The notes beneath the pieces are model-generated. The model was not told where the DNA came from, made no database searches, and worked only from the letters and a program-made list of their open reading frames with translations. A stretch of DNA of 64,000 bases from an uncultured Ruminococcus sp. (GTDB taxonomy: Bacteria; Bacillota; Clostridia; Oscillospirales; Acutalibacteraceae): NCBI GenBank assembly GCA_904393835.1, contig CAJFNC010000008.1, positions 62,001 through 126,000 of the forward strand. The letters are read 5' to 3'. Shown here one piece after another: positions 1-64,000 of the stretch (its first letter is position 1; each line of letters begins with the position of its first letter). A program made the translations under genes and the position numbers.

Positions 1-558
1 TTCAAAATCACGCTTTCCGCTTCTGTATCGCACCTCACCGCTCGGGTTGCTTTCATCAAATGGCGAAATCTTGTAGCTGTCGTCGTTATCTTCAAGCAGA
101 TTAATACTTAAATACCAGCACAAATTTCTTGTCTTGTCATCATTGTTTGTGACATCCATTGTTATAAATAAATATGATTTATCATCAAGAATTTTTCCGT
201 TTTCGTCGATTTTGCACTCGTTAAAATATTCAAATTCGTTCTTTTTTACCGACTCCGGCAAAGTTTTCCCCTTGTAAAAGCTGAAATTCGAATAACGCAG
301 ACCGTTTTTTTCTATGGTTTTGCTTTTGTCATATACAAAGGTCTTGTTGATTGTATCGTTATCCTCCAATCCGCCCAAATTAATATTATTATCAATATCG
401 TCAATTCCGTTTTTGCCTGCAAAGTCATTAAATTCATCATATGCAAGGTCAAGTGTCGCGGCATTTTTATCGTTATTAGTATCTTCACATCCGCAAAAAA
501 GCACCGTGCCCGTTACAATCAAAGCACACAGAATACCGGCAATATATTTATTATTCAT
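1..558 (-). CDS. Putative secreted lipoprotein, C-terminal part cut by window edge
   Basis: Reverse-strand reading from ATG at 558 gives MNNKYIAGILCALIVTGTVLFCGCEDTNNDKN... open to base 1; signal peptide plus lipobox-like CGC. Not in the ORF track because it has no stop in the window. Confidence 0.7.
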   Translation of the reverse strand, partial: MNNKYIAGILCALIVTGTVLFCGCEDTNNDKNAATLDLAYDEFNDFAGKNGIDDIDNNINLGGLEDNDTINKTFVYDKSKTIEKNGLRYSNFSFYKGKTLPESVKKNEFEYFNECKIDENGKILDDKSYLFITMDVTNNDDKTRNLCWYLSINLLEDNDDSYKISPFDESNPSGEVRYRSGKRDFE

Positions 559-811
559 TATTTGATTTCTCTCCTTAAATAATTATAATTATATGTATAA
601 TAAACGCTTTCAAATATACGGTTATTAATTTATCACCATATAACTACCGTGTCAATACGTTTTTTAATATTGTCAATAAATTTTTAACGCAAAAAATACG
701 CCAATGATTTAGCGATAGTAAGCTTCTATAATAATAATTAATACCATATATAAATTTTGTAATTTAATAACAATCTGCCATTATTAGCATTTTTAACGAC
801 ACAACACAAAA

Positions 812-838
812 CCCCGACGCTGAAGCATAACGTCGGGG
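812..838 (-). terminator. Hairpin CCCCGACG...CGTCGGGG downstream of the Mrp gene
   Basis: 8-bp perfect stem followed by a T-rich stretch on the minus strand. Confidence 0.7.
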
Positions 839-860
839 TAAAATTTTATTACATAATTAT

Positions 861-1685
861 TTATTTGTTAAGAATTTTTTCAATTTCTTCGCAGGCTTCG
901 TCAAGATAGTTGCCGTCAAATGCCTCTATTTTTCCGTTGTCCACAAATGTTGCAATCTGCGGATCTATCGGCAGCTTAGCCAATACCTTTGTGTTGTATT
1001 TTTCAGCGACCTCGTCAATGTGGCTTTCACCGAACACGGAGAATTTCTTTCCGCAATCGGGGCACACAAAATAGCTCATATTTTCAACAATTCCCAACAC
1101 GGGCACATTCATCATCTGAGCCATTTTTACCGCCTTTTCAACTATCATGGAAACAAGCTCCTGCGGAGACGCCACCACTATAATGCCGTCAACAGGCAGG
1201 CTCTGGAAAACAGTCAGCGGAACATCGCCTGTTCCCGGAGGCATATCGACAAACATATAATCAACATCGCCCCAGTAAACGTCCGTCCAGAACTGCTTTA
1301 CCGTACCCGTAATCATCGGCGAACGCCATACAACGGGGTCGGTTTCGTGCTCAAGCAAAAGGTTGATTGACATTATCTTTATGCCCGTCTCGCTTTCGGC
1401 AGGCAAAATTCCCTTGTCGCAAGCCAATGCTCTTTCGTGTTTGCCAAAAGCCTTGGGAATTGACGGACCCGTAATGTCGGCGTCAAGCACGGCTGTTTTT
1501 GCGCCTCTGCGGTTAAACGCAACGGCAAGCATAGAAGTTACCAGGCTTTTGCCTACTCCGCCCTTGCCTGACACTACGCCGATTACTTTTTTAACCTTGC
1601 TGTATTTGTTAAGCTCCTCCAAAAGGCTCTCTTTGTTTTCCTTGCAGTTGGAGCTGCACGATGAACAATCGTGACTGCATCCCAT
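861..1685 (-). CDS. Mrp/NBP35-family ATP-binding protein (Fe-S carrier type)
   Basis: VIGVVSGKGGVGKSLVTSMLA deviant Walker A, MPPGTGDVPLT, CPDCGKKFSVFG; Cys-rich N-terminus. Confidence 0.92.
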   Translation of the reverse strand: MGCSHDCSSCSSNCKENKESLLEELNKYSKVKKVIGVVSGKGGVGKSLVTSMLAVAFNRRGAKTAVLDADITGPSIPKAFGKHERALACDKGILPAESETGIKIMSINLLLEHETDPVVWRSPMITGTVKQFWTDVYWGDVDYMFVDMPPGTGDVPLTVFQSLPVDGIIVVASPQELVSMIVEKAVKMAQMMNVPVLGIVENMSYFVCPDCGKKFSVFGESHIDEVAEKYNTKVLAKLPIDPQIATFVDNGKIEAFDGNYLDEACEEIEKILNK

Positions 1686-1796
1686 AAAAATACCTCATTT
1701 CAAGTGATTTTTAACGGCAAAATTCACGCCGTTTATCTGAATTATTCAGGCAATGCGCCAAGCATACCTGCTGTTATTTTAACCTTTATTTCCGCT

Positions 1797-2597
1797 TTAT
1801 TCCTCCACTGCATAAACATTCTCTGCTTCTTCGGTGGATTCGGCAGCGGCTTGAGTCGGTTCCTCATACACGGTTTCAGGCGGCAAAGTCGTAGCCGGCG
1901 CCTCGGTCCATTGCTGTGTGGGAGCCTGCGTCGGCGCTTGAGTAGGCACTTGTGTCGGCGCCTCGTTATAAACCTGTGTAGGTGCTTCTGTGTAAACCTG
2001 CGACTGCTGATATGCGGTCTGCTCCTGCGTTGTCTGTGCGACAGTTGTAGCCACCGTTGTTGACGGATTGGTCGATTCGTTTGTGTCGCCTTGAGTTGCG
2101 AAGTAAAATACGCCGACCGCTATTGCAGCAAGCACGCAGAGTACAATAAGGCATATAATTACCACCGTAACTACGCTTGTGCCCTTGCGGTTGTTTTTAC
2201 CGCGTGAATGTCCGCCGGATCTGCCCGAAGAGCCTTTTGCGCCCTTTTTGCCCTTTGACCCGCGTGACGAACCCTTGGCGCTTCTTGAAGACTGTGCGCT
2301 TGACCTGCGAGATTTTCCGCCGTTGCCGTAAACGCTGTCATAGTCGGGGTTTTCAAATTCCTCGTTTTCGTAGTCGTCATCGTCGCCCGTCTGAGCGTTA
2401 AAATTGTCACCGTAGTCGCTGTTGTCAGGTTCTTCCGCTGAAAACTCGGCATCCACCTGCGAGTTTTCTGTTTTATTCTTCTGCGGGATTGACGCTCCGT
2501 CCGTATCAAAGTTGTCAGCCTCAAAGTCAGGCGCTTTTTTCGTTTTATCGCTGTTGGAGTAGATATCCTCCGTAAATTCACGTTCTCTGTCGTCCAT
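1797..2597 (-). CDS. Single-pass membrane protein: acidic N-terminus, basic Ser/Gly/Lys region, TM helix, P/T/Q-rich repeat tail
   Basis: TM segment VVTVVIICLIVLCVLAAIAVGVFYFA; tail EAPTQVYNEAPTQVPTQAPTQAPTQQ; RBS-like AGGAG upstream. Confidence 0.8.
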   Translation of the reverse strand: MDDREREFTEDIYSNSDKTKKAPDFEADNFDTDGASIPQKNKTENSQVDAEFSAEEPDNSDYGDNFNAQTGDDDDYENEEFENPDYDSVYGNGGKSRRSSAQSSRSAKGSSRGSKGKKGAKGSSGRSGGHSRGKNNRKGTSVVTVVIICLIVLCVLAAIAVGVFYFATQGDTNESTNPSTTVATTVAQTTQEQTAYQQSQVYTEAPTQVYNEAPTQVPTQAPTQAPTQQWTEAPATTLPPETVYEEPTQAAAESTEEAENVYAVEE

Positions 2598-2746
2598 AAT
2601 AATACTCCTTTCGTATTATTTGACATTAATTGCACAGATGATCAATATCTTAATGCAATGATAATCCCGATAAGCGAATTTGTCAAGTAACTTAAATTTA
2701 CCTGTATCGGCTTTGTTTTGAAAAACTTCCAAATACGCGCAATAAA

Positions 2747-2857
2747 TTCAAAGCCGGCAGAACAATGCGCTGCAAATCCGGTGGGGGATTGTATCCCCCA
2801 CTGAATTTTGATAATGTACGCCGCCTGTATAGACGGGAATATTAATCATGTTTGTTA
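2747..2857 (-). repeat. Dispersed multi-hairpin repeat, copy A
   Basis: AAAGCCGGCAGAACAATGCGCTGCAAATCCGGTGGGGGATTGTATCCCCCACTGAATTTTGATAATGTACGCCGCCTGTATAGACGGG...TGTTTGTTAT; matches the other copies by eye. Confidence 0.8.
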
Positions 2858-2875
2858 TACCGACTCCATACGCAA

Positions 2876-4525
2876 TTATTCAGCCGACTTAAGAATTACC
2901 GTTGACTGAGCGGGCAAAGTGATTTTTCCGTCTTTCAGCTCAATGTGCTTGTCGGAACTTTCGGCAACGAGGTCTGCCCTTACCTCCGCGTTTTTAATCA
3001 TATCATCTGTTATTGTGAGGTCAACGGACTCTTTTGCGTTAAAATTATGAATGATCATAAGCTTTGAGCCGTCGTACTCGGTGTAGAACGCGCAAATGTT
3101 TCTGTTGTCAAAATCCTGAGTGCCGGTAATTTCGCCGCGCGCAATTTCAGGGTTCTGATTTTTAATCTTTATAATTCTGCGGTAGTAGTTGAGCAGGGAG
3201 TCCTTGTCGGCAAGCTGCTGTTTTACGCCGCCGTTATCGGGCTCGTCCATAACATCGCCTATACCGTTTACAAATATACTCGGCATATTGTCGCTGTCAA
3301 AAATCATTGCCGTTCTGTAAGCTGCGTCGTTTGTCGTATTGGGAGCTTTTATGCCGATTTCCTCACCATAGTAAATGTAGGGGTTGCCCGGAAACAGCAT
3401 ATAAACTGCGGCGGCAAGCTTTTCATACCCCAAACCACGGCTGAGTGCGTTGGCGCTTCTGACCTGGTCGTGGTTTGACAGGAAATAAGCGTTGATAGCG
3501 TTGGGATTGCTCTCTTTCATTTTTTCGTTGTAGTTTTGAACCTTCTGCGCCAATGCGGAGCCGTTTTGCCCCAGTACATTGCTTATAAACATACCAGATG
3601 TCTGAGCAAACTTAAACGAAAACAGGCTGTCAATTCCCGAAGTGTACAGTTTTTCAATATCGGAATCATCTGTCCAGTCCTCGCCTACCATATATACGTC
3701 CGGATTGATTTTTTGACATTCGGAGTAAAACCACTTCAAAAATTCAGCGCCGTCTGTATCTTTATTTGTAAAATACTTGCAGGCGTCAAGTCGGAAACCG
3801 TCAACACCGCGGTCAAGCCAGAATTTAGCAATCTTTTTGAACTCATCTCTCGTTTTGTCGGAATTAAGGTTCCACTCGGGCATTTCGGGTGAAAAGTTTG
3901 CTTCGCAGGCATAGCCGTTTGCAAGCAAGTTGTAGTTTGTGTCATCATCAAAGTAAGATGTTTTGTGAATTTCAAAATATTCGGCATTGCCGTCCATTTT
4001 GCCCTCAGCAACCTCTTCAACAGCCTTTGTATAAAGAGGATTCTCAGAGGAAATGTGGTTTAGCACTAAGTCCATAATCAGCTTAATTCCGCGCTTGTGG
4101 CACTCCTCGACAAGCGTGTCAAGGTCATCAAGCGTACCGAAATCAGGGTCAATGTCATAGTAATTTTCAACGTCATATTTGTGATAAGACTTTGACGGCA
4201 TAATCGGAGTAAGCCAAATACCGTCGATTCCCAGGTCGTCTCCCGTGTTGGGATCGCCGTCGTTGAGGTAGTCGAGCTGAGAAATTATACCCTGCAAATC
4301 TCCTACGCCGTCGTCGTTTGAATCGCAGAATGAATGAACAAAAATTTGATAAAAGTTTCTGTATTTGTCGGTTGAAGCCGTCGCCTGAATATCGGCAATC
4401 GGGTCGCTTACTTCACCGTTATTACTGTTATTTCCACTGCTTTCATCCGCAGCCGTATTACAGCCCGCAAGCACGCAGCTGCCGACTACGGCAATACAAA
4501 GCAAAAGCGCAATGATTTTCTTCAT
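2876..4525 (-). CDS. GH13 alpha-amylase family lipoprotein
   Basis: Lipobox VLAGCN; GH13 motifs GIDGIWLTPIMPS, DLVLNHIS, GVDGFRLDACKYF, YFLSNHDQVR. Confidence 0.93.
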   Translation of the reverse strand: MKKIIALLLCIAVVGSCVLAGCNTAADESSGNNSNNGEVSDPIADIQATASTDKYRNFYQIFVHSFCDSNDDGVGDLQGIISQLDYLNDGDPNTGDDLGIDGIWLTPIMPSKSYHKYDVENYYDIDPDFGTLDDLDTLVEECHKRGIKLIMDLVLNHISSENPLYTKAVEEVAEGKMDGNAEYFEIHKTSYFDDDTNYNLLANGYACEANFSPEMPEWNLNSDKTRDEFKKIAKFWLDRGVDGFRLDACKYFTNKDTDGAEFLKWFYSECQKINPDVYMVGEDWTDDSDIEKLYTSGIDSLFSFKFAQTSGMFISNVLGQNGSALAQKVQNYNEKMKESNPNAINAYFLSNHDQVRSANALSRGLGYEKLAAAVYMLFPGNPYIYYGEEIGIKAPNTTNDAAYRTAMIFDSDNMPSIFVNGIGDVMDEPDNGGVKQQLADKDSLLNYYRRIIKIKNQNPEIARGEITGTQDFDNRNICAFYTEYDGSKLMIIHNFNAKESVDLTITDDMIKNAEVRADLVAESSDKHIELKDGKITLPAQSTVILKSAE

Positions 4526-4644
4526 AATTTTCCCTTTCTGCCCCGAGGCAAATATCAGTTTTTATAAACCTTTAAGCAAAGCGGTTTTCTGATTATATTT
4601 TGGACTGTCTTTTTCAGCCCGATAAACACGCCGTTCCGCTTTGC

Positions 4645-4703
4645 CATGTGAATTTTGATAATGGATGCGTCTATAATAGCGGGGACATTATCCTATTTGT
4701 TAT
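4645..4703 (-). repeat. Dispersed multi-hairpin repeat, copy B (partial)
   Basis: TGAATTTTGATAATGGATGCGTCTATAATAGCGGGGACATTATCCTATTTGTTAT matches the 5' module of the family. Confidence 0.7.
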
Positions 4704-4782
4704 ATTTTGCAATAATAATTATTTATGGTTTTAAATTTGCAAATTCCGAGATTATTATACTTTTATAACTTGTATATCAAAA

Positions 4783-4807
4783 GGGCGGCAGCCTCAGACT
4801 GCCGCCC
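4783..4807 (-). terminator. Hairpin GGGCGGCAG...CTGCCGCCC after malG-like gene
   Basis: 9-bp perfect GC-rich stem directly downstream of the CDS. Confidence 0.75.
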
Positions 4808-4827
4808 ATAAGAGCATAATTATTAAA

Positions 4828-5691
4828 TTAACCCTTAACGCCGCCGGCTGTTACGCCCTCTACGTAGTATCTCTGCATCAGCAGGAAGAGAACCGTAATA
4901 GGAACGGCAACGACTACCGAACCTGCAAGGAACTGCTTGTAGTATCTGTTCATAAAGTCGTTTGTTGTCATCAACTGCAAACCGATGGCAACCGTGTAGT
5001 TTTCACGCTTATCACCCATAATAATCTTGGCAAGAATAAAGTCTGTCCAAGGTCCGATGAATGATGTAAGTACGGTATAAACTACGATTGGCTTTGACAT
5101 AGGAAGAATAATCTTCCAGAAAATCTGGTTTTTGGTTGCGCCGTCAATGGTGGCCGCCTCGTCAAGAGCCCTTGGTATGGTATCAAAGAAGCCCTTTGAA
5201 ATCTGGAAGCCCAAACCTGCGCCGCAGCTGTAACAAATTACAAGTGCAACGAGAGTCTGTGTAAGACCCATTGCCTTAAGGAGATAGTAAATAGCGATCA
5301 TTGTCATAAAGCCCGGGAACATACCGAGAATCATACCAATGTTCATAAACTTTTTACGAGCCTTAAATCTGAGTCGGCTGAATGCGTAACTTACCATGAG
5401 GACTGATACAGTTGAAATTATGCAGCTGAAGCACGCAACTATAAATGTATTCATAAACCATCTTGGGAAGCTGAGCGCCGCATTACCGCCTGCGCCTGTA
5501 AACAAATCAATATAGTTTTGTAATGTCCACTCTTTCGGAATAAGGTAAGGTACTGCGATAAGACCTTCACCGCGGAACGAGTGCATTACCAGATATACAA
5601 ACGGAGAAATCCAGATAATTCCCATGACTGTAAGGAATAAGTAGATTAAGCCGTTTGCGAGATGTCTTCTAAACTTATAACTTTTTATCAT
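4828..5691 (-). CDS. MalG-type sugar ABC transporter permease
   Basis: Multi-TM; EAA loop EAATIDGATKNQIFWKIILPMSKP. Confidence 0.92.
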   Translation of the reverse strand: MIKSYKFRRHLANGLIYLFLTVMGIIWISPFVYLVMHSFRGEGLIAVPYLIPKEWTLQNYIDLFTGAGGNAALSFPRWFMNTFIVACFSCIISTVSVLMVSYAFSRLRFKARKKFMNIGMILGMFPGFMTMIAIYYLLKAMGLTQTLVALVICYSCGAGLGFQISKGFFDTIPRALDEAATIDGATKNQIFWKIILPMSKPIVVYTVLTSFIGPWTDFILAKIIMGDKRENYTVAIGLQLMTTNDFMNRYYKQFLAGSVVVAVPITVLFLLMQRYYVEGVTAGGVKG

Positions 5692-7184
5692 GAGAACGCC
5701 TCCTCATCCTTCATAGATTTGGAATTGTTGTAAACTATCAGCGAAATGGTAGCGCAAACTATAAATACCAAAATACCTATCGCCGCGGCAAGTCCGTAAT
5801 CCTGTTGGTTCATCGTCAGATTAAACAGCCACGTTACAAGGATATCCGTTCTACCGGCCTGATAGAATTCTTCCGTTTTCGGACCGCCGCCCGTGAGAAG
5901 GTAGATAACGTTAAAGTTGTTAATGTTACCTACAAACTGCGTAATAAGCTGCGGAGTTGTTACGAAGATCATATACGGAAGCGTAATCTTTGTAAACGTC
6001 TTAACGGGACCCGCGCCGTCAATGCGCGCAGACTCATACAAGTCCTCGGGAATATTCATAAGAATACCCGACATTGACAGAATCGTGTACGGAATACCTA
6101 CCCAACAGTTTACAATAATTACCGTCATTCTCGCCATCAGCGTCGTTGAATTCAGGAACTGTATGTTTGGATTTTCACCCAGGAACATACCGAGCAGTAC
6201 GTTTATCGCACCGTTTTGCTGAAGCATCTGGTTCATAAGAAGAAGTGATACGAACTGGGGAACAGCAATTGTGATAACGAAAAGTGTTCTCCAAAACGCC
6301 TTGAATTTGATGCCCTTTTTGTTAATCATAAGGGCAAAAATCATACCGAGAATGTAGTTTGAGAATGTTGCTACTACTGCCCAAAGAAGCGTCCACTTGG
6401 TAAGCTCCATAAATGTTGTCGCTTTTCTTGCACCATCAACTACGTTGAGCAAATCCGAAAAGTTGTCCAAACCTATCCAGGTAAACAGCGTACCCGGAGG
6501 AAGATGGCTTTTGTCGTAGTTTGTAAACGCAATCAAAATCATAAAGATGAGCGGCAGAATATTGAAAATGCCGATCAAAAGCGTAGGCAAAGAAAGAAGT
6601 GTAATATGATATTTTCCGTCGAGGAAATCTTTAACATCAGCTATAAATGAAGTAGGCTTTTTGCCCTCAGCTTTCATCTGCTGATGCTTATATGCGTCTT
6701 TAATGTTATAGATATAAATGGCAAAAACTATTACCGTAATTACAATTGACAATACGGAATAGAGCAAAATAAGCATTGAGTTGTCGCCGTAAACCGTTTT
6801 CGGTATTATGCCGACGTATTCCCTGTGTGTCTCTACTGTACCGAGAGTACCGAATTTGCTGAGATAGGTCCAGCCAAAGAAAATCATGTAGAGAATGTAG
6901 AATACCTCTACCAACAAATAAATTATTCCCTTATAATATTTACCCTTTGAAAAGTCACCGACACCAAATATTATGTAGGAAAGTTTCGTAGCCCAGTCGC
7001 CTTTTACAAAAGTTACGCCGTAGTTCTTAAAGCCTCTGCCGATACCAAGAAAAAGTTTTGCGAAAAATCTTCCGATTGCCTTAAAAAAGGTAGCAAGCGC
7101 ATGCGGTATCGCAAGAATGAACTTTTTTAATTTATAGGCAAATTTCTGAAAAGGATTGAGCATTTTGTATTCAACGTATGTCAT
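5688..7184 (-). CDS. MalF-type sugar ABC transporter permease with long N-terminal extension
   Basis: EAA loop YESARIDGAGPVKTFTKITLPYM; 4-nt overlap with malG-like gene. Confidence 0.92.
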   Translation of the reverse strand: MTYVEYKMLNPFQKFAYKLKKFILAIPHALATFFKAIGRFFAKLFLGIGRGFKNYGVTFVKGDWATKLSYIIFGVGDFSKGKYYKGIIYLLVEVFYILYMIFFGWTYLSKFGTLGTVETHREYVGIIPKTVYGDNSMLILLYSVLSIVITVIVFAIYIYNIKDAYKHQQMKAEGKKPTSFIADVKDFLDGKYHITLLSLPTLLIGIFNILPLIFMILIAFTNYDKSHLPPGTLFTWIGLDNFSDLLNVVDGARKATTFMELTKWTLLWAVVATFSNYILGMIFALMINKKGIKFKAFWRTLFVITIAVPQFVSLLLMNQMLQQNGAINVLLGMFLGENPNIQFLNSTTLMARMTVIIVNCWVGIPYTILSMSGILMNIPEDLYESARIDGAGPVKTFTKITLPYMIFVTTPQLITQFVGNINNFNVIYLLTGGGPKTEEFYQAGRTDILVTWLFNLTMNQQDYGLAAAIGILVFIVCATISLIVYNNSKSMKDEEAFS

Positions 7185-7327
7185 ATAAGCTCTCCTTAAT
7201 ATTGCAAGCTTGCAAATTGCGGGTAACCGGACAAATAATATTTTATTTTTTGCAGAAATAATAAGATATTATTCGCTCGACACCTGATTTTATTTTTGGT
7301 ACATACCCCAAAACTAAGTCTTTTTTT

Positions 7328-7357
7328 CGGGGTACCCTGCGATTGCAAAGTACCCCG
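7328..7357. other. Intercistronic stem-loop between malE-like and malF-like genes
   Basis: CGGGGTAC (7328-7335) pairs with GTACCCCG (7350-7357); in the minus transcript it is followed by A7, not U. Confidence 0.75.
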
Positions 7358-7395
7358 AATTTTGAAGTTAAACTCTGTCTAATCCGTTAATGACA

Positions 7396-8742
7396 TTAGC
7401 CTTCGTCTCTGATATTTTCAATTGTAGCCTTAAGAAGCTGCTTGATAGCGTCTGTATCATCGGGATTAAATTCATCTGCAATAAGCTGGTTACCGAGGTT
7501 AGCCATAGGATCCCAGAATGTTTTAGCAATGTTAACCTGTGCGCAAGAGTTAGAAGCCTGCTCTGCAATAGCCTGGAGAACAACGCTGTCTGTTACAACC
7601 TTATCTTTCTGAACTTCGAGGTTTGAAGGACCCCAGCCGAGTTCTTCGGCTCTCTGCTGCTGGCATACCTGTGAACCGAGGTAGAATGCAAGAATCTGAG
7701 CAGAAGCGGGGAATTTTGAAGAACCGTTTACGCCGAGGTATTTGTAACCGAACATTGAGATGAGCTGTTTGTCTTCGCCGTCAACGTTAATTGTCGGGAG
7801 CTTAGCAGCGCCGAAGTTGTCGCCGAGAGCTTCTTCGTTAACCGAAGTATCCCAAGAACCGTCAATACCTGCGCCGCAAGTATCGCTTGCAAAACCTGAA
7901 GCTACGTTCTTAACGTTGAGTGATACGAATGTACCCTTGTATTTTTTGATGAGTTTACCAAATGCCTGCAATGTCTTAACTGCAGCGTCCTCATCATAAT
8001 CTACGAATTTCTGTGTAATGCCGTCCTCTTCAAGACCGTCAACCTGCACGCCTGCAGTAAATGCGAATGTGCAAGAATAGAAACCGTCGCCGCAGTCCAT
8101 AACAAACTGTTTGCCGGCCTCCTTACAAGCTGCGAGAATATCCTCAAGCTTGCCTGCCTGCTCGTCGGAAACAACGCTCTTGTCATATACAAGATAGTAA
8201 CCGTTATCGTTTGTTTCGGGATAAGCGTAAAGCTCATCGTTGATTGTGCCTGCTGTTACTGTTTCTTCCTGATTAGCAGAAGAAACCACGTCCGCAAAGG
8301 CACAGGGAGAAATTACGCCTGCGTCAACAAGTAGGTTGAGCTGGTCACTCGGGAAGCTGAATACGTCGGCAGCTGTTGTAGCGTCGTTCATAAGAGCTGT
8401 AGCTGCGTCGCCTTCGCCCTGAGCAACAACCGAAATGTCGAACTTCTTATCAGGATAAAGCTTCTTAAATGCCTCAATCTGCTCTTTAGCAAGGTTTACT
8501 GTTGCGTCGGGCGCCCATACTTTAAGTGTGATTGTTGAGCCGTCCGCGCCTTCATCGCCGAACAAAGATTCGTCAACTTTACCTGTAGCAACGTCTGCCT
8601 GAGTAGCAGATGCGCCGCTGCCCGAATTACTTGAACCGTTTGAGCTGTTGTTTGAGCTCTCTTCACCTGAACCGCCTGTACAGCCTGCGAAAGCAGTAGC
8701 TGTCATGACGCCTGCCAAAAGAATGGCGAGAATCTTTTTCAT
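7396..8742 (-). CDS. MalE-type extracellular sugar-binding lipoprotein
   Basis: Lipobox AFAGCTGG; solute-binding protein features; adjacent to MalF/MalG-type permeases. Confidence 0.92.
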   Translation of the reverse strand: MKKILAILLAGVMTATAFAGCTGGSGEESSNNSSNGSSNSGSGASATQADVATGKVDESLFGDEGADGSTITLKVWAPDATVNLAKEQIEAFKKLYPDKKFDISVVAQGEGDAATALMNDATTAADVFSFPSDQLNLLVDAGVISPCAFADVVSSANQEETVTAGTINDELYAYPETNDNGYYLVYDKSVVSDEQAGKLEDILAACKEAGKQFVMDCGDGFYSCTFAFTAGVQVDGLEEDGITQKFVDYDEDAAVKTLQAFGKLIKKYKGTFVSLNVKNVASGFASDTCGAGIDGSWDTSVNEEALGDNFGAAKLPTINVDGEDKQLISMFGYKYLGVNGSSKFPASAQILAFYLGSQVCQQQRAEELGWGPSNLEVQKDKVVTDSVVLQAIAEQASNSCAQVNIAKTFWDPMANLGNQLIADEFNPDDTDAIKQLLKATIENIRDEG

Positions 8743-9185
8743 TGGAATATCCCTCTTTCAATAAAATTTTAGTTTTCCTTAAAGGATTATCTTTTGGAGC
8801 ATTTGCACAAGTAAGCACTTAACTCTCTACATAAATAATATCAAAAAAGTAAAGCAATTTCAACTACCTTTATATATTTTATTTACATCGTTAAAATTTT
8901 TAAATTATTTTGTGCAAATTCACGAATATATTCTTTGATTTTTATTTTTTGCACAATTTTCCCTTTGATTTTTTGGTTAATTTGCGTATATTCCAATTGT
9001 GCATTTTGACAATAGTTTTTGCTTTACCTTCATTAAATATTTATAATTTTTAAAATTTTTTTAATAATTTTATTTATTTTTTTTAAATTCATCAAATCTT
9101 TAGTATATTTTCACTAAATGGTAATTATTACATAAAAACACGCAATTATTATACAGAATAAACTTTAAAATATTTTGATATAAAG

Positions 9186-9214
9186 TTGTAAAACGGCTTT
9201 TGTGTTGGTATAAT
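9186..9214 (+). promoter_or_regulatory. Putative sigma-A promoter for murE
   Basis: TTGTAA-17 nt-TATAAT. Confidence 0.55.
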
Positions 9215-9215
9215 T

Positions 9216-9347
9216 ATAATAAACAGGATAATATGCCCCGCTTCTATTGGAGGCGTCCGTTATCAAAATTCGGCGGAGAAATACAAATCCCCACTGATTT
9301 GCGGTGTATTGTGCTGTCGGCTTTGATAAAAACAAAGCTTTGAATAT
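9216..9347 (+). repeat. Dispersed multi-hairpin repeat, copy C
   Basis: TAATAAACAGGATAATATGCCCCGCTTCTATTGGAGGCGTCCGTTATCAAAATTCGGCGGAGAAATACAAATCCCCACTGATTTGCGGTGTATTGTGCTGTCGGCTTTGATAAAAACAAAGCTTTGAATAT. Confidence 0.8.
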
Positions 9348-9386
9348 TTTTTATATCAGAAAATATAAACGGGAAGGATCACCATA

Positions 9387-10859
9387 ATGAAACTCTATGA
9401 TTTGGCAATTAATATAAAGTATGAAATAATTAACGCGGGCAATCCCGAGATTGAAGATATTATTTACGATTCACGCAAAGCAAAAAGGAATACCGTATTT
9501 GTCTGCCTAAAAGGCTACACCTCGGACGGACACAAGTTTGCAAAGTCGGCGGCGGAAAAGGGCGTATCTGCCCTTGTTATAAGCGACGACCTCAAATTTG
9601 ACGTCCCGAATAATATTGCCGTAATCAAGGTCGAAAATACCAGACTCGCTCTTGCGCTTATGAGCGCTGAGCTTTTCGAACACCCCGACAGAGAGTTAAA
9701 AACCGTGGCAATTACCGGCACAAAGGGAAAAACCACAACCACCGCCATGGTTGCCGAAATTTTTGAGCGCGCAGGAATTAAAACCGGCACTATCGGCACG
9801 CTCGGTGTTGTTTACGGCGGAAACACCTACAAAACCGACAACACCACGCCCGAATCCTATGAAATTCAAAAATCAATGAGAAATATTATAAACAACGGCT
9901 GCAAAGCAATGGTTATTGAAGCGTCGTCGCTGGGGCTCAAACACAACCGCCTTGCCGGAATTACTTTTGACGTCGGCGTGTTTACAAATTTTTCAGATGA
10001 CCATATCGGCGGAGCCGAGCACAAGGATTTAGCGGAATATCTATACTGCAAGAGTCTGCTGTTTCGCCAATGCAGGCACACGGCGGCAAATATTGACGAT
10101 AAAAACTGGGAGGAAATCACCCGTGACGCCAAGGGTAAAATTTTAAAATACGGTTTTTCTTCATCGGCGGATCTTGTAGCAAAAAACGAACATCTTTTGT
10201 CCGACAAGGGCTTTATCGGCGTTCACTTTGAAACGGATGGCATAAAAAAGCTGTCTCTTGACGTAGGTGTTCCGGGCAAGTTCAACGTTTACAACGCGCT
10301 TGCCGCAATAAGCGCCGTATCTTTCTTTGATATTCCCGACAACGCAATCGTAAGCGGACTTAAAGCAGCCAAGGTCAAGGGCAGAGTTGAGCCGGTAAAA
10401 GTACCGGGGCACTACACACTGCTTATCGACTACGCTCACAATGCGCTGTCAATGGAAAACGTGCTCACAACCCTGCGTCAGTACAATCCCCACAGGCTTA
10501 TCACTATGTTCGGCGCAGGCGGCAACAGACCGAAAGTACGCCGCTACGAAATGGGCGAAGTTTCGGGCAGACTTTCCGATCTTTCGGTTATCACCGAGGA
10601 CAACTCGCGTTTTGAGGACGTTATGGATATTATTGAAGACATTAAGGTTGGCATAAACAAAACCGGCGGAAAGTACGTTGTTGTACCCAACCGCAAAGAC
10701 GCCATTCGTTACTGTATGGAGATTGCGCAGGACGGCGACATAATCGTGCTCGCCGGCAAAGGGCACGAGGATTATCAGGAAATCAAGGGCGTTAAATATC
10801 ATATGGACGAACGAGAGCTTGTCGCCGACATTATTGCCGAGGGCATCAACAAAAAATAA
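9387..10859 (+). CDS. murE: UDP-N-acetylmuramyl-tripeptide synthetase
   Basis: DSRKAKRNTVFVCLKGYTSDGHKFA, ITGTKGKTTTTAMV, IDYAHNALSMENVL, LAGKGHEDYQ. Confidence 0.95.
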   Translation: MKLYDLAINIKYEIINAGNPEIEDIIYDSRKAKRNTVFVCLKGYTSDGHKFAKSAAEKGVSALVISDDLKFDVPNNIAVIKVENTRLALALMSAELFEHPDRELKTVAITGTKGKTTTTAMVAEIFERAGIKTGTIGTLGVVYGGNTYKTDNTTPESYEIQKSMRNIINNGCKAMVIEASSLGLKHNRLAGITFDVGVFTNFSDDHIGGAEHKDLAEYLYCKSLLFRQCRHTAANIDDKNWEEITRDAKGKILKYGFSSSADLVAKNEHLLSDKGFIGVHFETDGIKKLSLDVGVPGKFNVYNALAAISAVSFFDIPDNAIVSGLKAAKVKGRVEPVKVPGHYTLLIDYAHNALSMENVLTTLRQYNPHRLITMFGAGGNRPKVRRYEMGEVSGRLSDLSVITEDNSRFEDVMDIIEDIKVGINKTGGKYVVVPNRKDAIRYCMEIAQDGDIIVLAGKGHEDYQEIKGVKYHMDERELVADIIAEGINKK

Positions 10860-10880
10860 AATAATAAATATAAATGAAAA

Positions 10881-10908
10881 GAGCCTAAAACCGAATGAGT
10901 TTTGGCTC
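10881..10908. terminator. Bidirectional terminator between convergent genes
   Basis: GAGCCtAAAAC...GTTTTgGCTC flanked by A-tract and T-tract. Confidence 0.8.
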
Positions 10909-10922
10909 TTTTTAAGTTTAAA

Positions 10923-11471
10923 TTACTTAATGAATCTGCTTACAAAATTCCATTTGCCTATAACGGGCAGCTCCTTGTATTTGCCCTGAGCCGCATTTAC
11001 AATACCGATAATCATAAGCGCCAGAAAAACCAGAGCGCATATACCTAAAATTGCCGAAACAACCGATACAATCGGGTTTGGAGCGCTGTAAAAAAAGTAA
11101 TATACACGCGGTAACGCCGCATTCAAGATTGAAATGATAATCCATTGAGCGATTGTATATAACAAAGACAGCGCAAACAATGTCGCGCCCTGTCTTACGT
11201 GAAAACGCGCATAAGGTGAATTTTTTGCCGCAAACAGCGGAATGAGAAAAAGAATACCTATGTACGAAAGTACAGCCATCGCCTTGTTTTCTTTTATGTC
11301 GGCTTCGGGTGAAAGCGGCTGAACCGGCGCCGCATACTGCTGAGACTGCGCGGCCTGCTGCGCTGTGTTCTGTGTTGTATTTTGTGTTTGGTTATTTGCG
11401 GGTGTTCCGCACTGCATGCAAAAAGCTGCGTCGTCTGCAAGCTGTGCGCCGCATTTACTGCAAAATCCCAT
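10923..11471 (-). CDS. Zinc-ribbon membrane protein (DUF4870-like)
   Basis: N-terminal MGFCSKCGAQLADDAAFCMQCGTP zinc ribbon, C-terminal TM region with ARFHVRQGATLF. Confidence 0.8.
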   Translation of the reverse strand: MGFCSKCGAQLADDAAFCMQCGTPANNQTQNTTQNTAQQAAQSQQYAAPVQPLSPEADIKENKAMAVLSYIGILFLIPLFAAKNSPYARFHVRQGATLFALSLLYTIAQWIIISILNAALPRVYYFFYSAPNPIVSVVSAILGICALVFLALMIIGIVNAAQGKYKELPVIGKWNFVSRFIK

Positions 11472-11645
11472 TGTTCTGCTCCTTTAAATCAAATTGTGTT
11501 AAGCGTTTTACCGCATCAACAAGAAAATTATACATAAAAAGATATTTATTTGTCAATAATTTAAAGTAAAATTGGCATAAATCACAATTTTATTCTCATT
11601 CATAGACATAATATTATCATTAACCGTACAAATTCACTGTAAAAA

Positions 11646-11672
11646 CAGGCGGCAATTATAAATTGCCGCCTG
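11646..11672 (-). terminator. Perfect hairpin downstream of purL
   Basis: CAGGCGGCAATTataAATTGCCGCCTG. Confidence 0.75.
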
Positions 11673-11688
11673 CATATCATATTACAAA

Positions 11689-14600
11689 TTATTTAAAATA
11701 TTTTACGCCGCTTTCAAATATCTGCTGGTCTTTTGCAAACGGAACGTTTTTGTAAAGGTTCTCGCCCTTTCTTTCGCTGTGTCCCATTTTGCCGAGAACA
11801 CGTCCGTCGGGAGAAGTGATACCCTCAATTGCGCAAACCGAACCGTTGAGGTTGTATGTAATATCCTCGCCGGGATTGCCGTTGAGATCAACATACTGAG
11901 TGGCAATCTGACCGTTTTCGGCAAGCGCCTTAACGGTTTGGGCATCAGCCATAAATCTTCCCTCGCCGTGCGATACGGGAACAGCGAACACATCGCCTGC
12001 GTTTACATTCGCAAACCACGGGGATTTAACGGAAGTAACTCTTGTGTAAGCCATATGAGAAATATGTCTGCCGATAGTGTTGAAAGTAAGAGTCGGGTCG
12101 GTAGGCTTGAGCTCTCTGATTTCACCGTACGGAACAAGTCCGAGCTTAATAAGAGCCTGGAAACCGTTGCAGATACCCAGCATAAGGCCGTCGCGGTTTT
12201 TGAGCAGCTCGTTTACAGCCTCTGCAATTCTCGGATTGCGGAATGTAGTCGCGATAAACTTGCCTGAGCCGTCGGGTTCGTCGCCGCCCGAGAAACCGCC
12301 CGGGAGCATAATCATCTGCGAATGCTTGATTATTTGTTCCATCCTGTCGATAGTCTCTTCAATATCCGAGGACTTGAGATTCTTGACGATAAGCATTTCC
12401 ACTTCTGCTCCCGCCTTTTCAAAAGCTCTCGCGGTATCAACCTCACAGTTTGTACCGGGGAATACGGGGATAAACACCTTAGGCTTTGCTGCTTTTATTG
12501 CAGGTGCTTTTGTATTTCTTTCTGTATATAATTTTGCATCAACATCAATTTTCGGGCATTCTGCTTTTGTCGGGAATACCTTTTCAAGCGGAGCGCACCA
12601 TTTTTCAAGGATTTCATTGAGCGCCACGCTCTTTTCGCCCGATGTAATTTTTCCGTCATCGGTAATCACACCTAAGTCATAGCTTAATACGCTGTCGTCA
12701 AGCTCAGCGCCGTCGGCGAGCTCAATTACGAGTGAACCCGAAAGCGGAGCAAACAGCTCGTCGTTTGTAAGGACTTTTGCAAATTTAAATCCGTAGCCGT
12801 TGCCGAAACAAGCCTTGCACACGCTTGCAGCCGCGCCGCCCTCTTTTACAACAGAGGCTGAGAGCACCTTGCCCTCGTCGCAGAGCGCGTAAACAGCCTT
12901 ATACATCTCGATAAGCTTGTCCCAATCTGGCATTAATGCAGCCTTGTTTTCGGGAACGGGAACATAAATTACCTTTGAACCTGCATTTTTAAATTCTGTT
13001 GAAATTGTCTTTGAAGCCTTTGTCATTGCAACTGCAAAGCTTACAAGTGTGGGCGGTACGTCTATATCTTCAAATGAGCCCGACATACTGTCCTTGCCGC
13101 CGATTGACGGGATTCCGAGCTTAAGCTGAGCTTCCATTGCACCCAAAAGCGCTGCCGCGGGCTTGCCCCAACGTGACGGAACATCTCTTAATCTCTCAAA
13201 ATATTCCTGGAAAGTCAGTCGTGCCGTGAGCGGATTTGCACCGACTGCAAGCAGCTTTGAAAGCGACTCTACTACTGCGTATGCAGAGCCATGGAACGGG
13301 CTCCAGCGTGATATACCGGGAATAAAGCCGTAGCTCATTGCGGTTGCGTCGTCCGTTTCGCCCTTTTCAAGCGGAATTTTTGCCGCCATAGCTTCCTGGG
13401 GAGTTAGCTGGTTTTTGCCGCCGAACGGCATAATTACCGTTGCCGCGCCGATTGACGAGTCAAATCTTTCGGCAAGTCCAATCTGAGAACAAACCTCAAG
13501 TCTGCCCATATTTTCAACAACCGCCTTTTCAAACGGCATATCCTTTATACTGTCTGGACATTTTTCACGGTAGCAGTCCTCAACCTTGGGAGCTTCTATG
13601 TAAGCGCCGGCAACCTGAGTTACACCGTTTGTATTCAAAAATTCACGGCTGAGGTCAACAATTTTGTCGCCTCTCCAGTTCATTGTGAGGCGCGGCGATT
13701 CCGTTACCACCGCAACGGCGGTAGCTTCGAGGTTTTCTTTTTCTGCCTCTTTAATGAATGTATCTACATCGTTTTTATCGAGAACGACAGCCATTCTCTC
13801 CTGACTTTCGGAGATAGCAAGCTCTGTTCCGTCAAGACCGTCGTATTTCTTTGTCACCCTGTCGAGGTCAACTGTAAGACCGTCTGCAAGTTCACCGATT
13901 GCTACGCAAACGCCTCCCGCGCCAAAGTCGTTACATCTCTTAATAAGCTTTGCGACTTTCGGATTTCTGAACAAGCGCTGAATCTTGCGCTCTGTAGGCG
14001 GGTTACCCTTTTGAACCTCCGCACCGCAGGTTTCAATTGAGCTTTCGGTGTGTGCCTTTGACGAACCCGTTGCGCCGCCGCAGCCGTCACGTCCCGTTCT
14101 GCCGCCGAGTAGTACGATTACATCGTCCGGAAGCGGAGTTTCACGGATTACGTTTTCCTTGGGAGAAGCGCCGATTACGGCGCCGATTTCCATTCTCTTT
14201 GCAACGTAACCTTTGTCGTAAAGCTCAGTAACCTGACCTGTTGCCAGACCGATTTGGTTGCCGTATGAGCTGTAGCCCTGAGCCGCTCCCGTTGTGATTT
14301 TTCTTGACGGAAGCTTGCCGTGCATAGTGTCCTTAAACGCAACTGTCGGGTCACCCGAACCCGTTACACGCATTGCCTGATATACATATGAACGACCTGA
14401 AAGAGGGTCGCGAATCGCGCCGCCCAGGCAGGTTGCCGCGCCGCCGAAAGGTTCAATTTCGGTTGGGTGGTTGTGGGTTTCGTTTTTAAACTGAACAAGC
14501 CACTGCTCTGTTTTGCCGTCAATTGTAACGGGCACCTGAATTGAGCAGGCGTTGATTTCTTCACTTTCATCCAGGTCGGGAATAAGTCCCTTTTTCTTGA

Positions 14601-15456
14601 GCGACTTCATACCGATGAGCGCCATATCCATAAGAGAAACAATTCTATTTGTATCTTTGCCGTACACCTCGTCGCGTGTGTCGTAGTACTCCTGCAAAGC
14701 CTCTTCGATTACGCTGCCGAGAGCCGCTTTTTCAACCTCAATTTTATTGAGGTGAGTAAGGAAAGTTGTGTGACGGCAGTGATCCGACCAATATGTATCA
14801 ATAACTCTGAGCTCTGTAACGCTGGGATCACGGTGCTCTGTATCACGGAAATAATCACGGCAGAACTTGAGGTCGTCAAGCGTCATGGCAAAACCCATTG
14901 AACCGTAGTACTCATTCATCTGACTGTCGTCAAATGAAATAAATCCATCAACACGCTTTACATTCTCGGGAACGGGAATTTCCATATCAAGTGTTTCGGG
15001 CTTTTCAAGCGAAGCTAAACGGCTCTCAACGGGGTTGATAAGGTAATCTTCAACCTTTTTTAACTCATCGTCGGTAATATCGCCCTTGAGCGCAATTACT
15101 CTTGCGGTAAGCACCTTACATCTTTCACCCTGAGTTAAAAGCTGAATACACTGCTCGGCAGAGTCGCCTCTCTGGTCGTACTGACCGGGAAGATACTCCA
15201 TTGCAAAAACTTTCCAGCCGTCGTCAACCGGCAAAGTTTCCTCATAAATTACATCGGCGTTGGGTTCTGAAAGCACAATGCCCTTAGCCTTGTCGTACTC
15301 TTCCTTTGTAAGTCCCTCAATATCGTATCTGACGATATATCTCAGGTCTGTAACTGATTTCATACCGAGATTATGGCGGATATCCCACAAGGTTTCCTTG
15401 GCAAGGACATTAAAGCCGTCTCTTTTTTCAACAAAAATTCTGATTACGTCTGACAT
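11689..15456 (-). CDS. purL: Phosphoribosylformylglycinamidine synthase, single-chain form
   Basis: 1255 aa; FKNETHNHPTEIEPFGGAATCLGGAIRDPLSGRS; C-terminal glutaminase FPGTNCEVDTARAFEKAGA, GICNGFQALIKLGL. Confidence 0.95.
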   Translation of the reverse strand: MSDVIRIFVEKRDGFNVLAKETLWDIRHNLGMKSVTDLRYIVRYDIEGLTKEEYDKAKGIVLSEPNADVIYEETLPVDDGWKVFAMEYLPGQYDQRGDSAEQCIQLLTQGERCKVLTARVIALKGDITDDELKKVEDYLINPVESRLASLEKPETLDMEIPVPENVKRVDGFISFDDSQMNEYYGSMGFAMTLDDLKFCRDYFRDTEHRDPSVTELRVIDTYWSDHCRHTTFLTHLNKIEVEKAALGSVIEEALQEYYDTRDEVYGKDTNRIVSLMDMALIGMKSLKKKGLIPDLDESEEINACSIQVPVTIDGKTEQWLVQFKNETHNHPTEIEPFGGAATCLGGAIRDPLSGRSYVYQAMRVTGSGDPTVAFKDTMHGKLPSRKITTGAAQGYSSYGNQIGLATGQVTELYDKGYVAKRMEIGAVIGASPKENVIRETPLPDDVIVLLGGRTGRDGCGGATGSSKAHTESSIETCGAEVQKGNPPTERKIQRLFRNPKVAKLIKRCNDFGAGGVCVAIGELADGLTVDLDRVTKKYDGLDGTELAISESQERMAVVLDKNDVDTFIKEAEKENLEATAVAVVTESPRLTMNWRGDKIVDLSREFLNTNGVTQVAGAYIEAPKVEDCYREKCPDSIKDMPFEKAVVENMGRLEVCSQIGLAERFDSSIGAATVIMPFGGKNQLTPQEAMAAKIPLEKGETDDATAMSYGFIPGISRWSPFHGSAYAVVESLSKLLAVGANPLTARLTFQEYFERLRDVPSRWGKPAAALLGAMEAQLKLGIPSIGGKDSMSGSFEDIDVPPTLVSFAVAMTKASKTISTEFKNAGSKVIYVPVPENKAALMPDWDKLIEMYKAVYALCDEGKVLSASVVKEGGAAASVCKACFGNGYGFKFAKVLTNDELFAPLSGSLVIELADGAELDDSVLSYDLGVITDDGKITSGEKSVALNEILEKWCAPLEKVFPTKAECPKIDVDAKLYTERNTKAPAIKAAKPKVFIPVFPGTNCEVDTARAFEKAGAEVEMLIVKNLKSSDIEETIDRMEQIIKHSQMIMLPGGFSGGDEPDGSGKFIATTFRNPRIAEAVNELLKNRDGLMLGICNGFQALIKLGLVPYGEIRELKPTDPTLTFNTIGRHISHMAYTRVTSVKSPWFANVNAGDVFAVPVSHGEGRFMADAQTVKALAENGQIATQYVDLNGNPGEDITYNLNGSVCAIEGITSPDGRVLGKMGHSERKGENLYKNVPFAKDQQIFESGVKYFK

Positions 15457-15628
15457 AAATCTTCTGCCTCCCGTGCAATGGAAATTTATGAATTTATGGC
15501 AATGCAGGTGTTTTTCAGCGTCTGCACCGCTGTATTTGCTATATTCTTTAATATAATATCATAATCGGACGTTTTTTTATTTCATTTAAGGCATTAAAAC
15601 CAAACACCTTTAATTTTTGGAGCAAAAC

Positions 15629-15659
15629 AAAAGGCGGCCATTAACTGTGACCGCCTTTA
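15629..15659 (-). terminator. Terminator downstream of nfnB/gltA-like gene
   Basis: AAAGGCGG...CCGCCTTT hairpin with T-rich 3' side on minus. Confidence 0.75.
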
Positions 15660-15663
15660 TAAA

Positions 15664-17058
15664 TTATTTATTTTTATTTTGAATGTATTCGTCAATTGCC
15701 GCTGCGGCAGTTTTGCCTGCGCCCATTGCCAGAATAACCGTAGCTGCGCCTGTAACGGCGTCGCCGCCTGCATATACGCCCTCACGTGAAGTAAGACCGT
15801 TTTCGTCGGCTATAATGCCGCCCCACTTCTGGGTTTCAAGACCCTTTGTGGTGGACTTGATAAGCGGGTTGGGCGAAGTACCGATAGCAATAATTACCGC
15901 ATCGAGGTCGATTGTAAACTCGCTGCCCTCAACGGGAACGGGTCTGCGTCTGCCGCTGTCGTCGGGCTCGCCGAGTTCCATTCTGATGCACTTCATACCC
16001 GTTACAAATTCGTCCTCGTTGCCGAGAATTTCAACAGGGTTGTTGAGCAGCTTAAAGATAATGCCCTCTTCCTTTGCGTGCTCAACTTCTTCTCTACGTG
16101 CGGGAAGCTCTTCTTCACTTCTTCTGTAAACTATGTAAACCTCATCGGCGCCGAGACGTTTTGCGCAGCGTGCGGCGTCCATTGCAACGTTGCCGCCGCC
16201 TACAACCGCAACCCTTTTAGCGTGCATAATAGGTGTGTCGGCATCGTCTTTGTACGCCTTCATAAGGTTTGTTCTTGTAAGAAATTCGTTAGCCGAGTAA
16301 ACACCGCAGAGGTTTTCGCCCGGAATATTCATAAATCTTGGCAAACCTGCGCCGGAACCGATAAATACCGATTCAAAGCCGTAGTCGTCCATAAGCTCGT
16401 CAATCGACAAAACTCTGCCGATAACCATATTTGTTTCAACCTTAACACCCAATTCCTTGAGGGTGTCAACCTCTTTCTGAACGATAGATTTCGGAAGCCT
16501 GAATTCGGGGATACCGTAAACAAGCACACCGCCTGCGAGGTGGAGCGCCTCAAATACGGTAACGTCGTAACCCTTCTTTGCAAGGTCGCCCGCACACGTA
16601 AGACCTGCAGGACCAGAACCGATAACGGCAACCTTGTGGCCGTTTGGCTCAGGCTTTTTAACTGTTACGTTTTCCTGAGCATTGTGCCAGTCGGCAACAA
16701 AACGCTCAAGTCTGCCGATACCAACAGGCTCGGTTTTAATACCTCTTACACACTTTGACTCGCACTGAGTTTCCTGAGGACAAACACGTCCGCAAACTGC
16801 AGGAAGCGAGCTTGACTCGGATATTACGTCATAAGCCGCACCGAAGTCGCCCTCGGCAACGTGCTTGATAAAATCGGGGATTTCAATGTGAACGGGACAA
16901 CCCGAAACACAGGGCTTTGTTTTGCAGTGCAGGCATCTTTGAGCCTCTTCCACCGCAACTTCTTCGGTGTAGCCTGTTGCTACTTCGAGAAAGTTTTTAT
17001 TTCTCACGTCGGGCGCCTGTGACGGCATTGGCGCTTTTTTAGGTGACATATTAGGCAT
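15664..17058 (-). CDS. NADPH-dependent glutamate synthase small-chain family / NfnB-like flavoprotein
   Basis: Cys-rich N-terminus CLHCKTKPCVSGCPVHIEIPDF, CGRVCPQETQCESKC, GSGPAGLTCAGDL, AVVGGGNVAMDAARCAKRLGA. Internal ATG at 17058 preferred over track start 17115 because AGGAGG lies just upstream of it. Confidence 0.9.
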   Translation of the reverse strand: MPNMSPKKAPMPSQAPDVRNKNFLEVATGYTEEVAVEEAQRCLHCKTKPCVSGCPVHIEIPDFIKHVAEGDFGAAYDVISESSSLPAVCGRVCPQETQCESKCVRGIKTEPVGIGRLERFVADWHNAQENVTVKKPEPNGHKVAVIGSGPAGLTCAGDLAKKGYDVTVFEALHLAGGVLVYGIPEFRLPKSIVQKEVDTLKELGVKVETNMVIGRVLSIDELMDDYGFESVFIGSGAGLPRFMNIPGENLCGVYSANEFLTRTNLMKAYKDDADTPIMHAKRVAVVGGGNVAMDAARCAKRLGADEVYIVYRRSEEELPARREEVEHAKEEGIIFKLLNNPVEILGNEDEFVTGMKCIRMELGEPDDSGRRRPVPVEGSEFTIDLDAVIIAIGTSPNPLIKSTTKGLETQKWGGIIADENGLTSREGVYAGGDAVTGAATVILAMGAGKTAAAAIDEYIQNKNK

Positions 17059-17059
17059 A

Positions 17060-17902
17060 TCACTCAACCTCCTTTTTGAAAAGATTGCAGGTTTTCTCGT
17101 AAGCGTGTCGCTCAAAAGGCTTATACATTGCGCCGCGCTTCATAGCCTCGTCAAAGTCAACCTTGAATCCGTCAAAATCGGGACCGTCAACGCAGGCAAA
17201 CTTTGTCTTGCCGTCAACAGTCAGACGACAGCCGCCGCACATACCGGTACCGTCAATCATAATCGGGTTCATAGAAACTGTTGTGGGAATATTGTGCGGT
17301 TTTGTGGTTTTTACCACAAATTTCATCATAATAAGCGGACCGATTGCAATAACCATATCGTACTTTTCGCCGCTTTCAATAAGCTTTTCAAGGGGAGCGG
17401 TAACAACGCCCTTTTCGCCGTAGGAACCGTCGTCGGTCATCATTATAAACTTGTCGGAGCAAGCCTTAAATTCGTCCTCGAGGATAACAAGATCCTTATT
17501 TCTGAAACCGACAATCGAGTGAACTTCACAGCCAAGCTCGTGGAGCTTTTCCGCTACGGGGAGTGCAATTGCGCAGCCTACGCCGCCGCCGACAATGCAG
17601 ACCTTTTTAAGTCCGTCGGTTTCGGTGGGTCTGCCGAGAGGTCCTACAAAGTCGTAAATGCAGTCGCCCTCATTTAAATGATTGAGCTTTTCGGTAGTAG
17701 CGCCTACAATTTGGAAAATTATTCTTACCGTTCCCTTTTCACGGTCATAACCCGCTACGGTCAGCGGAATTCTTTCGCCGTCTTCATCAACTCTTAATAT
17801 GATAAATTGACCCGGCTCTGCTTTTTTGGCGATAAGCGGAGCGTCAACTTCCATCAATGTAACAGTCGGGTTAAGAGATTGTTTCTTAACTATTTTGTAC
17901 AT
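17060..17902 (-). CDS. Sulfide/dihydroorotate dehydrogenase-like FAD/NAD-binding subunit (NfnA-like)
   Basis: RIPLTVAGYDREKGTVRIIFQIVGATTEKL, GGGVGCAIALPVAEKLH, C-terminal CGGCRLTVDGKTKFACVDGPDFDG. Confidence 0.9.
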   Translation of the reverse strand: MYKIVKKQSLNPTVTLMEVDAPLIAKKAEPGQFIILRVDEDGERIPLTVAGYDREKGTVRIIFQIVGATTEKLNHLNEGDCIYDFVGPLGRPTETDGLKKVCIVGGGVGCAIALPVAEKLHELGCEVHSIVGFRNKDLVILEDEFKACSDKFIMMTDDGSYGEKGVVTAPLEKLIESGEKYDMVIAIGPLIMMKFVVKTTKPHNIPTTVSMNPIMIDGTGMCGGCRLTVDGKTKFACVDGPDFDGFKVDFDEAMKRGAMYKPFERHAYEKTCNLFKKEVE

Positions 17903-18168
17903 TTTTATTACCCTTTCATAAGTTAGTATAAAACAAAAAGCCCTTTACTTCTCGTTTACTTATAAAGTTTAACACAAATTTTTTCCGTTTTCAAGACATT
18001 TTTTATATTGTTTTAAATAAAAGCACAACTTTGTTTCAGCATTATGATTTTCTTAAAATATGCGGTTTTAAAAGCCTGCAATTTTATGTAAACCGTTATT
18101 GCTTTAAACAATAAGATAGTCATTAAAGGTAAATCATAGTAAATTTATAGGAATTTTATGAAAAAGCA

Positions 18169-18197
18169 TTGAATCCTTTGTTTTTGTGTGCTATATT
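18169..18197 (+). promoter_or_regulatory. Putative promoter of ldh
   Basis: TTGAAT-17 nt-TATATT. Confidence 0.5.
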
Positions 18198-18298
18198 TAA
18201 GAAGAGGACAAGGCTAATCAATCCAAATTAAAACAAACGGTATATTTTAACAGAAAGCACAAAAAATAAAGCAGTATTATACGAAAGGAAGGATTACT

Positions 18299-19255
18299 AT
18301 GGCTGAAAATAAAAAGAAAATTGTTCTAATAGGTACGGGCATGGTAGGAATGAGCTTTGCCTACGCCGCTTTAAATCAAAGTCTTTGCGACGAGCTTGTC
18401 CTCATTGATTTAAACGAACAGCGTGCGCACGGCGAAGCTATGGACTTAAACCACGGGCTTGCTTTTTCTAATTCAAGTATGAAGATAAGCTGCGGAACAT
18501 ATCAAGACTGCGGAGACGCCGACATCGTGGTAATTTGCGCGGGCGTTAACCAAAAACCCGGCGAAAGCAGACTTGAGCTTTTGCAGAGAAACGAAAAGGT
18601 GTTTGCCTCCATTGTGCCTAATGTGGTACAGAACGGCTTTGACGGAATTTTCCTTGTTGCCACAAACCCCGTTGACATTATGACCCGAATAACATATGAA
18701 TTATCGGGATTTAACGCAAACAAGGTAATCGGCACGGGTACAACGCTCGACACGGCAAGACTTCGCTACCTGCTGGGCGAATATTTTGAAGTCAATCCCA
18801 GAAATATTCACGCCTATGTAATCGGCGAACACGGCGACAGCGAATTTGTGCCGTGGAGTCAGGTGCTTTTGGCGGTAAAACCGATTAAGGATGTTTTAAA
18901 GGATAATCCGCAGACCTATTGTATGGAGGAGCTTGACAAAATCAGTTGTGAGGTTCGCAACGCTGCTCAGGAAATTATTGCCGCAAAGGGCGCGACTTAC
19001 TACGGAATCGGAATGGCGATCGTGCGGATTGCCAGAGCAATTTTGTCTGACGAAGACACCGTACTCACCGTATCTACAAGACTCAGGGGCGAATACAGCG
19101 GCAAAAAAGACGTGTTCATCGGCAACCCCGCAATCATAAACGCGGGCGGCGCAAAGCGTTTGCTGGAGCTTAAGCTTACAGACGAAGAGCTTGAAAAGCT
19201 TGACAACTGCTGCAACATTTTAAATGAAAATTTCAACAGCCTTTCGCTTGAATAA
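18299..19255 (+). CDS. ldh: L-lactate dehydrogenase
   Basis: VLIGTGMVGMSFAYA, NPVDIMTRITYELSGF, VIGEHGDSEFVPWS. Confidence 0.95.
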   Translation: MAENKKKIVLIGTGMVGMSFAYAALNQSLCDELVLIDLNEQRAHGEAMDLNHGLAFSNSSMKISCGTYQDCGDADIVVICAGVNQKPGESRLELLQRNEKVFASIVPNVVQNGFDGIFLVATNPVDIMTRITYELSGFNANKVIGTGTTLDTARLRYLLGEYFEVNPRNIHAYVIGEHGDSEFVPWSQVLLAVKPIKDVLKDNPQTYCMEELDKISCEVRNAAQEIIAAKGATYYGIGMAIVRIARAILSDEDTVLTVSTRLRGEYSGKKDVFIGNPAIINAGGAKRLLELKLTDEELEKLDNCCNILNENFNSLSLE

Positions 19256-19273
19256 GCATTACAAAAGCATAAC

Positions 19274-19303
19274 TTAAGGGTGCGAACAAACCGTCCGCGC
19301 CCT
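19274..19303 (+). terminator. Terminator downstream of ldh
   Basis: AAGGGTGCG...CGCGCCCTT hairpin then TTATTTGCATTTT. Confidence 0.65.
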
Positions 19304-19437
19304 TATTTGCATTTTGCACAAAAATATTTTTGCAGACAAAACAGTATTCAAAACACTCTTTGCCGATAAGTGTGTCAGTTGCGTTTGCGAGAATCTTTTG
19401 ATATAATTTAGCTGACAAAATGAATGTTGGTGATAAT

Positions 19438-19680
19438 ATGGCTTTAGTTAAACGACTTGATTTACACGGTCAAACTATTGACAGCGCAAGGCGGCTTTTG
19501 ACCGTTACTCTGCGTACCCTGCCGAAAGACGTGGAAGAGCTTGTGATAATTCACGGCTACCACGGCGGAACGGCTATTGCCGATATGGTGCGCAGTTACA
19601 GAAACTCTAAAATAGAACGTAAAATTTTGAGTATGAATAACGGCGAAACTATTTTTGTGATTAAACAAAACAGAGATTAA
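19438..19680 (+). CDS. Smr-domain protein
   Basis: LDLHGQTIDSARRLL, VIIHGYHGGTAIADMVRSY; ATG at 19438 preferred over 19420. Confidence 0.85.
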   Translation: MALVKRLDLHGQTIDSARRLLTVTLRTLPKDVEELVIIHGYHGGTAIADMVRSYRNSKIERKILSMNNGETIFVIKQNRD

Positions 19681-19919
19681 TCACGGCTTATCTGCTTTGG
19701 TAAAATACATTTACAATTATGCACCCGTCTGCTTTTAAAAAGCTCAAATTGCAAGGCTTTATTACGGATTTTTTAAACAAAAAATGTGTTTATCACGAAT
19801 GGCGGTCAGTCAAGCAGTTTTTTACCTGCGTTGTACTCGGTTTTTCTGTGACAAAATGCTTGAATATCTTAATTATTAAATTACCATTGACTAACCGGCG
19901 TTTGCGTGATATACTTTGC

Positions 19920-20048
19920 TGGGATTAAGGGAGTAGCCGGCGCAAAAGCGTGGTCAAGTCAACATACTCGGTCATCCGTGGCTTGACATTAAACGGCAAG
20001 ACTTATCTGTTTTTGCAACAGATGGGTCTATTTTTTACCTCTGTTGCT
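19920..20048 (+). promoter_or_regulatory. yybP-ykoY Mn2+ riboswitch with expression platform
   Basis: GGGAGTAGCCGG...GTCAAGTCAACATACTCGGTCATCCGTGG...GGCAAGACTT matches the yybP-ykoY consensus; directly upstream of mntP. Confidence 0.88.
19999..20036 (+). terminator. Riboswitch-controlled intrinsic terminator
   Basis: AGACTTATCTGTT (19999-20011) pairs over 13 bp with AACAGATGGGTCT (20017-20029, two U-G pairs), followed by ATTTTTT. Confidence 0.85.
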
Positions 20049-20076
20049 TAAAAATAGCAATGGGGGTTTTTATTTT

Positions 20077-20640
20077 ATGAGTATTGTTGAAATTATTTTG
20101 CTCGGCATAGGGCTTTCAATGGACGCCTTTGCCGTTTCGATATGCAAGGGACTTTCGGTGCAAAAATTAAAGCCAAAGCACTGTCTTATTGCAGGACTGT
20201 ACTTTGGCGGTTTTCAGGCACTTATGCCGCTTTTGGGATATTTTTTGGGCAGACAGTTTGAATGGCTTATTACAAATATTGACCATTGGATTGCCTTTGT
20301 GCTTTTGGGAATTATAGGCGCAAATATGATTAAGGAATCATTTTCACCTGCCGAAAAGCTAAACAACTCTTTTACCCCAAAAGAAATGCTGCCGCTCGCG
20401 GTCGCCACAAGCATTGACGCGCTTGCCGTCGGGGTTACGCTCGCGTTTTTAAAAACCGACATTTGGTCGTCCGTTTCGATAATCGGAGTAACCACATTTA
20501 TTTTGTCGGCAATCGGCGTTAAAATCGGCAATTTGTTCGGCGCAAAATTCAAGTCAAAGGCGGAGTTTGCAGGCGGCGCAATACTTATTCTTATGGGAAT
20601 AAAAATTCTGCTTCAACATTTGGGAGTTATCAACTTTTAA
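20077..20640 (+). CDS. mntP: Manganese efflux pump MntP
   Basis: [43 protein letters not shown] 20077 preferred to track start 20044. Confidence 0.93.
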
Positions 20641-21207
20641 TCAGGTGGGGATTATGCCCGACTTTCTGATTACTCGGTTGAGTTTTGCCACGGGCAAGCC
20701 GACTACGTTAAGATAATCGCCCTCGATTTTTTTAACCAGCATGGCGCCCTTACCTTGGATTCCGTAAGCACCCGCTTTATCCATCGGTTCGCCCGTCTTT
20801 ATATATTCCAAAATTTCCTCATCGTAGAGTTTATAAAACTCTACCTTTGTGGTCTTTGAAAAAGTTTTGCAGCCCAGCGGAGATATTACGCAGCAGCCCG
20901 TAATCACCTTGTGAGTTTTGCCCGAAAGTTTTTTGAGCATTTTAAAGGCGTCGTCCTCATTTTTGGGCTTGCCCAGCATTTTGCCGTCAATAAACACAGC
21001 GGTATCGCTGCCGATTACAACATCGCTGTCGTGACCGTTTTCAAAAACATACCTTGCCTTTTTGCGAGCGAGATATTCGGGCATTTTTTCGACGGCAATT
21101 TTTTTGTCCGCCGTTTCGTCAATGTCGGCGGGAATAACCGCAAAATTATCGAATATCATCTGTAAAAGTTCACGTCTTCTCGGAGAACCCGACGCAAGTA
21201 TTACCAT
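20641..21207 (-). CDS. maf: Maf family nucleotide pyrophosphatase
   Basis: VILASGSPRRRELLQMI, VVIGSDTAVFIDGKMLGKPKN, DKAGAYGIQGKGAMLVKKIEGDYLNVVGLP. Confidence 0.95.
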   Translation of the reverse strand: MVILASGSPRRRELLQMIFDNFAVIPADIDETADKKIAVEKMPEYLARKKARYVFENGHDSDVVIGSDTAVFIDGKMLGKPKNEDDAFKMLKKLSGKTHKVITGCCVISPLGCKTFSKTTKVEFYKLYDEEILEYIKTGEPMDKAGAYGIQGKGAMLVKKIEGDYLNVVGLPVAKLNRVIRKSGIIPT

Positions 21208-21379
21208 AGTGTCACCTCTGTCTTTTATTTTCATAACTATTTTATACCAAATTACTTGTAAAAATCAACAATATTTTAACCTCAGGTTACAAAATCGGCA
21301 ATGTTTTTTCTTGATTTTTAATATATTTAATGTATAATTAGAGGTGTATGAAATTTTTAATATTTTTTTGGAGGTCAAA

Positions 21380-21955
21380 ATGGAAAATTTAATAAAACGT
21401 TACCTGCCCTACGCAGTAACGATATTGGCAATATTTTTGCTTGTACCGCTTATTTTCAGAGCTCCGGCGCTTTCAGCGTATTATTCAGTGGCTTTATACT
21501 TCATCTTCCCCGGAGCTGCAATTATATCTTCCGCTCTTTACTGCTCAAAGCACGGTATGGACTTTTTGTTTACGCTCATCGCTCCTATCATCTATATTCC
21601 CACAATGCTCATCTACTACGGCGGCTTTAACTTTGCCAATATTATTCTGCTTGCCGTTTACCTTATTGCAGGCATATTCGGCTTGTTCCTCGGCGATATT
21701 GCTCTGGGCGATAAACGCCGCCAAAAGGAAAAAAAGGAGCAGGAAGAGGCGGAAAAAGTATTGCTTGAGGAAAAGCGCAAGGCTGACGCGGAACTCGAGA
21801 GAATTACCGAAGAAAGCGCTCAGGCAAAAAACGACAGCGGCGACGATGATTTTGACTATTCAAAGTATGCCTCAAATACTGACAAAGCGCCGACTCATTC
21901 CACGGAGGACGAAATCGACGCAATTTTAAACGAATACGGCACAGACAAACGCTAA
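21380..21955 (+). CDS. Membrane protein with charged C-terminal tail
   Basis: Four predicted TM segments, Lys/Glu-rich tail; RBS GGAGG before ATG 21380. Confidence 0.75.
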   Translation: MENLIKRYLPYAVTILAIFLLVPLIFRAPALSAYYSVALYFIFPGAAIISSALYCSKHGMDFLFTLIAPIIYIPTMLIYYGGFNFANIILLAVYLIAGIFGLFLGDIALGDKRRQKEKKEQEEAEKVLLEEKRKADAELERITEESAQAKNDSGDDDFDYSKYASNTDKAPTHSTEDEIDAILNEYGTDKR

Positions 21956-23010
21956 ACGCAGTACAGGTTTGTATCCCAAGCGGGAATGTACGGATGATGC
22001 CGTAAATATATCTTATAATCGGGATTTATGCCGTGTATCAACTGCGGCAGACGGAAAATATCTTCAAAACGGTGATACGCTGAGAAATTGAGCTTCGGCT
22101 TAAAATTTTTCAGCGTATTTTTCATACCCAAAATCACCTCGGTGTCGGCTCCCTCAACGTCCGCTTTGATATAACTCACACTTTTTCCGCACAAAAGCGA
22201 ATCTGTCGCCATAACGCGCGTTTTTACGCCTCTGTCGGCAATGGCGCTGTTTCTGCCCGCCTTGTTGTTAAAATCAAGTTCGGTGTTTTTGCTGTAAGCG
22301 CCCAGCATATGAATGTTGACGTTTTTCATACCGCCGCAGAATTTTTCAAGCTTTTTAAAATTCTTTGCGTTCGGTTCAAGGGCTGTAATGTCCTTATATT
22401 CACCGCCTGTATAGTGCAGAAATTCCTCGATGGTATCGCCGTTATATGCGCCCAAATCGAGGTAGGATTCATTTTTTCCGAGACGCACAATTGTGTTGAA
22501 AGCCTCATCTTTATCTGTTGTAATTTTATCGAGCAGCGAAAGCTCACCCGTATAATAGAATTTAAGCGTGTTTTTATACACACTCTTTGACTGCTCGTCT
22601 GCAAAAAGGCTGTATGCGCCGTGTATTTTTTCGCTGTATTTTTGCACAAAATCGTCGTCAAAAATAACACTGCCGAAGGCGGGCACGGAGGGCACACGAA
22701 GCGGGTGCATAGCAGATACACGCTTTATGTTCGCCATAACGTTGTCAAGACTGCTTGCAAAGCACAGCGCAACGCAAAAATCATCAAACTCTTTTTCAAA
22801 ATCACCTAGCTTTTTTACCGTAAAGCCGTGAAAGCTCTGTCCGCGCACAAAGTCGTCGCTTGCCATAACGCCGCTGACGGAAATATTGTATTTTTCAAAA
22901 GCTTTAATCACCTTATCGGCGCCGTCACCCATTCCGTAAAGAATCACGGGCTTTTGGCTGTTTTTAAAAAAATCCCAAACGCTTTTATGAGCAGCTAAAA
23001 TATTTTCCAT
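21952..23010 (-). CDS. FkbM family methyltransferase
   Basis: ESYLDLGAYNGDTIEEFLHYTG, ALEPNAKNFKKLEKFCG, IKADVEGADTEVILGMKNTL. Confidence 0.88.
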   Translation of the reverse strand: MENILAAHKSVWDFFKNSQKPVILYGMGDGADKVIKAFEKYNISVSGVMASDDFVRGQSFHGFTVKKLGDFEKEFDDFCVALCFASSLDNVMANIKRVSAMHPLRVPSVPAFGSVIFDDDFVQKYSEKIHGAYSLFADEQSKSVYKNTLKFYYTGELSLLDKITTDKDEAFNTIVRLGKNESYLDLGAYNGDTIEEFLHYTGGEYKDITALEPNAKNFKKLEKFCGGMKNVNIHMLGAYSKNTELDFNNKAGRNSAIADRGVKTRVMATDSLLCGKSVSYIKADVEGADTEVILGMKNTLKNFKPKLNFSAYHRFEDIFRLPQLIHGINPDYKIYLRHHPYIPAWDTNLYCV

Positions 23011-23031
23011 ATTATCTCCGTAAAAATAAGT

Positions 23032-23059
23032 AAAAAAAAACGCCCACCCTGCTGGGTGG
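23032..23059 (-). terminator. Intrinsic terminator after 5S-like sequence
   Basis: Minus strand CCACCCAGCAGGGTGG GCG then T9. Confidence 0.9.
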
Positions 23060-23068
23060 ACACTTTAT

Positions 23069-23185
23069 GTGTTGGCATCTCCCTATTTTCCCGGGCCGTC
23101 TCCAGCCAAGTATTTTCGGCACCACTGAGCTTAACTTCTGTGTTCGGTATGGGAACAGGTGGACCCCAACTATTTTTTGACATCC
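23069..23185 (-). rRNA. rrf: 5S rRNA, isolated; 5' strand divergent or truncated
   Basis: Minus strand TCCACCTGTTCCCATACCGAACACAGAAGTTAAGCTC...GTGCCGAAAATACTTGGCTGGAGACGGCCCGGGAAAATAGGGAGATGCCAACAC is a clear 5S core and 3' end. Confidence 0.8.
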
Positions 23186-23372
23186 TCTCTTGAGAACAGT
23201 TGTTATTATACTACAAAAGGAACTTGTTGTCAACACTTTTTTTAAAAAAATTTGAAAATTTTTCAAAAAGATTTTTTACTCGCCAAACTCCTCTGAATTT
23301 CGCTTAAAAATGCAGTTTTTGCGACCACGGACGTATGCAAAAGCACACGTCCGCAGTATTGCAGTATTTTTA

Positions 23373-24299
23373 TCAGTCTTCGGGTTTGCGGTCGGTCATA
23401 CACTCAACCAGCACGGCTTTCTGAGCGTGGAGGCGGTTTTCTGCCTCTTCAAAAATTTCGTTTGCGTGAGCCTCAAACACATCGGCTGTAATCTCTTCGC
23501 CTCTGTGTGCCGGCAGACAGTGGAGCACCATACACTCGTCGTTCGTAACCGACATAAGCTCCGAGTTAACCTGATAGCCTGCAAAAGCCTGCTCACGGAT
23601 CTTCTTTTCTTCCTCCTGACCCATCGAAGCCCATACGTCGGTATAAACAACGTCTGCGTTCTTTGCTGCCTCTTTGGGATCGCGAACTATTTCAAATTTA
23701 TCCTTGCCGTACTTTTCGCCGAATTCGATGATATGCTCGGGCGGCATATAGCCTTCGGGACAAGCGGCTGAAAAGCTCATACCCGCTCTCAATGCGCCTA
23801 CGATAAGCGAGTTCATCATATTGTTTCCGTCGCCGATAAAGCACATTTTAAGCCCTTCAAGCTTGCCCTTGAACTCACGAATCGTCATAAGGTCGGCAAG
23901 CACCTGGCAGGGGTGGCAGTAGTCTGTAAGACCGTTGATAATCGGGATTGAGCCGTACTTTGCAAGCGCCTCTACCTCTTCCTGCTTAAAGGTACGAATC
24001 ATAATGCAGTCAAGAAAACGAGAAAGCACCCTTGCGGTATCCTCAACAGGCTCGCCTCTGCCGATTTGGAGATCGTTTGACGAGAGGAATAGCGGATAAC
24101 CGCCGAGCTGCGTCATACCTACCTCAAAGGAAACACGTGTACGTGTGCTTGATTTCTCAAAAATCATACCGAGTGTTTTTCCCTTTAAAATCTTATGTTC
24201 AATGCCGTGTTTCTGCTCATATTTCAGTTGGTCGGCAAGATTTAACGTGTTTATAATTTCTTCTGTTGACCAGTCTTCGAGTTTTAGTAAGTGTTTCAT
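23373..24299 (-). CDS. argF: Ornithine carbamoyltransferase
   Basis: FEKSSTRTRVSFEVGM, DCIMIRTFKQEEVEALA, MVLHCLPAHRGEEIT motif (as CMVLHCLPAHRGEE). Confidence 0.95.
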   Translation of the reverse strand: MKHLLKLEDWSTEEIINTLNLADQLKYEQKHGIEHKILKGKTLGMIFEKSSTRTRVSFEVGMTQLGGYPLFLSSNDLQIGRGEPVEDTARVLSRFLDCIMIRTFKQEEVEALAKYGSIPIINGLTDYCHPCQVLADLMTIREFKGKLEGLKMCFIGDGNNMMNSLIVGALRAGMSFSAACPEGYMPPEHIIEFGEKYGKDKFEIVRDPKEAAKNADVVYTDVWASMGQEEEKKIREQAFAGYQVNSELMSVTNDECMVLHCLPAHRGEEITADVFEAHANEIFEEAENRLHAQKAVLVECMTDRKPED

Positions 24300-25492
24300 T
24301 GATTGTTCTCCTTTAAAGTTTTATCGAGTATAGCTACCGCCTCGTCAATTTCTTCGTAAGTAATCACAAGCGGAGGCAACATTCTTAAAAGTGACTTTGC
24401 CGTGATTATAAGCAAACCGTTTTCTACGCACTTTACCGCAATGTCGTGAGCATCGCCTTTTTTTAGCTCAATACCTATCATAAGACCCATACGGCGAACG
24501 CTTTTTACACCTTCGACAGCTAAAAGCTTTTCTTCAAAGTAAATACCCTTTTTTTCGACTTCGTTTAAGAAATCCTTGTCGGCAACCTTATCAATTACAT
24601 AGTTTGCTCCCGCGCAAACAACCGGGTTTGCGCCGAACGTAGTGCCGTGGGTGGACGGAGACATAACGTCCTTGAGCTTATCGCCGCACATACAAACGCC
24701 GATAGGCAAGCCTCCGCCGAGTCCTTTTGCAACTGTTATAATGTCGGGCTTTATGCCGAAATTTTCAAAAGCAAACAGCTTGCCGGTTCTGCCTACGCCC
24801 GTCTGCACCTCATCAATAATCACAAGAATATCGTGTGCGTTGCAATAATCAACAAGCTCTTTGACGTAGGTTTTATCAAGGATATTAACTCCGCCCTCGC
24901 CCTGGATAAGCTCAAACATAACCGCACAGGTATCCTCGTTTACTGCGTTTTTAAAAGCCTGTATATCGTTTGCCTCAACATAGGCAAAGCCTTCGGTAAA
25001 TGGGAAAAAGTAGTTGTGAAAAACGTCCTGTCCCGTTGCCGAAAGTGTGGTAACGGTTCTGCCGTGGAAAGAATTTTTGAGCGTGATAATTTCATTCCTA
25101 ACACCCTTTAAATCTCCGCCGTATTTATCAAAGCTGTATTTGCGCGCGATTTTGATAGCACATTCGTTGGCTTCGGCGCCGCTGTTGCCGAAACAAACCT
25201 TTGACATTCCCGTAAGCGTACACAGCTTTTCGGCAAGGTTGCTTGCCTGCTCGCAGTAAAAGTAGTTTGACATATGCTGAATTGTCGCCGCCTGCTTTGA
25301 AATGGCTTTTACCCAGCCGTCCTCACAGTAACCAAGGCTGTTTACGCCGATACCCGATGAAACGTCAATATATTTTTTGCCTTTGTCGTCATATGCAACC
25401 GCGCCTTTGCCGCTTTTTAAAGCTACGTCATAGCGGCCGTAGGTGTGCATAATATACTGACGGTCTTTTTCTTTAATATCCATTGCCATCAA
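24296..25492 (-). CDS. argD: Acetylornithine aminotransferase
   Basis: Class III PLP aminotransferase: VIIDEVQTGVGRTGKLFAFENFGIKPDIITVAKGLGGGLPIG. Confidence 0.95.
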   Translation of the reverse strand: MMAMDIKEKDRQYIMHTYGRYDVALKSGKGAVAYDDKGKKYIDVSSGIGVNSLGYCEDGWVKAISKQAATIQHMSNYFYCEQASNLAEKLCTLTGMSKVCFGNSGAEANECAIKIARKYSFDKYGGDLKGVRNEIITLKNSFHGRTVTTLSATGQDVFHNYFFPFTEGFAYVEANDIQAFKNAVNEDTCAVMFELIQGEGGVNILDKTYVKELVDYCNAHDILVIIDEVQTGVGRTGKLFAFENFGIKPDIITVAKGLGGGLPIGVCMCGDKLKDVMSPSTHGTTFGANPVVCAGANYVIDKVADKDFLNEVEKKGIYFEEKLLAVEGVKSVRRMGLMIGIELKKGDAHDIAVKCVENGLLIITAKSLLRMLPPLVITYEEIDEAVAILDKTLKENNQ

Positions 25493-25933
25493 TTACCTTT
25501 CGTCAATATTTTCTATGTTTGCATTGTTAAAGGAATAAACAAATACATCGTTGCGTTTTTCAAAGCCGAAATCACGCCAGAAACTCTGACCCGTTTCGTT
25601 GTTTTGGTAGCAAAAGATGTGAGTTTTGTCGATTTCGCATTCTTTTATTTTTTGAATCGCCCTTTGCGCCAGAGAATGACCGATTCCTCTGCGGCGGTAT
25701 TCGGGCATTACGGCCATATGGTGAATAAACCCGCGTCTGCCGTCGTGCCCCGCCAAAACCGTGCCGATAATTTTGCCGTCAATTACGGCAACCTGACTCA
25801 TTCCCTTGTTGTGTTCAAGGTATCTTTGCATTTGCGGCTTTTCGTCCGCCTTGGAAAGTGCGCGCTTTGAGGTGGTCTGCCACATCTGAAACACTTCCTC
25901 GTAATCGTCAATTGTCATTTCTCTTATTATCAT
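25493..25933 (-). CDS. GNAT family N-acetyltransferase inside arg cluster
   Basis: IIREMTIDDYEEVFQMW, HHMAVMPEYRRRGIGHSLAQRAIQ acetyl-CoA loop. Confidence 0.88.
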   Translation of the reverse strand: MIIREMTIDDYEEVFQMWQTTSKRALSKADEKPQMQRYLEHNKGMSQVAVIDGKIIGTVLAGHDGRRGFIHHMAVMPEYRRRGIGHSLAQRAIQKIKECEIDKTHIFCYQNNETGQSFWRDFGFEKRNDVFVYSFNNANIENIDER

Positions 25934-25969
25934 ACAAAATCTCCGTAAATCAAGCACAAAGTGCGTTTA

Positions 25970-26830
25970 TTAATAAAACATTGTTCCGATACCCTCGTCG
26001 CTGAACAGTTCAAGTAAAATTGAGTGCTCGATTCTGCCGTCAATAATGTGGGCACGGCTTACGCCGCTGCGGACAGCCTCGACACAGCAGTCGATTTTGG
26101 GAATCATTCCGCCCTTGATAATGCCCTCACGTTTGAGCATCGGCACCTCGCTTACGTTTACAACGGGAATAATCGACTCTTCGTCGTTTACATCCTTGAG
26201 CAGGCCTCTTATATCGGTCATCAAAATAAGTTTTTTCGCTCCGAGCTTTGCGGCAATCTGAGCCGCTGCAAGGTCGGCGTTAATATTATAAACGTTGCCG
26301 TCGTAGCCGTTCGCGATTGTAGCCACAATCGGAATATAGCCGCTGTTCATTGCCATTTTAAGGGGTTCGGGATTAACCTCTTTAATCTCGCCGACATAGC
26401 CCAAGTCGACGCTTGTAACGAGCTTTTCCGCCATAAGCAGGTTGCCGTCAAGTCCGCAAAGCCCCAACGCCTTGCCGCCGTGCCTTTCGAGCAGCTGCAC
26501 AAGGCTTTTGTTGACCTTGCCGGCAAGCACCATCTGAACGATGTCAATAGTTTCCCTGTCGGTAACGCGCATACCGTTTTCAAACCTGCTCTCCTTGCCC
26601 ACAGCGTCAAGCATTGCGTTAATTTCGGGTCCGCCGCCGTGAACGAGGACAACATTTACGCCTACAAGCTGCATAAGCACCAAATCGCTCATTACAGCCG
26701 ATTTAAGTTCTTCGTTTATCATTGCGTTGCCGCCGTATTTTACAACGACGGTTTCGCCCGAGAATTTTTTTATGTAGGGCATTGCCTGAATAAGTACCTG
26801 CGCCCTTTTAGAAATATCCATTTTCATCAT
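25970..26830 (-). CDS. argB: Acetylglutamate kinase
   Basis: VVKYGGNAM, VLVHGGGPEINAMLDAVG, GLCGLDGNLLMAEK, GGMIPKIDCCVEAVRSGV. Confidence 0.96.
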   Translation of the reverse strand: MMKMDISKRAQVLIQAMPYIKKFSGETVVVKYGGNAMINEELKSAVMSDLVLMQLVGVNVVLVHGGGPEINAMLDAVGKESRFENGMRVTDRETIDIVQMVLAGKVNKSLVQLLERHGGKALGLCGLDGNLLMAEKLVTSVDLGYVGEIKEVNPEPLKMAMNSGYIPIVATIANGYDGNVYNINADLAAAQIAAKLGAKKLILMTDIRGLLKDVNDEESIIPVVNVSEVPMLKREGIIKGGMIPKIDCCVEAVRSGVSRAHIIDGRIEHSILLELFSDEGIGTMFY

Positions 26831-26887
26831 CCTTTTCGGCGGAAATCCGCCTTTATCTAAACTTTATTGTTGTATTAACAGATAAAA

Positions 26888-28120
26888 TTATGTGCGGTAG
26901 TCGCCGTTGATTTTTACATAGTCGTATGTTAAATCACAGCCGTACGCCTCTGCGCAGCCGTCGCCGTCATACAGAGACACAAGGGTGTGTATTTCCTTTT
27001 CAAGCAAAATTTCCTTTGCCTTTTCCTCAGAAAATTCAACGCCCGCGCCGTTTTTGCAAACAAGAATTTTGCCCTTGCAGGACTCAAAAGAGACCTCTAC
27101 CTTTGTTATATCAACATCGGCTCCGCTGTAGCCGATTGCGCACAGCACTCTGCCCCAGTTTGCGTCGGCGCCGAACATAGCCGCCTTAAACAGACTTGAA
27201 CAAATTACGCTTTTGGCAACCGAAACTGCGTCCTTTTTCGTTTTTGCGCCGTCAACAGTGCACACAAGGAGCTTGGTCGCACCCTCGCCGTCTGCCGCAA
27301 GCTGCTTTGCAAGACTCTTAAACGCCTCTGTAAGACCGCTTACAAACACCCTGTAGTCGTCGTTTTTCTCTGTAATCATTTCGTTGCCTGCAAGTCCGCT
27401 CGCCATTATCGCAAGCGTGTCGTTTGTTGAAGTGTCGCCGTCAACGCTCACCATATTGTAACTGTCCTCAACAGCCTCTTTGAGCGCCTCTTTGAGCATT
27501 TCCGCGGAAACTGCGGCGTCTGTAGTGACAAACGAAAGCATTGTGCCCATATTGATGTGAATCATTCCGCTGCCCTTTGCAATTCCGCCTACGATGACCT
27601 TTTTTCCGCCCAAAGTCATTTCCATAGCCATTTCCTTTTTGACCGTATCGGTCGTCATAATGGCTTCGGCAGCATTTGTGCCGCCGTCTTTTGAAAGCTT
27701 GCCTTTTAAAAGCTTTGCGCCGTACTCCACCCTTTCTATCGGCAGAGGCTGACCGATTACGCCTGTTGAGGCAACAATTACGTCATCCGAATTAACACCC
27801 AAAGTATCCGCCGCGATTTCGCACATTTTTTCGGCAACCTCAACGCCGTCTGCGTTGCAGGTGTTTGCGTTGCCCGAATTTGCGATTACCGCCTGAGCGA
27901 TGCCGTTTGCAAGGTGCTCTTGAGTTACCTCAATTGTGGAGCTTTTCACAAGGTTTTTTGTAAAAACAGCCGCAGCCGTGCAGGGCTTTTCACAGTAAAT
28001 CATGGCAAGGTCACGCTTTGCGGTATTTGACGGCTTTATGGACGCGCACACGCCCTGAGCCGTAAAGCCTTTGGGCGAAGTTACCGTGCCGTCAATAAAT
28101 TTAAAATTTTTATCTTCCAT
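26888..28120 (-). CDS. argJ: Glutamate N-acetyltransferase/amino-acid acetyltransferase
   Basis: GGIAKGSGMIHINMGTMLSFVTTDAAV autoproteolysis region; GDTSTNDTLAIMASG. Confidence 0.95.
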   Translation of the reverse strand: MEDKNFKFIDGTVTSPKGFTAQGVCASIKPSNTAKRDLAMIYCEKPCTAAAVFTKNLVKSSTIEVTQEHLANGIAQAVIANSGNANTCNADGVEVAEKMCEIAADTLGVNSDDVIVASTGVIGQPLPIERVEYGAKLLKGKLSKDGGTNAAEAIMTTDTVKKEMAMEMTLGGKKVIVGGIAKGSGMIHINMGTMLSFVTTDAAVSAEMLKEALKEAVEDSYNMVSVDGDTSTNDTLAIMASGLAGNEMITEKNDDYRVFVSGLTEAFKSLAKQLAADGEGATKLLVCTVDGAKTKKDAVSVAKSVICSSLFKAAMFGADANWGRVLCAIGYSGADVDITKVEVSFESCKGKILVCKNGAGVEFSEEKAKEILLEKEIHTLVSLYDGDGCAEAYGCDLTYDYVKINGDYRT

Positions 28121-28222
28121 ATTTATCTTCCTTTTCAGCCGAAAGCAGACAAATTCCGCTCAAAATTTCGGCTGTTCTGTTGTTAAGTCAAAACTAGGTG
28201 CGCACCGCCCGAAAATAATAGA

Positions 28223-29260
28223 TTAAAATGCGGGCGGAACAATAACAAGACCGGTTTTTTCATCAAGACCGAAAATGATGTTCATATTCTGAATAGCCTG
28301 ACCTGCCGCTCCCTTTACCATATTGTCAATGGCAGCACAGGCTACAAGCTTGTTGACGCGCTTGTCGTGATGGATTGAAACATCGCAGAAATTTGAAAAG
28401 CGCACGTTGTGAATGTCGGCGCACTTGCCGTCGTCGAGAAGTCTTACGAAAAATTCGTCCTTGTAGTATTCCTCATACGCCTGTCTGATCTGCTCAAATG
28501 TTACGCCGTCCTTAATGTCAGCGTAAACTGTAGCCAAAATACCTCTGTTTACGGGGAGCAAATGCGGTACAAACGTGATTTTTACCTTTTCTCCCGAGAG
28601 CTTTGAAAGCGTCTGCTCAATTTCGGGGGTGTGACGGTGACTTGCCACCTTGTAGGCGTGAAAGCCCTCGTTGAGTTCGGGGAAATGATTTCCCTGGGTG
28701 GGCTTTCTGCCTGCGCCGGTTACGCCGCTTTTACAGTCGCAGATGATTCCCTTCGTTTCAATAAGTCCGTTTGCAATGGCGGGAGCAATCGCAAGCGGTG
28801 AACATGTGGTATAACAACCGGGGTTTGCAATCAGCTTTTTGCCCTTGATTTTATCTCTGAAAAACTCGGGCAAGCCGTAAACCGCCTGCTTGTGAAGCTC
28901 TTTGTCAAGGAACGTTCCGCCGTACCATTCGGTGTATTCTTCTTCGCTCTCAAGTCTGAAATCTGCGCCCAGGTCGATAAACGCCTTGCCTGCATTTATA
29001 CATTTTTCGGCAAGCTCCTGCGAAAGTCCGTGCGGAAGCGCCGCAAAGATAACGTCGCTCTTTTCAACAACCGCGTCCCGGTTTTCGCACACCATATCAT
29101 TTAAAAAAGCATATGACGGATACACGTCGCTCAGCTTGTCCCCCTCAAACGAAACCGAGCTTACAGCCGCAATTTCCGCTTCGGGGTGTGAGCTTAAAAG
29201 TCTGACAAGCTCCGCGCCCGCATAACCTGTCGCGCCCACAATACCTGCTTTTATTTTCAT
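28223..29260 (-). CDS. argC: N-acetyl-gamma-glutamyl-phosphate reductase
   Basis: IVGATGYAGAELVRLLSSHPEAE, IANPGCYTTCSPLAIAP. Confidence 0.96.
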   Translation of the reverse strand: MKIKAGIVGATGYAGAELVRLLSSHPEAEIAAVSSVSFEGDKLSDVYPSYAFLNDMVCENRDAVVEKSDVIFAALPHGLSQELAEKCINAGKAFIDLGADFRLESEEEYTEWYGGTFLDKELHKQAVYGLPEFFRDKIKGKKLIANPGCYTTCSPLAIAPAIANGLIETKGIICDCKSGVTGAGRKPTQGNHFPELNEGFHAYKVASHRHTPEIEQTLSKLSGEKVKITFVPHLLPVNRGILATVYADIKDGVTFEQIRQAYEEYYKDEFFVRLLDDGKCADIHNVRFSNFCDVSIHHDKRVNKLVACAAIDNMVKGAAGQAIQNMNIIFGLDEKTGLVIVPPAF

Positions 29261-29286
29261 CTAAATCACCTTATTTTCAGTCAATA

Positions 29287-30675
29287 TCAGTTTTCTTCGG
29301 ACAGCTCTTCGGCAATTTTTGCAACACGCTTTGCCTGAGCCTTTACGTTTGACGAGGCGGGACCGCCGAATACGGTGCGCTCGTTTGTGCAGCGTTCAAG
29401 AGAAATTGCGTTATATATATCGTCATTGAACACATCGCATACTTTTTTGTACTCGTCAAGCGGAAGATTTTCGAGGTCAACGCCGAGTTCGATACATCTT
29501 GCAACGAGCTCGCCTGTAGCCTTGTATGCATCACGGAACGGCACGCCGTTTTTGGTGAGCCAGTCGGCGCAGTCGGTTGCGTTGATAAAGCCGTGCGCCG
29601 CCGCTTTTCGCATATTTTCGGGAATTACACGCATTGTGTCGAGCATCGGAGTAAACGCTGTAAGGCACATTTTCACCGTGTCAACGGCGTCAAAAATTGC
29701 TTCCTTGTCCTCCTGCATATCCTTGTTGTAGGCAAGCGCAATACCCTTCATAATTGTCAAGAGCGTCATATTATCGCCGAACACTCTGCCGCTTTTGCCC
29801 CTTACAAGCTCTGCAATATCGGGGTTCTTTTTCTGCGGCATAATTGACGAACCGGTTGAAAAAGCGTCGTCAAGCTCAACAAATTTAAACTCCCAACTGC
29901 ACCACATAATAATCTCTTCGGAAAATCTTGAAAGGTGCACCATTATTATTGAAAGCGCAGAGCAAAATTCAATGCAGAAATCTCTGTCGGAAACGCCGTC
30001 GAGTGAATTATTTGTTATTCTCTCAAAACCGAGAAGCTCTGCCGTAATTGTTCTGTCAATCGGATAGGTTGTGCCCGCAAGCGCACAGGATCCGAGCGGC
30101 ATTTCATCCATTCTTCTAAGGCAGTCGTCAAGCCTTGATACGTCCCTTAAAAGCATTTCGCCGTAAGCCAGCAGGTGATGACCGAATGTAATCGGCTGTG
30201 CGCGCTGAAGATGAGTGTAGCCGGGCATTACGGTATCGCTGTACTTTTCAGCCTTGTCGGCAATAACCTTGATTAAATCAACAACGAGTTTTTTTACGTT
30301 TACAACCTCTTTTTTGAGGTAAAGTTTTATGTCGAGCGCAACCTGGTCGTTACGGCTGCGGGCAGTGTGCAAACGCTTGCCGTTGTCGCCGATTCGCTTT
30401 GTAAGCTCACCCTCAATAAAGGTGTGAATATCCTCTGCTTCCATATCAATCTGCAATGTGCCGTTTTCAATGTCAGCCAATATACCGTTTAAGCCCTGAA
30501 CAATGTCCTGTGCCTGCTCTTCGGTTATAATACCGCATCTGCCGAGCATGGTGGCGTGGGCAATACTGCCCTCTATATCCTCTTTATACATTCTGCTGTC
30601 GAATGAAACAGAACTGTTAAAATCATTTGTAGTTTTTGAAAGCTCTTTTTTAAAGCGTCCTTTCCAAAGCTGCAT
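29287..30675 (-). CDS. argH: Argininosuccinate lyase
   Basis: LWKGRFKKELSKTTNDFNSSVSFD, STGSSIMPQKKNPDIAELVRGKSGRVFG. Confidence 0.96.
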   Translation of the reverse strand: MQLWKGRFKKELSKTTNDFNSSVSFDSRMYKEDIEGSIAHATMLGRCGIITEEQAQDIVQGLNGILADIENGTLQIDMEAEDIHTFIEGELTKRIGDNGKRLHTARSRNDQVALDIKLYLKKEVVNVKKLVVDLIKVIADKAEKYSDTVMPGYTHLQRAQPITFGHHLLAYGEMLLRDVSRLDDCLRRMDEMPLGSCALAGTTYPIDRTITAELLGFERITNNSLDGVSDRDFCIEFCSALSIIMVHLSRFSEEIIMWCSWEFKFVELDDAFSTGSSIMPQKKNPDIAELVRGKSGRVFGDNMTLLTIMKGIALAYNKDMQEDKEAIFDAVDTVKMCLTAFTPMLDTMRVIPENMRKAAAHGFINATDCADWLTKNGVPFRDAYKATGELVARCIELGVDLENLPLDEYKKVCDVFNDDIYNAISLERCTNERTVFGGPASSNVKAQAKRVAKIAEELSEEN

Positions 30676-30841
30676 ATAAACCCCTCTTTTGGTAAATAGT
30701 ATTTTAATTAATTTATTATATATTATTTAATTATCGCTGTGATAACATAAAACGCTTTGCCAAAAGCGTTTTATCTTACCGCAGCTATTAATGCCGGCAC
30801 AGCAAACTGCAAATTTTAATTTGCCCTAAAAAACACTTTAC

Positions 30842-30864
30842 GGGGCAGGGAGTACCCCTGCCCC
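30842..30864 (-). terminator. Terminator between argG and argH
   Basis: GGGGCAGGGagtaCCCCTGCCCC type hairpin. Confidence 0.7.
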
Positions 30865-30892
30865 TTATTACGCTGAAAAGTGTTAAGCAAAA

Positions 30893-32116
30893 TTATTTGA
30901 TAAGGCCTTTTTTAGCGCGAACCTTGATGGGAAGACCAAAGAGGTTGATAAAGCCTGCGCTGTCGTTCTGATTGTAAACTTCGTCCTCGTCAAATGTAGC
31001 GATTTCCTCATCATAGAGCGAGTACGGACTTGTAACGCCTGCGTCAATAATATTACCCTTGTAGAGCTTGAACTTAACGTCGCCTGTTACATACTCCTGA
31101 GTGCTGTCAACGAATGCCGACATAGCCTCACGCAAAGGTGTGTACCACTTGCCGTCGTAAACGAGATCCGCAAACTGGTTTGCAAGGTTCATCTTGTAGT
31201 GAAGAGTATCCTTGTCAAGGCAGATTTCTTCAAGTTTTGCGTGAGCGGCATAGAGGATTGTACCGCCGGGAGTTTCATAAACGCCGCGGGCTTTCATACC
31301 TACAAGACGATTTTCCACGATATCTGTAATGCCTATACCGTTTCTGCCGCCGATTTCATTGAGCTTTTCAATGAGTTCAACAGAACCCACTTTTTCGCCG
31401 TTGAGCTTTGCGGGAATACCCTTTTCAAATGAGAGCGTAACATATTCGGGCTTATCGGGAGCCTGTTCGGGAGAAACGCCGAGTTCAAGGAAACCTTCCT
31501 TGTTGTACATAGGCTCGTTAGCAGGATTTTCGAGATCAAGTCCTTCGTGGCTGAGGTGCCAGAGGTTTTTATCCTTTGAATAGTTTGTTTCACGGTTAAT
31601 CTTGAGCGGAATACCCATTTTTTCAGCGTATTCAATCTCTTCTTCACGTGATTTGAACTCCCATGTTCTCCATGGAGCAATAATCTTCATATCGGGAGCA
31701 TATGCTTTAATTGCAAGCTCAAAGCGAACCTGGTCGTTGCCCTTGCCGGTGCAGCCGTGGCAAATAGCGTCTGCGCCCTCTTTTTTAGCTATTTCAACAA
31801 GTCTTTTTGCAATTATAGGACGTGCAAAAGATGTGCCGAGGAGATATTTGCCCTCGTAAACTGCGCCTGCTTTTACTGTCGGGAAAATGTATTCTTCAAC
31901 AAATTCCTTTTTGAGGTCTTCTATATAAAGCTTTGAAGCACCTGTCTTGATTGCTTTCTCCTCAAGACCGTCAAGCTCTGTACCCTGACCTACGTCACCC
32001 GATACTGCGATAACCTCGCAGTTGTCATAATGCTCTTTAAGCCACGGAATGATAATTGAAGTATCAAGACCGCCGGAATAAGCAAGAACTACTTTTTTAA
32101 CTTTATTGTCAGCCAT
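30893..32116 (-). CDS. argG: Argininosuccinate synthase
   Basis: [36 protein letters not shown]; internal start at 32116 preferred. Confidence 0.95.
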
Positions 32117-32161
32117 TTTAAATTCCTCCGTAAAAGTAATTGATTTTTGAGTTATAAGTAC

Positions 32162-32189
32162 ATTATACACCGCATTTTGAAAAAATCAA
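32162..32189 (-). promoter_or_regulatory. Putative argG promoter
   Basis: Minus strand TTGATT-16 nt-TATAAT. Confidence 0.6.
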
Positions 32190-32196
32190 GTCTTTT

Positions 32197-32212
32197 TTGA
32201 ATAAATATTCAA
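32197..32212. promoter_or_regulatory. ARG-box-like palindrome adjacent to argG promoter
   Basis: TTGAATAAATATTCAA resembles ArgR/AhrC half sites. Confidence 0.6.
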
Positions 32213-32328
32213 GATTTTTAAAATTATTTGAATAGAGCGGATTTTTAATATTTCCGCGCCAAAAAACACCGTATTTGCCGATAATTTCGGCATTTACACC
32301 TTCGTGCCGCATATATCTCGGATAAAAA

Positions 32329-32385
32329 TGCATATATTCATTTTAAAATGAATATTCATAATATACATTAAAATATTCATTTTTA
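32329..32385. promoter_or_regulatory. Cluster of ARG-box-like sites
   Basis: TGCATATATTCATTTTAAAATGAATATTCATAATATACATTAAAATATTCATTTTT. Confidence 0.55.
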
Positions 32386-32415
32386 ACCGTCTGTATGCAC
32401 CTCTATTCATTTATC

Positions 32416-32444
32416 TTGAATATTTTTAAGTTATCTGCTATACT
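32416..32444 (+). promoter_or_regulatory. Putative promoter of flavin reductase gene
   Basis: TTGAAT-17 nt-TATACT. Confidence 0.55.
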
Positions 32445-32489
32445 TTTTGTATAGTTATTAATATTTTTATCAATGAAAGGATTGGTTCT

Positions 32490-32999
32490 ATGTCATCATT
32501 CAAAAAGATTTCCGCCGGCGATATTACCGCGAATCCGTTTGACCTTATCGGCAAAGACTGGGCGCTTGTTACCTGCGGCGACAAAGATAAGTTCAACACA
32601 ATGACTGTCAGCTGGGGCGGCGTAGGCATTATGTGGGGCAAACCGGTTGCGTTTACTTTTATCCGTCCTCAAAGATACACCTTCGGCTTTATGGAAACCA
32701 ACGGTTACTACACAATGAGCTTTTTTGACGAAAAGTACCGTGACGCGCTTAATTTTTGCGGAAGTAAAAGCGGCAGGGATTTTGACAAGGTAAAAGAAAC
32801 GGGGCTTACCCCCGCGTTTACCGAAAACGGCGTACCTTATTTTGAAGAGGCAAAGCTGGTGCTTGTGTGCAAAAAGCTTTACAGTCAATTTCTCAACGAG
32901 GAAAGCATTGCCGACGGCGACGCCGTAAATAAGTGGTACAACAACGATTACCACAAAATGTACATCAGTGAAATTACCGAGGTCTTAATCAAGGAATAA
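32490..32999 (+). CDS. Flavin reductase (flavoredoxin) family protein
   Basis: NPFDLIGKDWALVTCGDKDKFNTMTVSWGGVGIMWGKPVAFTFIRPQRYT. Confidence 0.88.
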   Translation: MSSFKKISAGDITANPFDLIGKDWALVTCGDKDKFNTMTVSWGGVGIMWGKPVAFTFIRPQRYTFGFMETNGYYTMSFFDEKYRDALNFCGSKSGRDFDKVKETGLTPAFTENGVPYFEEAKLVLVCKKLYSQFLNEESIADGDAVNKWYNNDYHKMYISEITEVLIKE

Positions 33000-33167
33000 T
33001 TTTCAGCGCACGCAAAAAGAGGACGGTTAACGGAGACGCTTCATAAAGAAGCTGCTTTTTTCAAATTTTCTCGGCTGATAAATAAGACGGAATGCTTTTA
33101 CCGTGTGCTGTCACCGAACAAAGAACGAGCAGTCGAAATTATGAAGGCATATAGGAGAAACGATTTT

Positions 33168-34211
33168 ATGAATGAACTCAATCAAAAAATTATTGCCGGA
33201 ATCATCAAAAAAGCAGAAGCGGTGTGTTCGGATTCACTGGCACTTATCGGCTTGTACGGTTCGGTAGCTACAGGCGATACCCATGAAAAATCCGACCTTG
33301 ATTTGATGATAGTAATAAATGATGAGTTTGGATGGCGGTTGGCCGATACATTTATTCTAAATGATGTCGGTATCGGATATGATATTTATTGCACCGGCTG
33401 GGATATGCTTGAAGAGGACGCAAAGTGCAGTCATGCACATTTGTCTAAATTGCTCGACTCACCTCTGGTTTATGTTAGAGAACAAAATGCTGTTCAAAGG
33501 CTGGAAGAACTGAGAAAGAAAGCATTGAGCCTGCTGGCATCAGATGAACGATATCAGAAGGCACAAACAGCTTTTGACAACGCGAAAAAAATGTATGCAG
33601 ACTGCTTCCTGTCAGATGCAATTTCGCAGATTCGCGCCGATGCCGGTACAGCGATTAATTTCTTGTTGGACGCTGTGATGCTCTATCACGGCAGATACTT
33701 CAGAAACGGAGTAAAAAGAACTTTTGACGAGCTGAAAACACTGCCCCTATCCTTCAATATGGAGGAAAATATCATGGACATTATCCGAGCAGAGACAAAT
33801 GCCGAAATCAGAAACAGGCTGACAACTCTGATGAGAAATGTACAGGTGCTTTTGTTGTTCCCGAGTAAAAAAGCCGAACCTGCTCCTGACAATATTTCAG
33901 GCACATATGAAGAAATGTTCTCCAACTGGCGGAATAAAATGCAGGAAGCATCAGATAGAAGTGATTTGTTCTCGTCATTTATGAGTATGGTATCACTCCA
34001 GTCTATGAGTTCTGAAATTGCGAAAAATGTTGCAATAAATGAATTTGATATTATGAAGCATTTTGACCCTCACAATCCGGAAAAGAATTTGAAGGTTTTT
34101 GACAACGCCTTGGATGAATTTCTGGAAGAGTATCGGAAAGCGGGAATTCAACCAAAGCGTTTTGCAGACGTGGATGATTTCCTTGCGAATTATTTAGAAA
34201 TAACAGTATAG
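33168..34211 (+). CDS. Nucleotidyltransferase-domain protein (Pol-beta/KNT-like)
   Basis: LIGLYGSVATGDTHEKSDLDLMIV matches GSx10DxD-type NT motif; start MNELNQK preferred. Confidence 0.8.
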   Translation: MNELNQKIIAGIIKKAEAVCSDSLALIGLYGSVATGDTHEKSDLDLMIVINDEFGWRLADTFILNDVGIGYDIYCTGWDMLEEDAKCSHAHLSKLLDSPLVYVREQNAVQRLEELRKKALSLLASDERYQKAQTAFDNAKKMYADCFLSDAISQIRADAGTAINFLLDAVMLYHGRYFRNGVKRTFDELKTLPLSFNMEENIMDIIRAETNAEIRNRLTTLMRNVQVLLLFPSKKAEPAPDNISGTYEEMFSNWRNKMQEASDRSDLFSSFMSMVSLQSMSSEIAKNVAINEFDIMKHFDPHNPEKNLKVFDNALDEFLEEYRKAGIQPKRFADVDDFLANYLEITV

Positions 34212-34319
34212 ACGCTTTTACTATGCTTCTTCCTAATTCTGATTATGCACTTCATTTTACAGGTTCAGCGAGCATCTGATTGTGACGCCGCAGTACGAAA
34301 AGAAAAAATATAAATCATT

Positions 34320-34347
34320 GGGGCACCTTCCTTACGGATGGTGCCCC
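34320..34347. terminator. Bidirectional hairpin between convergent genes
   Basis: GGGGCACC...GGTGCCCC. Confidence 0.7.
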
Positions 34348-34372
34348 AAACTGTTTATTATATACAATTCAA

Positions 34373-34810
34373 TCAGCAGAAAAATACGTCCATATCACTT
34401 GCTTCGCCGTCAGCAACAAAGTAAGCCTTGCTCTCTTCGGGCTTGAGATATACGGTAATCTCTTTAGCGTCCTTGCCGTACGTGAGCTTTACATTTTCGA
34501 TTACTTCTTCAACCGGAACCTGCTTACCTGCATACTCTACAAAGAAATTAACCTTTGTTTCAGCCTTTTCGGCATTTTTCTCTTTGGCAGCCGCTTTCTT
34601 AGCCTCTTCAGCCTTTGCCACAGCTTGTTTTACAGCCGCAGGCTTTTTGGGAGCAACCTTTTTGGGTACTGTCTTTTTAGCCGGAGCTTTCTTTGCGGGA
34701 GCCTTTTTCTCGGCTTCTTTTACAGTAGCTGTCTCTGTTTTTACCTCTTTAACAGCAGCCTCTTTTGCAGTTTCTTTAGCTGCCGCAGTTGTTTTCTTTG
34801 TTACTGCCAT
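34373..34810 (-). CDS. Lys/Ala/Pro-rich histone-H1-like N-terminus joined to DUF6465-like domain
   Basis: KKAPAKKAPAKKTVPKKVAPKKPAAVKQAVAKAEEAKKAAAKEKNAEK followed by VNFFVEYAGKQVPVEEVIENVKLTYGKDAKEITVYLKPEESKAYFVAD. Confidence 0.8.
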   Translation of the reverse strand: MAVTKKTTAAAKETAKEAAVKEVKTETATVKEAEKKAPAKKAPAKKTVPKKVAPKKPAAVKQAVAKAEEAKKAAAKEKNAEKAETKVNFFVEYAGKQVPVEEVIENVKLTYGKDAKEITVYLKPEESKAYFVADGEASDMDVFFC

Positions 34811-35133
34811 AATAAATCCCTCTTTCAAGTCAAAGTTAAAGCAAACGCTTTTAAACTGTATCCTATTACCTTTATTATCATTATACAATCGGCGAAAATA
34901 TTTGTCAATAAACACTAATTATTTTCGGCGGTTAGTACAGATTTTTAAAATAATATCATTTTGGTTGGTGATTTTACACTATATTTTTATTTGTGTTTTG
35001 TCTATTGTGTCATTTGCCGTCGTATTTTGCGGGTAATGCGTGTAAATAAATTTGAATTGGCGCCGCTGTTGTGATAAAATATTTTTGTGTTCTGCTGTTT
35101 GCGGGGCAAAACTTTTATCGGGAGGGCAAAATC

Positions 35134-36063
35134 TTGGCGGAAAATTTTATTATTTCGGCTCAGCAGGTGCTTGTGCTGTTTGTTTTAATAGGCGTTGGAT
35201 TTTTGTGCGGTAAAAAGGGAATTCTTACCGATCATTCATCAAAGCACATCACAGATATTGTACTTTATATTGTTACTCCGTGTGTAATGGTGTCGGCGTT
35301 TCAACGAAAATTTTCTATGGAACTTGTCGGCAACATAATAATCGGGGTAATTTTTTCGGCAGTAATAATCGCAATTTCAATACTGATTGCAAAAATCACA
35401 TTTCACGACAAAAACAAGGTCGATAACAGCGTGTATAAATTCGCAACAATTTTTTCAAACTGCGGCTTTATGTCACTTCCGCTTCAAAAGGCAATTTTAG
35501 GTGACGACGGCTGGTTTTACGGCTCAATTTTTATAGCTGTTTTTAACATATTTCTATGGACTTACGGACTTGTAATGATGAGCGGAGACAAAAAACAGCT
35601 TTCGTTAAAAAAACTTGCGCTCAACCCCGGAATTGTCGGCGTTGTTATAGCGTTAATTTTGTTCGTTAGCGGAATTGAGCTTCCGTACATAGTCGCAAAG
35701 CCGATAGAGTACCTCTCAGACCTCAACACACCGCTTCCCATGATGGTGGTGGGCTTTTACCTTTCTCAGGCAAACCTCAAAAAGGCGTTTACGGGCGCAA
35801 AAATCTACCTTACTCTTGCGGTAAGGCTTATTATAATTCCGCTCATAGCCGTAGCGGCAATGACAGTGCTTAAAATCGACCCTGCCATAACAGTTTCGTT
35901 TACAATTGCCTGCGCCGCACCGACGGCGGCAACCACCACAATGTTTTCGGCAAAATTCAACCGCAACGTTGAGCTTTCGGTAAGTCTGGTGGCGTCAACT
36001 ACAATAGTTTCTATAATCACAATGCCCGCCGTTGTGGCATTGGCTCAGCTGATTACGGCATAG
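35134..36063 (+). CDS. AEC family (auxin efflux carrier-like) transporter
   Basis: Multi-TM, LFVLIGVGFLCGKKGILTDHSSKHITDIVLYIVTPCVMVSAF; TTG start with GGGAGG RBS preferred. Confidence 0.85.
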   Translation: MAENFIISAQQVLVLFVLIGVGFLCGKKGILTDHSSKHITDIVLYIVTPCVMVSAFQRKFSMELVGNIIIGVIFSAVIIAISILIAKITFHDKNKVDNSVYKFATIFSNCGFMSLPLQKAILGDDGWFYGSIFIAVFNIFLWTYGLVMMSGDKKQLSLKKLALNPGIVGVVIALILFVSGIELPYIVAKPIEYLSDLNTPLPMMVVGFYLSQANLKKAFTGAKIYLTLAVRLIIIPLIAVAAMTVLKIDPAITVSFTIACAAPTAATTTMFSAKFNRNVELSVSLVASTTIVSIITMPAVVALAQLITA

Positions 36064-36074
36064 GAGGAGATTTT

Positions 36075-37079
36075 ATGGCAAAGAGTTCAAGACAAAAGGC
36101 AAAGCTTTTGTATCTGCAAAAAATTCTGTTTGAGCTTACCGATGAAAACCACGGCATTACAATTAACGAGATGATAAACGAGCTTGAAAAGTACGGAATT
36201 AAAAGCGAACGCAAAAGCCTGTACGACGACCTTAAAATTTTGGAAAACTTCGGTATGGACATCTGCAAAACAAAAAGCAACACGGTAAAGTACTACCTTG
36301 CAAGCCGTGATTTTGAAGTACCTGAACTCAAGATGCTTGTTGATGCAATTCAGAGCGCGCGTTTTATCAGTTCAAAAAAGAGTCTGGCTCTTATCAAAAA
36401 GCTTGAGGGGCTTGTGAGCAAATACGACGGCAGTCAATTGCAGGAGCACGTGCACATTGTAAACCGCGTAAAGACTTACAACGAAAAGATATACTACAAT
36501 ATTGATACCGTAACAAACGCAATCGAAGCGGACAGGCAAATAACGTTTAAGTATTTTAGGTGGAAAATTGACTGTGCCAACGGCTGCACCGTAAAAAAGG
36601 AAGAACGTCACGCAGGCAAGCTGTATAAGGTGTCGCCGTGGGCACTGAACTGGTCGGACGAAAACTACTATCTGATTGCCTTTGACTCCGAGAGCAATAT
36701 GGTTAAGCACTACCGCATTGATAAAATGGAACACATCGAAATCAGCGACGACTTACGCGACGGAAAAAGTCAATACGAGCAGTTTGATATATCAAACTAC
36801 AACAAATATATTTTTTCAATGTTCGGCGGCGAGGTCGCCGACGTAAAGCTTTCGGTTGACGACGAATACATAGGAGTGCTGGCGGACAAGTTCGGCGAAA
36901 ATATTTTTATAGTAAAAAACGGTGAACACACTTTTTGCGTTACAGTGCGTGTTATGCTCAGCCCCAAATTTTATGCGTGGATATTCAGTATGGGCGATAA
37001 AATAGAGATTTTGTCGCCTGAAAACGCCGTAAACGAGTACAAAAATACTGTTAAACAAGTACTGAAGCTGTATGAATAG
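36075..37079 (+). CDS. WYL-domain transcriptional regulator
   Basis: N-terminal HTH KSERKSLYDDLKILENFG; WYL-like YKVSPWALNWSDENYYLIAFD. Confidence 0.88.
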   Translation: MAKSSRQKAKLLYLQKILFELTDENHGITINEMINELEKYGIKSERKSLYDDLKILENFGMDICKTKSNTVKYYLASRDFEVPELKMLVDAIQSARFISSKKSLALIKKLEGLVSKYDGSQLQEHVHIVNRVKTYNEKIYYNIDTVTNAIEADRQITFKYFRWKIDCANGCTVKKEERHAGKLYKVSPWALNWSDENYYLIAFDSESNMVKHYRIDKMEHIEISDDLRDGKSQYEQFDISNYNKYIFSMFGGEVADVKLSVDDEYIGVLADKFGENIFIVKNGEHTFCVTVRVMLSPKFYAWIFSMGDKIEILSPENAVNEYKNTVKQVLKLYE

Positions 37080-37327
37080 CACTATATTTTATATATTTAC
37101 AAAACTCTGAAAAATTTTACAGAATATATTAAATGTTGCTTAAGTTGCAAAATTTTATGATATTGCGATTAAATCACTAAAATTCAACGATTTCATTATT
37201 TATCAGGCTAAAGCAAATTTGCCGTCATATGAATTTTATTGCAATACCTCAGATTTTACGCAGTTATATTAATTTTTTTAGTTTTTAAAAAATCATCTAT
37301 ATATTTTTTGAACATAGTAAAAAGTTG

Positions 37328-37356
37328 TTGACAAAAAAGCGGAAATTCATTATTAT
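37328..37356 (+). promoter_or_regulatory. Putative promoter of AraC-type regulator
   Basis: TTGACA-17 nt-TATTAT. Confidence 0.6.
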
Positions 37357-37421
37357 ATAGACACAAGGCAAGGCAAAATATCATTAAATAAATTTAACAA
37401 ATTAAGATGAGGTGTAAAATT

Positions 37422-38279
37422 ATGAGTTTTGATTTTTTGCGTTCGGCTACAACATCAAATTCCGGATTTCAGGTAGTTTGCGGTGAAATGGTTTTGGATG
37501 ACAAATGGAATGTCCACAGCGAGGTAATGCTTGCATATGTAAAATCAGGCAAGCTCACCGTTGAAACGGCTACAAACGCCTATAATCTCCACCTTGGCGA
37601 TATTTACTTTATTGCGCCTAACCAGAGATACAGAATTTCAAATCACATTAACGCAAACGTTGACGTAGTTCTTTTAAATCTTTCAACTCCCACTGCTGTT
37701 ACTCAGGAGTTTATTCCGCAAGGCCTCATCAGGAATCTTACAACAGGCAACAGCACGCAATTTGCAAAAATTTCTCCTGATTTCCCGTATTACGCAACAT
37801 TGCTTGAGGATTTTAAAACAATTAAAAAGGCTGAAACAGACAAAGGCGAATTTTATCAGCTTTTGGTACACGGCAAAATGTACGACATCTTCTATATACT
37901 TTTTTCAAACGGTATTATCAGAATTGTCGAAGCCGAAACTCAGGGCAAAAAATACCGTGCGCTCCGCAAAATTACAGATTACATCAACGAAAATTTCTGC
38001 GAGAGCATTTCACTTGATACAATTGCTCAGACAACGGGTTTGAGCCGCTACTATGTATCTCATCTCTTTAAAGAGCTTATGAACACAACTTTTGTAAACT
38101 ATGTAAACGAGCTTCGCCTCACAAGAGCCGCAATGCTCCTTACAACAACCGACACCCCCGTTATTGAGATTGCGGGTATGTCAGGATTTAATAACATTTC
38201 AAATTTTAACAGGGCTTTCAAAATGTACTACGACACAACACCTTCCAAGTACAGAAAGTTTGAACGTCAAATCTATTGA
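37422..38279 (+). CDS. AraC family transcriptional regulator
   Basis: Cupin-like N-terminus; SLDTIAQTTGLSRYYVSHLFKELMNTTFVNYVNELRLTRA...AGMSGFNNISNFNRAFKMYYDTTPSKYRK. Confidence 0.92.
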   Translation: MSFDFLRSATTSNSGFQVVCGEMVLDDKWNVHSEVMLAYVKSGKLTVETATNAYNLHLGDIYFIAPNQRYRISNHINANVDVVLLNLSTPTAVTQEFIPQGLIRNLTTGNSTQFAKISPDFPYYATLLEDFKTIKKAETDKGEFYQLLVHGKMYDIFYILFSNGIIRIVEAETQGKKYRALRKITDYINENFCESISLDTIAQTTGLSRYYVSHLFKELMNTTFVNYVNELRLTRAAMLLTTTDTPVIEIAGMSGFNNISNFNRAFKMYYDTTPSKYRKFERQIY

Positions 38280-38360
38280 TTTGATTCTGTTACTTTTATC
38301 AGCGCCAGTTCCTAAATCATTTTTATTTTTCTTTTTTGTTTTACCTCCTTAATATTTCTA

Positions 38361-38392
38361 AAAAAAGCCGACGCTAAGCGACGGCTTTTTTT
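38361..38392. terminator. Bidirectional terminator
   Basis: AAAAAAGCCGACGCTAAGCGACGGCTTTTTTT. Confidence 0.85.
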
Positions 38393-38551
38393 AGTTTTTG
38401 CACCGCTTTATAGTCAATATCGCTTAAAACTCAATACATTTTTTTGCTATACTGCGAATTGAAAAAACAATATAAAAATGATAAAATAGTAAAGGTTACA
38501 TAACAAGCAAAGCTTTGAAACGAGGGAATAAAACTTGTATGAGGTGATTAT

Positions 38552-39361
38552 TTGAAAAACTTCTTCACAAAAAGGCTCAATGCCGTTTTGTCTGTTGCCC
38601 TGGTAATAATCTCAATTTTTGTTGTTTTTCAAACTGCGTTTGCAAGCACGCTTAACGCGGGTGAAAGCGAGCAAAAAACCCAAGAGATTTCCAACGTAAA
38701 CCCTAACCTTGCCGAAATAATGGAAGAGGACGGAATTGAACTGACAACAACTCAGCCGACCACCGAAAAAACTGAGGCAACGAAATCGACCAAAGCGACA
38801 AAGGCGACCGAAGCAACCAAAAAGAAAACGTCAAAAAAACAGACGACCACTTCACCTTCAACTACAGCTCCTACCGAGGCGACTGTTCAGTTTGCAACGG
38901 CAATTCCTCCCAAGGTAAAGGCCGACTACAACGCCCAGTGGAACGCAGGCTACCTTGTTGCAATTGACAATCCGGATCCGACCTACAAATGCGGTCAGGT
39001 TACCTTGTGTGACGAGGACAGAGATCTGCTCGAACGCCTTTGTATGGGCGAGTTCGGCTCAGGCGGTTTTGTAGGCGCCGCGCTCATTGCTCAGGCTGTA
39101 AAAAACGCAATGTGCTTTGACGGATATACAAGCGTTGCTCAGGTAATTGAGGAATGTAAGTACACAGGTCGCACTGATGTCGGCACAAACGAAGCATGCA
39201 AACAGGCAGTTCGATATATTTTTGATGAAAACCACGACGCTGTTCAGCACCGCATTATGTATATGTACAATCCTTATCTTGTGCAGAGCGCTTTCCACGA
39301 AAGCCAAAACTACATACTCACTTATCAGCAGGTAAGATTTTTTGACCGCTGGAATTACTGA
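38552..39361 (+). CDS. Secreted SleB-like cell wall hydrolase with Thr-rich linker
   Basis: Signal sequence, TEKTEATKSTKATKATEATKKKTSKKQTTT linker, Hydrolase_2-like LLERLCMGEFGSGGFVGAALIAQAVKNAM; TTG start after GAGGTG. Confidence 0.82.
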   Translation: MKNFFTKRLNAVLSVALVIISIFVVFQTAFASTLNAGESEQKTQEISNVNPNLAEIMEEDGIELTTTQPTTEKTEATKSTKATKATEATKKKTSKKQTTTSPSTTAPTEATVQFATAIPPKVKADYNAQWNAGYLVAIDNPDPTYKCGQVTLCDEDRDLLERLCMGEFGSGGFVGAALIAQAVKNAMCFDGYTSVAQVIEECKYTGRTDVGTNEACKQAVRYIFDENHDAVQHRIMYMYNPYLVQSAFHESQNYILTYQQVRFFDRWNY

Positions 39362-39369
39362 TAAACATT

Positions 39370-39397
39370 AAGGATACGCCGAAAAGCGTATCCTTTT
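39370..39397 (+). terminator. Terminator after hydrolase
   Basis: AAGGATACGCcgaaaaGCGTATCCTTTTTTT. Confidence 0.88.
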
Positions 39398-39451
39398 TTT
39401 GAGCCGTATTTGCCGCAAATTGCAACCGAAATATTTATTATCCCACGTACA

Positions 39452-39486
39452 AAAACGGCTGCCGCAAGCTAAGTTGCAACAGCCGT
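39452..39486 (-). terminator. Terminator after membrane protein
   Basis: ACGGCTG...CAGCCGT hairpin; T-rich on minus side. Confidence 0.7.
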
Positions 39487-39491
39487 AAAAT

Positions 39492-40334
39492 TTATTTTTC
39501 GGTAATATTTTTCTTGATTTTTTTCGGAATAAAGTTCTGAATAAATCCTGCGTGTTTACCCCTGTACTTGAGAAAGAAAAAGCCCGCAACGTTAAATATG
39601 ACAGCGCCGACAAAGTTTACAAGCAAGTCTTTCATAGTGTCAATCAGACCGATGTCGAGGTATCCGCCTATTCCGAGGCTCTTGCCGTTTACAATTGTAT
39701 CGGTAATATCACTAATATTTGTAATATCGTTTGAACCGCCCGACAAAAGTACGGAATTAATGACATTTACAACCGTATCCTTCTGCATATCCTTACCGAA
39801 GAACGTATCCATTGCAAACTCAAAAAATTCCCATACCGTGCCCGCCGTCATTGAAAAGCAGAACGAAAACAGACACACAAACACAGGCGACAAATTCATT
39901 TTGATTTTGTCATTACGATTGAGAATATCAATCAAACCGAAGCCCACGCCTGCGCATATAAAGCCGTTTATGGTATGCAGCACAGTGTCCCACATAGGAA
40001 TTATTTCGTAGAATGCGCCCATTTCGCCCATAATATTTGCGGCGAAAACAAAAATTATCATTACAACTTCAAGCACTGACGGAAGCTCAATGTCGAGCCT
40101 GTTTTCGATAAACGACGGAATCATCAGCAGTAAAAACGACAAAAAGCAGGTCATTGTGTTTTCCCATTTGCCGTTTATAATGCTTATAATAAATACTGCT
40201 GCGATAACTACACGTAAAATAATATAGATTGCCGCCTTGACCTTGTGTTGACGCATTTCCTCAACGTTTAATATTCTTTTTATTCCTTTGGTCTGACCGG
40301 CGGTCGTGTTCTTTTTTTCTCTCTTTTTACCCAT
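39492..40334 (-). CDS. Multi-pass membrane protein, YjdF/DUF2238-like
   Basis: Several TM helices, MWDTVLHTINGFICAGVGFGLIDILNR, TAGTVWEFFEFAMD. Confidence 0.7.
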   Translation of the reverse strand: MGKKREKKNTTAGQTKGIKRILNVEEMRQHKVKAAIYIILRVVIAAVFIISIINGKWENTMTCFLSFLLLMIPSFIENRLDIELPSVLEVVMIIFVFAANIMGEMGAFYEIIPMWDTVLHTINGFICAGVGFGLIDILNRNDKIKMNLSPVFVCLFSFCFSMTAGTVWEFFEFAMDTFFGKDMQKDTVVNVINSVLLSGGSNDITNISDITDTIVNGKSLGIGGYLDIGLIDTMKDLLVNFVGAVIFNVAGFFFLKYRGKHAGFIQNFIPKKIKKNITEK

Positions 40335-40406
40335 TATTCACTCTCCGTTTGCATATATAAATAATTTATGCAAGTAACTTGCACAAAATCCCGTCTTTGC
40401 AAAATT

Positions 40407-40472
40407 TATAATAAACAGGATAATGTACACCCCTCTATAGGCGGCGCCGACTATACAAATTCATTTCCCTGA
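40407..40472 (+). repeat. Dispersed multi-hairpin repeat, copy D (partial)
   Basis: ATAATAAACAGGATAATGTACACCCCTCTATAGGCGGCGCCGACTATACAAATTCA. Confidence 0.7.
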
Positions 40473-40542
40473 TTACCTCAGTATATAACAAAAGCTCTCT
40501 GATTTTACGTTTTAAAATTCAGAGAGTTTGCTGTATTAAATT

Positions 40543-41847
40543 TTACTTATCCTGTTTTTCGTTTTCCTTTTTTGCAGCAAGTTCTCTTTCGAGGTTTTCC
40601 TTGCCGACAGCAAGCATCAGTTTAATTCTGTTTTCCTGGTTAACCTTCGGCGCACCGGGATCGTAGTCGATAGTAACTATGTTTGCGTTTGGCATTACCT
40701 CTTTAATTTTTCTGATAGCTCCCTTGCCGTTGATGTGGTTAGGCAAACAACCGAACGGCTGGGTACATACAATGTTTTCGTAGCCGGTTTCGGCAAGTTC
40801 AAGCATTTCCGCGGTGAGCAGCCAACCCTCGCCCATTTTGCTGCCGTAGCCGATAATGCCCTTTACAAGCTCTTTTGTATGAGCATATTGATGAGGCGGT
40901 ACAAAGCCGTATTTTTTTGCCGCGTCAATCATCAGCCCCTCGAGCTTAGTAATGTAGTTGAGCAGTAATTTGCATACCTTGTACTTGAGGTTGCTGCCTC
41001 CGAACATTTTGTAGTCCTCAATACGGTTGTCAACCTTGAACGATGCAAAGCCCATAAGTCCGGGAACGCAGACCTCGCAGTCCTGCTCTGCCAAAAAGTC
41101 TTCAAGACCGTTATTTGCCATCTTTGAATATTTTACGTAAATTTCGCCGACAATTCCGACTTTTACCTTTGGAGTTTTGTTAAGCTTGATTTGTGCAAAC
41201 GACTTTGTAATTTTGTCGAGATACTCGTCAACTTCCTCAAGCGTGTAACCTTTGCCCTCAATCAAAAGCTGAGACAGCTTCTCAATCCATTCGTCAACAA
41301 GAGCCATACTCTCACCCTTGTTAACCTCGTAGGGCTTTGTCTGGTTTGACAAAAGCATAAGCTGGTCGCCGTACACCACTCCGCCCACAAAACGTCTGAT
41401 AAGCGGCATAGTAAGCGAAAATCCGCTGTTCTTTTCCATACCGAACGAAAGAGAAATTACCGGCACAAACTCAAAGCCCGCCTTTTTGAGGGCTTTTCTC
41501 AAAAGAAAAATGTAGTTTGAAGCACGACAGCCGCCGCCCGTCTGAGTAATCATCAGAGCGGTTTTATGAACGTCGTATTTGCCGCTCTGCAAAGCGTGAA
41601 TAAACTGACCTATTACAAGCAGCGCCGGGTAGCAGGTATCGTTATGAACGTATTTAAGACCGGTTTGAGCAATTTCGGGACCTGTTGTATCCAAAAGCAC
41701 TGATTTGTAGCCGTAGTGAGTAAATACGTTTTGCAGAATTTTAAAGTGAATCGGCGCCATATTCGGCATAAGGATTGTGTATTCCTTTTTCATCTCCTTT
41801 GTAAAAAGCAGACGGCCTGTTTTTTTGTCGTACTTGAGTTCAGCCAT
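40543..41847 (-). CDS. 2-hydroxyacyl-CoA dehydratase D-component-like protein
   Basis: NDTCYPALLVIGQFIHALQSGKYD, MITQTGGGCRASNYIFLLRKALKKAGFE. Confidence 0.85.
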   Translation of the reverse strand: MAELKYDKKTGRLLFTKEMKKEYTILMPNMAPIHFKILQNVFTHYGYKSVLLDTTGPEIAQTGLKYVHNDTCYPALLVIGQFIHALQSGKYDVHKTALMITQTGGGCRASNYIFLLRKALKKAGFEFVPVISLSFGMEKNSGFSLTMPLIRRFVGGVVYGDQLMLLSNQTKPYEVNKGESMALVDEWIEKLSQLLIEGKGYTLEEVDEYLDKITKSFAQIKLNKTPKVKVGIVGEIYVKYSKMANNGLEDFLAEQDCEVCVPGLMGFASFKVDNRIEDYKMFGGSNLKYKVCKLLLNYITKLEGLMIDAAKKYGFVPPHQYAHTKELVKGIIGYGSKMGEGWLLTAEMLELAETGYENIVCTQPFGCLPNHINGKGAIRKIKEVMPNANIVTIDYDPGAPKVNQENRIKLMLAVGKENLERELAAKKENEKQDK

Positions 41848-41867
41848 AAATAAGTCCTTTCAAAATA

Positions 41868-44771
41868 TCAATCGTTTTCAATAGCCGCAAGCAAGCTGCG
41901 GATACGGATTTTAACGGCACCCAGATTGGTAATTTCATCAATTTTTATCTGAGTATAGATTTTGTTTTTGCTTTCCAAAATTTCACGAACCTCATCGGTA
42001 GTGATGGCGTCAACGCCGCAGCCGAAAGATACCAGCTGTATAAGCTCCATATCCTTGCGTGTTGTCACATACTTAGCCGCCGCGTATAAACGAGAGTGAT
42101 ATGTCCACTGGTTAAGCACGTGTGTGTTGAATTTTTCAACACGAGGAGAAACTACGTCCTCGCTGACAATTGCGACGTCAAAGCTTGAAATAAGCTTGTC
42201 AATTCCGTGGTTTATTTCAGGGTCAACGTGGTATGGTCTGCCCGCCAACACAAAAATCTTTTTGCCCTCTTTTTCCGCCTTTTCAATAATTTCGTTACCC
42301 TTGGCGATGATTTTTTCACGGAAATTCTTTTCTTCCTCATACGCCTTTGAAGCCGCCGCTCTGACCTCGTTAAGAGTCAGGTCGGGGAAGTGCTGAGACA
42401 GGCACTCATACGCCTTCTGCGGAAAATCCTTTGGACGGTGAATACCGAAATATTCATTGATATAGTGCACCTTGTTGATGTCCTTCATATTGTTTTTGAT
42501 AACCTCGGGATAGTAAGCAACTACAGGGCAATTGTAGTGGTTGTCTCCCAAATGATCGTCAAAGTTGTATGAAAGGCACGGGTAAAAAATTGTCTGAGCG
42601 CCCATATCAATAAGCGTCTGCACATGACCGTGCATAAGCTTTGCGGGGAAGCAAACTGTATCGCTGGGGATTGTCTGCTGACCTCTTTGGTAGAGCTTTC
42701 TTGAAGAATAGGGCGACTTGAACACCTCGAATTTGAGTTCCGTAAAAAATCTGTACCAGAACGGATACAACTCAAACATATTAAGTCCCATCGGTATTCC
42801 CAGCTTGCCTCTGAGTCCTTCCACGGGCTTGTAGGAGTCAAGCAGGTTTATTTTATACTCGTAGATGTTCATACCCGTTGCCGGAGCGCGTTTTGTAATC
42901 GGCCTTTCGCATCTGTTGCCTGCTATAAACTTTCTCCCGCCGCCGAAGCTGTTGATTGTAAGGCGGCAGTTGTTGTTGCACAGGCCGCAGTTTGCCACCT
43001 TTATTTCGTGAACAAAGTTCTTTAAATCTTCCTTTGTCGCAAGCTTGCTTTTACCCTGCGCCTTTGACTTTTTCTTTGAGTAAAGAGCGGCGCCGTAAGC
43101 ACCCATAAGCCCTGCAATGTTCGGACGTACAACCTCTACGCCCATTTCCTGCTCAAACGCTCTCAAAACAGCGTCGTTTAAAAAAGTACCGCCCTGAACA
43201 ACGACTTTTTTGCCGAGCTCGTCGGGGCTTGACGCTCTGATTACCTTGTAAAGAGCGTTTTTAACTACGCTCAGCGACAAACCTGCCGAAATATCCTCGA
43301 TTGTGGCACCGTCTTTCTGAGCCTGTTTAACGCTTGAATTCATAAATACCGTACAGCGCGAGCCCAAATCTACGGGACGCTTTGCAAAAAGTCCCAGCTT
43401 CGCAAAATCGGCAATATTATAACCGAGCGCATTCGCAAAGGTTTGCAAAAAGCTTCCGCAGCCGGAGGAACACGCCTCGTTGAGAAAGATGTTGTCGATT
43501 GCGCCGTTGTGTATTTTAAAGCATTTGATGTCCTGTCCGCCGATGTCGATAATAAACTCAACGTCGGGCATAAAATATTTTGCCGCGGTAAAGTGAGCCA
43601 TTGTCTCCACTATTCCGTAGTCAACGTCAAATGCGTTTTTGATAATGTCCTCTCCGTATCCGGTAACCGCAGATGAAACAATGTTAATGTCGGGATTAAT
43701 TTCATATATTTCCTCAAGAAATGCTTTGATAATCTCAACCGGGTTGCCGTTTGACGGCATATATTTTGAGTAAAGCAGTTCGCCGTCATCGTTTAATACA
43801 ACGCCCTTTACCGTTGTTGAACCGGCGTCCATTCCGACGTAAGCCTTGCCTGTATAGCCCTTGAGCTCTTTTTGCTTTACGTCAGCTTTTGCGTGGCGCG
43901 CTTTAAACTCCTCGTACTCCTGCTCATTGTTAAAAAGCGGCGGATTAAAAGCAAAGTTATCGGAGCCTTTGTAATTTTTAACCTGCTCCTCCACCTTGTC
44001 AAAGTCAATTGTCTCGGTTGCGCAAAGCGCCGCGCCGCAGGCAACAAAGTAGAGTGAGTTTTCGGGGCAAACTCCTTTTATTCCCAAGGTTCTGTCAAAA
44101 CAGTTTCTCAGCTCGCTCATAAACGTAAGAGGTCCGCCGAGATAAACTACGTTTCCTTCAATCTCTCTGCCCTGAGCCAAACCCGCAATCGTCTGGTTGA
44201 CAACGGCGTTAAAGATACTTTCGGCAATGTCGCTCTTGCGTGCGCCCTGGTTGAGCAGGGGCTGAACGTCTGTCTTTGCAAATACGCCGCACCTGGAAGC
44301 AATGGTATATGTTTTTTCATGCTGCTTTGCAAGGTCGTCAAGCTTTTCAAGCGGAACGTCGAGCAATGTTGCCATCTGGTCGATAAACGCGCCCGTACCG
44401 CCGGCACAGGTCCCGTTCATTCTTACCTCAAGTCCGTTGGTGAGGAACAAAATCTTTGCGTCCTCGCCTCCCAGCTCAATTACAACATCGGTGCCCGGCA
44501 AAAATGTATTGGCGGCAACTCTTGTCGCATACACCTCCTGCACAAATTCGATTCCGCAGGTTTCGGCAACGCCCATACCGGCTGAACCCGACATTGCAAC
44601 ATCGGCCTTTTCAACGCCCGGCACTTTGTTGCGAACGGTTTCAAGAATTTCCGCAGTTTTTTCAATAATCTGCGAAAAATGACGCTCGTAGGTGCTGTAA
44701 ATCAATTTGTTGTTGTCATCAAGCACAACGCATTTAATTGTTGTTGAGCCTATATCGAGTCCTAATTTCAA
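41868..44771 (-). CDS. Large acyl-CoA dehydratase activase: two ASKHA (BadF/BadG/HgdC) domains plus DUF2229-like C-terminus
   Basis: LGLDIGSTTIKCVVLDDN and AYVGMDAGSTTVKGVVLNDD; NGTCAGGTGAFIDQMA and NEACSSGCGSFLQTFA; GLCNNNCRLTINSF; TTG 44771 with GGAGG preferred start. Confidence 0.88.
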   Translation of the reverse strand: MKLGLDIGSTTIKCVVLDDNNKLIYSTYERHFSQIIEKTAEILETVRNKVPGVEKADVAMSGSAGMGVAETCGIEFVQEVYATRVAANTFLPGTDVVIELGGEDAKILFLTNGLEVRMNGTCAGGTGAFIDQMATLLDVPLEKLDDLAKQHEKTYTIASRCGVFAKTDVQPLLNQGARKSDIAESIFNAVVNQTIAGLAQGREIEGNVVYLGGPLTFMSELRNCFDRTLGIKGVCPENSLYFVACGAALCATETIDFDKVEEQVKNYKGSDNFAFNPPLFNNEQEYEEFKARHAKADVKQKELKGYTGKAYVGMDAGSTTVKGVVLNDDGELLYSKYMPSNGNPVEIIKAFLEEIYEINPDINIVSSAVTGYGEDIIKNAFDVDYGIVETMAHFTAAKYFMPDVEFIIDIGGQDIKCFKIHNGAIDNIFLNEACSSGCGSFLQTFANALGYNIADFAKLGLFAKRPVDLGSRCTVFMNSSVKQAQKDGATIEDISAGLSLSVVKNALYKVIRASSPDELGKKVVVQGGTFLNDAVLRAFEQEMGVEVVRPNIAGLMGAYGAALYSKKKSKAQGKSKLATKEDLKNFVHEIKVANCGLCNNNCRLTINSFGGGRKFIAGNRCERPITKRAPATGMNIYEYKINLLDSYKPVEGLRGKLGIPMGLNMFELYPFWYRFFTELKFEVFKSPYSSRKLYQRGQQTIPSDTVCFPAKLMHGHVQTLIDMGAQTIFYPCLSYNFDDHLGDNHYNCPVVAYYPEVIKNNMKDINKVHYINEYFGIHRPKDFPQKAYECLSQHFPDLTLNEVRAAASKAYEEEKNFREKIIAKGNEIIEKAEKEGKKIFVLAGRPYHVDPEINHGIDKLISSFDVAIVSEDVVSPRVEKFNTHVLNQWTYHSRLYAAAKYVTTRKDMELIQLVSFGCGVDAITTDEVREILESKNKIYTQIKIDEITNLGAVKIRIRSLLAAIEND

Positions 44772-44990
44772 AAACGCCGCCTCCGATTTTTTAATAAAAT
44801 TAAAATGTTTGATAAACACTGATTTTAATATTGTTACACTTTTTAATTATAATATTTTTAACGCTCTTTTTAATTCCATAAAAGAAAATAATATTCTTTG
44901 AGTAATTTTACCATTTATCAAAAATAAAATCAATATACACTTGTAAAAAAATGTTGATACGTAAAAATTAAATCAACCGCAAAGTAAATA

Positions 44991-45013
44991 ATCCCTGCCG
45001 AAACAGCAGGGAT
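44991..45013 (-). terminator. Hairpin ATCCCTGC...GCAGGGAT
   Basis: 8-bp perfect stem downstream of 45140-45688 and repeat copy E. Confidence 0.65.
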
Positions 45014-45014
45014 T

Positions 45015-45140
45015 CATAATAAACAGTATAATATCCTCCACGTATAGATGCGGGAAAAATTACCAAAATTCAGCGGCGGAATACAATCACCCACTGAATT
45101 TGAAGCGCAGTGCGCTGCTTGCTTTGACAAAAGCGTTAAT
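45015..45140 (+). repeat. Dispersed multi-hairpin repeat, copy E
   Basis: CATAATAAACAGTATAATATCCTCCACGTATAGATGCGGGAAAAATTACCAAAATTCAGCGGCGGAATACAATCACCCACTGAATTTGAAGCGCAGTGCGCTGCTTGCTTTGACAAAAGCGTTAAT. Confidence 0.8.
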
Positions 45141-45688
45141 CAAAAAAGTTCGCCGTCGGGTTCTTCCTCGTCTGCGTCTGTCTGATCCATACCGGCAGCG
45201 GACTGCTCGGCATTTGCGCAGTCGCAGGAGTTTTCTTCGGAATTTTTCTCAGCGGGCTTTTCGTCTTTTTCAAACGGGGACGAGTCATACTCGTTTTCAT
45301 TTGAGCAGGCAACCGTAATATCTACCAAATCGTCCGAGTTGTAATTTTTATTTTCGGTCGCACCGTAGAAAATATCGTTGCGGCTGTCAACAATTTTTCT
45401 GTAACATTCTCTTGCCTTGGCAATTTTTGCCTTTGAGCTTTCAATCAGTTCAAAGAGCTTTTTCTCTTTTTCCTGCGAAATTTCAGCGCCCTTTTGCTTA
45501 TTTTCGTAGTACTGCTTGCCCAAAGCAATGTATGCCCTGTTCATAAGCTCACTCTCGTTTTTCATAATTGTTCTCAAACGATTGAGCTTTGCGTTTACTC
45601 TGTTCTTTTCAACAACGGTGTGAGCCGCAGATGAAATTGTATCAACAGCTGTATTTACTGTTCCGAGTACTGTATTCAAAATATTCAT
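45140..45688 (-). CDS. Uncharacterised acidic-tail helical protein
   Basis: Helical N-terminus, Asp/Glu-rich C-terminus, RBS GGAGAAT upstream. Confidence 0.7.
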   Translation of the reverse strand: MNILNTVLGTVNTAVDTISSAAHTVVEKNRVNAKLNRLRTIMKNESELMNRAYIALGKQYYENKQKGAEISQEKEKKLFELIESSKAKIAKARECYRKIVDSRNDIFYGATENKNYNSDDLVDITVACSNENEYDSSPFEKDEKPAEKNSEENSCDCANAEQSAAGMDQTDADEEEPDGELF

Positions 45689-45855
45689 ATTACATTCTCC
45701 TTAATCAAAACACTTTGTGATAAAGACAGTTTGGTAATCATAGTTACTTCTAATATTATTATGACAGATATTTTTGATAAAATCAACTATTTTTTTAAAA
45801 TTACTTGTTTAAATTCATATCAGTTGATATAATTATTGCTAAAGAGGTGTATTCA

Positions 45856-46554
45856 ATGCCAAAAAGCATTATCAACAAAGCAATAGTATGCCCGATGTGC
45901 GGAGAACTCAGCAGGGCAGAAATATATACAAGCGTAAATTCCACGCTTTCAAAGGAACTTCGCAACAGGGTTTTAAGCGGCGAGCTTTTTTCGTGGACCT
46001 GCCCGTCGTGCAATTACCACGCGCGCCTTACTTACCCTATTTTATACAACGATATGAAAAACCGCTTTATGGTGTACCTTATTCCGAAAATCGACAGGTA
46101 TCAGCTCTGCGACAAAGAGCTTGAGGCGAAGTATTCAAATTTGCGTAATATCAACAAGCGTATTGTACCCAATTTTAATACATTTAAAGAAAAAATATTT
46201 ATTTTTGAATCCGGACTCGACGATATGGCAGTTGAGCTTACCAAGCTTGCAATCGGTCAGACAGTTTCCAAAAAACTGGGCGGATCCAAAATTTCCGACG
46301 GCTATCTGTCACTTTACGACCGTGAGTCAAACACTATGGGTTTCACCTACTTTGTCGGCTCGGATAATGTGCCGTATGTTCAGACCGCAAGGCTTGAAAT
46401 TTACGGCAAGTCAAAGGATATTATTGACCGATTCGCAGTCAAGGACAAAAAGCTTAAGGGCTTTATAAAAATTGACCGTGAGTGGGCAGAAAATATTCTT
46501 TACCGCTACAAGCGAGCAAAACATATTGAAAAACTTAACAAGCTTAAAGAGTAA
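45856..46554 (+). CDS. CpXC-domain protein
   Basis: IVCPMCGELSRAEIYTSVNS...FSWTCPSCNYHARLTYPILYND. Confidence 0.75.
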   Translation: MPKSIINKAIVCPMCGELSRAEIYTSVNSTLSKELRNRVLSGELFSWTCPSCNYHARLTYPILYNDMKNRFMVYLIPKIDRYQLCDKELEAKYSNLRNINKRIVPNFNTFKEKIFIFESGLDDMAVELTKLAIGQTVSKKLGGSKISDGYLSLYDRESNTMGFTYFVGSDNVPYVQTARLEIYGKSKDIIDRFAVKDKKLKGFIKIDREWAENILYRYKRAKHIEKLNKLKE

Positions 46555-46562
46555 TAATTTTA

Positions 46563-46592
46563 ACGGCGGCTGAACTATTTCGGCCGCCTCTT
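46563..46592 (+). terminator. Terminator after CpXC gene
   Basis: GGCGGC...GCCGCC followed by TCTTT. Confidence 0.6.
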
Positions 46593-46682
46593 TAATTAAA
46601 TACACGTTTTAAGCAAAAAGGCCGCACGGCAATACCCGTGCAGCCCCCTATTTTTCATATACCTATATACTAAATTTACTTG

Positions 46683-47372
46683 TTATTTACCTGCTTTTGC
46701 GGGAATACCCAAAACTCGTCTTATCTTAAAGCCCTCAAGTCTTACGTATGCCGCAACGGAAAGAAGAATCGGAATAAAACAGAACCAAATACTGTATGTG
46801 CTGCAAAACACGCTTGTTACACACGAAAGAGCCGCTCCCGCGTGGAAACAGAGAAGCGTCATCCAGTAAAAACGTGTTTTTTCGAGCATTTTTTTGTCCT
46901 TATCCATTATATAGCTTACAAGCGATGTTGTAGCCTGACGGACATTGTTTGACGAAAAAACCGTCGCGCTTGCATAGCCGCCTGCCGTGCCGAACGCGTT
47001 CCACTGAACCGGAGTTACAAACAAAATCGGCAATACCGCGATATACGGATTTATAACATGAGGAAACATTCCCATAAATATAACCGCGCAGATCGTCATT
47101 ATCAAACTGATTGCCCTTATATCGGCTTTGAGATGGCGCGTTGCCAAAACATAAAATATATTGCCCGCCATAAAAGCTGCCAAACCCGCAACAAGGAATA
47201 ATATTCCGGAAAAATCCGCGCTGAATATCTTGCAGACAATGTGTATAAGATTAGCGGTCTGAGCGTTGCCGAAAACATCGTTGTGATTAAATATCGCGTA
47301 ACACCCCAAAAAACCGCCGATTGCGCTCACCGCGTGGTGAAGCGTCATCTCTCTTTTTTTCTTCCTATCCAT
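46683..47372 (-). CDS. YoaK/DUF1275 family membrane protein
   Basis: Six TM-like segments, AIGGFLGCYAIFNHNDVFGNAQTANLIHI. Confidence 0.8.
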   Translation of the reverse strand: MDRKKKREMTLHHAVSAIGGFLGCYAIFNHNDVFGNAQTANLIHIVCKIFSADFSGILFLVAGLAAFMAGNIFYVLATRHLKADIRAISLIMTICAVIFMGMFPHVINPYIAVLPILFVTPVQWNAFGTAGGYASATVFSSNNVRQATTSLVSYIMDKDKKMLEKTRFYWMTLLCFHAGAALSCVTSVFCSTYSIWFCFIPILLSVAAYVRLEGFKIRRVLGIPAKAGK

Positions 47373-47480
47373 TTTATCATCCTCAAAATTCTTAACTACT
47401 CTTATACCGTAAATTATTATAGCACATTGACTTTACAGATTAAAATACATATAATATATGTATTATTATATCAAAAAGGT

Positions 47481-48395
47481 ATGGTGAACGGTTTGGATAT
47501 TAAAGATTTAAAATATTTTTTGGCTGTCGCCCAGGAGGGAACAGTTACAAAAGCGTCAAAAAAGCTCTGTATTTCTCAGCCTCCGCTGAGCCGTCAACTC
47601 AAAGATTTGGAGGAGGAGCTCGGCGTTACGCTGTTCTACCGAGGCAAACGCCACATTGAGCTGAGCGAAGAGGGGGTTTACCTCAAACAACAGGCGGAAG
47701 AAATTTTGTCGCTTGTTGATATAACCGAGCAGCAGCTCAAGATGAGCAACTGCGGCACAATGGGTACAATTTCAATCGGCGCAACCGAGGGATGCGGCGC
47801 CGGCGTGCTCTCGGACATTATCGTGAAATTTCACGAACTTTACCCCGACGTAAACTACAACGTGTGGTGCTCAAGCAGCCAGGAAATCGGCGAAAGGCTG
47901 TCAAAGGGACTGTTTGACATAGGTATAATACGCGAGCCGTTTAACTCGGCAAAATTTGACAGCCTGTTTCTGCGTAAAGAGGCATGGCTGATAATTATGA
48001 GCAAAAACCATCCTCTTGCCCAAAAAGAGGGCGATGAAATTGAGCTTTCCGACTTGGCAGATACAAACCTTATTGTACCCTCACGCACCCCGATGGTGGA
48101 CGCCATAAACAGCTGGTTTAACGAACAGGGCACAAAACGTAAAATCATCTGCCGCTATAATACTCTTGCCAGTGTGCTCACCCTGATTGAGCACGGTCTC
48201 GGCGTTGCAATTACAACCGAGTCGGCATACTATTTTACAAACTCCGACAAATTTGTTTACAAGACTATTTCCAATCCGAAGCACTATTCCAATCTGCTGA
48301 TAATCAAACGCCGTCACAAGGTGATGTCGGCGTCCGCCACCTGCTTTTGGAATTATGTGCAGGATAACGCCGAGCTGTTTGAGCAGCATGACTGA
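47481..48395 (+). CDS. LysR family transcriptional regulator
   Basis: LDIKDLKYFLAVAQEGTVTKASKKLCISQPPLSRQLKDLEEELGVTLFYR; internal ATG 47481 preferred over track start. Confidence 0.93.
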   Translation: MVNGLDIKDLKYFLAVAQEGTVTKASKKLCISQPPLSRQLKDLEEELGVTLFYRGKRHIELSEEGVYLKQQAEEILSLVDITEQQLKMSNCGTMGTISIGATEGCGAGVLSDIIVKFHELYPDVNYNVWCSSSQEIGERLSKGLFDIGIIREPFNSAKFDSLFLRKEAWLIIMSKNHPLAQKEGDEIELSDLADTNLIVPSRTPMVDAINSWFNEQGTKRKIICRYNTLASVLTLIEHGLGVAITTESAYYFTNSDKFVYKTISNPKHYSNLLIIKRRHKVMSASATCFWNYVQDNAELFEQHD

Positions 48396-48460
48396 TAAAT
48401 GTTCAATTTAATAAATCGCACGGCATTTGCAAACTGTCTGCCGTTATCACCATAACAAAA

Positions 48461-48483
48461 AGCACAAGGGCTTTCCTTGTGCT
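48461..48483. terminator. Bidirectional terminator
   Basis: AAAAAGCACAAGGgctttCCTTGTGCTTTTT. Confidence 0.85.
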
Positions 48484-48503
48484 TTTTACTTGCTTAAAAT
48501 AAC

Positions 48504-49874
48504 TTATCTGTCCTCAAGCGGAACATATTTTTTTTGCTTTGAAATGCTCATATATGCGGGACGGATAATCTTGCCGCCGTTTACGAGCTCTTCAAGACGG
48601 TGTGCGCTCCAGCCTGCAATACGAGCAGTTGCAAACAACGGTGTGTAAATCTCACTGGGAATGTTAAGCATACTGTAAAGCAAACCGCTGTAAAAATCTA
48701 CGTTAGACGCAACACCCTTGTAGATTTTTCTCTTTTTGCCGATAACCTGCGGAGCAAGCCTTTCAACCCTTTCGTAAAGGTCAAATTCTCTGTTGTAGCC
48801 CTCTGCCTCTGCAAGACGCTGCACAGATCCTTTGAGAATCTGCTGTCTGGGGTCGGAAATTGTGTAAACCGCGTGGCCCATACCGTAGATAAGACCCTTT
48901 TTATCAAACGCTTTTTTGTCGAGGATTTTTTCAAGGTAATCCGCAATTGCTTCGTCGTCTTTCCAGTCGCTTACGTTTGCCTTTAAGTCCTCAAACATTT
49001 CGTAAACCTTTACATTTGCGCCGCCGTGCTTTGGACCTTTAAGTGACGCCAGAGCCGCCGCAATAGCGGAATACGTGTCTGTTCCGGAAGAGGTTACTAC
49101 GTGGGTGGTAAATGTTGAGTTATTACCGCCGCCGTGTTCCATATGGAGAATAAGTGCCATATCAAGCACCTTTGCCTCAAGCGGAGTGTACTTTCTGTCG
49201 GGTCTTAAAAGCGACAAAATAACCTCTGCCGTTGACATTGACGGGTCGGCGCGGTGAATGTACAAACTCTTGTCACGCAGATAGTGGTTGTATGCGTGGT
49301 AGCCGTAAACAGTCAAAAGCGGGAATACCGAGATAAGCTGAATTGACTGTCTCAAAACATTGTTAATGCTTGTGTCGTTCGGTTTTTTGTCATAACAGAA
49401 CAGAGTAAGCACACTGCGTGCGATTGAATTCATCATATCTTCACTCGGCGCTTTCAAGATTACGTCGCGAACAAAGTTTGACGGCAATGTTCTGTACTGC
49501 ACCAAAAGTTCCTTGAAATCGTGCAGTTCCTTAGCATTTGGCATTTCGCCGAAAAGCAAAAGGTAAACCACTTCTTCAAAGCCGTAACGGTTGTCTTCGT
49601 TAATTCCTTTAATAATATCCTTAATATTGTAGCCTCTGTAATAAAGTTCGCCTTCACATGGAACCATCTTTCCGTCAACATTCTTACTCTGAATAATTGT
49701 GGAAATATCCGTAAGTCCTGTAAGTACACCCCTGCCGTCGAGGTCACGTAAGCCTCGCTTTACATTATACTTTGTGTAAAGTTCCGAATCAATAATGGAG
49801 TTTGATGTTACTTTTTCTGCCAGCATGTCAATCTCGGGGGTATTGTCTGAATATTCTCTAATCTGAGACACCAT
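48504..49874 (-). CDS. Citrate/2-methylcitrate synthase family
   Basis: LYYRGYNIKDIIKG, LALILHMEHGGGNNSTF-type region, GPKHGGANVKVYEM, GMGHAVYTISDPR. Confidence 0.93.
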   Translation of the reverse strand: MVSQIREYSDNTPEIDMLAEKVTSNSIIDSELYTKYNVKRGLRDLDGRGVLTGLTDISTIIQSKNVDGKMVPCEGELYYRGYNIKDIIKGINEDNRYGFEEVVYLLLFGEMPNAKELHDFKELLVQYRTLPSNFVRDVILKAPSEDMMNSIARSVLTLFCYDKKPNDTSINNVLRQSIQLISVFPLLTVYGYHAYNHYLRDKSLYIHRADPSMSTAEVILSLLRPDRKYTPLEAKVLDMALILHMEHGGGNNSTFTTHVVTSSGTDTYSAIAAALASLKGPKHGGANVKVYEMFEDLKANVSDWKDDEAIADYLEKILDKKAFDKKGLIYGMGHAVYTISDPRQQILKGSVQRLAEAEGYNREFDLYERVERLAPQVIGKKRKIYKGVASNVDFYSGLLYSMLNIPSEIYTPLFATARIAGWSAHRLEELVNGGKIIRPAYMSISKQKKYVPLEDR

Positions 49875-50126
49875 ATATCACTCCTTTTTTATTTACTATT
49901 TTATTATAACACATTTTTATTAAAAAGAAAAGATACAATCATCTAAATTTTGTCATATATTTTTGTTTGTGTTTAAGCACATTGCAATTTTAATGACATT
50001 ATTTATTCATTTTTATACTAACATTTCATTAATCACTGTATTTACAGCAAAAAAATGAATTAATCATTTTAAAAAAATTCATAATCCGCATTATTATCCA
50101 AATTCAGTATTTCAGCGCAAAAATAA

Positions 50127-50159
50127 ACGGAGCAAACTTTAAAAGCCTGCTCCGTTTAT
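50127..50159 (-). terminator. Terminator after amylase
   Basis: AAACGGAGCA...TGCTCCGTTT hairpin. Confidence 0.7.
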
Positions 50160-50195
50160 GATATTGTTTTTACAATTTGATATTACAATTGCCGA

Positions 50196-52448
50196 TTATT
50201 TGAGGTATGTACCGTTCGTGCCAATCTGACCGCTTATACCTGTAAAACCTGTTGCGCAGCATACATAAACTCTCATATTTGCCTTTCCGATTGACGGAAC
50301 GGTAAGAGTGCCGTTTGTAACATTCTGAACATCGCCGGTTACAGCGTCAATATACTTGCCGTTGGGGATATTCTTGAATGTAGCGCCGCCTGAAATTGTT
50401 ACGCAAGCAAGGCTGTCAACGCCTTCAGCTGTGTAGCGGCGGATATATGCCATATTGCCTGAAACATAATTGCTGTCAGTTGTGTACTGACCTTTCTGCA
50501 AAGCAGGAACAGCTCTTCTGATTTTGTTGAGCTGCTGAATGTGTACGGCAAGCGGAGAGCTGAGTGTTTCGGCAGCTGTACCCGTTGCAGTGTATTCGGC
50601 AAAATCGGTTGCGTTGATGTCACCCTCAATGTAATCGCCGAAGTATGCGCGGCCTGTTGTTGAAAGCGGAGCGTTGGGACCTACGTCCATCGGAACGCCT
50701 GCCTGGAATTCAACTTCACTTCCGTAGTAAAGACACGGAATACCGCGGAATGTAAAAAGAAGGTCAAGGTTTTCTGCCCAAGCCTGTGTGCCTCCGTTGT
50801 AACGGGTATCCATATCGGGACCGTAGTCGTGTGAGTCAACATATGTTACATTCCATGTTGAGTCGTTATAGTACGGATCCTCTTCAAGTCCTCTTCTGAA
50901 TGCATTGCCGGCATTGCTGAAGTTCCAGTGCATCGGGAAGTCGATTACGCCCGTGCCGTTTGACTGGCTGTAATCAGGTGTATGATATGTAATACCGTCG
51001 AGATATACGTTATCGGATGTAGGCTGGTTAGCCGTTGAGCTGTTGTCATTGTAATTTGCAATCGTAAGTTGAACATTTGCATCCCAGTCATCGCCGAGAG
51101 CTCCGATATATTTGCTGTCTGTTTCGGCCCAGGTGTAGAACGGCGCTGAAATAGCGGGAATGTTGTGATTCCAGAATTCGCTTACACGTGTGCAAACTTC
51201 ACCAAATACATAGAAGTTGTCGCCGCCTGTGCTGAGCCATGACGGGAAGAAGAACTGGTTGAGCGTAAGTCTTGAAACGTGCTTTTCGGTATCCAATCTG
51301 AAACCGTCAACACCCATCTCAATATAGCTGTTGTAACAGTCGTTGAGATACTCGGCAACCTTCGGATTTTCGGTATTGATATCTACGCAGTCGCCGGCAA
51401 TCTGACCTGTTTGTACAGTCGGGCTTTCCCAGCTTAGATCTTTGTAGTGATGATAGTTGTTTTCGGCGTCATGAGTACCTGAATCAAGCTCCTTTGTATC
51501 TTTCATAATGTTGAGTCGTGCCTGATACTGAGTATTTGCATCAAGATCATCATAGTTTGGGAAAGTATTTGCAAGATCCGATCCTTCAATTACCTGCATA
51601 CAGTCTGCCGATGCCAAATCCTCAATTGTATCATACTCTTTTGTAAACATCGGAGCCAAAGCAGCCTCGCCGAAGTTACCGGAATGGTTGATAACTACGT
51701 CCTGAATAATCTTTAAGCCCTTCTCGTGAGCAGCGTCAATCAAATCCTGATATGTAGCGCCGTCGCTTTCATATCTTACATCAACTGTAGAGAAGTCAAA
51801 AGCATGATAACCATGATAATCGTAGCCTGAAGCGTTTGTTACAACGGGCGTAATCCAAATTGCGGAGAAGCCGAGAGCCTTGATGTAGTCGAGTTTATCG
51901 ATAAGACCCTTAAAGTCACCGCGCCAAGCGGGATCCGAATCGGGATTGTTGGCTTGTGCGTCATCCCAGCAGTGAACATTGTTGCCTGTGTCGCCGTCAT
52001 AAAAACGTGTTGTGATTACAAAATAGATGGAATCCTCTCTTAGATCCGTTCTTGTCCAGTCATCAACAGTTGCGGGATCCTTGCTGTACCATCTTTTGTT
52101 CTTGTACCACCACTCACCTGTATTTCTGGTAAGCTCTGCCGACTGCTCGCCGTTTGTGACAAACATCATATTGATTTTTGTCACATCGTTAAAGGTATAG
52201 GAGTAGTAGTTGTTACCCTCGTAATTCATTTTTGGACCGGGGTAATCGGTTGTGATATTTTGCGGAAGGCTGTTCCAATAATAAATTGAGGGTGTGCCTT
52301 CTTCGCAATAGTAGTGCACAGTAATGCTGCTTGATTGTGAAACGCTGTCATCATCGCTCTTTTCAGCCGCATTTGTTGTAAATACGCCGACAGTGCATAT
52401 TACACATAAAGCCAAAATCAAAGCAATGATTTTTTTCATTTTTGCCAT
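50196..52448 (-). CDS. Secreted GH13 alpha-amylase with N-terminal starch-binding (CBM26-like) module
   Basis: Signal peptide; N-terminal YYCEEGTPSIYYWNSLPQ...WWYKNKRWY; GH13 motifs DVVINHSG, GVDGFRLDTEKHV, FGEVC, YVDSHDYGPD. Confidence 0.92.
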   Translation of the reverse strand: MAKMKKIIALILALCVICTVGVFTTNAAEKSDDDSVSQSSSITVHYYCEEGTPSIYYWNSLPQNITTDYPGPKMNYEGNNYYSYTFNDVTKINMMFVTNGEQSAELTRNTGEWWYKNKRWYSKDPATVDDWTRTDLREDSIYFVITTRFYDGDTGNNVHCWDDAQANNPDSDPAWRGDFKGLIDKLDYIKALGFSAIWITPVVTNASGYDYHGYHAFDFSTVDVRYESDGATYQDLIDAAHEKGLKIIQDVVINHSGNFGEAALAPMFTKEYDTIEDLASADCMQVIEGSDLANTFPNYDDLDANTQYQARLNIMKDTKELDSGTHDAENNYHHYKDLSWESPTVQTGQIAGDCVDINTENPKVAEYLNDCYNSYIEMGVDGFRLDTEKHVSRLTLNQFFFPSWLSTGGDNFYVFGEVCTRVSEFWNHNIPAISAPFYTWAETDSKYIGALGDDWDANVQLTIANYNDNSSTANQPTSDNVYLDGITYHTPDYSQSNGTGVIDFPMHWNFSNAGNAFRRGLEEDPYYNDSTWNVTYVDSHDYGPDMDTRYNGGTQAWAENLDLLFTFRGIPCLYYGSEVEFQAGVPMDVGPNAPLSTTGRAYFGDYIEGDINATDFAEYTATGTAAETLSSPLAVHIQQLNKIRRAVPALQKGQYTTDSNYVSGNMAYIRRYTAEGVDSLACVTISGGATFKNIPNGKYIDAVTGDVQNVTNGTLTVPSIGKANMRVYVCCATGFTGISGQIGTNGTYLK

Positions 52449-52583
52449 AAATTTTCCTCCGGATATCTGATAAATTTCACAAATATTATTATAAATTAGA
52501 AAATAAAATATATTTTTCTTTTGTAGAATAATAAAATCATTGCGCTGCCAAATATTTGCGCTTTAGTTTAGGTAATATATACA

Positions 52584-52631
52584 AAAAGCGACTTTAAAGC
52601 AAATTTTTCGTCGCTTTTAAGTCGCTTTTTT
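52584..52631. terminator. Terminator between HAD and amylase genes
   Basis: AAAAAGCGACTTTAAAGC...GCTTTTAAGTCGCTTTTTT. Confidence 0.65.
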
Positions 52632-52651
52632 GCATAAGCCATAAGCATTAT

Positions 52652-53461
52652 TTATTTGAGTATATATTTTTCAAAGGTTTTTGCCACACCGTCGTCGTCG
52701 TTTGACTCGCAGATGTAGTCGGCAATTTTTTTAACATCGCTTTCGGCATTGCCCATCGCAACGCCCATACCTGCATATCCTATCATAGTTATGTCGTTGT
52801 AGTGATCGCCGAACGCCATGGTTTCTTCACGGGGAATGCCGAGCTTTTCAAGCAGCATAGGCATCATAGAACCCTTGGTTACGCCAAACGGCATAATTTC
52901 GAGAAAATACGGCGCGCTTTTGTACACGTCAAGCAAACCGTCGTAACGATTTGAAAGTATCTTTGCGTACTCGTCAATCTCTTCGGGCTCGCCGGCAAGC
53001 AAAATTTTATTTATGTCAAAGGTTACTGCCGAAATAAAGTCGTCAACAACCACCATATCCGTTTTTAAGACATCACGTTCAACGTAAGTATAATCATTAA
53101 CCTTTGTGTCGGAATAAATTTTTTTGTCATCGTAAGTGTTTATTGTAATGTTGGAATTTTTGAGCACACCCACGATGTCGGCAATATATTCCTTGGGAAA
53201 AAGCTTGCTGACTATTGTCTGCCCGGTGGCACAGTTGATGATTTTGCCGCCGTTAAACGCCATAATGTAGCCGCCGTAGCGGTCAAGCAAAAGCTCTTTT
53301 GCAATAGGCTCAACGCCTACGGGGTGCCTGCCCGATGCAAGCACAATTATTTTTCCCGCCTTTTGCGCCTCAAGAATCGCGTATCTTGTAGCAGGGGTAA
53401 TCTCTTTTTTGGAATTAGTCAAAGTTCCGTCAATATCAAGCGCTATTAATTTATATTCCAT
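52652..53461 (-). CDS. Cof-type HAD-IIB family phosphatase
   Basis: LIALDIDGTLTNSKKEIT, AFGDHYNDITMIGYAGMGVAMGNAES. Confidence 0.93.
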   Translation of the reverse strand: MEYKLIALDIDGTLTNSKKEITPATRYAILEAQKAGKIIVLASGRHPVGVEPIAKELLLDRYGGYIMAFNGGKIINCATGQTIVSKLFPKEYIADIVGVLKNSNITINTYDDKKIYSDTKVNDYTYVERDVLKTDMVVVDDFISAVTFDINKILLAGEPEEIDEYAKILSNRYDGLLDVYKSAPYFLEIMPFGVTKGSMMPMLLEKLGIPREETMAFGDHYNDITMIGYAGMGVAMGNAESDVKKIADYICESNDDDGVAKTFEKYILK

Positions 53462-53745
53462 AAATATCTCCTGTTAAAATACTTTTCGCATTTTTACCGA
53501 ATTTTACAAACATAATATCACTATACCACATTTAATCAGGAAATTACAATATGTATGGATTGTTTTTTGTGTCGTTTTTTGTCGTATTATCGGTCTTTCC
53601 GCAGTGAGTGAGCTTTTAAACTATCGGCAGTAAATATTTGCGCGCATCAAAATGTATTTTAATTATTTGCAAAATTTTGAAAAATATGCACGCTCAAAAA
53701 TACAAGCGATGTTTTGATATAACGCTGCTTGTGTCCAAATTAAAT

Positions 53746-54072
53746 TTATCTCATTTGGTACTTTTTTAAATCTACTTTCCCGTTAATTACCTCTACGCCC
53801 TCTTTTTCGAGAAGCTGCTGCTGAACATTGATTCCGCCGAAAGCAAAATTTGGCGCCAACATCCCCTTTGAATTCACTACACGGTGGCAGGGGATTATTC
53901 CCGGAGCGGGGTTTTTATGCAACGCATTGCCGACCGCCCTTGCGTAGCCCTTATTGCCCGCCATTACGGCAATTTGTCCGTAGGTGGCAACCTTTCCGCG
54001 GGGAATAGACAACACCGCGTCGTAGATTCGCTCATACACCGTTTTTTCTCTTTTTATTTCGTCTGTAATCAT
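53746..54072 (-). CDS. MGMT-family protein, DNA-binding domain only
   Basis: IPRGKVATYGQIAVMAGNKGYARAVGNALHKNPAPGIIPCHRVV; active-site PCHRV retained. Confidence 0.88.
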   Translation of the reverse strand: MITDEIKREKTVYERIYDAVLSIPRGKVATYGQIAVMAGNKGYARAVGNALHKNPAPGIIPCHRVVNSKGMLAPNFAFGGINVQQQLLEKEGVEVINGKVDLKKYQMR

Positions 54073-54123
54073 CTTTTTACACCCCTATTCTCAGTTTGTT
54101 TATATTGATATTTATAATTACTT

Positions 54124-54222
54124 ATTCAAAGCTTTGCCTCCATCAAAGCCGGCAGCGCATTGCGCTGAGTTTTGATAACGGACACCCATATGCAAAGGCG
54201 GGTGACAGTATCCTGTTTTATA
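54124..54222 (-). repeat. Dispersed multi-hairpin repeat, copy F (internally deleted)
   Basis: TTCAAAGCTTTGCCTCCATCAAAGCCGGCAGCGCATTGCGCTGAGTTTTGATAACGGACACCCATATGCAAAGGCGGGTGACAGTATCCTGTTTTAT. Confidence 0.75.
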
Positions 54223-54494
54223 TATCGGCTGTTTTAACTTTACAGATGTATAAATTTTATTACTTTTAAAAAAAATAATCAACATAATGTAATTATAGGT
54301 TGTGCAAACCGTTAAACAAAAAAATCAATAGACAATCAAACCCAGCAGGCAATATATTATTTGTTTTATTTTTTCTTTAAAACAAAAACAATGCCATTAT
54401 ACATAAAAATAACCCCTTGAAAACAAAGGGTTATCGTATATAATTATAATTACAAAATGATTATTGCAATTATACTTAATTTTTTAAATATAAG

Positions 54495-54668
54495 TCAGTT
54501 TTGTTTTCGCACAACACCGTATTCGTCATCGGCTCTAAAATAGTGGCATTGGGTAACGCTTTCGTTGAGGAATTTCTCCATTTCGTCCTCGTCAAGATCA
54601 ACGTCACAATAATTTCCCAACTCGTCGTCCATAATGTAGTGCGTGCAAAATTCACATGAATCCGCCAT
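54495..54668 (-). CDS. Small Cys-containing protein (DUF6472-like), 57 aa
   Basis: Reverse strand ATG 54668 gives MADSCEFCTHYIMDDELGNYCDVDLDEDEMEKFLNESVTQCHYFRADDEYGVVRKQN stop; RBS GGAGAAG; below the ORF-track length cutoff. Confidence 0.8.
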   Translation of the reverse strand: MADSCEFCTHYIMDDELGNYCDVDLDEDEMEKFLNESVTQCHYFRADDEYGVVRKQN

Positions 54669-54670
54669 AG

Positions 54671-55255
54671 TCACTTCTCCGCATCAATAATATTTTGATA
54701 TTTGTTGTAGGCAAAAGGCTCGTAGTTTTCGAGCTGTTCAAAAACCTCTTCTTCGCTGTTTGCCACAGAAAACAGCTTTGAACAGTCGTCGGCAATAAAG
54801 TCAGTCTGCTCGGCGTGATCCATCATACTGAGCATTGAGTCGTAGTAGCCGTACATATTATATACGATAATCTGTTTTTCGTGGCGCCTGAGCTGTTTGA
54901 GCGTCAACACCTCAAAGAACTCCTCAAATGTTCCTATTCCGCCGGGACAAATGATAAAGGCGTCGGACTTATCCTCCATAATGCCTTTGCGTTCGCGCAT
55001 AGTTTCGGTATAGATAAGCTCGGTACATTTGTCAAATATAACGTTAAGCTCATTAAAAAACGTCGGGGTCACCCCGATAATCCTGCCGTTTTCCGCCAAA
55101 GCCCCTCTTGCCGCAGCGCCCATTACGCCGTATTTGCCTCCGCCGAAAACAAGCGTATCGCCGCGTTTTGCGATGTCTCGCGCAAGTTCAAAAGCAGAAT
55201 CAAGATACTTTTTATCAATAATTTCGCTGGATGAACCAAAAACACATATATTCAT
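54671..55255 (-). CDS. LOG family protein (TIGR00730-type Rossmann)
   Basis: VFGGGKYGVMGAAARGAL, FIICPGGIGTFEEFFEVLTLKQL. Confidence 0.92.
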   Translation of the reverse strand: MNICVFGSSSEIIDKKYLDSAFELARDIAKRGDTLVFGGGKYGVMGAAARGALAENGRIIGVTPTFFNELNVIFDKCTELIYTETMRERKGIMEDKSDAFIICPGGIGTFEEFFEVLTLKQLRRHEKQIIVYNMYGYYDSMLSMMDHAEQTDFIADDCSKLFSVANSEEEVFEQLENYEPFAYNKYQNIIDAEK

Positions 55256-55350
55256 TCTGAATTTCCTTTCCGAATAAAAGCAGATGTTTTCTGCCTTAGC
55301 ATATATTATACAATACTTAAACGAGTCGGTCAATAAAAACGAACTTAGTT

Positions 55351-55478
55351 TTTAAAGCTTTGATTTTATCAAAGCCGGCAGCGCAACGCGCTGCAAATTC
55401 AGCAGGAGTTGTATTCGACGCTGAATTCAGATAACGGACGCCGCCTATAGAGGTGAGGGTCACTGTACTGTTTGTCAC
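55351..55478 (-). repeat. Dispersed multi-hairpin repeat, copy G
   Basis: TTAAAGCTTTGATTTTATCAAAGCCGGCAGCGCAACGCGCTGCAAATTCAGCAGGAGTTGTATTCGACGCTGAATTCAGATAACGGACGCCGCCTATAGAGGTGAGGGTCACTGTACTGTTTGTCAC. Confidence 0.8.
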
Positions 55479-55535
55479 AAATGTTATCTTAATTATTCTT
55501 AATTATTATATTATATTGTAAACGGGGGATAGTTT

Positions 55536-56939
55536 ATGTCGAAAGCAATGTTTAAAAACGATACAAATCTGCCCATTGCCAAAAGAAGCGTGTTTAGTCT
55601 TGCGTGGCCGATATTTTTCCAATCCCTTTTGGGGGTATCTCTGGGATATGTTGACACGATTATGCTGTCAAATTACAATGATACCGCCGTCGGCGCAATC
55701 GGAAACGCCAACTCAATTATCGGATTTTTGGCGCTTGCCTTTTCAATTATTTCCACCGCTACGGGCATAATGGTAAGCCAGTACCTGGGCGCGAACAAAA
55801 AAGAAGAAATGAACAAAATCTACACTGTTGCCGTCGGCTTTAACCTGGCGCTCAGCGTAATAATAAGCCTTGTTGTGTTTATATTCAGCCGTCAGCTTTT
55901 GGTGCTTATGCAGGTGCCCGAGGCAATGCTAAACGAAGCCGACAGCTATATGCGCATTGTAGGCGGTACAATTTTTACGCAGGCTATGCTAAACGCCTTT
56001 AACCAGATTTTTGACAGCAACGGCAAAACCATTTTCGGTATGGTTATTTCCTTTGCAATGAACATTATAAACATTGTCGGCAACGCTCTGTTTTTGTACG
56101 GACCGCTTAAAGTATTCGGTCTGGGTGCATCGGGCGCGGCTGTTTCTACCTGCCTGAGCCGTGTAATTGCCGTAATTGCCGCCGTGTTCTACTTTTTCTT
56201 TGTAATCAAAGGCAGACTGGGAATACGCTATCTTAAACCGTTTCCGTTCAACATACTAAAGGGACTTTTAAAGCTCGGTATTCCGACCGCGGGAGAAAAT
56301 ATATCATACAATTTTTCGCAGCTTATCCTGACCGCCTTTGTAAACACAATGGGAATTGTGGCAATTAACGCCAAAATCTACGCCAATATGCTGTCAATGT
56401 TTACATATATGATTGCGCTCGCCGCCGCCTCGGCAACGCAGATTATCGTAGGTCACAGCGTAGGCGCAGGCGACTACGACTTTGCGTATCACCGCGTGCT
56501 GAAAACTATGCGGTTCGGGCTTATCGTTTCAATTTCCGTCGCAATAGTTAACTGTTTGCTTTCGCCCTACACATTCCATCTTTTTACGGGCGACAGCGAA
56601 GTTGTCAAACTGGGTACGGCTGTTATGTTTATCAGTATTTTCCTTGAATTCGGCAGAACAACAAACATCGTCATCATCAACAGTATGAAAGCGGCGGGCG
56701 ACGTAAAGTTTCCTACTGCGCTTGCAATTTTCTCTATGTGGGGAATCAGCGTATTTGTCGGCTACATTCTCGGAATTGTATGCGGACTCGGGCTTATCGG
56801 TATCTGGATTGGTATGGCGCTCGACGAAATTTTCAGAGCCGTTGTGGTTTTCATCAGGTGGAGAAAGGGCACGTGGAGAGGCAAGAGAATTGTTGCCGAC
56901 GAACATTTCAAAACCGAAAAATCTGTTGCGAGAGCTTAA
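55536..56939 (+). CDS. MATE family efflux transporter
   Basis: 12-TM pattern, FSLAWPIFFQSLLGVSLGYVDTIMLSNYNDTAVGAIGNANS. Confidence 0.92.
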   Translation: MSKAMFKNDTNLPIAKRSVFSLAWPIFFQSLLGVSLGYVDTIMLSNYNDTAVGAIGNANSIIGFLALAFSIISTATGIMVSQYLGANKKEEMNKIYTVAVGFNLALSVIISLVVFIFSRQLLVLMQVPEAMLNEADSYMRIVGGTIFTQAMLNAFNQIFDSNGKTIFGMVISFAMNIINIVGNALFLYGPLKVFGLGASGAAVSTCLSRVIAVIAAVFYFFFVIKGRLGIRYLKPFPFNILKGLLKLGIPTAGENISYNFSQLILTAFVNTMGIVAINAKIYANMLSMFTYMIALAAASATQIIVGHSVGAGDYDFAYHRVLKTMRFGLIVSISVAIVNCLLSPYTFHLFTGDSEVVKLGTAVMFISIFLEFGRTTNIVIINSMKAAGDVKFPTALAIFSMWGISVFVGYILGIVCGLGLIGIWIGMALDEIFRAVVVFIRWRKGTWRGKRIVADEHFKTEKSVARA

Positions 56940-56956
56940 ATTTAAAATTCACCATA

Positions 56957-56996
56957 TAAAATGCGTATGCACACGGTGCATACGCATTTTGTTTTA
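56957..56996 (+). terminator. Terminator after MATE gene
   Basis: AAATGCGTATGCACacggtGCATACGCATTTTGTTTT. Confidence 0.8.
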
Positions 56997-56997
56997 C

Positions 56998-57064
56998 GCA
57001 TAACAAACGGGATAATGTCCCCTTCTATAGAGGCGGGGACATTGTCAAAACTTTGAGTATTGCA
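56998..57064 (+). repeat. Dispersed multi-hairpin repeat, copy H (internally deleted)
   Basis: CGCATAACAAACGGGATAATGTCCCCTTCTATAGAGGCGGGGACATTGTCAAAACTTTGAGTATTGC. Confidence 0.75.
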
Positions 57065-57067
57065 GGC

Positions 57068-57910
57068 TTATTTTTCATCAAAAAGTTCGGGGTGCATACG
57101 GCTGTAATGAAAAATATACTGCTGCGCAATTCCCGCATATTCGCCGAAATCTTCCGCCGTCATACCGGGAAAAAGCTTTGCCATGGCGCGTTTCATCCAT
57201 ACGTCAACGGGAAACGCCTCGATGCGGTGCAGACCGAACAGCAAAGTACAGTCGGCAACCTTGACGCCTACGCCCGTTATCTTCATCAGCTCACCCCTTG
57301 CCTGTTCATAATCGCAGGTTCTGCATTTTTCAAGGTTAACTTCGCCCGAATATACCTTTTGGGCAGCATCGACAAGATAACGGCTGCGAAATCCCGCACG
57401 CAAAGGCGCAAGGTCGTCGGGGGTAAGCTTTGACATTTTCTCGGCGGTCGGAAACGCGAACTCTCCGTCACTGAGCTTTTCACCGAAATTTTCGCATAGC
57501 CTCTGCACAATTCCCTTGATACGCTTTATGTTGTTATTCTGTGAAATTATAAATGTGCACAGCGCCTCGTACGGTTCCTGCCGCAGAATACGTATGCCGG
57601 GCGCATAGCGCGCCGCCTCACGCAGCACGGGATGGATTGCGCTTATCTCCTCCCTGATTTTTCCGTAATCAAGCATAAAATCAAAATAGTTGTACCAGAT
57701 ATTTTCAAAATCCGCTTTATCGGCGTTTTCTATATACATATCCTCGTTTTCAAGGCGCACGGTAACGCTTTTGCCGTAGGCTACGCCCTTAAAAGAGCCG
57801 TCGTGCTGCTGTATCCACCTGAAGCTCTGACCGCAGTCGAGCGTCTGCGCCAAATCAAGATCCCTTACGGGAGAAATTTTTATTTTTCCGTTAAGCTCGG
57901 TACATTCCAT
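57068..57910 (-). CDS. 8-oxoguanine DNA glycosylase/AP lyase family
   Basis: LDCGQSFRWIQ, FIISQNNNIKRIKGIVQRLCENFG, KITGVGVKVADCTLLFGLHRIEAFPVDVWMKRAM. Confidence 0.92.
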   Translation of the reverse strand: MECTELNGKIKISPVRDLDLAQTLDCGQSFRWIQQHDGSFKGVAYGKSVTVRLENEDMYIENADKADFENIWYNYFDFMLDYGKIREEISAIHPVLREAARYAPGIRILRQEPYEALCTFIISQNNNIKRIKGIVQRLCENFGEKLSDGEFAFPTAEKMSKLTPDDLAPLRAGFRSRYLVDAAQKVYSGEVNLEKCRTCDYEQARGELMKITGVGVKVADCTLLFGLHRIEAFPVDVWMKRAMAKLFPGMTAEDFGEYAGIAQQYIFHYSRMHPELFDEK

Positions 57911-57952
57911 ATAAACACCCCTAATCGTTTAAATTTTACCTTATCCGAAAAT

Positions 57953-58062
57953 ATAACAAACAGGATAATGTCTCCTCCTCTAAAGGCTGAGTCCATTATC
58001 AAAATTCAGCGGCGAGATACAATCCCCGCTGAAAACTTTGACAAAAGCAAAGCCTTAAATAC
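57953..58062 (+). repeat. Dispersed multi-hairpin repeat, copy I
   Basis: AACAAACAGGATAATGTCTCCTCCTCTAAAGGCTGAGTCCATTATCAAAATTCAGCGGCGAGATACAATCCCCGCTGAAAACTTTGACAAAAGCAAAGCCTTAAAT. Confidence 0.8.
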
Positions 58063-58092
58063 TGTATCCGCAAGATTTTTTAATGCAAAAGC

Positions 58093-58117
58093 AAAAGCGC
58101 CCTTTCGGGCGCTTTTG
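58093..58117 (-). terminator. Terminator after DUF4340 gene
   Basis: AAAAGCGCCCtttcGGGCGCTTTTG. Confidence 0.75.
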
Positions 58118-58162
58118 TGCGGTTGCCCGCAAGAAAAAAGGAAAAAGTTATGAAATAAGTTA

Positions 58163-59710
58163 TCAGCCGTTTAATGAGTCAACAGTCTTTCCCTGAGCAA
58201 CCTGTGAAACCTGGTCTATAAGCTTGTTGACGGTTGACTTGTGAACGTGACCGACAGCGTTGCCGTTAAGCACGGCAAGGTAGCGGTTTTCGCCTGTTGA
58301 GTAGAACTCAACCCTGTCTGTCGTGCCGTCTGATGAATACTGATACGACACACTGTAAATCGGCTTGCCCGAAGTTTTTCCCGACTTGGTGTCGGCAAGC
58401 TTAACAAGCGAGTTGTTCTGGAAGAAGGTTGAGAAGTAGGCAAGCTCAAGCTCCTTGTCTCCGTACTTGACGGTTGTCTGGGTTGTAGTTGTTTCGCTGC
58501 CCTCATCGTCGGTTGTGGTTACCTCTTTTGAACTCAGCGAGAAGTCGTATGTTTTGCTGCCGTCGTTAACGGTCATCTTTGAAAGTGAGGCAATTTTTTG
58601 GTTGAGTACATATTCGCTTAAAAGCGCCTCATATGAGGTTGTAACCCACGGAACGGTGTCGGCAGCAATTGTATATACAACCTTTCCTCCCTTTTCCATA
58701 AGGTAAACATTGCCGGAGGAGTCGGGTTTTGAAGCCAAAAGCTCAACCGTTGTGTCGGGATAAACAGCCTTTATCTGTGCGTAGGGCTTTGCCAGTCCGA
58801 GCTCCGACAGCTGGTTGTCGCTGGGGTTGACCATTTTTACGCCTGTTGCGTACAAGCCCCTTACAGCGCCCTCAACAAGGCTTGTTTCACTCTCGTTTGC
58901 GTAGCACTCGGTCGGCTCTTTCATAAGATATGACGCCGAGTTTTTGCTGCTTGTGTTTGGCACAAGCTCAATTGTCCTGCTGAAATTTGAACCTGAAATT
59001 GTAATTGACGAAGCCTGACTGTTGTCGTCGTTTGACGCCGATTCGTTTATGTCAAGGCTTATCATATCGGTAATACCGTATTCAAAGCAGCTTACGGTGT
59101 CTGTGTCAACAAGATAAACCGCGTCGCCGTCGCCGAATTTCATATAGGTGCCGCCGTTTTGCGGGGCGTCGTCGCCCATAATGAATACAGCCTTTGTCTT
59201 GTCGGTGTAGGTTACCGTGATTGTAGCGCGGGGATCATCAAATCCAAAATCTGCCGCCCTTGACTTATCCATTGAAACTACCTTTGAAAAATCAAGCTGA
59301 GCCGCCGCATTTGCTATTGAGTCGGGAGCACCCGTCTGAAGGTCAAAGTCCTCAAAACCTTTGATTGTGTAAACGGTAGCTTCCGTATTGCCGTTTTCGT
59401 CGGTAGGAGTTTCGGACTCAATCTCAAAGCTGCCCGACTTGTTCTCCACCTGAATTTTTGAAATTTCAGCCGGCACATACTCAATAAGCGTGCCGTAGCT
59501 GTTGTTTTTAATTTCGCCTTTTTCGTTGGTATTAATTTTTACCTGATGCACGCCGTCCTTGTCAACGGAAGCGCTCATATCAATGCCCTCGTCATAGGTC
59601 GCCGTGCTGTCGGAATCACCGTTTGGCAGGAAAATCAAGAGCAGCATAATGCCCACAAGGAGCACTGCGGCAACGCCCACAACGATTAATGTTTTTACGT
59701 TCTTTTTCAT
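58163..59710 (-). CDS. DUF4340 domain-containing protein
   Basis: N-terminal TM, repeat module KVVSMDKSRAADFGFDDPRATITVTY, ...SELGLAKPYAQIKAVYPD; start at TAATG overlap with upstream gene. Confidence 0.85.
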   Translation of the reverse strand: MKKNVKTLIVVGVAAVLLVGIMLLLIFLPNGDSDSTATYDEGIDMSASVDKDGVHQVKINTNEKGEIKNNSYGTLIEYVPAEISKIQVENKSGSFEIESETPTDENGNTEATVYTIKGFEDFDLQTGAPDSIANAAAQLDFSKVVSMDKSRAADFGFDDPRATITVTYTDKTKAVFIMGDDAPQNGGTYMKFGDGDAVYLVDTDTVSCFEYGITDMISLDINESASNDDNSQASSITISGSNFSRTIELVPNTSSKNSASYLMKEPTECYANESETSLVEGAVRGLYATGVKMVNPSDNQLSELGLAKPYAQIKAVYPDTTVELLASKPDSSGNVYLMEKGGKVVYTIAADTVPWVTTSYEALLSEYVLNQKIASLSKMTVNDGSKTYDFSLSSKEVTTTDDEGSETTTTQTTVKYGDKELELAYFSTFFQNNSLVKLADTKSGKTSGKPIYSVSYQYSSDGTTDRVEFYSTGENRYLAVLNGNAVGHVHKSTVNKLIDQVSQVAQGKTVDSLNG

Positions 59711-61314
59711 TACCTGTTCCTCCTGCGCAGCCACATTACCAAGCCGACAACAAGTATGCCGAGCGGAATTACAACGATAAAGATTACAAATACAGCGTTT
59801 TGGGTTGTAACGTCGGTAACACCGAGTTCGGCGCTTTCAAGCGATTTGCTTTCGATAGTAATTGAGCTGTCGTCTTTTCCGGCAACAGTATTGAACACAT
59901 TCATAATGTAAGCCGAGTTGTTGTAGCTGTTCATACTCATAATGCTGCTGTTAAACATCATATAAGAGCCGAACACAATAAGTCTTGACGATTCATCATC
60001 GCTGTTGGTTTTTACTCCCTCGGCCGCAACGTTGAGCGGTTCGCCCGTGAGAGCGTCCTCGTAATTCCAGTCCTCGTCTGCATCGTACGGGAATACGCCT
60101 ACGCCGTCCGAAGTTGTGAGAAGCGCGTGAGCTGTGTTTTCATCATTAATAATGATGTTGTGCGTATCGGATGTAACAACGGGAATATTTGAATTTTTAA
60201 GATTATCCTTGTAGTAGTCCGTATATTCAACCATAAACGCGTAGTTTGTTCTTGAGCTGATGAGGTAATCGCTGTTTGTTTCAAATACATAGCCGCCGTT
60301 TACCTGCATTCCCCATTCGTCAAGCAATGCGTCAAGGTTAGGTGTGTCAACCCGGTCGGCGCTCGGAATAAACACAAGCGTTCTGCCGTATTTTCCGTTG
60401 TTGTCGAGCCAGTCGGAAATTTTATCGCAGGCGCCTTCGTCAAGGTCAACGGACGGAGCGAACAGAAGCGCAACCTTTGCGTCCTCGTTTAAATCCTGAG
60501 ATACAAGCGAAATTTCCTCTACATCAAAAGCGTTATTTTCGAGGAGCGTTACAAAGTTTGAATAATCCTGCTCCTGGTTTCCGCTGATTACGTTTACAAT
60601 CGGCTTATCCTCGGTTGTGAGGTTTAAAATCGCCGTAACGACAGCCTGCTCAATCTTTGTGCCCGTAAACTGGTAGGAGTAGCCGTATGAGTCAAGCTCA
60701 TAATCAAAGCAGTCGTCAAGGCTTAACGCCCTGTAGTTGTCGCCGCACTCAACAAGAGCAACATAGTTTGCGTTTTCGGACTGCCAGCTTACGTCGGGAT
60801 ATTTTGAAATAAAGTTTGGATTTGACGTAAGGTCAATATACTTTAGAGTAATTTTGCCGTTTGAAGCGCTCACCATTTTGTCAAGCAGGTTTTCAGCCTG
60901 AATATAGTACGTGCCGCCGCTTTCAAAGGTTTCCTTTGTGCTGAGAATATTGATTGTAATATCATCGGTTAAGTGCGACACATAGTCAACGGTATCGTCC
61001 TGAAGCGCAAATGAATTATTTGCCGTCAGGTCAAGCTTGACGTTGGGGAAACGGTCAACAAGAAGGCCGCAGATTATGTTGATTACAATGATTATTGCGA
61101 CAAACACAACCACAATTCCAGCGGCAACCGTGCCGTGGCGTGCTGTTCTCGATTTTAAAAACGCCTTGAGACCGCCCTTTTTATTTTTGTTTTTCTCTGC
61201 TTTTTTTGCCTGTTTTTCCGCCTTTTTAGCTTCTTTTTCCGCCTTTTTAGCTTCTTTTTCCGCTTTCTTTGAATCTTCGGAAACAGGGGTTAAATTCTTG
61301 TTTTCGTTGCTCAT
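59710..61314 (-). CDS. GldG-like ABC transporter auxiliary protein
   Basis: Two terminal TM segments, TEDKPIVNVISGNQEQDYSNFVTLLENNAFDVEEISL; adjacent to ABC permease/ATPase. Confidence 0.85.
   Translation of the reverse strand: MSNENKNLTPVSEDSKKAEKEAKKAEKEAKKAEKQAKKAEKNKNKKGGLKAFLKSRTARHGTVAAGIVVVFVAIIIVINIICGLLVDRFPNVKLDLTANNSFALQDDTVDYVSHLTDDITINILSTKETFESGGTYYIQAENLLDKMVSASNGKITLKYIDLTSNPNFISKYPDVSWQSENANYVALVECGDNYRALSLDDCFDYELDSYGYSYQFTGTKIEQAVVTAILNLTTEDKPIVNVISGNQEQDYSNFVTLLENNAFDVEEISLVSQDLNEDAKVALLFAPSVDLDEGACDKISDWLDNNGKYGRTLVFIPSADRVDTPNLDALLDEWGMQVNGGYVFETNSDYLISSRTNYAFMVEYTDYYKDNLKNSNIPVVTSDTHNIIINDENTAHALLTTSDGVGVFPYDADEDWNYEDALTGEPLNVAAEGVKTNSDDESSRLIVFGSYMMFNSSIMSMNSYNNSAYIMNVFNTVAGKDDSSITIESKSLESAELGVTDVTTQNAVFVIFIVVIPLGILVVGLVMWLRRRNR
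61213..61270 (-). repeat. 21-bp tandem repeat encoding heptad EAKKAEK
   Basis: TTTTTCCGCCTTTTTAGCTTC repeated about 2.7 times in the 5' end of the GldG-like gene. Confidence 0.85.
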
Positions 61315-61326
61315 TTATATACCTCC

Positions 61327-62031
61327 TTAGCTCCAGCGTCTTTTTTCCAAAGCACGAACGGTAAAGAACAAAAACAAAACCGTAACGCTGAGGAAGAATA
61401 TAATATCGGAAATATCTAAAATTCCGTATGTAAAGTTGGTGTAGTAGTTAGTGAAGTTGATTTTTTCGAGGATTGCCGTAATCCAGTCAACCGAAATCAT
61501 ACTGATAATTGAACTCATCATTGAGATTACCAGACCGAGCGCCATACCCGAAATTGCGGCAATAATCATACTCTCGGTAAGAACTGAGATGAACACATTC
61601 ATTGCGATAAGAGCCGCGCCGAGCAGAAGTGTGCCGATAAATGTGCACAAAATCACCGGCCAGTCGGGTGTTGCAAAGAACGAAATAACGATTGCGTACA
61701 CAATAAAAATGCAGCAGCAAATTGTATAAAGAGCAAACGCGCCAAAGAATTTGCCGAGCACAATTTCGGTAAGACTTGTGGGTGAAGTCAAAAGAGCCTG
61801 GTCGGTCTTTTGTCTTTTTTCCTCCGAAAAGGACTTCATCGTTATTATCGGAATTACAAACATAATAATCATAAACATATTGCCGTAAACACCCGCAAGG
61901 CTTGCGGTGTTGCCTACGAAGCAATAGTAGTAGAAGAATATTCCCGAAAACAGGAAAAACGCCGCCATAACCACATAAGCGGTTGCGGAATTGTAGTATG
62001 AGGAAAGCTCCCTCTTAAAAATAGCGCCCAT
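61327..62031 (-). CDS. ABC-2 type permease (GldF-like)
   Basis: Six TM pattern; KSFSEEKRQKTDQALLTSPTSLTEIVLGKFFGA. Confidence 0.9.
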   Translation of the reverse strand: MGAIFKRELSSYYNSATAYVVMAAFFLFSGIFFYYYCFVGNTASLAGVYGNMFMIIMFVIPIITMKSFSEEKRQKTDQALLTSPTSLTEIVLGKFFGAFALYTICCCIFIVYAIVISFFATPDWPVILCTFIGTLLLGAALIAMNVFISVLTESMIIAAISGMALGLVISMMSSIISMISVDWITAILEKINFTNYYTNFTYGILDISDIIFFLSVTVLFLFFTVRALEKRRWS

Positions 62032-63005
62032 CAGTCGCGACCTCCTTTGCCTGCTTTGTCATTTTCGCCTGACGTAAGCTTGAGGAACATATCCTCAAGT
62101 GTTTCATTGCCCGACTTCATCATCAGGATCGGGCAACCGATTCGCGACATCGCGCTGAACACGTCTCGGCGAATGTCGGCGCCTTTTTCATACTCAACTA
62201 TGTAATTGTTCGCGTTTTCTCCGGCAGAACCCTTTTTGACAACACGCATTACAGCGGGGATACGCTTGATTGCCTCTCCGATCGCTGCGGGAGTACCCTC
62301 GATTTGCAAAGCAAGCTTTTGCTCACCCGATATAGAACTTGAAAGTTCCGAGGTTTTTGCATCGGCAACAATTTTTCCGTTGGAAATTACAAGTATTCTG
62401 TCGCAGGTTGCGGAAATTTCCGACAATACGTGCGATGAAAAAATTACCGTGTGCTTTTTACCCAAACTCTTAATGAGTTTTCTGACCTCAATAATCTGCT
62501 TAGGGTCAAGACCGACGGTAGGTTCGTCCAGAATAAGCACCGGCGGATTGCCCAAAAGCGCCTGAGCAAAACCGACTCTCTGGCGGTAACCTTTTGAGAG
62601 GTTCTTGATAATTCTGTCAGCCTTGTCGCTTACGTTTACAAGGCGCATTACCTCTTCAATATGTTCTTTTTTGGGAAGTTTTACTTTTTTGAGGTCAAAC
62701 ATAAATTCAAGATACTTTTTGACCGTCATATCAATGTACAGCGGCGGAATTTCCGGAAGATAGCCGATTTTTTTCTTGGCGGCTTTCGGATTGTCAAGAA
62801 TTTCCGCGCCGTCTATGGTAACGGTACCGCTTGTGGAAGAAATATATCCCGTTATCATATTCATTGTAGTCGATTTGCCTGCACCGTTCGGTCCGAGAAA
62901 GCCCAAAATCTCTCCCGCTTCAACGGTGAAGCTGATGTTATCAACAGCCTTGATACTGCCGTAACATTTAGTCAGGTTCTTTACCTCAACCATGAAACCT
63001 GTCAC
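62031..63005 (-). CDS. ABC transporter ATP-binding protein (GldA-like)
   Basis: GFLGPNGAGKSTTMNMI, LSKGYRQRVGFAQALLGNPPVLILDEPTVGLDP. Confidence 0.95.
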   Translation of the reverse strand: MTGFMVEVKNLTKCYGSIKAVDNISFTVEAGEILGFLGPNGAGKSTTMNMITGYISSTSGTVTIDGAEILDNPKAAKKKIGYLPEIPPLYIDMTVKKYLEFMFDLKKVKLPKKEHIEEVMRLVNVSDKADRIIKNLSKGYRQRVGFAQALLGNPPVLILDEPTVGLDPKQIIEVRKLIKSLGKKHTVIFSSHVLSEISATCDRILVISNGKIVADAKTSELSSSISGEQKLALQIEGTPAAIGEAIKRIPAVMRVVKKGSAGENANNYIVEYEKGADIRRDVFSAMSRIGCPILMMKSGNETLEDMFLKLTSGENDKAGKGGRD

Positions 63006-63263
63006 TCCTTAATATTTTCTGTCTATCCGCCTTTGACTTTTCGGCAGATTGAAACATTATAAATTATACTATAAAATTTTCATTTTGTGTATATAAAATA
63101 TAAAATTATCAGATATAAATCAAAAAAATTCAGTTTTTCATCACACAAATTTTAATTCATTAGAATTTTTAAACAAATATTGAAAATAATATTTATTGAT
63201 ATTTACCATATCTTTAAACATTACATTTTTAATAATCAATATTTTTTGGACGGAGCTGATTTT

Positions 63264-63617
63264 ATGGACTATGTAAAAGCGTTTCTGGTCGGCGGACTAA
63301 TCTGCGTTATCGGTCAGATTTTGATAGACAAAACAAAGCTCACCCCTGCAAGAATTCTTACGGGTTTTGTAGTGGCAGGCGTAATACTCGGCGCTGTGGG
63401 GCTTTATCAGCCGCTTGCGGAATTTGCAAACGAGGGAGCCTGCGTGCCGATAAGCGGCTTTGGCTATATGATGAGCGAGGGTATGAAGGACGCTCTCAAA
63501 ACTGACGGCGCATTGGGTATTCTGACGGGCGGACTCAAATGTTCTGCGGCGGGAATTACCGCGGCAATATTCTTTTCGCTTATCGCTGCTCTTATTGCAA
63601 AATCCCACGAAAAATAA
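63264..63617 (+). CDS. spoVAE: Stage V sporulation protein AE (SpoVAE)-like
   Basis: MDYVKAFLVGGLICVIGQILIDKTKLTPARILTGFVVAGVILGAVGLYQPLAEFANEGACVPISGFG. Confidence 0.88.
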   Translation: MDYVKAFLVGGLICVIGQILIDKTKLTPARILTGFVVAGVILGAVGLYQPLAEFANEGACVPISGFGYMMSEGMKDALKTDGALGILTGGLKCSAAGITAAIFFSLIAALIAKSHEK

Positions 63618-63618
63618 A

Positions 63619-63647
63619 GCGGCGCTGTATTGCACAGCGTCGCTTTA
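63619..63647. terminator. Hairpin between convergent genes
   Basis: AAGCGGCGCTGTattgcACAGCGTCGCTTT. Confidence 0.7.
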
Positions 63648-63660
63648 CAAGTCTGCAATT

Positions 63661-64000
63661 TTATTTACCGACCTTTTTCTTTTTTATTATATACACATAC
63701 ACGCATACAAACACAAACGCCGCAAGGCAGATAACGCTTGCCGTAAGTCCGACGGAAAATCCCTTGGGATAATACACAAGCCTTATGTCGTGAGTGCCGC
63801 TGCTGAGATTAAAGGCAACAAGTGAACCGCCCACAGGGGTTATGTCAACCTTTTCGCCGTCAACGTACGCTGTCCAACCCTCTTCGTACGGAACAGAGGT
63901 GTAAAATAAACCGTCGTTTGTCACGTCGATTGTGCCCTGCATCTCGTTCTCGCTCAGCTTTGTTGTTTTCATTACGTCACGACTCAAAATTTCATAGCCC
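63661..64000 (-). CDS. YfhO-like membrane protein, C-terminal part cut by window edge
   Basis: GYEILSRDVMKTTKLSENEMQGTIDVTNDGLFYTSVPYEEGWTAYVDGEKVDITPVGGSLVAFNLSSGTHDIRLVYYPKGF then TM; open to base 64000. Confidence 0.8.
   Translation of the reverse strand, partial: GYEILSRDVMKTTKLSENEMQGTIDVTNDGLFYTSVPYEEGWTAYVDGEKVDITPVGGSLVAFNLSSGTHDIRLVYYPKGFSVGLTASVICLAAFVFVCVYVYIIKKKKVGK

Follow-up and report, generated by a model that had tools for sequence, protein, structure and literature searches.

A family of four-hairpin repeats in an uncultured Ruminococcus and its relatives with the features of a mobile element inserted after TATAA

Repeat copies in the window and across the genome

The window, i.e., the whole 64,000-nucleotide stretch of DNA analyzed here (G000:C8:62001-126000), belongs to the 2.05-Mb genome of an uncultured Ruminococcus sp. 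from the rumen (G000). A 5S rRNA gene lies at 23070-23187 on the minus strand. The original prediction had pointed out nine related places by eye, and a profile search with a model built from 34 full copies (R1, match threshold of E ≤ 1e-3) recovered exactly these nine inside the window as genuine members of one family, with E values from 2.4e-29 to 5.3e-5 and no tenth match.

Two copies detected by nhmmer are full, one at 9215..9345 on the plus strand (115 bits; R1 E value of 2.4e-29), with the target TATAA at 9215-9219 and the element proper from 9220 to ca. 9343, and another at 55350..55477 on the minus strand (112 bits; 7e-28). The copy at 2748..2859 (minus strand, model positions 1 to 113, 84.9 bits; 6.6e-21) ends early at the first GCTTTGA and has no hairpin 4, and that at 45016..45134 (plus, model positions 2 to 120; 3.2e-24), directly following a terminator-like hairpin, has no right end. 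Both ends are kept at 54124..54224 (minus; 1.9e-14), where hairpin 2 is deleted, and the copy at 57952..58060 (plus; 2.3e-20) has an internal deletion comprising the right arm of hairpin 2 and hairpin 3. The rest of the nhmmer matches are partial: 4649..4704 (minus, model positions 1 to 58, hairpin 1 only; 3.3e-6), 40407..40463 (plus, model positions 1 to 58; 5.3e-7), and 57000..57052 (plus; 5.3e-5), the last one consisting of hairpin 1 with a perfect GTCCCC/GGGGAC stem.

Genome-wide statistics for G000 derive from searches and individually retrieved stretches. At the same threshold, R1 gave 66 matches in the 2.05-Mb genome, i.e., about sixty scattered copies. The consensus proposed originally by eye already matched more than 40 places in the genome by BLAST (best E value, 4.5e-44), far above chance; its leading “ATAA,” however, turned out to be part of the insertion target (TATAA), the element proper being [C/T]AAAC...CTTTGAA. 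One 1.9-kb stretch elsewhere in the genome (G000:C17:14509-16375; L025, 2509-4377) contains three full copies in both orientations, one of them at the stop codon of a gene.

Ends, target site, and insertion

The element is non-coding and ca. 125 bases long, with a short left end (C/T-AAA...), four serial hairpins, and the right end CTTTGAA. When 46 copies were aligned with their flanks, the ends were sharp and the flanks unrelated. The majority sequence of the copies reads TATAA-CAAACAGGATAATGTCCCCCGCCTCTATAGGCGGCGTCCATTATCAAAATTCAGCGGCGGGATACAATCCCCCACTGAATTTGCAGCGCAATGCGCTGCTTGCTTTGATAAAAGCAAAGCTTTGAA, and an exact TATAA precedes the element in 39 of the 53 copies with an intact left end. 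Every right end carries the dinucleotide AA (37/37), and the left end nearly always does. As for the right end itself, CTTTGAA is found in G000, G021, and G070, GATTTAAA in G142, and TTATTGAA in G379, all of them resembling the target.

Within the window, the original statement that no copy interrupts a gene is fair. Outside it, several copies of G000, G021, and G013 start exactly on a gene's stop codon, with TAA in the reading frame. For two such genes, we looked at the relatives. The last residue of ilvA is the same in 13 of 15, with a TAA stop in 11 (as gtaTAA in 4), and the DUF1846 gene ends at the same position in 12 of 13, with TAA in 6. Since the relatives use a native TAA stop there, TAA/TATAA is older than the insertion. 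Besides, G070 carries a four-unit head-to-tail array with junctions CTTTGAA|CCACAGAG, in which TATAA appears before the first unit only, and a second tandem array starts in the same way. Judging from these native stops and the tandem array, the left TATAA is the target and not part of the element. Together with the TATAA counts, they show insertion 3' of a fixed, pre-existing pentanucleotide. With this target, copies come to lie on stop codons and a short way 3' of promoter boxes resembling TATAAT.

Presence and absence of a copy could be compared at one syntenic gap. The gap between a response regulator and a histidine kinase gene holds a copy in G000, and in the relatives it is shorter and without a copy, the intergenic DNA being too diverged for a base-by-base junction.

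The size, copy number, and intergenic location of the repeats would fit a miniature inverted-repeat element (MITE) moved by a DDE transposase. However, no target-site duplication was found in a scan over many lengths and offsets around the copies, and there is no terminal inverted repeat common to the sub-families (CAAAC versus CTTTG in G000; CCACAG versus CTTTG in G070). Both absences had been noticed from the sequence in the original prediction and are borne out here, making a DDE-driven MITE extremely unlikely.

Hairpins, covariation, and decay

The four serial stems proposed originally describe the consensus, but individual copies in the window are decayed. Folded as single-stranded DNA, an intact copy of a relative gave exactly these four hairpins (z = −7.8) and one unit of G070 reached z = −8.5, while the decayed window copy at 9221-9343 adopted a different fold (z = −2.3). 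Some copies have no hairpin 2, no hairpins 2 and 3, or no hairpin 1, yet keep the left bases and/or hairpin 4; hairpins 1 and 4 are retained in copies without the middle, so that subterminal hairpins are found at both ends. Copies that end at the first GCTTTGA can be explained, from their sequence, by a deletion from one GCTTTGA repeat of hairpin 4 to the other. An additional outer stem, in which the 5' bases pair with the strand preceding hairpin 4, was visible by eye in part of the sub-families and was discarded because it is missing in others (e.g., L189).

Within G000, the stems are 87.5% paired, compensatory changes among the 34 full copies do not exceed those in shuffles, and RNAalifold predicted no conserved pairs among the copies of this genome. 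Between genomes, covariation is strong, with 20 double-changed cells versus 8.6 expected (0 of 500 shuffles). In an alignment of 41 rows covering many sub-families, there were 254 such cells versus 71, a figure that leans towards structure since the rows, five of them from the opposite strand, were fitted to the model. Covariation between species but not within a genome is the pattern predicted for a structure that is important for mobility rather than at the individual sites. The divergence of copies within one genome from their own consensus is close to star-like, and we infer that structure is maintained in moving copies and lost after insertion.

This combination provides a clean discriminator between a mobile structured element and a functional RNA, such as a leader (attenuator) or mRNA stabilizer whose amplification would reflect a benefit at every site. 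In favor of the latter are the strong covariation between species, the location of many copies just upstream of a ribosome-binding site, and their orientation, sense outnumbering antisense in co-directional gaps (29 to 11, P = 0.006). On the other hand, compensatory changes within the genome stay at the level of shuffles, many copies are antisense or broken, no Rfam family matches the element, and the orthologous sites are empty in relatives. A functional RNA therefore appears quite unlikely, and the RNA-like reading of the original prediction is weakened. Relative to local GC skew, the orientation bias is weak (36 versus 22, P = 0.09), which counts against the IS200/IS605-like model given below. 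Either selection or a preference for exposed single strands as insertion sites could account for the orientation bias.

Distribution and database searches

With a second model (R2), diverged sub-families of the element were recovered in 29 of 161 genomes searched within the genus; G000, G021, G070, and G142 have many copies. Among 244 other genomes of the order, six, from three other families, had matches, including G379 with 13 copies and G341 with 8. The distribution is thus patchy, with bursts in these six named genomes. Searching 85k species genomes, the exact right-end string appeared only in metagenome-assembled genomes (MAGs) labeled uncultured Ruminococcus (one labeled uncultured Clostridiales), with isolate names referring to rumen or ruminant. 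The exact left-end pattern of G000 had no match in these 85k genomes, because the relatives read CAAATC.

Four element patterns gave zero matches in IMG/VR, as did a G379-type copy in phage and plasmid records. We found no comparable repeat of Ruminococcus in the open-access papers searched. Within the limits of Rfam and of this literature, the original view that the repeat matches no named family stands.

Two neighborhoods of copies are worth describing. In L190 (1501-1830), a diverged copy in G003 lies ca. 110 bases upstream of a small SRP RNA gene identified by Rfam. In L042, L182, and L183 (ca. 1500-1980), from three species, a copy and a downstream 52-amino-acid ORF (MFDDIFGGMFDFDGDGHTDF...) form one block that is 93 to 99% alike; its left flank is unrelated, and in L042 so is the right flank past the ORF. 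These sequence comparisons suggest that the small gene moved along with the element.

Search for the mobilizing enzyme

No autonomous copy of the element was found among the copies examined. Copies consisting of the right half only were considered as candidates, but their adjacent genes are ordinary (antiporter, acyltransferase, and ABC ATPase), and these copies are internal deletions that retain left bases. We also looked for a Y1 (TnpA) transposase. The Y1_Tnp domain was not detected in the carriers G341 (99% complete; without a match even at E ≤ 0.1), G121 (100%), G176 (99%), G142 (96%), and G021 (91%), and the sole match in G000 (G000:C16:28474-28737; L038, ca. 1501-1764) is decayed, its matched frame being interrupted by three stop codons. 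An IS200 between two copies in G070 has its own ends and was considered a chance neighbor; the IS605 of G379 was rejected as the driver for the same reason, i.e., it has its own ends. Overall, no Y1 element with matching ends was found in the genome or its relatives, Y1 being either absent or differently ended. Metagenome assemblies often lose insertion sequences, and because of this the driver may be simply missing. Either IS200/IS605-type drivers were lost or left unbinned in the MAGs or an undescribed transposase is active.

One alternative keeps the same mobile element but moves it as a circle (junction CTTTG-AA-C) by site-specific recombination at the AA shared with TAT-AA, using a serine (IS607-like) or an IS110-type recombinase. 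The conserved AA at both ends and the tandem junctions CTTTGAA|CCAC fit such an intermediate, and several carriers have no Y1. IS607 is likewise devoid of terminal inverted repeats and target-site duplications (PMC6188088). Nevertheless, the IS110 domain PF02371 is present in just 1 of 12 carriers, and a strict requirement for four hairpins is unexpected for double-strand recombination. We consider this alternative rather unlikely.

REP sequences are defined as palindromes of 20 to 50 nucleotides preceded by a GTAG-type tetranucleotide (PMC8266576). Spread by RAYT (TnpA-REP) would agree with the high number of intergenic palindromes, their absence from the searched viral, phage, and plasmid collections, and the existence of RAYT-like genes in the genus. 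However, the consensus bears no GTAG tag and comprises 125 bases with four hairpins, not a palindrome of that length. The RAYT genes examined in the genus were rejected as drivers because their neighbors are other, GTAG-type palindromes, and none was detected in the copy-rich carriers. Hence, the REP/BIME-like reading of the original prediction finds no support, and we regard it as very unlikely. As separate observations, several species of the genus have RAYT-like genes in the interval from argH to argC (L090, L092, and L093), and in G080 such a gene sits beside GTAG-type palindromic repeats (GTAGGGxxGCACC...) that make up a separate REP system.

A model for the movement of the element

Our best explanation, which we hold with about even confidence, is that the repeats are mostly decayed copies of a ca. 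125-base mobile element, mobilized in trans in an IS200/IS605 (HUH)-like manner and inserted 3' of TATAA. Mobility and the TATAA target are well supported. Thus, of the three original readings, the one supported is the non-autonomous element mobilized in trans, given the fixed ends and target, the presence or absence of copies at orthologous sites, the tandem array, and the sub-families. By analogy, IS200/IS605-like chemistry is likely. An enzyme acting in trans would recognize the folded ends and cleave behind TATAA on the left side and behind the right end, whose sequence (TTTGAA, TTTAAA, or TTATTGAA) resembles TATAA. The excised element would be pasted 3' of another TATAA, as in the single-strand (HUH) transposition of IS200/IS605, and the inserted copy would then decay.

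A more tentative possibility is an undescribed transposition system, in which an enzyme other than a Y1 transposase or an IS110 recombinase would insert a folded four-hairpin element 3' of TATAA, the element spreading over several families of one order with its structure kept while the sequence is replaced. Four-hairpin miniature elements inserting after TATAA are a genuine, diverse, and apparently undescribed superfamily, which adds to the mobile elements of Ruminococcus-like bacteria from the gut and rumen.

Comparison with known systems

ERIC, RUP, BOX, and similar repeats are modular, imperfect palindromes of ca. 100 to 130 bases, intergenic and prone to internal deletions, all of which they share with the element. 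For ERIC and RUP, targeting of TA and inverted ends are generally assumed. By description, the element is set apart from these families in having four serial hairpins and in the lack of a duplication. REP/BIME sequences moved by RAYT and REPINs are similarly intergenic, palindromic, present in many copies, and absent from the searched viral, phage, and plasmid collections, but the element is longer, has a fixed TATAA target instead of a GTAG tag, and its units are not paired as inverted. IS607 and IS110 have in common with it the lack of terminal inverted repeats and target-site duplications and a possible circular intermediate; they encode a recombinase, whereas the element is gene-less and no related recombinase is linked to it.

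The remaining comparison is with IS200/IS605, which have neither terminal inverted repeats nor target-site duplications, carry hairpins at their ends, and insert 3' of a tetra- or pentanucleotide (PMC7290912, PMC6006769). Unlike them, the element has four serial hairpins, of which the left and right differ in sequence, and nothing in the ends of IS200/IS605 corresponds to the middle ones (2 and 3); no related Y1 element was found in the genomes. By eye, no conserved stretch complementary to TATAA or TTTGAA stood out as a guide tetranucleotide 5' of the hairpin feet, where it would pair with the cleavage sites. Its copy number is also much higher than that of the single PATE, an ends-only derivative, of PMC7290912. 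Nevertheless, the element shares with IS200/IS605 and PATEs the lack of inverted repeats and duplications, a fixed pentanucleotide 5' of the insertion, hairpins near both ends, and a right end that resembles the target, and, like the element, PATEs have no coding capacity.
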